35,906 nucleotides of DNA from an uncultured Flavobacteriales bacterium. GTDB lineage: Bacteria; Bacteroidota; Bacteroidia; Flavobacteriales; Crocinitomicaceae. Shown here piece by piece: positions 1 to 35,906 of this stretch. Where the stretch lies: assembly GCA_946478775.1 (NCBI GenBank), contig CAMLDR010000020.1, positions 1 to 35,906 on the forward strand, in the 5' to 3' direction. The position numbers and the translations under genes are program-made. Numbering within the stretch: the stretch's first letter is position 1; each line of letters opens with the position of its first letter. The notes beneath the pieces were generated by a model, which did not search any database, was not told the origin of the DNA, and saw nothing but the letters and a program-made list of their open reading frames with translations.

Positions 1-1
1 A

Positions 2-3000
2 ATTACAGAATTAGCCATAAAGAGACCCTCGTTGATCGTTGTGATCTTCGCAGTACTGGGTTTCCTCGGAATTCTCAGCTATTCCAAACTGAATTACGAG
101 CTGATGCCGAAATTCTCCATTCCGGTTGTAACTGTTACAACAGTTTACCCGGGAGCTTCTCCTTCTGAAGTAGAGAACTCGGTTACCAAAAAAATAGAGG
201 ACGCACTCTCAGGTGTGGAAAACCTGGACGATATTCAGTCCACATCTATGGAAGGTATTTCTTCCGTTGTTTTGCTCCTGAAAAATGATTCGGATCCGGA
301 TAAAGCCTTGCAGGAAGCTCAGCGTAAGATCAATGCCATGCTTTCCACTTTGCCGGAAGAGGTCCTTTCTCCGTCACTCGGAAAATTCTCTTTCGATGAA
401 GCTCCGATCATGAACATTGGTGTAACGGCCAAAATGCCTCCGACAGAACTTTATTCATTGGTGAAAGACGACATCTCCCCTTCCCTTGCAAAAATGGAAG
501 GTATGGCACAAATCACCATGGTTGGTGGTGAAGAGCGTGAGATTAAAGTCCAGGTAGACCGGGAAGCTGCTTCCAACTACGGGATTTCGATCCTGCAGAT
601 CACCAATGCCATTCGCAGCGCAAACCTTGAATTACCAACCGGTAAAGTAAAGAGTGATGACAGCCAGGCACTGGTTCGTTTACGCGGAAAATACAAAGAC
701 CTGAATGAGTTGAATAACCTGGTGATCTTAAACGATCCGAAAACAGGTTCTCCGGTAAGGCTGAACGAAGTAGCAAGTGTTACGGATGCTTCCAAAGAGA
801 TTAAAACGTATAACCGGATTAACGGAACAAACTCACTCGGCCTCCTGATCATGAAACAAACCGATGCCAATGGGGTTGAGATCAGTAAGATGGTGAAAGA
901 AGAATTCAAGGTCCTGGAGAAGCAATATGCCAAACAGGGATTGAAATTCGAGATCGCTTCCGATTCATCCGACTTTACCATTGCAGCAGCAGATGCGGTT
1001 GTTACAGACCTTGGGCTGGCAATTTTCATTGTAGCACTCGTCATGTTGTTATTCCTTCACAGTGTGCGCAATGCATTCATCATTATGATTTCCATTCCGG
1101 CATCCTTGATCTCTGTTTTCATTGCCATGTACCTGCTTGGATTTACGATGAACCTCATGACCATGCTGGCAATTTCATTGGTAGTCGGAATTCTCGTGGA
1201 TGACTCGATCGTGGTCCTTGAAAACATCTATCGTCACCTTGAAATGGGGAAAGACCGCAAAAAAGCAGCACTGGAAGGTCGAAATGAAATTGGATTTACG
1301 GCAATGGGGATTACCCTGGTGGATGTCGTGGTATTCCTTCCTTTGACCATGGTGGGTGGTTTGATCTCAAACCTGCTTTCCCAATTCTCATTGGTGATCG
1401 TGATTTCGACCCTGATGTCCCTGTTCGTGTCCTTTACGCTGACTCCCTTATTGGCTTCCCGTTTTGCGAAGGAAACTGTTTTAACCAATAAAACATTGGG
1501 CGGACGAATTGTTATGACTTTTGAGCGCATTCTGAAAAACATCACGACCTCTTACGGCCGCATGCTGACCGTTGCACTACGCAGAAAACGTTACATCACT
1601 TTAGCAGCATTCTTCGGGATCATCATCATCCCGATGATGCTCGGACCATATATCGGTGGGGAATTCGTGAGTCAGGGAGACCGCGGGGAATTCGTCATCT
1701 CACTGGAATTGCCGCAGGATGCCACGATCCAGCAAACAAACGCCACCGTTCAGCGCGTGGAAGATTACCTCTTCAATAAACCGGAAGTAATCAATGTGTT
1801 CACCAGTGTGGGAACGGCGAGCGGGAACATGGGTTCTCAGAGTAATGCCAATAACAAAGCCCAGCTGACCGTGAAGATCGTTGAAAAGGAGAAGCGGGAC
1901 AAATCTGCGGCGATTATTGCCCAGCTGATGAAACAAGACCTGGAACGTATGCTTCCGGATGTGAAGGTGAACTCTGCATCTGTTGGTATCATGGGTGGAG
2001 CAGATGACGCTCCGATCCAGATAGCAGTAGCGGGAAATAACATGGACTCGAATTACGTGGCCGCTTCCAAAGTATTGGAAACATTGAAATCCATCAAAGG
2101 AACAGCTGAGGTAAAAGTATCCGTTGAATCCGGGAACCCGGAAATTACGGTAAACATTGACCGGGATAAAATGGCTGAATTGGGATTAACCATGAGTACG
2201 GTTGGTTCGACTCTGCAAATGTCATTCAACGGAGACGACAATTCCAAATACACAGAAGGAGGAAAAGATTTTGATATCCTGGTGAATTACGATGATTTTG
2301 ACCGAAAGAGCACATCCGATGTGAATGAAGTTTATTTTATCAATGACAAAGGGGAACAGATCAAATTGAGCCAGTTTGCAACAATCGGTAAGGCCAGCGG
2401 ACCTTCCAAACTGGAACGCAAGAACCGCATCCCTTCCATTACCATTACTTCCCAGGTTTTGGGTACTTCCAGTCAGCAGGTAACAGATGAATTCGCGAAA
2501 CGAATGGAAAAAGATCCGCTTCCGGCAAATACGGTTTATACCTTCGAAGGAGATGCGAAGAACATGGCAGAAGCATTCGGGAACCTCTTGCTGGCAATTT
2601 TAGCTTCTATCGTCTTTGTTTACCTGATCATGGTGGCATTGTATGATTCGTATGCTTATCCGCTGGTAGTATTGTTCTCCATTCCGCTGGCAATTATCGG
2701 GGCCCTACTGGCATTGGCTCTGTCGTCGGAACCAATCAGTATCTTCTCCATGCTGGGTATGATCATGCTGATCGGATTGGTAGCGAAGAACGCGATTTTG
2801 ATCGTAGACTTTACCAACCAAAAGAAGGCCGACGGACACAATACGGTGGAAGCATTGATCATTGCAGGACAGGCACGTTTACGTCCGATCCTGATGACCA
2901 CACTGGCCATGGTTTTCGGTATGATGCCGATTGCCTTTGCTCATGGAGCAGGAGCTGAATGGAAAGCAGGATTGGCTTGGGTATTGATCGGTGGTTTGAC

Positions 3001-3148
3001 CAGTTCGATGCTATTGACGCTGATCGTCGTTCCATGTGTTTATTTGATCTTCGATATTTTCAAACGCCAGATTTCAAACAAAAAGGCAAAAGCCTTATTA
3101 AAAGAAGTTGATGTGGTCGCACTAGGGCACGAGTACGATCACCATTAA
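2..3148 (+). CDS. RND-family efflux transporter, inner-membrane pump subunit (5' end cut by the contig edge)
   Basis: The reading frame is open from base 2 and begins ITELAIKRPSLIVVIF, the classic start of AcrB/MexB-like pumps (M-S-I-T-E-L-x-I-K-R-P), so only a few codons are missing. Visible family marks are the first transmembrane helix, the large periplasmic porter loop, the TM4 proton-relay Asp pair in VGILVDDSIVVLENI (about residues 400-401), and GLVAKNAILIVDF near residue 930. The length of about 1050 residues is normal. In the family these pumps use proton motive force to export drugs, detergents or metabolites through a membrane-fusion protein and an outer-membrane channel. Those partners would lie upstream, outside the window. 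Substrate cannot be told. A strong hairpin terminator follows. Confidence 0.95.
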   Translation: MTELAIKRPSLIVVIFAVLGFLGILSYSKLNYELMPKFSIPVVTVTTVYPGASPSEVENSVTKKIEDALSGVENLDDIQSTSMEGISSVVLLLKNDSDPDKALQEAQRKINAMLSTLPEEVLSPSLGKFSFDEAPIMNIGVTAKMPPTELYSLVKDDISPSLAKMEGMAQITMVGGEEREIKVQVDREAASNYGISILQITNAIRSANLELPTGKVKSDDSQALVRLRGKYKDLNELNNLVILNDPKTGSPVRLNEVASVTDASKEIKTYNRINGTNSLGLLIMKQTDANGVEISKMVKEEFKVLEKQYAKQGLKFEIASDSSDFTIAAADAVVTDLGLAIFIVALVMLLFLHSVRNAFIIMISIPASLISVFIAMYLLGFTMNLMTMLAISLVVGILVDDSIVVLENIYRHLEMGKDRKKAALEGRNEIGFTAMGITLVDVVVFLPLTMVGGLISNLLSQFSLVIVISTLMSLFVSFTLTPLLASRFAKETVLTNKTLGGRIVMTFERILKNITTSYGRMLTVALRRKRYITLAAFFGIIIIPMMLGPYIGGEFVSQGDRGEFVISLELPQDATIQQTNATVQRVEDYLFNKPEVINVFTSVGTASGNMGSQSNANNKAQLTVKIVEKEKRDKSAAIIAQLMKQDLERMLPDVKVNSASVGIMGGADDAPIQIAVAGNNMDSNYVAASKVLETLKSIKGTAEVKVSVESGNPEITVNIDRDKMAELGLTMSTVGSTLQMSFNGDDNSKYTEGGKDFDILVNYDDFDRKSTSDVNEVYFINDKGEQIKLSQFATIGKASGPSKLERKNRIPSITITSQVLGTSSQQVTDEFAKRMEKDPLPANTVYTFEGDAKNMAEAFGNLLLAILASIVFVYLIMVALYDSYAYPLVVLFSIPLAIIGALLALALSSEPISIFSMLGMIMLIGLVAKNAILIVDFTNQKKADGHNTVEALIIAGQARLRPILMTTLAMVFGMMPIAFAHGAGAEWKAGLAWVLIGGLTSSMLLTLIVVPCVYLIFDIFKRQISNKKAKALLKEVDVVALGHEYDHH

Positions 3149-3164
3149 CACCAATAACCAAAAG

Positions 3165-3198
3165 GAACGCCCCGATATTTAATGTCGGGGCGTTCTTT
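3165..3198. terminator. Bidirectional intrinsic terminator between convergent genes
   Basis: Perfect 11-bp stem GAACGCCCCGA (3165-3175) with its complement at 3185-3195, 9-nt loop, followed by TTTGTTT on the + strand and preceded by AAAA. It lies between the end of the RND gene and the end of the oppositely oriented BNR-like gene, so it can serve both, more strongly the + strand. Confidence 0.85.
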
Positions 3199-3268
3199 GT
3201 TTCAAGATACCATCACTTCTTTTTTTACCACAAACACCTTTAGGTTTAAAAGAGTAAAAACTGATAAC

Positions 3269-4729
3269 TTACTGAAAAACCACCTTCTCCTTATAAACTC
3301 TCCCCGCTTTCGTTTCCAATACCACGTAATAAATTCCTTTCTGAATTCCTTCCGGAACGGAAATCACCGAGATTCCTTTGCTGATTTGCTGTTTGCTCAC
3401 AGATACCTGCTGCCCTGCTGCATTGATCAACTGAACAGTTGCTCCCGTTTCGAATTCAGACCTTACCTGAAGGGTCGTTTTTCCATCTGTTTGAGTGGTG
3501 AAAATTCCCAAATCAGAGGTTTTGTCCAATTCATTCACACTCAATGAAGCCGGGTCAATGGTTCCCTGCAGGTATTTCACATTACTTCCCACATTATCAC
3601 TGAATACAATATGGAACTTCCCGTTCGAGTACTTGATATCCGGACGGGTTTGTGATCCGTTCCCACCTTGCGTTAAGGTATCGATATTTACACCCAAACC
3701 GGCTGTTCCTGTTACAGAATAAGTAAAAAACACATCGCTTACCGGGCCATTCATCCCTTGCCAAACCACTGCAAGTGTATCCCCTTTTCCGGCAATAACC
3801 GGATAGTTCTGAACACTGACTCCAAGCGGGAATAACTGGCGGTGAACACCGATTTGCTGTGTGGTCAAACTGGATGAACCAATGTATACATCTCCGGCAC
3901 TCATCCAGGTTGAAACCAGGGAGTCGCCTATGATTACACCCGATGGTCCGCTGGAAGGACAGGAATTAACCGACCAATTTGTTTGATCAATTTCTGCAGT
4001 TGCAGTAAAACTCGCACTTCCGTCGGTGGAATAGCAGCCCCACATTTCCCGGATATTGTTATCATCGTTGCGGAAAAGCAACACGTGCTTATTACCGGAA
4101 GTCACCACCTTGGCCGGACAACAGTCACACACGAATCCGGTAACGGCCGAAGTCGGATTGATCGGGACAAGATAGGATGAACCGCCTGTTGTGGAACGTG
4201 CAACGGAATATTCCGGATCATGCATCGCCGAATTGAAACGCATGAAATTAACAACCGGACTTCCACCCGTTCCAACGGCAACAGAAGGGAAACGCGGAAT
4301 ATCTGTTCCGATATTGTCCACGCGAACCGTATCCTGGAACGTCACTCCGCCGTCTAATGATCGAACCGTATAAACCTGGGCGGTATTTGCTGCAGGCTCT
4401 GTACTGAAAACAACAAAAACCGTATCTCCCGAGGCAGCAATTTCAGCTCCTGTCCAGGTAGCCAGGTATGGAACTACTCCCACGGGACTTATTGTCAGAG
4501 GTGCTGTAAATCCGGCACCATTCCAACGGGATGTATAAATTTTGTCTGTTCCTGCATTCCCCCAACTCACCTGCGGATTATCTCCGGAAGTCAGAGCAAT
4601 TCTGGGATAAATATTGCTGTGAATAGCCCCGCCAGCTACCGTAACCGGTGCATTCCAGATTGCACTTTGCGCGCATGAAAGAAAGGTGAAACTAAAGATT
4701 GTGCTGATTCCAAGTACTAATTTCTTCAT
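3269..4729 (-). CDS. Secreted BNR/sialidase-like beta-propeller protein with T9SS sorting domain
   Basis: A 486-residue protein starting MKKLVLGISTIFSFTFLSCAQ, a Sec signal peptide. The middle (about residues 25-390) has repeated beta-rich blocks with S-x-D-G-G/S-x-S/T-F motifs (SLDGGVTF, STDGSASF), typical of Asp-box/BNR propellers, and an unusual CDCCP cluster near residue 200. The last ~85 residues (from about NELDK) look like a type IX secretion C-terminal domain ending in GIYYVVLETKAGRVYKEKVV. It is therefore probably exported across the outer membrane and cell-surface attached or released. True sialidase activity is not shown: the catalytic Arg/Tyr/Glu set cannot be assigned by eye. Monocistronic, divergent from the GH130 operon. 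LSC in the signal peptide vaguely resembles a lipobox, but the T9SS tail argues for signal peptidase I. Confidence 0.85.
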   Translation of the reverse strand: MKKLVLGISTIFSFTFLSCAQSAIWNAPVTVAGGAIHSNIYPRIALTSGDNPQVSWGNAGTDKIYTSRWNGAGFTAPLTISPVGVVPYLATWTGAEIAASGDTVFVVFSTEPAANTAQVYTVRSLDGGVTFQDTVRVDNIGTDIPRFPSVAVGTGGSPVVNFMRFNSAMHDPEYSVARSTTGGSSYLVPINPTSAVTGFVCDCCPAKVVTSGNKHVLLFRNDDNNIREMWGCYSTDGSASFTATAEIDQTNWSVNSCPSSGPSGVIIGDSLVSTWMSAGDVYIGSSSLTTQQIGVHRQLFPLGVSVQNYPVIAGKGDTLAVVWQGMNGPVSDVFFTYSVTGTAGLGVNIDTLTQGGNGSQTRPDIKYSNGKFHIVFSDNVGSNVKYLQGTIDPASLSVNELDKTSDLGIFTTQTDGKTTLQVRSEFETGATVQLINAAGQQVSVSKQQISKGISVISVPEGIQKGIYYVVLETKAGRVYKEKVVFQ

Positions 4730-4951
4730 AGTCTTTGTTTTGAATAATGATTAAAACATCCTGAATTTACCGGTTTGTTTTTCAAACTTACGGTATTCAG
4801 CTGATTTTACGTGTAACGTATAAAGTTCAGATTCAGTTGGCGGGATTCGGTTGAAACTGAGCAGTCTCGATTACTAAGATAACAAAATTGCATCTCTTCT
4901 TTTCAATCATTTTTATACGGAACAAACTTCCCAATATTTGTGAAATGTGGT

Positions 4952-4982
4952 GATTATGTAAATTCTGCGAAATTTTCTATAA
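4952..4982 (+). promoter_or_regulatory. 21-bp direct-repeat box upstream of the GH130-GT4 operon
   Basis: ATTATGTAAATT with TGTAA at 4957-4961 and TATAA exactly 21 bp later at 4978-4982, on the same strand as the operon. The proximal element lies about 67 bp before the ATG at 5049. It matches nine other boxes in the window. It could be an activator site overlapping a promoter or a specialised promoter; the sequence alone does not decide. The rest of the 4730-5048 gap holds the divergent promoter of the secreted protein and no gene. Confidence 0.6.
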
Positions 4983-5048
4983 CACAAAAGCTTCACTCAC
5001 AACTGACCTTTACACCCTGGGTTGATTACAGTTCCCGGGAACACAGTT

Positions 5049-6098
5049 ATGATTCAGGTTACAAAAGAAGGCGTATTATTGAAAAGAACCACTCATGACT
5101 TTGAAAGTCACGGAGTACTCAATCCTGCTGTCATTCGTGAAGGCAATACCGTTCATCTTTTTTACAGGGCAGTAAAGCCGGGAAACCATTCCACTATTGG
5201 TTATTGCAAACTGGACGGTCCGCATGAAATTGTGAGCCGGAATACCGAACCGATTCTTGTTCCCGAATTCGATTATGAATCATTGGGCGTGGAAGATCCG
5301 CGAATCTGCCGCATTGATGCGATTTATTACCTCACTTATACCGCTTACAACGGATTGAATGCATTGGGGGCACTGGCAACTTCCAGTGATTTGAAACATT
5401 TCGAAAAACATGGCGTGATCGTTCCCCAATTCTCTTATTCTCAATTCGAATCACTGACCAAAGGTGGCTGGGAAATGGGAGACCGTTACCTGGGTTACTG
5501 CAATGCCGATCCATTTATCCAGCAAAGTAATCTCAACAACTTGATCTGGGATAAGGATGTCATGTTCTTTCCCCGCAGAATTGATGGGAAACTGTTTTTT
5601 CTGCACCGGATAAAACCCGATATCCAACTGGTGTCAATTTATGACCTCAGTGAACTAACTCCTGCATTTTGGGAAGATTATGTTTCGCGATTAAAACAAA
5701 ATACGATCCTTTTTCCCAAATACGAACACGAAATAAGCTATATCGGCGGTGGTGCTCCTCCTGTTGAAACAGAGTCTGGCTGGCTGCTGATCTATCACGG
5801 AGTGAAATGTACCGCAGAAGGAAATATTTACTCTGCCTGTGCTTCCTTACTGGACCTTCACAACCCGAAAATAGAACTTGCACGTTTACCATACCCCTTG
5901 TTTGAACCGGAACATTCCTGGGAATTACACGGAGAAGTCGACAATGTCTGCTTTCCCTGCGGGACAGCTTTGTTCGGCGACACATTATACATCTATTACG
6001 GTGCGGCCGATAGACAAATTGCCTATGCATCCCTGAGTCTAACAGAACTCATTTCAGAACTCAAACTTAATACAATTAAAGATGAAACATCCAGTTAA
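5049..6098 (+). CDS. Glycoside hydrolase family 130 protein (beta-mannoside phosphorylase/hydrolase type)
   Basis: Single-domain five-bladed propeller protein of about 349 residues without a signal peptide, so cytoplasmic. Family signs: an early NPA-x-I...HLFYRA segment, G-V-E-D-P-R-I (about residues 80-86, containing the conserved acidic residue of GH130), YLTYTAYN, a mid-protein FFPRRIDGK, GGGAPPVETESGWLLIYHG, and the terminal YYGAADRQIAYA. GH130 enzymes cleave beta-mannosidic bonds, using phosphate or water; which applies here cannot be read by eye. I chose the ATG at 5049 rather than a TTG at 5022 because the family homology begins there. It overlaps the downstream glycosyltransferase by 17 bp, so the two are surely cotranscribed, and the operon carries the 21-bp repeat box. 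Confidence 0.9.
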   Translation: MIQVTKEGVLLKRTTHDFESHGVLNPAVIREGNTVHLFYRAVKPGNHSTIGYCKLDGPHEIVSRNTEPILVPEFDYESLGVEDPRICRIDAIYYLTYTAYNGLNALGALATSSDLKHFEKHGVIVPQFSYSQFESLTKGGWEMGDRYLGYCNADPFIQQSNLNNLIWDKDVMFFPRRIDGKLFFLHRIKPDIQLVSIYDLSELTPAFWEDYVSRLKQNTILFPKYEHEISYIGGGAPPVETESGWLLIYHGVKCTAEGNIYSACASLLDLHNPKIELARLPYPLFEPEHSWELHGEVDNVCFPCGTALFGDTLYIYYGAADRQIAYASLSLTELISELKLNTIKDETSS

Positions 6099-8427
6099 CA
6101 CCAATCGATTCGCTCAACCCTCTTTCCTGAATCATTTTCCTGAAACCGATGTAAAGCTATCAAAACTGGAAGTTCCGATCGTTCTTTTGATCTCTTCCTA
6201 TCCTCCGAGAGAATGCGGAATAGCAACCTACTCACAGGATTTACTGGAAGCTTTGAAACAACAGTTCGGTCATTCCTTTGAATTACAGGTATGCGCACTC
6301 GAAAATGAATTTGTGGACCATCAGTACCCAAAAGAGGTCACACATACACTTCAGACAGATACTCCGACCGAATATACTGCGCTGGCCGATAAAATAAACA
6401 ATGATAAACGGATCAATTTAGTACTGATCCAGCATGAATTCGGACTTTTCCGGATGGATGAAGAAAATACTTTCCTGAATTTTATCCAGAATATTGAAAA
6501 ACCACTGGTTACTGTATTTCATACGGTGCTTCCGAATCCGGACAAGAAACGGAAAACGCACGTTCAGAACATTGGAATATTCTCTGATTCGATTGTTGTT
6601 ATGACCAACAATGCGGCAGAAATATTAAAAGACCAGTATGCGATCCATCCGAAAAAGATCACGGTTATTGCACACGGAACGCACCTTGTTCCTCATCACG
6701 ACAAAGACCAGCTGAAACAAAAGTTCGGTCTGAAAGGAAAAAAGATCCTGTCCACTTTTGGTTTATTGAGTTCCGGAAAAGGAATTGAGACCACTTTGGA
6801 AGCACTTCCCCAAATTGTCAGTCACCATCCGGACGTAGTTTTTCTGATCATGGGAAAAACCCATCCGGGAGTTATTGCATCGGAGGGAGAAGCCTACAGG
6901 GATGCTTTGAAAGCAAAAGTTGCCAATTTGAAACTGGAAGATCACGTGATTTTTGTCAACAAGTATTTATCCCTGAAAGAATTGCTGGAATACTTGCAGT
7001 TAACGGACATCTACCTTTTCACGTCCCGCGATCCGAACCAAAGTGTTAGCGGAACTTTCTCTTACGCCATGAGCTGCGGTTGTCCGATCATTTCCACCCC
7101 GATTCCGCACGCGAAAGAAGTTCTGGATGCTGAAACAGGAATCATTGTGGATTTCAATAATCCGGACCAATTGGCATCCGCTATTGAAAAATTACTGGAA
7201 GACGACACCTTAAGAGAACGATTCACACTGAACGGCTTAGAACGCATTGCTCCTACTGCCTGGGAAAACTCTTCAATTGCACACGCACGCCTGTTCCAGC
7301 GATTGACATCCAACCAGATAGAATTGCAATATGTGCTTCCGGACATCAACCTGGCGCACTTCAGCAAATTGACGGATCGTTTCGGAATGATCCAGTTCTC
7401 CAAGATCAATCAGCCCGATCTGGATTCCGGGTATACGCTGGATGATAACGCACGGGCAATGATTGCCAGCTGTATGTATTATGAATCAACACTTGACGGG
7501 GCAAGTCTAGTGGCTATTCAAACTTACCTCAAATTTATTTCCTTTTGTCAGCAGCCAGACGGTACATTTCTGAACTATGTGGACCAGGACCAGCTGTTTT
7601 CAGATCATAACCACGAAACCAATCTTTCGGACTCGAACGGCCGCGCAATCTGGGCATTGGGCTTTCTGATCTCCAAGCAACGCATTCTTCCCGAAGGATT
7701 CGGAACGCTGGCAAAATCGCTGTTGGACAATGCATTGAAAACCATAGAAGAGATGCATTCTCCCCGGTCAATCGCTTTTACGATTAAAGGGTTGTATTAC
7801 AGCAACCTGGAAGTACAGTCCGAAGTGATTACGTCATATATCAAATTATTGGCTGACCGATTGCTGAACATCTATCGCCATGAATCGGAAGTGAATTGGT
7901 CCTGGTTTGAAAGTTACCTGACTTATGCAAACAGCGTAATGCCGGAAGCTTTGCTTTGTGCATGGAAAGAAACAGGTGATCATTTCTACAAAGTCATTGC
8001 AAAAAAAACGTTTGACTTCCTGCTTTCACTGACATTTAGTAAAACGGGAATTAAACTGATTTCCAATAAAAGCTGGCTCCATAAAGGAGAAAAACCGGAA
8101 GAATACGGGGAACAACCCATCGATGTTGCTTACACCATTTTGGCTTTGGACCATTTTCACGAAGTTTTTGGAAATGATACTTACCTGGAAAAATCAAAAA
8201 TAGCATTCAGCTGGTTCCTTGGAAACAATCATTTGTCGCGTATTATCTACAATCCGGGCACAGGAGGCTGCTACGACGGATTGGAGCGGGAGCACATTAA
8301 TCTGAACCAGGGAGCAGAATCGACAGTAAGTTATCTGATCGCCAGAATGACAATTGAAAAACAACAAAAAGCCAGTTTGGTTCATACAAAAAAGAAACTT
8401 TACCTGGTGGATAAAGAAACAAATTAA
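6082..8427 (+). CDS. GT4 glycosyltransferase fused to a C-terminal helical (alpha/alpha-toroid-like) domain
   Basis: 781 residues. The N-terminal half (about 30-410) is a GT-B fold glycosyltransferase: SSYPPRECGIATYSQDL near residue 35 (glycine-rich N-lobe loop), HEFGLF, and a C-lobe with LSSGKGIET and VSGTFSYAMSCGCPIIS. The usual family-4 E-x7-E pair is absent, with the SGT-x-x-YA-x-x-x-G-x-P-x-I form found in a distinct GT4 subgroup. The C-terminal half (about 430-760) starts SGYTLDDNARAMI and is helical with repeated aromatic/Gly patterns, resembling glycan-processing alpha-toroids. It probably builds an intracellular or cell-envelope mannose/glucose glycan that the overlapping GH130 enzyme turns over. 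Donor and acceptor are unknown. Confidence 0.85.
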   Translation: MKHPVNTNRFAQPSFLNHFPETDVKLSKLEVPIVLLISSYPPRECGIATYSQDLLEALKQQFGHSFELQVCALENEFVDHQYPKEVTHTLQTDTPTEYTALADKINNDKRINLVLIQHEFGLFRMDEENTFLNFIQNIEKPLVTVFHTVLPNPDKKRKTHVQNIGIFSDSIVVMTNNAAEILKDQYAIHPKKITVIAHGTHLVPHHDKDQLKQKFGLKGKKILSTFGLLSSGKGIETTLEALPQIVSHHPDVVFLIMGKTHPGVIASEGEAYRDALKAKVANLKLEDHVIFVNKYLSLKELLEYLQLTDIYLFTSRDPNQSVSGTFSYAMSCGCPIISTPIPHAKEVLDAETGIIVDFNNPDQLASAIEKLLEDDTLRERFTLNGLERIAPTAWENSSIAHARLFQRLTSNQIELQYVLPDINLAHFSKLTDRFGMIQFSKINQPDLDSGYTLDDNARAMIASCMYYESTLDGASLVAIQTYLKFISFCQQPDGTFLNYVDQDQLFSDHNHETNLSDSNGRAIWALGFLISKQRILPEGFGTLAKSLLDNALKTIEEMHSPRSIAFTIKGLYYSNLEVQSEVITSYIKLLADRLLNIYRHESEVNWSWFESYLTYANSVMPEALLCAWKETGDHFYKVIAKKTFDFLLSLTFSKTGIKLISNKSWLHKGEKPEEYGEQPIDVAYTILALDHFHEVFGNDTYLEKSKIAFSWFLGNNHLSRIIYNPGTGGCYDGLEREHINLNQGAESTVSYLIARMTIEKQQKASLVHTKKKLYLVDKETN

Positions 8428-8431
8428 ATGA

Positions 8432-8917
8432 ATGATGCAAAAGAAGGCGAATGCGCTCATTAAGTATATGCAAACTGAAGGCTTAACATTGGTTTTAGCT
8501 GAAAGTATGACTTGCGGACTTGCAGCCATGAAACTTTCTTCCTGCATTGGTGTTTCGGATGTGTTGCTTGCTTCTCTTGTATGTTATACACCTAAGGCTA
8601 AAATGCAGCTTTTACAAGTGAAGCCGGCAACCATTCAGCACCACACCTGTGAATCGCACGAGGTTACCGGGGAAATGGCGGGCAATCTGTCCAAACTGGT
8701 CAAGGCCAATGTTTACGCAGCCATTACCGGCCTTGCATCTTCAGACGGAAGTGAAACAAAAGACAAACCTGTTGGAAGTGTCTTTTATGCTGTTCGCTAC
8801 AAGCGGAAAACACATGATTTTCGAAAAGTGTTTCGCGGGACTCCGCTGGAGATTAAGAAAAAAGCCACTGCAGAGTTCTATCACCTTATTCTGAAAGTGA
8901 TAAAGGAAAATAAATAG
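8432..8917 (+). CDS. CinA C-terminal / PncC-like protein with degenerate motifs
   Basis: 161 residues, the usual size of a stand-alone CinA C-terminal domain (nicotinamide-nucleotide amidohydrolase, which turns NMN into nicotinate mononucleotide in pyridine-nucleotide salvage). The first conserved motif AESCTGG reads AESMTCG here (about residues 23-29). GVSDVLLASLVCYTPKAK matches the G-x-S-x-x-x-x-G-x-V-x-Y block, and the third block reads ITGLASSDGSETKDKPVGSVFYAV instead of ITGIAGPDGG. The fold is clear; activity is doubtful because several glycines and prolines are replaced. The start lies 4 bp after the glycosyltransferase stop, so it is the third gene of the operon. A neighbouring ATG at 8428 runs into a stop after 11 codons. 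Confidence 0.8.
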   Translation: MMQKKANALIKYMQTEGLTLVLAESMTCGLAAMKLSSCIGVSDVLLASLVCYTPKAKMQLLQVKPATIQHHTCESHEVTGEMAGNLSKLVKANVYAAITGLASSDGSETKDKPVGSVFYAVRYKRKTHDFRKVFRGTPLEIKKKATAEFYHLILKVIKENK

Positions 8918-8952
8918 TTCAAAATATTGAAAATCAAAGGGTTAACATAAAC

Positions 8953-9240
8953 TTATTTGCTTGTTTTTACAGCTATAAACTCATCTGCTTTGTTTTTCAG
9001 CTTATTTGTCAAATCCTTCGCTTCTCCCAAAAGCTTTTCCCTGGTCTTCTTCCCTTTATCGGGTGCCAGTAAAATACCGGCAGCTAAGCCTACGGCAGCT
9101 CCTGCAGCCAAACTTCCAACTACTTTCGAAATGGTATGAGAAGATTCTTCCCCCTGGTTCTTTCTGTCTGATTTCATGGTCAATGATTTATTGATGATGA
9201 ATTTTAAGATGTGTTCTGCTAATTTCAATTTCGCGTCCAT
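8953..9240 (-). CDS. YtxH domain protein (small stress-type glycine-zipper protein)
   Basis: 95 residues with the hallmark VVGSLAAGAAVGLAAGILLAPDKGKKTREKL: a glycine/alanine-rich membrane-inserting helix followed by APDKGKKTR and an amphipathic Lys-rich helix. YtxH proteins are general-stress proteins of unknown biochemical role. The start at 9240 has AAGGAACT just upstream; an internal ATG at 9177 would give 74 residues beginning MKSDRKNQ and cannot be excluded. The 21-bp direct-repeat box lies 68 bp before the start, placing the gene in the proposed stress regulon. Confidence 0.8.
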   Translation of the reverse strand: MDAKLKLAEHILKFIINKSLTMKSDRKNQGEESSHTISKVVGSLAAGAAVGLAAGILLAPDKGKKTREKLLGEAKDLTNKLKNKADEFIAVKTSK

Positions 9241-9307
9241 AGTTCCTTTTTTCGAATGATTACTCCATACTCTTCCACTAAGATGTGTTTTTTGAAAGCA
9301 AAAAGTG

Positions 9308-9338
9308 TTACAGCGTAACCTGCGTTTGTTACATATAT
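9308..9338 (-). promoter_or_regulatory. 21-bp direct-repeat box upstream of the YtxH gene
   Basis: On the minus strand TGTAA occurs at 9333-9329 and again at 9312-9308, exactly 21 bp apart, preceded by ATATATG. The proximal copy lies 68 bp from the YtxH start. Same geometry and orientation as the other boxes in the window. Confidence 0.65.
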
Positions 9339-9352
9339 CTTAGTAATTGAAA

Positions 9353-10015
9353 TCATTCCCCTGTCTCATCATGAGGAGCATTTACTTTTTTGGATTGTGA
9401 GGAACCGGCCTGCCGCAGATAAATAGACAGGAAGATAATAGCAAAAATGGAAAGGAATTCACTTTGCCAGTTTTGAAAAGACTCAAACCAGAATTTGGAA
9501 TGCCCGAGGTATTCAATAGAAGTAGTTATGGGTTTTCCATCCAATAATTGCTGTTCGTTAAAATCCAGGAAACTGCCATACCAGTGTAGCCCAAAGGAAA
9601 GTAAAAACAAAAGCGTTAAAACGATTGAAAGGGAATACTTATAAAAAATCAATGCTATTCCGCCTTTTTTTACCGGCCAGGGAGAGTTTTTTAAAGGCTC
9701 GCATTCCCCTTCTTTGTCACTGGATGAATCTTCCATCGGTCGGGATTCGGAAGATCCTTCCTGTTTCATATAAATCGTCAGAATAACAAATAAAGCCATT
9801 TGAAAGAATTCACTTTCCCAATTTTCAAATGTTGACTGTAAAAAATGTCCGCTGATGAGGTATGTACTCAAATCAGTTCCTGACCGGTTATAGGAAACTA
9901 AAAAGTCATTGTGCTCGTGCCATCCCGTATAAATTTGACCTGCCAGTGAAAATACCATCAGGATTAAAAAGGCAATAGATAGTGCATTTCGTTTAAGAAA
10001 ACCTGCTCTTTTCAT
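9353..10015 (-). CDS. DUF6766-type membrane protein with an internal duplication
   Basis: 220 residues, four predicted membrane helices arranged as two similar halves. Half 1 (about 8-90): SIAFLILMVFSLAGQIYTGW ... ENWESEFFQMALFVILTIYMKQEGSS. Half 2 (about 125-215): SIVLTLLFLLSFGLHWYG ... QNWQSEFLSIFAIIFLSIYLRQAGSS. The pattern W-x-SEF-hydrophobic helix-IY-x-(K/R)Q-x-GSS is repeated, and a charged Ser/Glu/Lys linker separates the halves. This matches the DUF6766 family as I remember it; function unknown. It is likely transcribed from the repeat box at 10264-10289 through a long leader containing a hairpin. Confidence 0.75.
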   Translation of the reverse strand: MKRAGFLKRNALSIAFLILMVFSLAGQIYTGWHEHNDFLVSYNRSGTDLSTYLISGHFLQSTFENWESEFFQMALFVILTIYMKQEGSSESRPMEDSSSDKEGECEPLKNSPWPVKKGGIALIFYKYSLSIVLTLLFLLSFGLHWYGSFLDFNEQQLLDGKPITTSIEYLGHSKFWFESFQNWQSEFLSIFAIIFLSIYLRQAGSSQSKKVNAPHDETGE

Positions 10016-10105
10016 CTCAAATCTCTATGTGATTTAACCTGTATTCAAAAATCCTATTGGTTTGTTTTTAACTCAATTTTAAGGATTTGGTATTTCACAA
10101 ATAAT

Positions 10106-10149
10106 AAAAAAGGGGGAGTTTAACCTTCACCTCAATCTCCCCCTTTTTT
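10106..10149 (-). terminator. Hairpin with T-runs on both sides in the leader of the DUF6766 gene
   Basis: Perfect 13-bp stem: AAAAAAGGGGGAG (10106-10118) and its complement (10137-10149), 18-nt loop. T-runs on either strand make it a bidirectional terminator-like structure. On the minus strand it lies between the 21-bp repeat box and the DUF6766 start, so it could end a short RNA or attenuate the gene. Confidence 0.75.
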
Positions 10150-10255
10150 ACACTTAACCCACACTACCACACATGGACCACTTAAATTCTTGTTTGTTCG
10201 GCAGATACTTTAGAAGCTCTTAAGCCTTGAAATCAAATTTAAGCCCTCAAAAACA
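10106..10255 (-). ncRNA. Candidate short leader RNA / sRNA, family member A
   Basis: Inferred transcript from just downstream of the repeat box (proximal copy 10268-10264) to the hairpin at 10149-10106. Just before the hairpin the minus strand reads ATGTGTGGTAGTGTGGGTTA, a possible 6-codon leader peptide (MCGSVG, stop), and resembles members B and D in the stretch G-T-G-G-T-T-A-G-G-T-A-A-A-A. This accounts for much of the 10016-10344 gene-free gap. No transcript evidence is available to me; the ends are approximate. Confidence 0.4.
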
Positions 10256-10263
10256 GGAACTGC

Positions 10264-10294
10264 TTACAAAATTCTAAAAGTGATTTACATAATT
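10264..10294 (-). promoter_or_regulatory. 21-bp direct-repeat box upstream of leader A / DUF6766 gene
   Basis: Minus-strand GAATTATGTAAATC with TGTAA at 10289-10285 and a second TGTAA at 10268-10264, 21 bp apart. It has the 14-base distal consensus shared exactly with the cphA box at 26693-26718. The DUF6766 start is 249 bp from the proximal copy, a long leader. Confidence 0.7.
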
Positions 10295-10344
10295 CTTAGA
10301 ATTGTTAAGATTCAGAAAAACCCTGGCATTCGCGGTATTTATTT

Positions 10345-11067
10345 CTAACTGTGATCCGCTATTTTCTGCAGTTCCAGCGCGTTTTCATAACCGGCTTCGT
10401 AATACGTGTTATTGAAATAAATACAGCTTTCCAAAACACCCTCCGGAATGCCCTGGTAAAATCCCTTCAGTTTGCCTGGTTCATATGACGACTTAAACAA
10501 AACCGGGTTTCCATGCAATCTCAGGTAAAACGATTCACTGGTATGCATGAAAAAAGTTTCCATTCCGGGGAAATCAACATTACAAAAAGTAATTCCTGCA
10601 TTTGCCATTTTTTGCTGCACTATCGGGTTCCACCAGGAAATATGACGAAATTCCACCACGTTTTCCGGAAGATGGGGAATCATTTCAAGCACCAAATCCA
10701 GGTTTTCCTCCGAATAGTGAAAAGAAGGAGGCAGCTGAAATAAGAAATGAATGCATTTTTCCTGCAAGCCCTCACGGATCAGTGATTGAAAATCAGTTAT
10801 CAATATTCCCGATTCTTTCAGTTTCAAACTATGTGTGATTTGTTTGCTCATCTTCACGGAGAACCGAAAACCAGCCGGAGTGGCATCGTAATACTTTTTC
10901 AGGTCCTGCAACTTCGGAGTCCGGTAAAATGTTCCGTTCAACTCCACCGTATTGAAAACAGTGCTGTAATATCCCAGCCATTCTTTTGGCTTCAGGCCTT
11001 CCGGGTAGAACTTTTTCTTCCATGCCGGGTAGTAATATCCCGAACAGCCGATGTATTGATTTTTCAT
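10345..11067 (-). CDS. DUF72 family protein (TIM-barrel-like)
   Basis: 240 residues with the DUF72 signature: YIGCSGYYYPAWKKKFYPEGL at the N-terminus, VFNTVELNGTFYRTP (residues about 37-51), FRFSVKMSKQITH, a mid LFQLPPSF, VVEFRHISWW, and a terminal VYFNN-like CIYFNNTYYEAGYENALEL. The family adopts a TIM barrel related to xylose isomerase/endonuclease IV folds; its reaction is not established. It is slightly shorter than usual but motifs are complete. It stands alone on the minus strand, with no repeat box before it. Confidence 0.9.
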   Translation of the reverse strand: MKNQYIGCSGYYYPAWKKKFYPEGLKPKEWLGYYSTVFNTVELNGTFYRTPKLQDLKKYYDATPAGFRFSVKMSKQITHSLKLKESGILITDFQSLIREGLQEKCIHFLFQLPPSFHYSEENLDLVLEMIPHLPENVVEFRHISWWNPIVQQKMANAGITFCNVDFPGMETFFMHTSESFYLRLHGNPVLFKSSYEPGKLKGFYQGIPEGVLESCIYFNNTYYEAGYENALELQKIADHS

Positions 11068-11082
11068 TTTTAAAACTTTTTA

Positions 11083-11638
11083 TTTCCCACAGACGGGCAA
11101 AGAAGAACACGAAAGTTTGATAATGGTTTATAGAAGATAAAAAAATAAAACAGGAAATCCAATCCCTGAACTTATAGGATTTTAAATTTCTTCATTTGAA
11201 CTTGAAATATGACAGAAAATGAAATCACTTATGAAATCCGCGCAGCTATTTATGAAGTTTACTTCGCACTTGGCCCGGGACTACTCAAATCCTCTTACGA
11301 ATTTGCTTTGAAACACGAAATCCAATCCCGTGGCTTAAACGTAAAATCTCAAATAAAACTTTCTTTAAATTACAAGGATGCAATTTGGGAAGATGCGTAT
11401 CGCTTGGATTTATTGGTCGAAGATCAAATAATTATCGAAATCAAATCCGTTGAATCGCTACATCCTATTCATCGTAAACAATTAATTTCTTATCTGAAAC
11501 TATCCGGATTAAGACTTGGGATACTAGTGAATTTTAATACAGATTACTTAAAAGGAAATATCTTTCGTAAATTAAATGATTCTTAACAAATGACAAGAAC
11601 CATACATCTGTGTTCTTCTGTGTTCCTCCGTGGGACAA
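11083..11638. mobile_element. Possible small mobile cassette: GxxExxY gene between imperfect inverted repeats
   Basis: The left flank (11083-11114, read on the minus strand) and the right flank (11606-11638, plus strand) share GTGTTCTTCT, then TG, a TC and GTGGGA in order over about 33 bp, so they form imperfect terminal inverted repeats around the GxxExxY gene. No transposase is present and no target duplication was identified. From memory such TTCT-TGTG-rich flanks recur next to GxxExxY genes, which supports a non-autonomous unit, but this was not tested. Confidence 0.4.
11209..11586 (+). CDS. GxxExxY family protein (PD-(D/E)xK nuclease-like)
   Basis: 125 residues, the normal family length. 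The start is MTENEITYEIRAAIYEVYFALGPG, then the eponymous motif, which is GLLKSSY here instead of GLLESVY, so the Glu is replaced by Lys. The nuclease-like core is intact: RLDLLVEDQIIIEIKS (D ... E-x-K, about residues 64-80), followed by HRKQLISYLKLSG and LGILVNFN. The biochemical role is unknown; the fold suggests DNA binding or cleavage. The gene is more AT-rich than its neighbours, lies alone on the plus strand and is bordered by inverted repeats, all suggesting recent transfer. Confidence 0.85.
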   Translation: MTENEITYEIRAAIYEVYFALGPGLLKSSYEFALKHEIQSRGLNVKSQIKLSLNYKDAIWEDAYRLDLLVEDQIIIEIKSVESLHPIHRKQLISYLKLSGLRLGILVNFNTDYLKGNIFRKLNDS

Positions 11639-11744
11639 ACACTTAACATTTTACAACACGAAACTCTTTCAATCCACGGTTCAATGACGTAACTTACAGG
11701 AACACTTCCAACATGATTTAGTTAATTCATCAAAATCAGGAGTT

Positions 11745-11894
11745 ATGACACGAGAAGCGAAAAAAAACAAGGACGAAGAAGTCAAACAGCACAATGAGGA
11801 AGGGATGAAGGAAAGTGCTAAAAAGACAGATCGGCGAGAGCCGAAAAAAGGCCTTCCGATTAATAGTCCCGGACGTGAAAGTTCTAAGTCCTAA
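11745..11894 (+). CDS. Small highly charged hypothetical protein (49 aa)
   Basis: An open frame MTREAKKNKDEEVKQHNEEG..., 49 codons ending at TAA 11892-11894, preceded by CAGGAGTT, a reasonable ribosome-binding site 3-8 bp from the ATG. The product is almost wholly Lys/Glu/Arg with a C-terminal PINSPGRESSKS tail, so probably disordered and soluble. It resembles the small charged proteins common among Bacteroidota stress genes, but I recognise no family. It converges on the DUF763 gene, leaving 17 bp between the stops. Confidence 0.5.
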   Translation: MTREAKKNKDEEVKQHNEEGMKESAKKTDRREPKKGLPINSPGRESSKS

Positions 11895-11911
11895 ACAAAG
11901 GCACTCAAATT

Positions 11912-13138
11912 TCAGTCAAACAAACTCAGCTGTCCGTCATCTTTGGGCGGCTGAGCTTTTCCAAAAATAGTCCGACCACCATAACGGTGTGATTCTGCGC
12001 GTTCTTTTGCAATTGCCTTATCGAATAATTCTTCATCCGGAATGAATTGCTGCTCTACGATCTGAGTCACCAGGTGCAGGTTCTTAATTGCCTGACTTTT
12101 CTCCGAATAACCGATTTTTGCTTTTTCCACTGCCGTTTGAAGGATTTGAATGGTTTCATCATAAACCGTTGTTGGAACCGGGAACGGATGTCCATCCTTG
12201 CCGCCATGAGCAAATGAAAAACGGCCCGGATCAGAAAATCGGGAAGGAGTTCCGTGAATGACCTCACTAACCAAAGCCAGTGACTGAACGGTCCGTGGAC
12301 CGACTCCTTCCAACAAGAGCAGGGATTCGAAATCACGCAGCCCTTTGTCATGAGCAACGGCTAAAACACTTCCCAGTCTTTTCAAATTCACATCTGTAGC
12401 TTTTAATTCATGGTGTCCCGGAAGAATAAGCCTTTGAACCTCCGGAATAACGATCCCTGGTTTTTCTGCGATTAGTTCCAGTATTCCTGATTTAGCCGAA
12501 CCCGCTTCTTTATCTGTGAGGTTGAGGATCTCACCCTGGTTTTTTCCATAGATAAAACTATGCGGTGTTTCAATAAAGGATTTCACACTTTCAGAATGCC
12601 AGTGGTAGCGGCGGGCCATTCCCGTAGAATCATCCATTCCCTGCTGGATCACCGTCCATTCTCCTTCGTTTGTTACTACAAAGCTGTGCATGTAAATCTG
12701 GAAACCATCCTGGATTGCATTATTGTCTACTTTCGCGGTGAGCCTGCTGGCACGTACCAATTCATTTCCATTAAGTCCTGTCCGATCAGAGAACCGCAGC
12801 AGTTCTTCCGGTGTATTCCTGGAGTGTTTTCCCTTTCCTCCGGCGATGTAAATTCCCAATTCATCGGATCGGTAATTGACCGCACCTTTTAATGCCCCCA
12901 TTACGGAAGTGGTGATGCCGGAAGAGTGCCAGTCCATACCTAAAACGCAGCCAAATGCCTGAAACCAAAAAGGATCGCTCAGACGGCTCAAAACCGCAGA
13001 CTTGCCATATTCCTGTACAATTGATTCCACAATTGCTCCACCAAGCAGACGCATACGGTCAGCGAGCCAGGGCGGCACTTTGCCGTAATGCAACGGAAGA
13101 TCGGCATATCGCCGGGAATCAAAATAGAGTTTGGGCAT
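11912..13138 (-). CDS. DUF763 domain protein
   Basis: 408 residues from the ATG at 13138 (an in-frame TTG two codons earlier is possible). Family marks: the start MPKLYFDSRRYADLPLHYGKVP with PPWLADRM, the long block FWFQAFGCVLGMDWHSSGITTSVMGALK, GIYIAGGKGKHSR, and a central YMHSFVVTNEGEWTVIQQGM. A helix-hairpin-helix-like LLLLEGVGPRTVQSLALVSE occurs near residue 275, suggesting nucleic-acid contact. The family is widespread in archaea and bacteria and remains functionally undefined. The HHH motif and the neighbouring Ku/LigD genes make a DNA-related role plausible, but that is inference. Confidence 0.9.
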   Translation of the reverse strand: MPKLYFDSRRYADLPLHYGKVPPWLADRMRLLGGAIVESIVQEYGKSAVLSRLSDPFWFQAFGCVLGMDWHSSGITTSVMGALKGAVNYRSDELGIYIAGGKGKHSRNTPEELLRFSDRTGLNGNELVRASRLTAKVDNNAIQDGFQIYMHSFVVTNEGEWTVIQQGMDDSTGMARRYHWHSESVKSFIETPHSFIYGKNQGEILNLTDKEAGSAKSGILELIAEKPGIVIPEVQRLILPGHHELKATDVNLKRLGSVLAVAHDKGLRDFESLLLLEGVGPRTVQSLALVSEVIHGTPSRFSDPGRFSFAHGGKDGHPFPVPTTVYDETIQILQTAVEKAKIGYSEKSQAIKNLHLVTQIVEQQFIPDEELFDKAIAKERAESHRYGGRTIFGKAQPPKDDGQLSLFD

Positions 13139-13225
13139 ACACAAAGTTACGGAAGCCCCGCCAGCACGTAGACTGCCCGTTTGTTAAAAAACCAATAAAA
13201 CAACTAAAGACAGTTGTCAGCTGTC

Positions 13226-13612
13226 TTAAGTCGTTGAATCATCTTCGCTTCCTGAAACTGCTTCTCCGTCTTTCGACCGGAAACCTATATCACTGCTATT
13301 TAATCCGGAATTTGAACTGTCTGCATTTCCGTATTCGGAGGCTGAACTGGCATTGGTCTCCGAATAGTAACCTTGGTTTTCTCCTGATCCTTCATTCAAA
13401 TCCCTGTTCTCATCCGAATCATCTTCGTCACGTCCGGTAAAATCACTGATCAGGTTTTTGATCTTCTACTTCAAATTTCCTTTTTTATAGGAAGTGATCA
13501 GCACACCTGCTGCTAATCCGGCTGCGGCACCTGTTATAAACGCAGTCGTTAGCCCTGAAATACCAACCCCGGAATCGGAGCCTTTTTTCAACTTTTCTTT
13601 TATTTCTTTCAT
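13226..13612 (-). pseudogene. YtxH-like / glycine-zipper protein interrupted by an in-frame TAG
   Basis: From the ATG at 13612 the frame reads MKEIKEKLKKGSDSGVGISG then a glycine-zipper helix LTTAFITGAAAGLAAGVLIT and SYKKGNLK, stopping at TAG 13468-13466 (48 aa). The same frame then continues without a stop for 79 more codons, KIKNLISDFTGRDEDDSDEN..., ending at TAA 13228-13226. The downstream part starts with an amphipathic Lys-rich helix, as in intact YtxH proteins, and continues as an acidic, Ser/Asn-rich disordered tail. A single substitution (for example GAG to TAG) would unite them. It may be a real nonsense mutation, a sequencing error, or a 48-aa peptide with decayed remains after it. 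Confidence 0.6.
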
Positions 13613-13637
13613 AACTTTTACTGTTTTATTCACCATT

Positions 13638-13796
13638 TCAAAATTTACGATTGGGAAATAACTGAGTGGCTAATGCGTAAAGTGCCAGGACAAGTGTCAA
13701 ATGGAAATAACTGCTCCCGTTGTACTTAAAATAAACGACGGCCCATCCCCCAATTACCAGAAACGCTAAAACGCAAATAATCACCCTCATTATCAT
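13638..13796 (-). CDS. Small two-helix membrane protein, Lmo0937-like (DUF5670-type)
   Basis: 52 residues: MIMRVIICVLAFLVIGGWAV VYFKYNGSSYFHLTLVLALY then ALATQLFPNRKF. Two hydrophobic helices flank a GG-W-x-V-x-YF-K turn, and the H-L-x-L-V-x-A-x(4)-L second helix matches the Lmo0937 pattern as I recall it. It is a clear paralogue of the protein at 16073-16225: both share MRV, GW, YFK, and FHLTLV. Start is the ATG at 13796 or, to match the paralogue exactly, the ATG at 13790. Function unknown; such peptides are often stress-induced. It lies immediately upstream of the broken YtxH-like gene on the same strand. Confidence 0.7.
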   Translation of the reverse strand: MIMRVIICVLAFLVIGGWAVVYFKYNGSSYFHLTLVLALYALATQLFPNRKF

Positions 13797-13845
13797 CCTT
13801 TTGTGAATAGTGGAACTCTCTTGAGAGTAATCCGGTTTTTAAATA

Positions 13846-13882
13846 GTATGCCGGAGAAAGGATTCACCATTTCCCGGCATAC
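13846..13882. repeat. Hairpin downstream of the DUF892 gene
   Basis: Inverted repeat GTATGCCGG (13846-13854) / CCGGCATAC (13874-13882), with an inner GAAA/TTTC extension. It lies between the DUF892 stop and the next minus-strand gene. No clear T-run follows on the minus strand, so it may be a weak terminator, RNA-processing site or mRNA stabiliser. A nearby perfect palindrome ACTCTC-TT-GAGAGT spans 13815-13828. Confidence 0.5.
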
Positions 13883-13890
13883 CCGCGATC

Positions 13891-14418
13891 TTATTCTTCG
13901 TCTGCTGCCTCTATATTAATAGAAGACTCAGCAATTTCTGTCAGGGTCTGATCCGCTTCCTTCTCTTCGTTCAACGTTTCCTCTAACAATGCTGCAGCAT
14001 CCCCTTCTCCTAAAGTATTTGCAAAAGAAACCAGGGTTCCGTAACTTGCTATTTCGTAATGCTCTACTTTCTGAGCTGCTGAAATAATAGCCGCATCGCG
14101 TACAACCCCGTCTTCGATTTCTTTCATCAAATCCTCAGCTTCTGTGATCAGTCCGTCCATGGCCTCACATTTTTTTGCTGCCGCTTTTTCACCAAGTACT
14201 TCAAAAACCTGCTCCAGACGCTCCACATGTGTTTCCGTAACAGCCAAATGATCTTCCAATGCGGCAACAAGCTCACTGCTGGTAGATTTCTTTGCCATTT
14301 TAGGAAGTGCCTTTATCAGCGCTTTCTCCGCCCAATAAATGTCTTTTAATTCATCAATGAATAAATCTCTTAATCCGGATTCTCTTGATGATCCGTTTTG
14401 ATTCTTTTTTGTCGCCAT
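13891..14418 (-). CDS. DUF892 ferritin-like stress protein (YciE/YciF family)
   Basis: 175 residues. The pattern LRDLFIDELKDIYWAEKALIKALPKM (about 16-42) followed by HLAVTETHVERLEQVFEVLG, CEAMDGLITEAEDLM and KVEHYEIASYGTLVSFANTLG is the YciE/YciF (DUF892) family. It is a four-helix bundle with Glu/His residues at positions expected for a di-iron centre (E and H in ALEDHLAVTETH, E-x-x-H-x-E in KVEHYEIAS). Known members are induced by osmotic and general stress. The repeat box lies 63 bp upstream of the start. Confidence 0.92.
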   Translation of the reverse strand: MATKKNQNGSSRESGLRDLFIDELKDIYWAEKALIKALPKMAKKSTSSELVAALEDHLAVTETHVERLEQVFEVLGEKAAAKKCEAMDGLITEAEDLMKEIEDGVVRDAAIISAAQKVEHYEIASYGTLVSFANTLGEGDAAALLEETLNEEKEADQTLTEIAESSINIEAADEE

Positions 14419-14480
14419 AATTATTGTAATTAGTATTTAATTTCTATTCCCGAAAATAGGGCGTCAGAAGCGTAAAATCA

Positions 14481-14511
14481 TTACATAATCATGCAGGTGA
14501 TTTGCATAATT
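14481..14511 (-). promoter_or_regulatory. 21-bp direct-repeat box upstream of the DUF892 gene
   Basis: Minus-strand GAATTATGCAAATC (TGCAA at 14506-14502) and TGTAA at 14485-14481, 21 bp apart. The distal half carries the same T-to-C change seen in the second cyanophycinase box. The proximal copy is 63 bp from the ATG. Confidence 0.65.
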
Positions 14512-14550
14512 CATACTAATCACGAAAGCTGGTTTCATTAAGCAACTAAA

Positions 14551-14586
14551 AAAATAAAAGCCGGAACGAATGGTTCGTACCGGCTT
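14551..14586 (-). terminator. Intrinsic terminator of the AraC-type regulator gene
   Basis: AAGCCGG (14558-14564) pairs with CCGGCTT (14580-14586), extended across one mismatch by ACGAA/TTCGT with a 3-nt loop. On the minus strand it is followed by TTTTATTTTTTT. It lies just after the stop of the regulator at 14612. Confidence 0.85.
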
Positions 14587-14611
14587 AAAAGTTTATCCAT
14601 AAAATCGGAAC

Positions 14612-15154
14612 TTAAACTCTTTGTTCCATCATTTCTCTGTAAGCCGATGGACTGAGTCCCGTATTCTTTTTAAATTGGTTTGAAAGATGTGCCACACTGC
14701 TGTAATTCAGCTTAAAGGCAATATCTGACAAATTCATATCACTATTCGATAAAAGATCTTTGACCCTTTCGGTCTTTTTTTGAATAATGAATTGCTGCAC
14801 TGTGATCCCTTTCGCTTCGGAAAAGATCCCTGAGAGATACGTATAATCATGTCCGATTTTTTCGCTCAGGTACTCGGAGTAATTGATGTTTGGAATTTCA
14901 TCCGAATCGCAAATCAACTCGATAATGGTATCTTTCATTTGAACAACGAGTGTTCTTTTTTTGTCTTCCAGGAGCTCCAGCCCTGATTTGGATAAATTTG
15001 TTCTCAATACTTCCAATTGTTCACTTGAAAGTTCTTTATTTGTTTCTACTATTCCAAGGTCTACATTAACGCACTGGACCCCGAGTTTTTCTATTTCAGC
15101 CTGTACGAGCATTTTACAGCGCGAACTGACCATGTATTTTATATATAATCTCAA
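14612..15154 (-). CDS. AraC-type transcriptional regulator with N-terminal HMA-like domain (paralogue 1)
   Basis: About 180 residues. The C-terminal ~100 residues are an AraC DNA-binding domain: YLSGIFSEAKGITVQQFIIQKKTERVKDLL..., first HTH around LSDIAFKLNYSSVAHLSNQFKK, ending NTGLSPSAYREM. The N-terminus (LRLYIKYMVSSRCKMLVQAEIEKLG...VDLGIVE) has a ferredoxin-like beta-alpha-beta pattern resembling heavy-metal-associated domains but without a CxxC. I chose the TTG at 15154 because the paralogue at 15922 starts with TTG-AGA at the homologous position; a further TTG at 15190 is also possible and no upstream ATG exists. No repeat box precedes it. It sits among stress genes and is a candidate regulator of the box. 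Confidence 0.85.
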   Translation of the reverse strand: MRLYIKYMVSSRCKMLVQAEIEKLGVQCVNVDLGIVETNKELSSEQLEVLRTNLSKSGLELLEDKKRTLVVQMKDTIIELICDSDEIPNINYSEYLSEKIGHDYTYLSGIFSEAKGITVQQFIIQKKTERVKDLLSNSDMNLSDIAFKLNYSSVAHLSNQFKKNTGLSPSAYREMMEQRV

Positions 15155-15328
15155 ATTAAAACGAGTTTTGTCATTCTTAATGGCTAACAAAAAATAAGCT
15201 CAGCCTTTTTTTTGTTTCTTACTTCTTGTGCAATGACTCACCTAATTCACTTCACTGAATTGTCTTTACCCAATTTTCAATGTTCATAATTGTCATACGG
15301 GGTTGTGCACCGTCCCCTTGTTTGTTAG

Positions 15329-15922
15329 TTACACCTTCACTCCTTTTTCACATTCATTTTCTCCGAATCCGTTTTCCTTACGGACTTCTTTACGTTTATT
15401 CCTTATTTCTATATAATACGACGGCCTTAACCCTGTATTCTCTTCAAAGATCTTGGTAAGCTGATCCCCATTTTTAAAGTTGAATAGTTTAACAATCTCT
15501 TTTAGTTCCAAATTTTCATATAACAGCATTTCTTTGATCCGTTCAATCTGCTGTAATGTGATGTACTGAAGTAAATCAACTCCATGAACCTGGGAAAAAA
15601 TCTGCATGGTTTCAGGGTCCGTTAAACCCAAACTCTTAAGATATATTGGGTAATCCGTAACCGGCATTTCGGGATTCCTGTCAATCAAGTCTTTGATTAA
15701 ATGAGAAATCCTGTCCAAAAACTTACTATTCCCGGGATCTAACACCTCATATCCCAACTCTATGAGACCTTCTTTCAACTGAAGCAGCTGTGCTTCATTC
15801 AATTCATCCTGGAATTCAAGGACACCCTGATTAACATCCGGCAGAATCCCTAATTTCACCAACTCCTCTCCTATTCTGTCACGGCAGCGACCTCCTACCA
15901 TGTACTTCACGTAAATTCTCAA
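15329..15922 (-). CDS. AraC-type transcriptional regulator with N-terminal HMA-like domain (paralogue 2)
   Basis: 197 residues, homologous along its length to the gene at 14612. It starts MRIYVKYMVGGRCRDRIGEE from a TTG codon (15922-15920). The C-terminal domain is a diverged AraC fold (LQQIERIKEMLLYENLELKE then IVKLFNFKNGDQLTKIFEEN, TGLRPSYYIEIR), where the second HTH is recognisable and the first is weaker; the canonical alanine (IA-x-x-x-GF) is replaced by IVKLFNF. A charged C-terminal extension follows. The two genes are tandem on the minus strand with about 170 bp between, so probably from a duplication. Confidence 0.8.
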   Translation of the reverse strand: MRIYVKYMVGGRCRDRIGEELVKLGILPDVNQGVLEFQDELNEAQLLQLKEGLIELGYEVLDPGNSKFLDRISHLIKDLIDRNPEMPVTDYPIYLKSLGLTDPETMQIFSQVHGVDLLQYITLQQIERIKEMLLYENLELKEIVKLFNFKNGDQLTKIFEENTGLRPSYYIEIRNKRKEVRKENGFGENECEKGVKV

Positions 15923-16072
15923 AGCAAGTTATGTATAGTTGTATATAAGTTTTGTTAAGGTAGCAAAAATCACCCTTATTAACAAACTATTTTCGATTGA
16001 TACACAAACAGGTTATACACAAACTTGACTACAAGGAATAACTCATTTTGATTCAAAACTTACCGTCGTTTA

Positions 16073-16225
16073 CTAAGGTTTACTACTTGGAAGCCATTGC
16101 ATGATTAGTGTAAAAACTGCAACTACGAGCGTTAAATGAAAAGATCCCCCTTCTTCAAACTTAAAGTATCCGATAGACCATCCCATGCCTACCAAAATGG
16201 ACAATGTGCTTACTACTACTCTCAT
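16073..16225 (-). CDS. Small two-helix membrane protein, Lmo0937-like (second copy)
   Basis: 50 residues from the ATG at 16225 (MRVVVSTLSILVGMGWSIGY FKFEEGGSFHLTLVVAVFTL IMQWLPSSKP). An upstream ATG at 16288 would add 21 residues, but the paralogue at 13638-13796 begins at the same MRV, so the short form is preferred. Two membrane helices with GW-x-IGYF-x-F-x-x-GG-x-x-HL-x-LVVAV between match the Lmo0937-like pattern. The repeat box and hairpin upstream (16353-16499) give it a long leader of about 250 nt. Confidence 0.7.
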   Translation of the reverse strand: MRVVVSTLSILVGMGWSIGYFKFEEGGSFHLTLVVAVFTLIMQWLPSSKP

Positions 16226-16352
16226 AATTAATCTTTTAATGTTGAACTTCAATCTTTTCATTCCGATCATTACCGGACTTGATTTCACTTAAAAATTATG
16301 GAAAAGGAAAAAAACAGACCCATTTCTACTAACTTAACTACCGGTTAAATTT

Positions 16353-16374
16353 AAAAGGGGCTTTCACCCCTTTT
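16353..16374 (-). terminator. GC hairpin with T-run in the leader of the Lmo0937-like gene
   Basis: AAAAGGGG (16353-16360) and CCCCTTTT (16367-16374) with a 6-nt loop. On the minus strand it is followed by TTTTAAATTT. It lies between the repeat box and the gene start, as in leaders A and C. Confidence 0.65.
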
Positions 16375-16465
16375 ACCTAACCACTCGATTTACCACATAG
16401 GGTTTCACCTACTTTCAAAATCTAATTTTCATGTCTTCTTGATCAAATTTAGTATTGTGCTAAAA
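16353..16465 (-). ncRNA. Candidate short leader RNA / sRNA, family member B
   Basis: Inferred transcript from below the repeat box (16499-16473) to the hairpin. The stretch before the hairpin, GTGGTTAGGTAAAAGGGG on the minus strand, matches member D (TTAGGTTAAAAGGG) and resembles member A. An ATG occurs at the equivalent position but opens only a 2-codon frame. In the rest of the 16289-16750 gap I see no gene. Confidence 0.4.
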
Positions 16466-16472
16466 GAATGGT

Positions 16473-16501
16473 TTACATTATTAACTATCTACATTTACAT
16501 A
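16473..16501 (-). promoter_or_regulatory. Direct-repeat box (22-bp spacing) upstream of leader B
   Basis: Minus-strand TGTAA at 16499-16495 and 16477-16473, 22 bp apart rather than 21, with ATATATGTAAAT as the distal half. It is the one spacing variant in the set and therefore the least certain. Confidence 0.5.
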
Positions 16502-16750
16502 TATTTTGGAAATGTGAAATAATTATAATAAAATGATTTTTTTGATATTTTACTAACAAAACAGGTCGCTTCTAACTACCTGAAACTACTTTAAATAAAT
16601 GTTTTTTCATATTGTGCCATCTCTTTTCTTCAGACGAATACGTCATTTAGTAGATTCTGTTGTAATACTCCTTCATCTTAACAAAGTTTAGCCTTACTGC
16701 TTTTGAAATTGCCGTAAATTTTAAGGTGTTAACGCATTAATTACACGATT

Positions 16751-17230
16751 ATGAAAAAGAGCATTTCGATATTCAATTCGCATGATGAAGCAGTAAAAGC
16801 ACTTCATGAATTGCAGGAAAGTGGTGTCAATATGTCTAAAATCTCGTTGGTTGGTCAGGCAGAGGTTGTAAACGACCACATTCACGTCAAATCCAATACG
16901 GCATTAGTTGCCGCGCCGGTTGCGGCAGGAACGATCCTTGGCACCACATTGGGAGTGCTCACCGGAGTCGGACTTTTCGCCATTCCGGGACTGGGTATTT
17001 TATTCGGAGCCGGGGCGGTTATTGGTGCGTTGGCAGGTTTCCAGGTCGGAGTACTGACAGGTGGATTTGCAACCATCCTGGTAGACCTGGGAGTCAAAGA
17101 AGATCACATCGAATACGAACAGCATTTGAAAGAAGGCAGATTCTTGCTGTTTTACGATGGACCGGAAGAAGAGATCGATCAGGTGGAACGGATCATTGAA
17201 GGAAAGCATTTGGGGGTAACGCGGTATTAG
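16751..17230 (+). CDS. General stress protein 17M-like protein with glycine-zipper region
   Basis: 159 residues. The N-terminus MKKSISIFNSHDEAVKALHE plus LQESGVNMSKISLVGQ is the GSP-17M/YflT-like fold, which begins with a beta-strand and a helix that bins the two chain halves. Residues about 50-115 are Gly/Ala/Val-rich (AAPVAAGTILGTTLGVLTGV...GALAGFQVGVLTGG), likely membrane-inserting. The tail VKEDHIEYEQHLKEGRFLLF completes the fold. Members are induced by general stress; no enzymatic role is known. It stands alone on the plus strand, and I see no 21-bp box in front of it. Confidence 0.8.
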   Translation: MKKSISIFNSHDEAVKALHELQESGVNMSKISLVGQAEVVNDHIHVKSNTALVAAPVAAGTILGTTLGVLTGVGLFAIPGLGILFGAGAVIGALAGFQVGVLTGGFATILVDLGVKEDHIEYEQHLKEGRFLLFYDGPEEEIDQVERIIEGKHLGVTRY

Positions 17231-17284
17231 TGATTGAGTTCCAATACCTGTCGGTATGACTTCAACTACCACTTAAAAATACGC

Positions 17285-17300
17285 ATAGACATCTGTCTAT
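17285..17300. repeat. 16-bp palindrome downstream of the GSP17M-like gene
   Basis: ATAGACA-TC-TGTCTAT is a near-perfect inverted repeat in the 17231-17400 gap between convergent genes. With no T-run it is a poor terminator; it may be an operator or a chance palindrome. Nothing else is apparent in this gap. Confidence 0.35.
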
Positions 17301-17400
17301 TTAGCCAGTTGGGATGAGAGGTGTAGGAGATGATAGGTGTAGGATTGGTAACAAAGTCCATGATTCCATATTCTATCATTTCCATCCGATCCGGCTATTC

Positions 17401-18621
17401 CTAAAAAGCCGAAATCGTTAATCCGTAAACAGAATAACCAAGCAGTAACAAGGTCAGTAAAACTCCCAGCACACAAAGCAAAGGTATATTGCGGATATTG
17501 AGCGGAACTTTATAGGGCCTTTCAGTATCCGGCTGCTTTTTTCGCAATACAATTACGGAAACATTCACAAAGAGAAAAGTAATAAAAATGAAGAAGTTAG
17601 CGATCAGTGCCACCACTTCCAGCTTTCCGATAGCGGCGAATGCAATCATCAGACCTGCGACGAGAATTAATGCAAAAACGGGTGTTTTTCGTTTACTGGA
17701 AACGACTGAAAGCCAATTCAGCTTTTTGTTTTCTTTTCCCAGATGCAGTAATACCCTGGAACTTCCCATCATGTTTGACAAGATGGTATTGGTGGTTGAA
17801 AACAAGGCGATCACTGAAATAACAACCGCTCCTGTTTTTCCCAGTTCACCGGTTACAATATCTGCCAGCGGGTGTTTGCTTTTCCCCAACTCTTCCCATG
17901 GAATGGCGCTAACAGCACAAACAGCCACCACCAGGTAAACAAACATCACAATGCTGCTGGATAGAAACAAGGCTTTGGGAATGTTCTTTTCCGGTGATCT
18001 GGTTTCTTCGCTTAATTTCACGATCTCCTCAAAACCAATGTAGGCGAAATAGCTGAGCGCTGCTCCCAGTAAAACATGATTGAACCCGCCGGGCGGTGCT
18101 TCGAGGTAATTTACTTTTCCCAAATAAGGAAAGGCTACCCAAACGACCAGTACTAAACCGGCAAATTCTATGATCGTAAAAATGATATTAACGGTAGACG
18201 ACTGCCTGACCCCGCTGATATTAACGAGCCAAACAAATGCGATAATCCCTAATGCGGCAAGAAATAAATTGACATCCAGTAACTGAGAGAAATATCCTGC
18301 AAATCCAATGGATACGGTTGCGCCACTGACTATTCCGTTGATTGAAATAATTAATCCCAGGGTGATGGCCATTTTCTTATTGAAAGCATTTTTTGCATAA
18401 ACGTATTCTCCACCCGCACTGGGAAACATACTACTTAGTTCAGCATAGGAAAATGCACTCATCAATGCTGCAAGGGAAGCAATTGCAAAGGACAGCCAAA
18501 TCATATTTCCGCTAAAACCGGCAACTTTACCCACAATAGCATAAATCCCGGCTCCAAGGATAGATCCCGTTCCGAAGAAAACTGCTTCTGTCAATCCCAA
18601 TGTTCGTTTGAGTTTACTCAT
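17401..18621 (-). CDS. APC-superfamily amino acid permease
   Basis: 406 residues with about 11-12 hydrophobic helices. The start LKRTLGLTEAVFFGTGSILGAGIYAIVG contains the APC helix-1 motif G-x-G-S-I-L-G-A-G-I-Y. SMFPSAGGEYVYAKNAFN lies around residue 65, and the helix-6 region reads FFAYIGFEEIVKLSEETRSPEKNIPKAL, the E-x-x-x-P-x-k-x-IP-k-A signature. These are proton-coupled or exchange carriers for amino acids; substrate not predictable. The gene starts 12 bp after the LigD stop, so it is probably cotranscribed with ku-ligD, although functionally it may fit the amino acids released by cyanophycin breakdown in the next operon. Confidence 0.9.
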   Translation of the reverse strand: MSKLKRTLGLTEAVFFGTGSILGAGIYAIVGKVAGFSGNMIWLSFAIASLAALMSAFSYAELSSMFPSAGGEYVYAKNAFNKKMAITLGLIISINGIVSGATVSIGFAGYFSQLLDVNLFLAALGIIAFVWLVNISGVRQSSTVNIIFTIIEFAGLVLVVWVAFPYLGKVNYLEAPPGGFNHVLLGAALSYFAYIGFEEIVKLSEETRSPEKNIPKALFLSSSIVMFVYLVVAVCAVSAIPWEELGKSKHPLADIVTGELGKTGAVVISVIALFSTTNTILSNMMGSSRVLLHLGKENKKLNWLSVVSSKRKTPVFALILVAGLMIAFAAIGKLEVVALIANFFIFITFLFVNVSVIVLRKKQPDTERPYKVPLNIRNIPLLCVLGVLLTLLLLGYSVYGLTISAF

Positions 18622-18633
18622 AGCACGTATGTT

Positions 18634-21222
18634 CTAATTTTCAATCAGCTTTTCCAACTTCGATAGTGCCTTTCCAATATCCGCTCCTTTTCCAAGAACA
18701 CCTTTCCAGAGATCACCCTTTTGGTTTAAGCGGTTAAAAATGGTGTAAATGGTAAAATCTTTCGGATCGAGATCTTCGTTTACTTCCGACCATTCGAGGG
18801 GAGTAGAAACGGTTGCTCCCGGCTTCGGCCTTACACTGTATGCGGCTGCAATGGTTTGACCTTTCCGGTTCTGCAAAAAATCAATGTAGACCTTGTCACG
18901 GCGCTTGGAAACCGTTCGTTCTGTACTGGTGGTATCTGGTAAGAGCTGCTGAACGGCTGTTGCGAGCAATTCACCAAAGAGCTTGATCTCGTCGTAAGTG
19001 TAGCGCTTTTTCAAAGGAATGTAAACATGCAAACCTGTTGCTCCGCTTGTCTTGCAAAAGGTCTCAATTCCAATTTCAGTGCAAACTTCCCGGATCTTTA
19101 AGGCCGTCTTTACAACTTCTTTGAAACCAATGTCCCCGGGATCCAGGTCCATGATCATGTAATCGGGATAATCCGGTTTGTTGAAAGTACTGTGCCAGGG
19201 ATTGATCTCAATACACCCTAAATTCGCCATATAAACCAAAGTAGCTTCGTTATCACAGATCAAATAATCGAGGTATTCCGAATTGGATTTCGAATAGTGC
19301 TTTTCTGTGTGGATCCATTCCGGGATTTGGCTGGTATCCATGTCTTTTTGATAGAATCCGGGGTTTGCAATGCCATTTGGGTGACGGTTCAGTGATTCAG
19401 GCCTATTCTTAAGATAAGGAAGAATAAATTTGCTGATCCGGCGGTAATAATCCATGATCTCCCCTTTCGAAGTTCCCGTATTCGGGAAATATACCTTATT
19501 CCGGTTGGTTACTTTCAGTACTTTGCCGTTGATGCGTAGTTCCGTGTCGTTCTCTTCGTATATCTGAGAGGCATCCTTTTTCGACAGAGTTCGAGAATTC
19601 TCGAACCCTGTCGCTTTCGTATCGTTATCCTTCATAGCTTCCGATGCTTTTTTATCTGTCCGCAATCCCATAAATACCGGGACACGCAGGTGCTTATCTG
19701 CTGTCCAGTTTGCAAATTCCACATTGCAGACCAAAACAGGTTTGATCCACGTGGGTTTTCCTTTTTGACCCGTCATTTTGGGCGACACATCAAAAGGGCT
19801 TTTTGCTGTTTTGAGCTTTTCAAACTGCGCGTGCAACTCTTCCAGGGTTATTTCCGTGAAGCCTGTTCCGCAATTACCGATATAGACCAGTTTCCCTTTA
19901 TCGTAAATCCCAAGAATCAACGACCCGAAAAATTTGCGGCTGTTCTGCGGAGCCGTGTACCCACATATAACTGCTTCCAGTGACTGACGGGTTTTAATCT
20001 TTAGCCAGGAATCCGAACGCGCTCCGGGAAAATAAGCGCTTGAACTTTCTTTTGCAATGACACCTTCGTACCCCAGTTTGGTGAGACGCTTCATTAACTG
20101 TGTCCCTTTTTCCGGAACGACGGGCGAAGGTTGAATGTTCTCCAGTTTCACTTTTGAAAAAACAGCTTCCAGTAATTCCCTGCGCTGGATAAAAGGCAGT
20201 TGTGTTACCGGATAACCATTGAGGTACAAAATATCGAAAACGTAATACCTCAAAGTTCCTTTCTTCGTTGTTGTATAGTTCTGTAATAACTGAAAGTTAC
20301 TGATCCCTTTTTTATCTTCGATGACGATTTCACCGTCCAGGACCAGGTCGTCCTCAAACTTTTCAAGTTCAGGTATCAATGGGGCGTATTGTTTATTGAA
20401 CGGATTCCCATTCCTGGAAAGGATTTCTGCTTTTCCTTTATGGATCTTTGTTACAGCACGGTATCCGTCGTATTTCGGTTCGTACATCCAGTCCGGATGA
20501 TTGCTGTGAGCAGAAGCCAGGGTTGCCAGCATGGGCTTTTTCAGCTTTTTCCAGGCTTTTTCAATGTCCGTTTTGGGTAAGGAGGGTTCAGCTTCTGTTT
20601 CCTGGTCGGGAGAAACTTTCGATTCCTTTTTCGCTGCCGCCGGTTTGGCTTTCGACTTCGGAGATTTCTTTTTGTGAAAGGGTTTCACCGGATCGATCGA
20701 AGCGATGTCGTAGCTTTTCACGGCATGCTCGTCTGATTTTTTGATCAGCAGCCAGTTCTTGTCCGTTCCGTCGTTCATGCGAACCAGTGCAAATGCGCCT
20801 TTCAGGTATTTTCCTTTCAGGACGAATTTCAGATCGCCTTTGTGGTATTGATGCAAAAGCAATTTTTCAATGGATTTGTTTTTATCCGGTTCCAAAGGAA
20901 CGTAGGTCCCGTTATCCCAGATCTCAACAATTCCTGCCCCGTAATTCCCTTCCGGGATTTCTCCGTAGAATTTGCCGTAAGCAAGCGGGTGGTCTTCCAC
21001 GTGAACTGCCAACCTGCGCTCTCCCGCTTTCATGGAAGGACCTTTCGGAACTGCCCAGCTTTTCAGCACACCCTCCATCTCCAGGCGGAAATCATAATGT
21101 AAATGGGAAGCATCATGGCGCTGGACCACAAAAGTCAATTTTGCGGAAGTTTTCTCTTTTCCGCTTGAAGGTTCGGGGGTCTTATCGAAGTCCCGTTTTT
21201 CTTTGTAGCGTTCCAGTGCCAT
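18634..21222 (-). CDS. ligD: ATP-dependent DNA ligase LigD (phosphoesterase-ligase-polymerase)
   Basis: 862 residues from the ATG at 21222, with domain order phosphoesterase, ligase, polymerase. The phosphoesterase (about 25-160) shows RHDASHLHYDFRLEMEG with the catalytic His/His/Asp cluster and HVEDHPLAYGKFYGEIPEGN. A Lys/Pro/Ala linker follows. The ligase (about 235-535) has EPKYDGYRAVTK, the KxDG nucleotidyl-lysine at about 248, plus LDGEIVI and a terminal WIKPVLVCNVEFANW. The polymerase (about 560-855) has the MIMDLDPGD catalytic Asp pair near 690 and the CKTSGATGLHVYIPL segment. The enzyme seals double-strand breaks after Ku-dependent end joining. The start lies 2 bp after the ku stop: an operon. 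Confidence 0.97.
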   Translation of the reverse strand: MALERYKEKRDFDKTPEPSSGKEKTSAKLTFVVQRHDASHLHYDFRLEMEGVLKSWAVPKGPSMKAGERRLAVHVEDHPLAYGKFYGEIPEGNYGAGIVEIWDNGTYVPLEPDKNKSIEKLLLHQYHKGDLKFVLKGKYLKGAFALVRMNDGTDKNWLLIKKSDEHAVKSYDIASIDPVKPFHKKKSPKSKAKPAAAKKESKVSPDQETEAEPSLPKTDIEKAWKKLKKPMLATLASAHSNHPDWMYEPKYDGYRAVTKIHKGKAEILSRNGNPFNKQYAPLIPELEKFEDDLVLDGEIVIEDKKGISNFQLLQNYTTTKKGTLRYYVFDILYLNGYPVTQLPFIQRRELLEAVFSKVKLENIQPSPVVPEKGTQLMKRLTKLGYEGVIAKESSSAYFPGARSDSWLKIKTRQSLEAVICGYTAPQNSRKFFGSLILGIYDKGKLVYIGNCGTGFTEITLEELHAQFEKLKTAKSPFDVSPKMTGQKGKPTWIKPVLVCNVEFANWTADKHLRVPVFMGLRTDKKASEAMKDNDTKATGFENSRTLSKKDASQIYEENDTELRINGKVLKVTNRNKVYFPNTGTSKGEIMDYYRRISKFILPYLKNRPESLNRHPNGIANPGFYQKDMDTSQIPEWIHTEKHYSKSNSEYLDYLICDNEATLVYMANLGCIEINPWHSTFNKPDYPDYMIMDLDPGDIGFKEVVKTALKIREVCTEIGIETFCKTSGATGLHVYIPLKKRYTYDEIKLFGELLATAVQQLLPDTTSTERTVSKRRDKVYIDFLQNRKGQTIAAAYSVRPKPGATVSTPLEWSEVNEDLDPKDFTIYTIFNRLNQKGDLWKGVLGKGADIGKALSKLEKLIEN

Positions 21223-21224
21223 GA

Positions 21225-22004
21225 TCAAGATGCTTTGGATGATTTACTTTTATTCAAACTTGCTTTGAGTTGTTCCATCAAATCTTTCGACTTGCTGTGA
21301 ACGATTTTCAGTGTCGGCACTTTTGATTTCTTGCCTTTGGCCTTCGCTTTGATGATCTTCAGCAAAGAAGCGGCATATTCGTCCTTGAATTTTTCGATAC
21401 TGAAAGGCGTGGTGTATTGTTTGATCAATGCCAGTGCCATTTTCAGTTCTGCAGGTTTTACTTCTGAAGCTGCCGGCAGTTTTAGATCGTCCGTATCCCG
21501 GATTTCCTGTGCGAAGCGGATTTTACTCAATACCAGTACATTTCCACGTGGTTTCAATACGGTTAATGTTTCTGCCGTGCGCAATACGAATTGTGCAATC
21601 CCTACTTTTTTAGATTTCGCCAGTGCTTCGCGCATCAAAGCATAAGCCTTGATTCCGGATTTTTCCGGTTCCACATAATAAGAATTCTCAAAGAAGATCG
21701 TGTCAATGTCCTTTTCATCTACGAAATGATCTACCTGGATGATCTTGCTTTTCTCGGGTGAGGCTGCTTCAAAATCTTCCTTATCAAGCAAAATATAATT
21801 TTCTTTCAGCTTATACGCTTTTGCAATGTGTTCCCAAGCCACTTCCTTCCCGGTATTCTCATTTACGCGCTTGAATTTAATATGGCTCATATCCCGCGGA
21901 TCCATCATATCAAGATCAAGAGAACTCTGTTGCGTGGCACTGTATAACTTTACGGGGATATTGACCAAGCCAAAACTAATTGCCCCTTTCCAAATTGCTT
22001 TCAT
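21225..22004 (-). CDS. ku: Non-homologous end-joining protein Ku
   Basis: 259 residues, the normal size of bacterial Ku. It starts MKAIWKGAISFGLVNIPVKLY, the universal bacterial Ku opening. DPRDMSHIKFKRVNENTGKEV, FFENSYYVEPEKSG and TLVVLRPRGNVLVLSKIR-like VLKPRGNVLVLSKIRFAQE follow. The C-terminus is Lys/Ser-rich (KAKGKKSKVPTLKIVHSKSK), a typical LigD-interaction and DNA-binding tail. It binds double-strand ends as a ring homodimer and recruits LigD, encoded next. I see no repeat box upstream; the 22005-22121 gap holds no strong terminator, so readthrough from the cyanophycin operon is possible. Confidence 0.97.
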   Translation of the reverse strand: MKAIWKGAISFGLVNIPVKLYSATQQSSLDLDMMDPRDMSHIKFKRVNENTGKEVAWEHIAKAYKLKENYILLDKEDFEAASPEKSKIIQVDHFVDEKDIDTIFFENSYYVEPEKSGIKAYALMREALAKSKKVGIAQFVLRTAETLTVLKPRGNVLVLSKIRFAQEIRDTDDLKLPAASEVKPAELKMALALIKQYTTPFSIEKFKDEYAASLLKIIKAKAKGKKSKVPTLKIVHSKSKDLMEQLKASLNKSKSSKAS

Positions 22005-22121
22005 ATCTTACTAATTGAAAATTTATAATGGAGAATGGAGAAAATCTTTAATCCTCCTTATTCTAATAAATGGAAGAAAATCGAAAAGCTTAAAAAGCTA
22101 AATCCTTTTATTTTACCATGA

Positions 22122-23066
22122 TCAATTCTCCTCTTCTTCATCCTTTTCAACTCTTCCCGGTTTATCCGGTCTCAGCATACTGTCGGGTTGATAAATATCC
22201 ACTATTAATTGTCCTGTATAATCTATCGATGCACGATGCATGCGGTCACAATTGAATGAAAATGCTATATTCCCGAGTGCATCCACGCTGATCATACCTA
22301 CATCTCCGTTAATCGGGTTATTGATATTCCTGATGACGTGATCACACGCGTCCTGGACAGGCATTCCTTTCAGTTCCATTAAGGCTGAAACCCGATGGGC
22401 GATCACATTGATGATGATCAATTCACCGTCGCCGGTGCAGGAAGAGGCGCCGTGCGAGTCTGCATAGCAGCCAGCTCCGATCACGCAGCTGTCGCCTACT
22501 CTGCCTGGTAAACTATTGGACAATCCGCCTGTGGAAGTTGCAGCAGCCATGTTTCCTCGTGCATCCAAAGCCACACAGCCAACTGTTCCATGACCAAAGC
22601 TTTTTTCTTCTTTCAAGTCATTGAGTTGTCTTTCCACTACAAAATAATCGTCGGGCATCAATTCCAATCCGTTCAGTTCAGCCAGTTTCAATGCTCCGTA
22701 ACCGGCCAGGTGAACATGTTTGGTATTGCTCATCACCTTTCTTGCCAGTGAGATCGGATTTTTGACTTTTGTAACCATCGAAACAGCACCTGCTGCAAGC
22801 GTATTTCCATTCATAATGGCAGCATCCATTTCCACCTTTCCATCGGCATTCAATGCGGAACCTCTGCCTGCATTAAACAAGGGGTCGTCTTCCAGGATTC
22901 GGACTGTTGCTTCTACTACATCCAGTGCAGAAGCACCGTTCACCAATAATTCGTACCCGCGTTCTATAGCTGTTCTCAGGCTTTCCAGGTAGCCGTCGTA
23001 ATTTGCTTCAATAAATTCGCTGTTTTGTCCGGCGCCACCGTGGATGGCTATCGCAATTCTATTCAT
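22122..23066 (-). CDS. iaaA: Isoaspartyl peptidase / L-asparaginase (Ntn-hydrolase)
   Basis: 314 residues. It starts MNRIAIAIHGGAG, the family opening, followed by SALDVVEATVRILEDDPLFNAGRGSALNADG. The autoproteolytic motif is GHGTVGCVALDARGN (about residues 158-172), where the Thr becomes the N-terminal nucleophile, then AAATSTGG. It hydrolyses beta-Asp dipeptides; in cyanophycin breakdown that is beta-Asp-Arg to aspartate plus arginine. Its ATG overlaps the cphB stop by 8 bp, so translation is coupled and the three genes form one degradation-ready operon. Confidence 0.95.
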   Translation of the reverse strand: MNRIAIAIHGGAGQNSEFIEANYDGYLESLRTAIERGYELLVNGASALDVVEATVRILEDDPLFNAGRGSALNADGKVEMDAAIMNGNTLAAGAVSMVTKVKNPISLARKVMSNTKHVHLAGYGALKLAELNGLELMPDDYFVVERQLNDLKEEKSFGHGTVGCVALDARGNMAAATSTGGLSNSLPGRVGDSCVIGAGCYADSHGASSCTGDGELIIINVIAHRVSALMELKGMPVQDACDHVIRNINNPINGDVGMISVDALGNIAFSFNCDRMHRASIDYTGQLIVDIYQPDSMLRPDKPGRVEKDEEEEN

Positions 23067-23934
23067 TTTCTGATGGTTTTAAATGTGAATAACTCAATTC
23101 GCAGGTATGGATATTGAATTCGCAATTTCTTACCAGCAAATGCACCTTCAGATTATCAACGTAGATCGGTTCGCCTTTCTCTACATTGTAAACATTGGTT
23201 TGTTCGACATGCCTTGCGTCAATGATCACGACCATTCCCGAGCCAAGACATTGCGCTTTTCGACCTTTCCGGATCAATAAAGCCGTATCTTCTCCCAGTC
23301 CTATACCCAGCTGGTTGGAATTCGAAATGACAGCATGTACCAATCTTCCGAACCGGCCTCTGCGGATAAAGTGCGTATCAATAATGCAATCATCGATGAG
23401 TCCCAGGCCTGAACTGATCCTCAGGTCATAATTAATGAGCGCTTCGTTCGTACCACCGCTTTGGATCATCAGTTTTGACATAACCATCGCTCCTGCACTT
23501 GTTCCGGCTACTGTGAACCTGGAATCGGTTTTGTAGCGTCTCAGAATTGCTTCTGCAATAGGTGAACCTCCGATGATGGTTGCAATCTTGAATTGGTCTC
23601 CACCCGAGAACATGACCGTATTTGCCCTGTTTACCCGTTCCAGGTATTCTTCGTTCTTGGTATCTGCAATACTTCGTATGTCCAGGAATCCTACATTCGT
23701 ATACCCTACCTTCCCGAAAGCCTTCTCATAACTCGCCCGAATTTCCAGTGGAAAACCGGTAGCTGTCGTAATGACTTCTATCCGGTCATCCAGGGATTTC
23801 TCCGAAACCAGTTGTTTTAATATTTCCAGGTGCACAAACTGTTTGTTGTGCATGGCTATCGGGACCTGGTTCTCACCTTTATCTTCGGCGCCACCGATGA
23901 GTAAAAGTCTTCCTTTGGGTAGTGAGTGCGACAT
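23059..23934 (-). CDS. cphB: Cyanophycinase
   Basis: 291 residues with the S51-type serine peptidase core: GRLLLIGGAEDKGE at the start, MFSGGDQFKIATIIGGSPI (about 110-128), the nucleophile motif VAGTSAGAMVMS (about 139-150), DTHFIRRGRFGRL and GIGLGEDTALLI. Cyanophycinase cuts cyanophycin to beta-Asp-Arg dipeptides. No signal peptide is present, so it acts in the cytoplasm on storage granules. Ten bp after cphA. A second, clearly homologous copy lies at 29097-29966. Confidence 0.95.
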   Translation of the reverse strand: MSHSLPKGRLLLIGGAEDKGENQVPIAMHNKQFVHLEILKQLVSEKSLDDRIEVITTATGFPLEIRASYEKAFGKVGYTNVGFLDIRSIADTKNEEYLERVNRANTVMFSGGDQFKIATIIGGSPIAEAILRRYKTDSRFTVAGTSAGAMVMSKLMIQSGGTNEALINYDLRISSGLGLIDDCIIDTHFIRRGRFGRLVHAVISNSNQLGIGLGEDTALLIRKGRKAQCLGSGMVVIIDARHVEQTNVYNVEKGEPIYVDNLKVHLLVRNCEFNIHTCELSYSHLKPSENE

Positions 23935-23944
23935 TTTTTAAGTT

Positions 23945-26575
23945 TTAAGACACTTTAGACATGGAGTAAAGCAATTTATCCTGGAGTTTTCGCACCAGTT
24001 CAATGGAGTGCTTCACATGATCTGCACACACAAAAATGAAGGCTTCCTGTGGTGCATTGCTCACTGCATATTCGATTGCTGATGCTTCGTCCGAGATGAC
24101 TTCTACACGCGGATTTTTATTAACCGAGTGTATCCCTTCCCTGATAAGTTTTGTCATTTCTTCATTTGACCGTCCCCGGCCGTCTTTGTCGTGACGGATA
24201 ATGATCTCGTCAAATATGCCAGCTGCGTATTTCCCCAGGTTACGGATGTCTTCGTCCCTGCGGTCACCGGTTGCCCCGATGATACAGATCTTGGAAGAAG
24301 CTTCCACTTTTGACATGTATTTTTGAATGGCATCAAAACCCGAAGCATTGTGCGCATAATCGAGCATTAGCTGGCAATGAGCAAATTCAAACAGGTTCAT
24401 TCTTCCCGGTGTCATTTCCGGTGAAGGAATGAAAGAGGTCAAAGCTGTCCGGATTGCTTCAATTGTAAACCCGGAAACGATTCCCGCAGCAATAGCGGGC
24501 ATCACGTTTGCTACCATGAACTCTGCTTTTCCGCCCAAAGTAATCGGGGTACGGTTCACAGAGAGTATTCGAATCACTGTTTCACCTGTCTGTACTACGA
24601 AATAGCCATCTTTTACATAAACGGACATTCCACCCTTCGCACAATGATCAGCTATCCGCTTACTGGTTTCATCCAGACTAAAAAGCACCACCATGGAGGA
24701 AGTTGCTTTCCGCATGTTATAGACCAGGTCATCGTCCGCGTTCAGAATAGCATACCCATCGTCTGCAGTACTTCTGGGCACTACTTCTTTTACCTGGGCA
24801 TACTCTTCGAGGGTGTGAATATCCCCAAGTCCCAAATGATCTTCCGTTACATTGGTTACGATGCTGACGTCACAAGTCTCAAAAGCAAGCCCGGATCGAA
24901 GGATTCCTCCGCGTGCGCATTCAAGGACGGCGAAATCTACCATTGGGTCACCCAGGATCGTTCGTGCACTTTGCGGCCCGCTGCAATCGCCTTCCACAAT
25001 CGTATGGCCGTTGATATAAACTCCTTCAGTGGTGGTGTACCCGACATTTTTCCCTGCTTTCTGTGCCATGTGGGCTATGAGGCGCGTAGTGGTTGTTTTT
25101 CCATTCGTACCGGTAACGGCCACAACCGGGATCCTGCCGCTGGAATTGTCCGGAAAAAGCATATCAATCACCGGTTTTGCTACATCGCGAGCCGTTCCAA
25201 CGGAAGGGTGTGTGTGCATTCTGAAACCAGGACCGGCATTGACTTCGATTACCGCTCCGTTTCCTTTTTGGATGGGCTGAGCGACGTCTTTGGCCATGAT
25301 ATCGATTCCACAAACATCCAGTTGGAACAACCGTGCAATGCGTTCAGCAAGAAATAGGTTGAATGGATGAACGCTGTCCGTCACATCCGCGGAAGTACCT
25401 CCTGTTGAAAGATTCGCTGTTTTTTTGAGCATCACTTCTTTTCCAAACGGCAATACCTCATCCAGGCTCAATCCTGTTTCTTTCAAAAGTGCTTTGGTAT
25501 GATAATCGATCTTGATCCTTGTTAGTACTTTCTCATGACCGCTTCCACGATTCGGATTTTCGTTCTCTTTGGATATCAGTTCACGAATAGTCAGTTTCCC
25601 GTCTCCTCTCACACAAGCAGGAGTGCGTTTCGCAACTGCGATCAATTTGTAATTGATTACCAGGAAACGGTAATCCGCGCCTTCCACATATTCTTCAATA
25701 ATAATCTTATCGGAGATTTTCCAGGCCTGGTTTGCGGCCTTCAATGCCGCTTCCTTGTTCCGTATGTTAGCTGTAATTCCACGACCATGATTCCCGTCTA
25801 TCGGTTTAATAACCCATGGGAATGGCAGTTCTTCCATTGCAGCTTCCAGTTCCTTCTTATCATAAACAGTCATTCCTTTCGGAACGGAAACTCCAGCTTT
25901 TCCCAGGATTTCTTTGGTGAACCATTTACAGGAAACGGACTCTACTGCCAGGTTATTGGTTGTTCCCATTACCGTAGCTCGAAAGACCTGCTGGTTTACT
26001 CCGTAACCAAGCTTATACAAGGAATGATTGTCCATTCGTGTTATCGGAATATTTCTCCGCGCTGCTTCATCCAGAATCGATTGGGTACTTGGACCGGGCA
26101 TTTCACTCGCCCAAATCTCTTTCAGTGTTTCAATTGCATTTTTCACATCATAAGATCCTTGTTCTGCAATTGCTCTCACGAACTCCACTGCAGCTTTTCC
26201 GGCATAAATTCCAGCTTTTTCCGATAAATAAGAAAACACCACTTTATACACACCGTATTCTCCTGCCGACCGCGTTCTTCCGTAACCGCAATCCATTCCT
26301 GCCAGTACCTGGAATTCCAATGCGACGTGTTCGATGACATGACCCAACCAGGTTCCGTCTTTCATTCTTTCGCAGAAACCTCCTGCTTTTCCTTCCGAAC
26401 ATCTGTGCTCATATAAAGAAGGGATTGCGCGCATGATGCGCTCTTCGAATTTCGGGATTTTGTTGGTTGGAAGCTCTTCATACTTCTCCAAATCCAACTT
26501 CATTACGATCAGCTTCTGCCTGTAATTTGACCAGTAATTTGGTCCCCTCATCACTTGTATGCTTTTAATTTCCAT
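23945..26575 (-). CDS. cphA: Cyanophycin synthetase
   Basis: 876 residues, the typical length. The N-terminal domain begins MEIKSIQVMRGPNYWSNYR and contains WLGHVIEHVALEFQ; the ATP-grasp domain (about 210-480) has WVIKPIDGNHGRGITANI and VEVNAGPGFRMHTHPS; the Mur-ligase-like half has the P-loop VTGTNGKTTTTR (about 486-497), TNVTEDHLGLGDIHTLEEYA and a C-terminal LMLDYAHNASGFDAI (about 742). It polymerises aspartate backbone and arginine side groups into cyanophycin, a nitrogen/carbon reserve. First gene of the cphA-cphB-iaaA operon; the repeat box is 118 bp upstream. Confidence 0.97.
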   Translation of the reverse strand: MEIKSIQVMRGPNYWSNYRQKLIVMKLDLEKYEELPTNKIPKFEERIMRAIPSLYEHRCSEGKAGGFCERMKDGTWLGHVIEHVALEFQVLAGMDCGYGRTRSAGEYGVYKVVFSYLSEKAGIYAGKAAVEFVRAIAEQGSYDVKNAIETLKEIWASEMPGPSTQSILDEAARRNIPITRMDNHSLYKLGYGVNQQVFRATVMGTTNNLAVESVSCKWFTKEILGKAGVSVPKGMTVYDKKELEAAMEELPFPWVIKPIDGNHGRGITANIRNKEAALKAANQAWKISDKIIIEEYVEGADYRFLVINYKLIAVAKRTPACVRGDGKLTIRELISKENENPNRGSGHEKVLTRIKIDYHTKALLKETGLSLDEVLPFGKEVMLKKTANLSTGGTSADVTDSVHPFNLFLAERIARLFQLDVCGIDIMAKDVAQPIQKGNGAVIEVNAGPGFRMHTHPSVGTARDVAKPVIDMLFPDNSSGRIPVVAVTGTNGKTTTTRLIAHMAQKAGKNVGYTTTEGVYINGHTIVEGDCSGPQSARTILGDPMVDFAVLECARGGILRSGLAFETCDVSIVTNVTEDHLGLGDIHTLEEYAQVKEVVPRSTADDGYAILNADDDLVYNMRKATSSMVVLFSLDETSKRIADHCAKGGMSVYVKDGYFVVQTGETVIRILSVNRTPITLGGKAEFMVANVMPAIAAGIVSGFTIEAIRTALTSFIPSPEMTPGRMNLFEFAHCQLMLDYAHNASGFDAIQKYMSKVEASSKICIIGATGDRRDEDIRNLGKYAAGIFDEIIIRHDKDGRGRSNEEMTKLIREGIHSVNKNPRVEVISDEASAIEYAVSNAPQEAFIFVCADHVKHSIELVRKLQDKLLYSMSKVS

Positions 26576-26692
26576 GATTTATTAATTAAATAGTGTGTGT
26601 CATTTTTAGAGGCCAAAAGGATTGATAAACATCTGAACATCAATCCCAATAAGCTTCTCAGGTAAAAGTAGGAAGGGAACGAAAGTGGTTAC

Positions 26693-26723
26693 TTACACAT
26701 TTCTTCGGTCGATTTACATAATT
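26693..26723 (-). promoter_or_regulatory. 21-bp direct-repeat box upstream of the cyanophycin operon
   Basis: Minus-strand GAATTATGTAAATC with TGTAA at 26718-26714 and TGTAA at 26697-26693, 21 bp apart. Its distal 14 bases are identical to those of the box at 10264-10289. The proximal copy is 118 bp from the cphA ATG. Besides this box and the three phased GTAA motifs at 26851-26874 I see nothing else in the 26576-27046 gap. Confidence 0.7.
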
Positions 26724-26849
26724 CCTATAATTGTATTTTTTTAAGAATTGTTCCATGTAGTGAGATACAGCTGAAAACGGTCCGGATTTTATTAAAAAAC
26801 GCTAAAATCGCTTCTAGCACTCTTTTTTTTCGCTGAAAATAAAAACACC

Positions 26850-26874
26850 TGTAATCCACTGTAAATTCAGGTAA
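26850..26874 (+). repeat. Three GTAA motifs phased at 10 bp
   Basis: GTAA begins at 26851, 26861 and 26871, once per helical turn, inside an ACCTG...CAGGT inverted flank. It lies about 170 bp before the DUF4142 gene. It may be a relative of the TGTAA box with different geometry, or chance. Confidence 0.3.
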
Positions 26875-27046
26875 TTAGGAACATTGAATGCGGGATTTGG
26901 AATTTCAAAAGTGGGAATAGTACAAATTTTCAAAAATTAAGTGTAACAGGATTTTTACCAATCCTCCTGAATTTTAGTACTCTCACAGATAGGGCCTTGT
27001 ATGGTATGTGGGTGTATAATATATCTATAACCAAAAAAAAAAGATC

Positions 27047-27643
27047 ATGAAAAATGTAAAAAGAACTGCCAACAGAAGTTTGGCTTTTTTAGGAGGACTA
27101 GGTTTGAGTTTATTTGTTCTGCACGCTTGTGGAGGGAACCCGGATGATCCGAAAGAAATAGCGGAAGACCAAAACGATGAGCGTTTCGATGACAGAAAGT
27201 CTGAAAAGGATGCTAATTTCTTAGTAGAAGCAGCAGCAATCAACCTGGAAGAAATCAAACTGGGTGAATTGGCACAGCAAAAAGGGACGCTGGAAGACAC
27301 TAAAGCCCTGGGTAAAATGATGGTGAAAGAGCACACTGCTGCCTGGAACGAGTTGAAAGCACTCGCTGCGAGTAAATCCATTACCATTCCGCAGGTTTTA
27401 ACGGAAGACGGTCAGGATGCTTATGACGACCTGAACGAGGAAACAGGACTGGATTTCGATAAGGAATATGCCGGTACGATGGTAAAAGGGCACAAAAGTG
27501 CGATCCGTAAATTTGAAAATGCATCTTCCAATGCAGAAGACGGAGATATCCGCAACTGGGCTTCTTCCATGCTTCCGGGACTACGCACACATTTGGAGCA
27601 CTCAGAAGCTTGCAAAGAAAAAGCTAAAGCAGCCAAAAAATAG
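27047..27643 (+). CDS. DUF4142 lipoprotein (ferritin-like helical bundle)
   Basis: 198 residues. The signal peptide ends LSLFVLHACGG, a lipobox (L-H-A-C), so the mature protein is membrane-anchored, probably in the periplasm. An acidic linker follows. Then the DUF4142 body: ANFLVEAAAINLEEIKLGELAQ, LGKMMVKEHTAAWNELKALA, DFDKEYAGTMVKGHKSAIRKFENAS and LPGLRTHLEHSEA. The conserved E-x-x-H and H residues on helices are typical of the family. Function unknown; members occur in stress and envelope contexts. Upstream lies a long gap with a GTAA-phased element. Confidence 0.88.
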   Translation: MKNVKRTANRSLAFLGGLGLSLFVLHACGGNPDDPKEIAEDQNDERFDDRKSEKDANFLVEAAAINLEEIKLGELAQQKGTLEDTKALGKMMVKEHTAAWNELKALAASKSITIPQVLTEDGQDAYDDLNEETGLDFDKEYAGTMVKGHKSAIRKFENASSNAEDGDIRNWASSMLPGLRTHLEHSEACKEKAKAAKK

Positions 27644-27667
27644 ACTTGAAATAGCATAAAGTCAAGA

Positions 27668-27724
27668 CAAGACTAAAAGATTCAGGATTAACGGCACTGC
27701 TGACGCCTGGCTCTTTTAGTCTTG
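27668..27724. repeat. Long inverted repeat between DUF4142 and the helical-bundle gene
   Basis: A perfect 13-bp inverted repeat CAAGACTAAAAGA (27668-27680) / TCTTTTAGTCTTG (27712-27724) with a 31-nt loop carrying its own CAGG/CCTG pair. Only a weak A-rich tail follows, so it may stabilise or partially terminate the DUF4142 mRNA before the next gene, which starts 36 bp later. Confidence 0.55.
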
Positions 27725-27759
27725 AATAAAAATATAACTAACATATAAAAAACAACATC

Positions 27760-28224
27760 ATGGCAACAAACAATCAAGAAATCGTAGACAGCTTAAACAA
27801 CCTGATCCAGATCAATAATGACCGTATCCAGGGATATTTAACAGCGTCACAGGAAACAGATGAGGGAGATCTGAAAAGTGTTTTTTCAGAAATGATGACA
27901 GCTAGCCAGGAATGCCGTCGTGAATTGGTACAGGAAGTGACCAAATTGGGAGGAACTCCTATTGAAGGAACCACTGCTTCCGGAAAACTTTTCCGTGTGT
28001 GGATGGATATCAAGGCTGCACTTACAAGTAAAGACCGCAAAGCGATCCTCAACTCCTGTGAATTCGGTGAAGATGCAGCAGTGAAAACATATCAGACAGA
28101 AATGGACGGAGATGCTTTGAAAGGATCAGAATACTTAACGCTTGTAAGAGATCAGTACTCAAAAATCAAATCCGGTCACGATAAGATCAAGCAATTACGC
28201 GATGCAGCGAATAATGCTGCTTAA
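27760..28224 (+). CDS. PA2169-family four-helix-bundle protein (DUF2383)
   Basis: 154 residues. QEIVDSLNNLIQINNDRIQG YLTASQETDEGDLKSVFSEM, then ASQECRRELVQEVTKLGGTP and, after a short loop, GKLFRVWMDIKAALTSKDRKAILNSCEFGEDAAVKTYQTEM, match the PA2169 family, with the GE-DAAVKTY segment diagnostic. It is a soluble four-helix bundle of unknown function, often near stress genes. The same direction as DUF4142 and a terminator at 28259 suggest the pair forms one unit. Confidence 0.88.
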   Translation: MATNNQEIVDSLNNLIQINNDRIQGYLTASQETDEGDLKSVFSEMMTASQECRRELVQEVTKLGGTPIEGTTASGKLFRVWMDIKAALTSKDRKAILNSCEFGEDAAVKTYQTEMDGDALKGSEYLTLVRDQYSKIKSGHDKIKQLRDAANNAA

Positions 28225-28258
28225 GATACAGGAACAGACCTGTTCTTAAATACTCATG

Positions 28259-28292
28259 AAGGACTGTTTACCTTGTAGACAGTCCTTTTTTT
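28259..28292 (+). terminator. Intrinsic terminator after the helical-bundle gene
   Basis: AAGGACTGTTTAC (28259-28271) and GTAGACAGTCCTT (28275-28287) form a 13-bp stem with one G-T pair and a 3-nt loop, followed by a T-run. It is directional for the plus strand, and lies between convergent genes. A palindrome GAACAG-AC-CTGTTC lies just upstream. Confidence 0.85.
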
Positions 28293-28302
28293 TATTTAGT
28301 GG

Positions 28303-28935
28303 TTACTTTCCTTTCGTTTCAAGCATTTTAAACTCTTTTTTCACCTCATCAAACACGTATATTCCGGGAGTATCCACATATTCATCCATCAAATCGTAAA
28401 ATCCTTTTTCGTCCGTAGGATTAACGATCAGCATGAGTGAATGATCACGAAATTCATAACCGGTTTGCGACATCGGCAAGTGGACCATCCGACCAGTTCT
28501 TCGATCTACGATCACCCCGTGCGCACAGGGGGAACCGCACCCCCACATGATCAGTTCATAATGACCGCCAAATAGTGAATTTTCTTCCTTATACCCATTT
28601 TTAATTGCTGTAATGTAATATTTCGCATCGTGATTGGTACTGAAATCAAGAGGAGCTTTACTGATTGTATCAAAAGTTTTCGCCGGAAAATCTTCAAACC
28701 AAATGTAAGGTTCAAACTTCACTTTCACACTTTGGATCATCGTGTCCTTAATACTTGAATTCGCTTCTATTTTAAGATCTTCCTTATCAAGAATCGGAGT
28801 CCAGCGTTTGATCTCAGGAGTCTTGACCGAATCTGTATTCAGTAAGAAAGAATCGCTGTTGCGGGTTTTATTATTGATGCATGAGATTAAAAATACAGAC
28901 ACGAAGATGGAGGCAGTTTTCAGTAACCGGTTCAT
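28303..28935 (-). CDS. Uncharacterised lipoprotein
   Basis: From the ATG at 28935 the protein is 210 residues beginning MNRLLKTASIFVSVFLISC, a signal peptide with an L-I-S-C lipobox. A longer reading from 28986 would put 17 extra residues before the signal, so the short start is preferred. The mature part contains YELIMWGCGSPCAHGVIVDR followed by RTGRM, a Cys-containing loop and beta-turn also met in unannotated Bacteroidota/Proteobacteria proteins; I do not recognise a named family. Likely periplasmic or outer-membrane anchored. No operon partner and no repeat box. Confidence 0.7.
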   Translation of the reverse strand: MNRLLKTASIFVSVFLISCINNKTRNSDSFLLNTDSVKTPEIKRWTPILDKEDLKIEANSSIKDTMIQSVKVKFEPYIWFEDFPAKTFDTISKAPLDFSTNHDAKYYITAIKNGYKEENSLFGGHYELIMWGCGSPCAHGVIVDRRTGRMVHLPMSQTGYEFRDHSLMLIVNPTDEKGFYDLMDEYVDTPGIYVFDEVKKEFKMLETKGK

Positions 28936-29096
28936 TGTTTTTGTTTTCTTCAAATATAGGTTCAGCCGGAAAACGTTCCCCCGCAATTCTATTAAGCGTT
29001 AATCCCTGTTTATTTTTCGCGGTTAGTGGAAGGAGTGGCTGCCTTCCTCTCACAAAAAAACTCCACATTTCTGTGAAGCTTTTCAGTTCTTTTAGT

Positions 29097-29966
29097 TTAC
29101 TTATCCTTTCTTTTTTTGGGGTACATCAGTTCATAAGTCCGGATATTGAACTTGCATTTTTTTACGAGCAAATGCACCCGCAGATTATCAACATAAATGG
29201 CTTCATCCTTTTTAAGTTCATCGATATTCGTGTTCTCAATGTCTCTTCCGTCAATAATGATTACCATGCCGGAGCCTAAACATTTTGCTTCGTATCCCTT
29301 TTGAATGATGATGGCCGTATCTTCTCCCAATCCGATACCCATTTGACCGGGATTCCGGATAATGGCCTGTGCAAGTCTGCCGAAACGCCCCCGTTTTAAA
29401 AAATGCGTATCTACAATACAGCCTTCCACCAGCCCAAGTCCCCCGCCCGTTTTCAGGTCAGATTCAAGAAGCGCTTCGTGATTCCCACCCGACTGGATCA
29501 TTACTTCCGGAGCAACAGCCGCCCCGGCACTGGTACCGGCAACAGTGAAATCTTTATCTGAAAAGTATTTTTCCCGGATCGCGTTTGCAATAGCTGTTCC
29601 TCCTATAATGGTGGCTATTTTAAATTGATCACCTCCTGCAAACAGGACCGTTTTTGCTTTTTTTATGCGGGCTATAAAGGCTTCCTCACGAGCTTCACTT
29701 TTTGTTTGGATATTCATAAAACCCACATTTTTGTAACCCACCTTTTTAAATACTTCCTCGTACTTTTTTTTCTGTTTTTCGGGTTCGTTTGATGCTGTTG
29801 TGATTACTTCAATCCTCGGATTAGAGGACTTGCCTGAAACCAGCTTTTTAAGGATCTCCATTTCTACGAACTTCGGGTTATGAGAAGACATTTCTAATTT
29901 TCCTTCTCCTTTGTCTTCAGCTCCGCCAATAATAAGTAATCTTCCCTTTGGAATAATCTGATTCAT
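29097..29966 (-). CDS. cphB: Second cyanophycinase
   Basis: 289 residues, homologous throughout to the operon copy: GRLLIIGGAEDKGEG, TVLFAGGDQFKIATIIGGTAI, nucleophile motif VAGTSAGAAVAPE, DTHFLKRGRFGRL, GIGLGEDTAIII. All catalytic landmarks are kept, so it should also release beta-Asp-Arg from cyanophycin. It stands as a single gene, separated from the first by about 5 kb, and has its own repeat box 59 bp upstream. The separate control suggests timed or conditional mobilisation of the reserve. Confidence 0.93.
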   Translation of the reverse strand: MNQIIPKGRLLIIGGAEDKGEGKLEMSSHNPKFVEMEILKKLVSGKSSNPRIEVITTASNEPEKQKKKYEEVFKKVGYKNVGFMNIQTKSEAREEAFIARIKKAKTVLFAGGDQFKIATIIGGTAIANAIREKYFSDKDFTVAGTSAGAAVAPEVMIQSGGNHEALLESDLKTGGGLGLVEGCIVDTHFLKRGRFGRLAQAIIRNPGQMGIGLGEDTAIIIQKGYEAKCLGSGMVIIIDGRDIENTNIDELKKDEAIYVDNLRVHLLVKKCKFNIRTYELMYPKKRKDK

Positions 29967-30024
29967 GATCGTTCATTTAATTGTTGTACCTGTCGAAAAA
30001 TAGGAACGAATGACAAAAAAGAAC

Positions 30025-30055
30025 TTACAAAATCACTTCTGTCATTTGCATAATT
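30025..30055 (-). promoter_or_regulatory. 21-bp direct-repeat box upstream of the second cyanophycinase
   Basis: Minus-strand GAATTATGCAAATG (TGCAA at 30050-30046) and TGTAA at 30029-30025, 21 bp apart. The proximal copy is 59 bp from the ATG. The box lies immediately after the stop of the MscS gene. Confidence 0.65.
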
Positions 30056-30056
30056 C

Positions 30057-31121
30057 TCACTCTGTTTCGCTCTCCGCATCCCCAATAAGAAAAGGCTGGG
30101 TGGGAAATGCAAAGCAGATGGACCGCTCCTTGAAAACCTTAATAATTTCCATATAAATGGCGTGCTGAACATCCATGTAAATCCCGTAATCGGGGCTCAG
30201 CACATTGTAAACAAATTCAAAATTGATGCTCCAGTCGTCAAGCTGGGCCAAATGTCCGCGGCTGTATTCCACATGCGGCTGTTTGTCAATAATGGTTTTC
30301 ACCATCCCGGGAATTTCTTCGAGCACTTCGATTGGTGTATTGTACACTACGCGCAGTAGAAAAACGATCCGCCGGTTTTCCAGCCGCTTGAAGTTATTAA
30401 CCCGCGAATTCGTCAGATCACTGTTGGAACAAACCAGCTGATCCCCGCTCAATGTGCGGATCCGGGTAGTCTTGATACCGATCTTTTCTACCGTACCTGA
30501 CTGATCTCCGATCGTGATCGAATCACCGATCTCAAAAGGCTTGTCAAAGAAAATAGCGAAATAACTGAAAAGATCTCCCAAAATGGTTTGTGCTGCAAGT
30601 GCCACGGCAATCCCTCCTATCCCCAGCCCGGCAATCAGTGTGGTGACATTGTAACCCAGGTTATCTATCAGGAAAATGATTCCCACGATCCAGATCACCA
30701 CGTTCAGGACAATCATTAATCCCGAGACGGATTGTTCTCCTTCTCCCCGTTCGGCCCGGCGCTTGGTCACTGTCATTAGCAGGCGGCGGAACACCGCGCT
30801 CACCAAACGCAACACGCAAAAAGTAAGCGCAGCCATAAATAATATGTGAATGACTTTATCCGCCCGGGGAGACAAACGCAGCGTGCTGATGGCCAAATAA
30901 AGGAACCCAACATAGAGAATGGGTACTATCAGCCGCTCAATCCCAATAACCAGCAAATCGTCCCAGGTAGCAGAAGTGGATGCCGACCAGGTTTTTAACC
31001 GTTTAAGTACCAAATAGCGGAACAAACGGATTCCTATCACAGAAACCACTACAATTCCCAAAGCCAACAACCAGGAATAAACCGTGTTTCCCCAAAACGT
31101 ATAACCCAAAAATCTTTCCAT
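30057..31121 (-). CDS. MscS-type mechanosensitive channel
   Basis: 354 residues. Several N-terminal helices are followed by the pore helix region IAGLGIGGIAVALAAQTILG, DLFSYFAIFFDKPFEIGDSI (about 160-195), then the conserved beta-domain TIGDQSGTVEKIGIKTTRIRTLSGDQLV-like sequence with SNSDLTNSRVNNFKRLENRR. These are hallmarks of the MscS family: the channel opens on membrane tension during hypo-osmotic shock to release solutes. A repeat box and hairpin lie in its 160-nt leader. Its stop is 90 bp from the second cyanophycinase gene. Confidence 0.92.
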   Translation of the reverse strand: MERFLGYTFWGNTVYSWLLALGIVVVSVIGIRLFRYLVLKRLKTWSASTSATWDDLLVIGIERLIVPILYVGFLYLAISTLRLSPRADKVIHILFMAALTFCVLRLVSAVFRRLLMTVTKRRAERGEGEQSVSGLMIVLNVVIWIVGIIFLIDNLGYNVTTLIAGLGIGGIAVALAAQTILGDLFSYFAIFFDKPFEIGDSITIGDQSGTVEKIGIKTTRIRTLSGDQLVCSNSDLTNSRVNNFKRLENRRIVFLLRVVYNTPIEVLEEIPGMVKTIIDKQPHVEYSRGHLAQLDDWSINFEFVYNVLSPDYGIYMDVQHAIYMEIIKVFKERSICFAFPTQPFLIGDAESETE

Positions 31122-31178
31122 AATCGATCCATTTTAGTAAGCAGAGCAATCAATTAAAAACGTATGCCAGCCTGAGAC

Positions 31179-31199
31179 AAAAAGGGGGCTAGTGCCCCC
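31179..31199 (-). terminator. GC hairpin with T-run in the leader of the MscS gene
   Basis: GGGGGC (31184-31189) pairs with GCCCCC (31194-31199) through a 4-nt loop; on the minus strand TTTTT (31183-31179) follows. It lies between the repeat box and the MscS start, so it may attenuate the gene or end a short RNA. Confidence 0.65.
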
Positions 31200-31273
31200 C
31201 AACTAAAACTTAAACTAATGAAATGCCCATTTTAAGAACTTTTCTGTTCTTAAAGTTAAAACTCAAACATTTC
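31179..31273 (-). ncRNA. Candidate short leader RNA / sRNA, family member C
   Basis: Inferred from the repeat box (31306-31281) to the hairpin end. Upstream of the hairpin the minus strand reads AGTTTAAGTTTTAGTT, similar to member D, and a 6-codon frame MGISLV ends 16 nt before the stem. Ends are approximate. The plus-strand TPR gene begins at 31391; the remainder of the gap shows no gene. Confidence 0.4.
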
Positions 31274-31280
31274 AACCGCT

Positions 31281-31311
31281 TTACACTTGTTTTCTGACTA
31301 TTTACATATTT
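31281..31311 (-). promoter_or_regulatory. 21-bp direct-repeat box upstream of leader C / MscS gene
   Basis: Minus-strand GAAATATGTAAATA (TGTAA at 31306-31302) and TGTAA at 31285-31281, 21 bp apart. The MscS ATG is 160 bp from the proximal copy. Confidence 0.65.
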
Positions 31312-31390
31312 CCTACTATTCCTATTCATCCGGCAGATCGCTGCATGAGATTATTTTTCTTAGTTTTAACCTGCGCGTTCTCTGTGACTT

Positions 31391-33346
31391 ATGAAGAAAA
31401 TAAAATGGATCATTTTTCTACTTGTATTTCCGCTGTGCACTTTAGCGCAAACGGAAACCGATAAACTGTGGAAAGTGGTCCGAAATGAACAGAAAGCAGA
31501 TACTGTCCGCCTGGAAGCACTGCGGCAGATCTGTATGCGCGGTTACTTATATACAAATCCTGACAGTGCGTCCTTCTATGCGGATCAACTCTACGAAATG
31601 GCAGGGAAAATGCATTCCCGAAAATACCAGGCCGCAGCGTTGAATGTTCATGGAGCTTCTTTCTCTTTACGCGGAGATAACACACGTGCCATTACTTATT
31701 TTACCCGCAGTCTGAAAATGATGGAAAAACTGCAGGATCAAAAAGGAATTGCTTCCTCCCTGAACAACATCGGGGTGATTTATAACGAACAGGGGAAATA
31801 CCAAAAAGCAGGAGAATACTACCAGCGGGCACTGACCATCAACAAACGGCTCGGAGATTCGTCTTTGATGGCACTGTCCTATTCCAACCTGGGAAACATT
31901 TACCGCTATCTTGGGAACGATTACAAATCCATCCAGTATCACCAAAAATCCATCCGGATTTATCAAAACATTCAGGACGATTACGGTCTTGGGATGTCCT
32001 ATCATTTCATTGCAGTGACTTATCTGGATATGAAAGACTATCAAAAAGCATTGGAATTCACTGAAAAATGTATCCCTTATTACAAAAAATCCGAAAATCT
32101 GCTTGGGCTTCCCGAAGTATTCAATATCATGGGCAAGATCTACGATAAAAAAGGAAACACCCAAAAAGCGATCTTCTACAACAAGCAAGCCCTGGATCTG
32201 GCTGAAAAAGTAGACGCTCCCGCAGCAATTCGTGAATCCAGCCAATCGCTCTACGGACATTATAAAAAGCTGGGGAAATACAAAGAGGCGCTCGAAATGC
32301 ATGAATTGTACCTGGTGAATCGCGATAAAGTGACCAACGAAGAAAGTCAGCAGGAATTGATCAAGCAGGAACTTTCCTACGAATTTGAGAAACAGCAGGC
32401 GCTGGATCAGAAAGAGCATGAGAAAAAACTGGCTATCGCCGCTGAGAAAGAGCAGCAGCAAAAATTAATCATTCTTTCAATCGGCATTGGATCTTTACTG
32501 GTCCTGATCTTTGCCGTGGTGGTCATCAACCGCCTCCGGGTAACACGAAGACAAAAAGAGATCATTGAACGCCAAAAAGACCTGGTGGAAGAAAAACAGA
32601 AAGAAATTCTCGATTCCATTACCTATGCGAAACGTTTACAGGATGCCATTCTTCCTCCAATAAGCACTTTTAAAGAACACTTTCCGGAAAGTTTTATTCT
32701 CTACAAGCCCAAAGATATTGTTGCAGGAGATTTTTACTGGATGGAAAAAACAGGAGATTCCATTTTGATCGCCGTTGCAGATTGTACCGGTCATGGGGTT
32801 CCCGGAGCATTGGTCAGTGTGGTCTGCAGCACGGCATTGAATCGGGCAGTGCTCGAATTCGGACTCACTGATCCGGGAGAAATCCTGGATAAAACACGTG
32901 AGATCGTTCTCGAAACTTTTGCTAAAAGTTCCAAAGATGTGAAAGACGGAATGGACATTTCACTGGCCGCAATCCACACAAAAACATTCGAAATCCAATG
33001 GGCAGGAGCCAATAATCCGCTTTGGTATATTTCAGACAATACATTCAACAGCATTACTGCAGACAAACAACCAATCGGAAGTTCTTTTGATCAGAAACCG
33101 TTCAACACCCACCAATTGCAGTTAAAAGCAGGAGATTTGATCTTCCTGTTCACAGACGGATATGCCGATCAGTTCGGTGGAGAAAAAGGAAAAAAATTCA
33201 AATATACCCCGCTGAAAGAACTGTTATTAAAGAACTCAACGCTTACCATGTCCGCCCAGGAAGAACTTTTGGAAACCACTTTCGAAAACTGGAAAACCGG
33301 CGTAGAACAAGTGGATGATGTTTGTATGATGGGCGTACAGCTGTAA
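31391..33346 (+). CDS. TPR-containing membrane protein with SpoIIE/PP2C phosphatase domain
   Basis: 651 residues. The start MKKIKWIIFLLVFPLCTLAQ is a signal peptide. Residues about 50-330 are TPR repeats (SLNNIGVIYNEQGKYQKAGE YYQRALTINKRLGD, SYSNLGNIYRYLGNDYKSIQ) in the periplasm. A coiled coil and the membrane helix IILSIGIGSLLVLIFAVVVI (about 358-378) follow, then a linker coil, and the SpoIIE domain (about 420-650) with VAGDFYWME, VADCTGHGVPGALVS, KDGMDISLAAI and IFLFTDGYADQFGG, carrying the metal-binding Asp residues. It likely dephosphorylates a cytoplasmic regulator in response to an envelope signal. Divergent from mscS. Confidence 0.92.
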   Translation: MKKIKWIIFLLVFPLCTLAQTETDKLWKVVRNEQKADTVRLEALRQICMRGYLYTNPDSASFYADQLYEMAGKMHSRKYQAAALNVHGASFSLRGDNTRAITYFTRSLKMMEKLQDQKGIASSLNNIGVIYNEQGKYQKAGEYYQRALTINKRLGDSSLMALSYSNLGNIYRYLGNDYKSIQYHQKSIRIYQNIQDDYGLGMSYHFIAVTYLDMKDYQKALEFTEKCIPYYKKSENLLGLPEVFNIMGKIYDKKGNTQKAIFYNKQALDLAEKVDAPAAIRESSQSLYGHYKKLGKYKEALEMHELYLVNRDKVTNEESQQELIKQELSYEFEKQQALDQKEHEKKLAIAAEKEQQQKLIILSIGIGSLLVLIFAVVVINRLRVTRRQKEIIERQKDLVEEKQKEILDSITYAKRLQDAILPPISTFKEHFPESFILYKPKDIVAGDFYWMEKTGDSILIAVADCTGHGVPGALVSVVCSTALNRAVLEFGLTDPGEILDKTREIVLETFAKSSKDVKDGMDISLAAIHTKTFEIQWAGANNPLWYISDNTFNSITADKQPIGSSFDQKPFNTHQLQLKAGDLIFLFTDGYADQFGGEKGKKFKYTPLKELLLKNSTLTMSAQEELLETTFENWKTGVEQVDDVCMMGVQL

Positions 33347-33425
33347 ATGAGTCAACTGAATCCACTAACAGAATCCTTTCCCTAGATGTTCCTTCAACCT
33401 TAAAAAATCCTAAAACTGTGAGTTA

Positions 33426-33451
33426 TGTAAGCTTCGCAAATTAGGATATAA
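33426..33451 (+). promoter_or_regulatory. 21-bp direct-repeat box upstream of the outer-membrane barrel gene
   Basis: Plus-strand GAGTTATGTAAG (TGTAA at 33426-33430) with TATAA at 33447-33451, 21 bp apart. The proximal element is 57 bp from the ATG at 33508. Like the GH130 box it has TATAA in the proximal position. Confidence 0.6.
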
Positions 33452-33507
33452 CAGAATTGAAGCGCTTTTCAGCCACCTTTAATTAATAATCAATTAATTG
33501 ACAGAAC

Positions 33508-34125
33508 ATGAAAAGGATTTTAACAATGGCTGTGGCGATAATAACTTGCTCTGCAGCTTTTTCCCAGGAAACTCCGGGAGATGCAACCTCCACATTTTCA
33601 ATCGGGCCGGCTATCGGATTTGGTCATACGGGCGTGCGCAGCACCTCGGGGACAGATGTTTTCAAGCCCAACTGGAATGCGGGGATCATTCTCAATTACA
33701 GTAAAATGAAACACATGGGCATGGCCGCCGACATTCTTTGGTCGATGGAAGGCGCAAGAGTTCAAAGCGGCGGTTATGAAACGGAACTCACCATGCAGTA
33801 CATCCGTGTACCGCTTAAAGTGGCATTCTTCTTCGGTGATTTCGAAGACAGTTTCCGCCCTAAAATCACCATCGGTCCGTCTATGGGATTCCTGCTGAGC
33901 GCAACCAGCGACTCGGATGCTCCCGATGCATCGAAAACAGATGTTACCGGATTTTACAATACATTTGACATTGGCGGAACGGCTTCCATCGGTTTCAACC
34001 TGGAACTGGCTGATAATATCTGGCTCAACACCGATTTCAATTATTACACCGGTTTCAGACCGATCCGCGGAAGTCAGTACAATTCCAATTTTGGATTACG
34101 GGCTGGTGTAGCTTTCGGATTGTAA
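33508..34125 (+). CDS. Outer-membrane beta-barrel protein (PorT / OMP_b-brl_2-like)
   Basis: 205 residues. The start MKRILTMAVAIITCSAAFSQ is a signal peptide. The mature protein has alternating strands with PRIGPSMGF-like ITIGPSMGFLLSA, LNYSKMKHMGMAADILW, VPLKVAFFFGD, and closes with FGLRAGVAFGL, a barrel C-terminus ending in an aliphatic residue. The FDIGGTASIGFNLELADNIW strand is typical of small Bacteroidota eight- to ten-strand barrels (porin-family/PorT-like). Function unknown; likely outer-membrane structure or transport. A strong terminator follows. Confidence 0.82.
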   Translation: MKRILTMAVAIITCSAAFSQETPGDATSTFSIGPAIGFGHTGVRSTSGTDVFKPNWNAGIILNYSKMKHMGMAADILWSMEGARVQSGGYETELTMQYIRVPLKVAFFFGDFEDSFRPKITIGPSMGFLLSATSDSDAPDASKTDVTGFYNTFDIGGTASIGFNLELADNIWLNTDFNYYTGFRPIRGSQYNSNFGLRAGVAFGL

Positions 34126-34160
34126 ATACTTGTTTTCATCCGCTGTGGTGGATCAGAAAT

Positions 34161-34196
34161 AAAAATCCCCGACATTTTTACCGTCGGGGATTTTTT
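34161..34196 (+). terminator. Intrinsic terminator after the barrel gene
   Basis: AAAAATCCCCGAC (34161-34173) and GTCGGGGATTTTT (34183-34195), a 13-bp stem with a 9-nt loop followed by more T. It lies after the barrel gene stop. Confidence 0.88.
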
Positions 34197-34303
34197 ATAT
34201 TTTGAGATGATTCAATGCAAACTTTTCAAAAACAGAACAAAAAAGTTAATCCTGCGAAAACTATTACTTAGATTCGAATAAATCATAAACCAGTAGCCTC
34301 CAT

Positions 34304-34798
34304 ATGGAAAAACGAAACAGCATCTTGAAAAACATTCTTATAACGCTTAGTTTAGTTGCCGGCATCGTAATTGTTGGTTTTATAATATGGGCTGTTCGAC
34401 TTGCAGAAGCATTTAGTTGGAGACCACCAAGTACTGAATTGGAGCTTTCTCAGAGTGAGACTGAATGGAAAAAACAGGTCCAAAAAAAATACGATTGTAC
34501 AATATATTTTATTGGCTTAGATGATTCTTTTATGGAAGATTCAGTTATCTACATGGACTTTGATGTGGAACCGGAATCACCGCTACAGCACTCGCTGATC
34601 AATTTCGAATCAACAGAAAGAATAATTAAAGATTTATCTACCTCCTTTCTAAAAAAATCCAAAGGAAGGGAAGCTCAAACATGCATTCAATTTAAATTCA
34701 ACAATCTATTTTCTACTGATTCTACAAAACGTCCAAATTATCCAGCTTCCAAAACAAGTATGTATCATTTTAAAACAAAAAGTGTACTCATATTTTAA
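34304..34798 (+). CDS. Uncharacterised membrane-anchored protein
   Basis: 164 residues. One N-terminal hydrophobic helix (ILITLSLVAGIVIVGFIIWAV, about 11-31) behaves as an anchor or uncleaved signal, followed by a soluble part rich in Ser/Asp/Glu with YDCTIYFIGLDDSFMEDSVI and a Phe/Asn-rich C-terminus. I recognise no family. Base composition is clearly more AT-rich than neighbouring genes, which may indicate recent acquisition or fast evolution. The start has no obvious ribosome-binding site (common in this phylum). It converges on the orphan RNA candidate D. Confidence 0.6.
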   Translation: MEKRNSILKNILITLSLVAGIVIVGFIIWAVRLAEAFSWRPPSTELELSQSETEWKKQVQKKYDCTIYFIGLDDSFMEDSVIYMDFDVEPESPLQHSLINFESTERIIKDLSTSFLKKSKGREAQTCIQFKFNNLFSTDSTKRPNYPASKTSMYHFKTKSVLIF

Positions 34799-34844
34799 TG
34801 GAACAAAATCCTATTTCAAATGTGATCCGGGAAAACGGAGTATC

Positions 34845-34949
34845 AAAAAAGGGACTTGCGTCCCTTTTAACCTAACTTAAAAACTTAAACCAAAACATGT
34901 GTGCTACTACAAACCTTTGATAGTCTCAAAATTACTCACACCAATCGTT
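34845..34949 (-). ncRNA. Candidate stand-alone sRNA, family member D
   Basis: The repeat box (34982-34957) is followed on the minus strand by about 90 nt and then the hairpin AAAAGGGAC/GTCCCTTTT (34847-34855, 34860-34868, loop TTGC) with a T-run. An 8-codon frame MFWFKFLS ends just before the hairpin. No minus-strand gene follows (the next gene is on the plus strand), so a free short RNA is more likely than a leader. The hairpin can also end the plus-strand gene at 34798. The gap to 35011 shows nothing else. Confidence 0.45.
34847..34868. terminator. Hairpin with T-runs on both strands (candidate D / end of the 34304 gene)
   Basis: A 9-bp stem, GGGAC core, with a TTGC tetraloop; T-rich tails lie on both sides, so it can terminate the plus-strand membrane-protein gene and the minus-strand RNA D. 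Confidence 0.75.
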
Positions 34950-34956
34950 CGTCTCT

Positions 34957-34987
34957 TTACACTATCCTGTAAAGAATTTACACATTC
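34957..34987 (-). promoter_or_regulatory. 21-bp direct-repeat box upstream of RNA candidate D
   Basis: Minus-strand GAATGTGTAAATTC (TGTAA at 34982-34978) and TGTAA at 34961-34957, 21 bp apart. It lies just after the VOC gene stop and has no gene downstream on its strand. Confidence 0.6.
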
Positions 34988-35011
34988 TTTTGAATTGGAA
35001 CTATTTATAAC

Positions 35012-35416
35012 CTACTCCTGGATCAACGAAATGATATTCCCGGACGGGTCGGTAAACCACGCCTGGATAGGACCATTGGGGATTCGTGCAATTCCCTTCT
35101 CATCCGTTTGAATGTACGCCATGTCGTATTGCAGAAAAGAAACTCCCTTTTTACCCAACTCTTCCACAGCATCTTCCATATCCGTAACGGGAATATTCAT
35201 CACTGTAAACGTTGCCGGAACATGGTCCTGCTTGGGATAAATAATGATCTGCATACCCGGGTTCACTGTTATGGTCAAAATTGACATTTCTTCTTTTTCA
35301 ACGTGCAGGCCCAGCACATTTTTATAAAAGAAATAGGCTTCATCGGTATCCTCGGCTGAAAAACTGCTGAATATTTTTTCTCTCTGTATCATATCTGTTG
35401 TTTTAAATTTCTTCAT
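35012..35416 (-). CDS. VOC-superfamily protein (glyoxalase/bleomycin-resistance-like)
   Basis: 134 residues from the ATG at 35416. The beta-alpha-beta-beta-beta pattern of the vicinal-oxygen-chelate fold is visible: SSFSAEDTDEAYFFYKNVLG LHVEKEEMSILTITVNPGMQ then VMNIPVTDMEDAVEELGKKGVSFLQYD and a terminal AWFTDPSGNIISLIQE, with the FTDPSGN-x-I motif. Members bind a metal for isomerisation, dioxygenation or resistance; this one has no assignable substrate. It lies between the acyl-CoA dehydrogenase gene and the repeat box/sRNA, all on the minus strand. Confidence 0.85.
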   Translation of the reverse strand: MKKFKTTDMIQREKIFSSFSAEDTDEAYFFYKNVLGLHVEKEEMSILTITVNPGMQIIIYPKQDHVPATFTVMNIPVTDMEDAVEELGKKGVSFLQYDMAYIQTDEKGIARIPNGPIQAWFTDPSGNIISLIQE

Positions 35417-35460
35417 TTCACACTCATTCAAGTGTGGGTTTGAGCGTGAGTGTGGAAGGG

Positions 35461-35860
35461 TTATACAAACGCGCTGTATCCTGTAATGGCTCTTCCCACT
35501 ATCAGGGTATTGATCTCTTTCGTTCCTTCGTAAGAATAAATGGCTTCGGCATCTGCAACAAAGCGTGCCACATCGTATTCCAGGAGGATTCCGTTTCCTC
35601 CCATCACCTCACGTGCTTTGCTCACAATATCCCGTGTGCGCAAACTGCAGAATACTTTTGCCAGAGAAGCATGTTCGTCCGTGAGTTCTTTTTGGTCCTG
35701 CAGCTCGGATAAACGCGCTACCATGGTCTGCATCGCCGTTAAATTGGTCAGCATTTCTACCAAATGGTTCTGGATCAGCTGGAAAGAGGCAATCGGTTTC
35801 CCGAACTGTTTCCGTTCTCGTGTATACTTTAAAGCCGCTTCATAGGCCCCGCGGGCACAA
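35461..35860 (-). CDS. Acyl-CoA dehydrogenase, glutaryl-CoA dehydrogenase-like (C-terminal part only)
   Basis: The C-terminal ~130 residues of an acyl-CoA dehydrogenase: [20 protein letters not shown], then [40 protein letters not shown] (the MGGNG FAD-contact motif), and a terminal [23 protein letters not shown], where the YEGT Glu is the catalytic base of glutaryl-CoA and related dehydrogenases. The upstream part is missing because the genomic sequence ends at about 35860. The six codons reading MCSSDL in front of the match come from adapter sequence, not the gene. The substrate assignment (glutaryl-CoA) is a reasonable guess from the C-terminus. Confidence 0.85.
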
Positions 35861-35906
35861 AGATCGGAAGAGCACACGTCTGAACTCCAGTCACACCAGC
35901 TTATCT
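35861..35906 (+). other. Illumina TruSeq adapter and index (assembly artefact)
   Basis: The sequence from 35861 begins AGATCGGAAGAGCACACGTC and continues to the end of the standard TruSeq read-1 adapter (34 bases, to 35894). Bases 35895-35902, ACCAGCTT, fit an 8-base i7 index, and ATCT is the start of the following adapter segment. This is not genomic DNA. Confidence 0.98.

Follow-up and report, generated by a model that had tools for sequence, protein, structure and literature searches.

A conserved TGTAA direct repeat with a fixed −10 box in a Fluviicola relative, a probable operator of an AraC-type activator of stress and storage genes

The window, by which we mean the whole stretch of 35,906 nucleotides analysed here, is from a freshwater Fluviicola relative. 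In eleven places it carries a pair of TGTAA words or close variants, spaced 21 bp apart (TGTAA-N16-TGTAA) except at one 22-bp site, and followed by a −10 box. The elements, and one small gene behind them, are as follows.

4957..4982, + strand: element 5′ of GH130-GT4 (TGTAA/TATAA), −10 box GACCTTTA at 5005–5012; also present before GH130 in L001, L173 and L180
9308..9333, − strand: element 5′ of YtxH (exact), −10 box CATCTTAG at 9278–9285; counterparts preceding YtxH in L001, L005 and L008
10264..10289, − strand: element 5′ of short RNA A and then DUF6766 (exact), −10 box TAAATTTG at 10234–10241; counterparts in L005, L001 and L008
14481..14506, − strand: element 5′ of DUF892 (TGCAA/TGTAA), −10 box TATTTTCG at 14451–14458
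16473..16499, − strand: element with 22-bp spacing, 5′ of short RNA B, the Lmo0937-like gene, araC2 and araC1, −10 box TAAATTTG at 16444–16451
26693..26718, − strand: element 5′ of cphA (exact), −10 box TACTTTTA at 26663–26670; also in L001–L004, G014, G091 and G074
26921..26946, + strand: eleventh element, 5′ of DUF4142 (TACAA/TGTAA), −10-like box GAATTTTA at 26969–26976; counterparts in four of four relatives (L001–L004)
30025..30050, − strand: element 5′ of the second cyanophycinase (TGCAA/TGTAA), −10 box TATTTTTC at 29995–30002; also in L003 and L004
31281..31306, − strand: element 5′ of short RNA C and then mscS (exact), −10 box TAACTTTA at 31251–31258; also in L003 and L004
33426..33451, + strand: element 5′ of an outer-membrane barrel gene (TGTAA/TATAA), −10 box CACCTTTA at 33474–33481; also in L001–L004, L163 and L177
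34957..34982, − strand: element 5′ of the orphan short RNA D (exact), −10 box TAATTTTG at 34927–34934; also in L002 and L003
16073..16288, − strand: Lmo0937-like small membrane protein, with a weak, below-cut-off match to DUF5670

Ten of these sites had been listed in a sequence-only reading, and all ten are present in the window: the five exact pairs (9308, 10264, 26693, 31281 and 34957, all on the minus strand), the four one-base variants described there (TATAA as the second half at 4957+ and 33426+, TGCAA as the first half at 14481− and 30025−) and the Lmo0937-like site, whose 22-bp spacing was borne out. The rough estimate that about 0.07 exact pairs would arise by chance coincides with the mean of 100 dinucleotide-preserving shuffles, in which the largest count was 1. 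When one mismatch was allowed, 17 matches were found in the window as compared with 2.76 expected. Nine of them are sites already listed; the other eight (981, 16088, 18999, 25648, 30185, 31900, 34936 and 35183) are inside open frames, except for 34936, which overlaps the 34957 site, and we took these eight as chance, though eight exceeds 2.76. A position weight matrix built from nine window sites yielded the eleventh element at 26921+. Thus, the TGTAA pair is confirmed as a real element. Each half has only five bases, and this might suggest chance occurrence in A+T-rich intergenic DNA, but the counts already exclude such an origin, and the shuffles, the conservation and the reversed-pattern controls described below render it vanishingly improbable. 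Besides the DUF4142 site, the initial listing had missed the fixed −10 box and conserved, hairpin-ended short RNAs behind four of the sites.

A −10 box of the sigma-A type is located at a fixed distance of 22 nt behind the TGTAA pair, and TTTR follows the second TGTAA at a distance of exactly 26 nt. Pair (at most one mismatch) and TTTR together occur six times in the window at spacer 16 and offset 26. With 13 other spacers this triple was absent, and with 14 other offsets it occurred zero or one time each; in 60 Markov-1 simulations, the average was 0.017 and the maximum 1. Among the Flavobacterium psychrophilum sigma motifs SM1–SM6 presented in PMC9723704, the box fits the sigma-A motif TAnnTTTG, which covers positions −12 to −5. 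We also considered that the two TGTAA boxes might be the −35 and −10 elements of an alternative sigma factor, as a pair of short boxes with 16 bp between them, upstream of stress genes, does resemble such promoters. Both boxes are, however, the same word, and we rejected this reading as very unlikely because of the third, fixed box, NANNTTTG, of which the A is conserved in 97% of sites though it lay outside the search pattern. An ATG frame begins within 200 nt at 66 of 67 intergenic sites (74 sites in 66 loci, less four inside open frames and three duplicates, with six Fluviicola-like loci left out), at a median of 38 nt behind this third box.

That the elements stand upstream of genes, as had been proposed, holds for the sites themselves, but a terminator-like hairpin intervenes between the element and DUF6766, mscS and the Lmo0937-like gene. 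The predicted short RNAs behind four sites, with starts inferred from the −10 boxes and hairpin energies in kcal/mol, are as follows.

10106..10229, − strand: short RNA A, hairpin and T run at 10106–10149 (−22.1)
16353..16439, − strand: short RNA B, hairpin and T run at 16353–16374 (−14.1)
31179..31246, − strand: short RNA C, hairpin and T run at 31179–31200 (−14.6)
34845..34922, − strand: short RNA D, hairpin and T run at 34845–34868 (−12.7)

A search of the whole window against Rfam gave no match for RNAs A–D at E values up to 1. RNAs A and B were aligned and modelled. A 29-nt core of RNA A is identical in the window, L005 and L008 and has one mismatch in L001, and a 28-nt core of RNA B is identical in the window, G001, G002, G004 and G014. 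The similar 3′ ends of short RNAs A–E suggest a common origin.

The sequence-only reading had also predicted that the same genes and the 21-bp spacing would be conserved in relatives. A comparison based on the weight matrix showed that the window sites do recur before orthologous genes. In seven Fluviicola-like genomes, the element matched 58 times as compared with two for the reversed pattern, and this genome-wide rarity rules out a general promoter. G014, G091 and G074 are termed Fluviicola-like on the basis of gene content. In four genomes, a period of 21 gave 24 matches and no control match, and a period of 22 gave none. The spacing at the Lmo0937-like site is 22 bp in L001, L002 and L004 and 21 bp in L148 and L151. 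In L027 and L028, TACAA...TGTAA counterparts precede a protein that resembles DUF892, as judged by eye. Matches in L037 and L038 (inside an open frame) and in L010 (overlapping a hairpin) were set aside as chance.

Two of the genes behind the 16473 site encode AraC-type proteins.

14612..15190, − strand: AraC1, the proposed activator, a short protein with HTH_18 and an HMA-like N-terminal domain
15329..15922, − strand: AraC2, a diverged paralogue with 32% identity to AraC1

AraC1 has an AraC-type double helix-turn-helix by Pfam (HTH_18, 1.9e-17; HTH_AraC, 7.4e-13), and its structure model matches the structures of AdpA, MarA and SoxS. The N-terminal unit is modelled as E-H-E-E-H, with Atx1 as its best chaperone match, a weak one (E 0.42, probability 0.96); the true start is probably a TTG near residue 13. 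The MxCxxC motif is absent from AraC1, which has MVSSRC instead, and the position of the first Cys is occupied by Ser in 60 and by Cys in 20 of 86 rows. Relatives of AraC1 number at least 7,966 at E 1e-10 among the matches listed. A LytTR or an AraC-type regulator had been suggested as the reader of the repeat. The AraC alternative gained from the linkage described below, whereas a LytTR regulon was not supported, as none of the 31 window proteins scanned matches the LytTR domain of Pfam.

The element is linked to AraC1 both in the family and in the class. Among 120 genomes of the family, the 45 that are AraC1-positive (threshold 1e-12) had 66 matches vs one in the control, whereas the other 75 had 13 matches vs 14. 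In 247 Bacteroidia genomes (threshold 1e-40; tallies taken from the per-genome table), the full element occurred 264 times as compared with 42 for the reversed control and was concentrated in AraC1-carrying genomes: two or more matches were present in 34 of 82 AraC1-positive genomes and in 14 of 165 others, counts that carry no correction for relatedness. The exact element was absent from 20 of the 82, and genomes below the threshold had 81 matches vs 27 in the control. In 29 class loci for which similarity to AraC1 was the sole criterion of choice, TGTAA at 21 bp ranked top of 512 words at spacings of 12–45, with 18 pairs in 13 loci against a mean of 1.03, and exact triples occurred 14 times in 100,711 bases. 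In the same survey, the score of AAAGA at 27 came close to this, but a single locus supplied 15 of the 37 AAAGA pairs, while TGTAA at 21 spans 13 loci.

It is conceivable, if unlikely, that the pair is read by a different regulator in these clusters, be it AraC2, a response regulator or some unplaced protein, with AraC1 as no more than a co-regulated neighbour. AraC1-type genes often bear the element themselves, like any target: araC genes have it exactly in L082, L115, L118 and L186, with one mismatch in L074, L093 and L109, and with an exact pair but a −10 one base off in L108 and L117. Moreover, two or more elements are present in G336 (nine matches), G323 (seven), G246, G252 and G286, five genomes in which no relative of AraC1 was found at E 1e-8. 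Against this, the enrichment was seen in loci chosen by AraC1, and the presence of AraC1 separates real matches from chance in the family. AraC2 occurs near AraC1 only in a small group and has diverged in HTH2, where AraC1 alone keeps the conserved helix-turn-helix residues of the family; it is possibly a partner or an antagonist of AraC1. The absence of LytTR among the 31 window proteins scanned likewise speaks against another reader.

We therefore favour, as the probable explanation, that the pair serves as operator for an AraC-type activator, most likely AraC1, at sigma-A promoters, and that the elements define a stress and storage regulon in Fluviicola. The proposal of such a regulon, read by a protein binding over two turns, is supported by sequence comparison: the element is conserved, rare and linked to AraC1-type proteins. 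One subunit would bind the upstream half (GAATTATGTAA in Fluviicola, TGTGAATNATGTAA elsewhere) and a second one the downstream half, TTNTGTAA, 21 bp or two helical turns further on. If the −10 box lies at −12 to −5, where Flavobacterium has it, the two halves would be near −60/−56 and −39/−35, placing the inner subunit over the −35 region, so that it could recruit RNA polymerase. AraC1 would then switch on, presumably under stress, cyanophycin synthetase, a cyanophycinase, GH130-GT4, YtxH, DUF892, DUF4142, the barrel and several short RNAs, as well as CsbD-like genes elsewhere, and the Lmo0937 element would drive araC2-araC1 themselves.

E. coli AraC at araI1-araI2, an activator of the AraC/XylS type, binds tandem half-sites next to the −35. 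The present system resembles it in the AraC DNA-binding domain, the two-turn direct repeat and the inner half next to the −35, but AraC1 is short and has an HMA-like unit at its N-terminus rather than a sugar-binding domain, the −10 is of the Bacteroidota sigma-A type, and the targets are many. General stress regulons are run elsewhere by the sigma factors SigB, RpoS and EcfG. The kinds of targets found here (CsbD, BON, YtxH-like and DUF892-like) are like theirs, whereas a dedicated sigma box is replaced here by an activator site and a sigma-A −10. In the open-licence literature, we found neither a description of the element or the regulon nor, for Bacteroidota, any named master regulator of general stress; the terms AraC, TGTAA and direct repeat do not occur in the main text of PMC9723704.

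AraC1 is kin to MVCxxC regulators of copper clusters, with which it shares the domain order; these proteins keep both Cys residues, while stress-type relatives have MVSxRC. They are found in Mucilaginibacter robiniae, Runella slithyformis, Aureibacter, Pontibacter and others, on plasmids. Since AraC1 has Ser for the first Cys, it may sense something else. The element could instead be a copper or metal operator, with the stress genes as part of a metal response. Consistent with this, MVCxxC relatives are located in copper clusters; eight of nine such loci have annotated copper ATPases, efflux pumps or DUF305 as neighbours (L192 is without annotation), and three of the nine contain an exact element, two near the araC gene and the third 6 kb away. 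In L190, an exact element precedes a Cu/Zn efflux gene, and a copper locus in L191 likewise contains an exact element. Nevertheless, the first Cys is lacking in the stress-type proteins (60 of 86 rows), and no copper gene is among the 31 window-island proteins scanned; we regard a metal operator as quite improbable. Among the listed targets of the element (25 of 53 families) are CsbD and BON genes, along with araC, ice-binding and outer-membrane genes.

A broader proposal, to which we give an even chance, is that a large part of the Bacteroidia mounts its general stress response through this widespread AraC family, kin to copper sensors, rather than through a stress sigma factor. The stress branch with Ser for the first Cys would answer another signal, the operator TGTGAATNATGTAA-N16-TGTAA-N22-NANNTTTG would be common to the copper branch, and the Fluviicola regulon would have taken in cyanophycin storage and undescribed small RNAs. 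The analysis provides a candidate regulator, its exact proposed operator and a target list, all open to direct testing in strains available in culture, Fluviicola chungangensis among them. If true, the reading would connect cyanophycin storage with stress in this group, assign a function to the unnamed ‘AraC family’ proteins, which form a very large family, and offer a case of differing sensor domains with the operator kept.

In ten plasmid loci, two-mismatch elements numbered 11 vs 3.2 in simulations and exact ones three vs none, and we accordingly gave weight only to the exact ones. In a midpoint-rooted tree, the Cys rows are placed among the Ser rows.

The sequence-only reading had listed ten places in the window with a TGTAA direct repeat of 21-bp period, and all ten were confirmed; the Lmo0937-like site, with its 22 bp, lies at 16473-16499 on the minus strand. 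For the exact pair TGTAA-N16-TGTAA the window has five occurrences where 0.07 are expected, and with one mismatch allowed it has 17 where 2.76 are expected. Superposition of the window sites revealed a third box, NANNTTTR, which begins 22 nt behind the second TGTAA. The triple (pair plus this -10-type box) was found six times in the window at the observed geometry, whereas 13 other spacers gave no match and 14 other offsets gave 0 or 1. PMC9723704 maps the sigma-A consensus of Flavobacterium psychrophilum, TAnnTTTG, at -12 to -5, and the third box agrees with the consensus given there. Because this box stands at one fixed place and fits sigma-A, the pair is a site in fixed register with a promoter of housekeeping type. 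If the -10 position is as mapped in F. psychrophilum, the half-sites would lie near -60/-56 and -39/-35. Behind the pair at 34957, a third TGTRA lies 21 bp further on, directly ahead of the -10 (window 34936-34982).

A comparison by CphA gave four close relatives (82-87% identity): two Fluviicola, namely F. chungangensis and an uncultured one, and two Flavobacteriales MAGs. Synteny across the window island is largely kept in these four. A position weight matrix built from nine window sites, some of whose low-scoring matches are probably chance, placed the element ahead of orthologous genes in fetched loci of relatives (L numbers).

Elements of the window island and the relatives' loci that keep them
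Element before cphA: kept in L001-L004
Element before the outer-membrane barrel gene: kept in L001-L004
Element before YtxH: kept in L001, L005 and L008
Element before the second cyanophycinase: kept in L003 and L004
Element before mscS: kept in L003 and L004
Element before GH130: kept in L001
Eleventh element, before DUF4142: window and L001-L004, first half TACAA, TGCAA or TATAA

The cphA site was present in the window and in 7 of 7 relatives (L001-L004 and genomes G014, G091 and G074). Genome-wide, when at most 3 mismatches were allowed, the pattern GAATTATGTAAAT-N14-TGTAA-N22-TANNTTT gave 24 matches in four genomes against 0 for the reversed pattern, and lengthening the period to 22 gave 0 matches. 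A looser pattern gave 58 matches against 2 reversed in seven genomes, with 7 to 9 per genome; the element is rare at genome scale. Targets outside the island include small lipoprotein gene pairs as well as CsbD-like proteins and Gln/Asn-rich hydrophilic proteins, which were named by eye, and in G074 the element also precedes an araC gene. Small lipoprotein genes with SCKKDYxCEC carry the element outside the island in L015, L018, L029, L033, L036, L162, L166 and L182; some relatives have them as two genes in tandem.

Behind four of the window elements (10264, 16473, 31281 and 34957) lie candidate short RNAs, A-D, each ending in a G+C hairpin and a T run. The hairpins (-12.7 to -22.1 kcal/mol) end at most about 130 nt from the -10, ahead of any listed gene. 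The RNAs may work in trans or, in the case of B ahead of the Lmo0937-like gene and C ahead of mscS, as leaders. The window, L005 and L008 share every letter of a 29-nt core of RNA A, and L001 differs from it by one mismatch. For RNA B, a 28-nt core is the same in the window and in G001, G002, G004 and G014, with about 80 nt nearly identical across five aligned sequences. Searches of 120 family genomes with models found RNA A in G001, G002, G003, G014 and G091 (three further weak matches, E 0.003-0.009) and RNA B in G001, G002, G014 and G091 (weak extras: a single match at E 0.008 and another match in G091 at 1.8e-5). The element lies ahead of RNA A in the window, L154, L155, L157, L158 and the G003 copy, L008, and ahead of RNA B in the window, L001, L002, L004, L148 and L151. 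Comparison of RNAs A-D with Rfam returned no family match at E up to 1. As RNA A occurs without DUF6766 in L001 and L008, it is RNA A, rather than DUF6766, that looks like the conserved target of the 10264 element.

The most likely reader of the element is AraC1, the short protein with an AraC DNA-binding domain encoded at 14612-15190. At E 1e-12, 45 of the 120 family genomes were AraC1-positive and held 66 element matches against 1 for the control (reversed) pattern; the other 75 held 13 against 14. Without the six Fluviicola-like genomes, the positives still gave 27 against 1. In 30 family loci chosen on AraC1 similarity alone, TGTAA pairs peaked at 21 bp (n=12; 9 in the 24 loci outside Fluviicola), every other spacing from 12 to 40 giving at most 5. 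Similarly, 29 class loci chosen on AraC1 alone (100,711 bases) contained 14 exact triples and 18 TGTAA pairs at 21 bp against a mean of 1.03; this was the top score among 512 words, with pairs spread over 13 of the loci. Across 247 Bacteroidia genomes the exact triple gave 264 matches against 42 control: 183 against 15 in the 82 AraC1-positive genomes (E 1e-40) and 81 against 27 in the other 165. At least two matches were found in 34/82 positive and 14/165 other genomes (Fisher p 2.8e-9, genome kinship ignored). Nine of those 14 have a weaker AraC1 relative and five have none at E 1e-8, so the linkage is not a perfect rule. Genome G336 carries nine exact elements, eight on one 61-kb contig (C62; L139-L141), and a search of it for an AraC1 relative found none at E 1e-8. 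The comparative evidence, AraC1 linkage in family and class, supports the AraC side of the earlier proposal of a LytTR or AraC-type regulator. The TGTAA-pair finding is real and its scope is wider than first stated; searches of open-licence PMC papers found none that described the element, the regulator or the regulon.

Outside Fluviicola, 67 distinct intergenic sites share the form TGTGAATNATGTAACTTATTNNAAAANTTNTGTAACAC, with the -10 being CANCTTTG. Letters that were not in the search pattern were also conserved (TGTGA, 85-99% per letter; -10 A, 97%). An ATG-started frame lies within 200 nt of 66 of the 67 sites, at a median of 38 nt behind TTTG. Among the Pfam matches listed for these 66 downstream proteins, which cover 25 of 53 families, were ice-binding-like (10), CsbD (5), AraC (4), barrels (3), Band 7 (2), DUF5670 (2), YceI (1) and others; the first of the 66 has BON. 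Additional CsbD-like proteins and one YtxH-like protein were recognized by eye. In G220, contig C56 carries nine exact elements within 73,625-147,709, the last directly ahead of an AraC1-type gene. At L100:137-301 (G303), an element is followed by a frame of 54 aa that looks, by eye, like the start of GH130, and Pfam gave no match to this fragment.

The AlphaFold model of AraC1 (mean pLDDT 85) has an N-terminal E-H-E-E-H unit, weakly like copper chaperones (Atx1, E 0.42), and an AraC domain resembling AdpA, MarA and SoxS; against NCBIfam, AraC1 fell below every cut-off. Nine relatives from named Bacteroidota plasmids have MVCxxC, with annotated metal genes adjoining 8/9. The Runella rosea plasmid relative has MVSLRC and adjoins an ice-binding gene; the stretch separating the two genes carries two elements with one mismatch each. 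Exact elements also occur in Aureibacter (L190), ahead of a Cu/Zn efflux gene, and inside a Pontibacter copper locus (L191). On the L188-L196 plasmids, the MVCxxC HMA-AraC proteins adjoin copper ATPases, DUF305, multicopper oxidase and RND genes, and are probably a copper regulator family. At the first Cys position, 86 family rows have 60 Ser, 20 Cys, 4 Gly (the AraC2 group) and 2 unclear. Ser/Cys labels change twice on the tree versus 18 times in shuffles, but with midpoint rooting the Cys rows fall among Ser rows, so that the Cys may have been either lost or gained; exact elements were present in the loci of 19/60 Ser and 4/20 Cys rows. The invariant Cys25 of AraC1 suggests a thiol or metal remnant.

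The element, its fixed -10, their conservation and their linkage to AraC1 are observed, and we infer a mechanism in which two AraC1 subunits would bind in tandem, the inner one sitting beside sigma-A, whereby transcription would be activated. A positive loop is possible, since the 16473 element is followed on a single strand by the Lmo0937-like, araC2, araC1 and DUF892 genes. AraC2, diverged in HTH2 and on a long branch of the tree, may serve either as a partner or as a brake. Candidate signals, judging by the targets, are drying, salt, cold or starvation. Elsewhere in the window, the protein encoded at 3269-4729 carries a T9SS type A sorting domain and matches no Pfam family. A TPR-SpoIIE phosphatase (31391-33346) with weak SiaA kinship (E 5.3e-52, below the NCBIfam cut-off) is kept in the island without an element and is a possible signalling partner.
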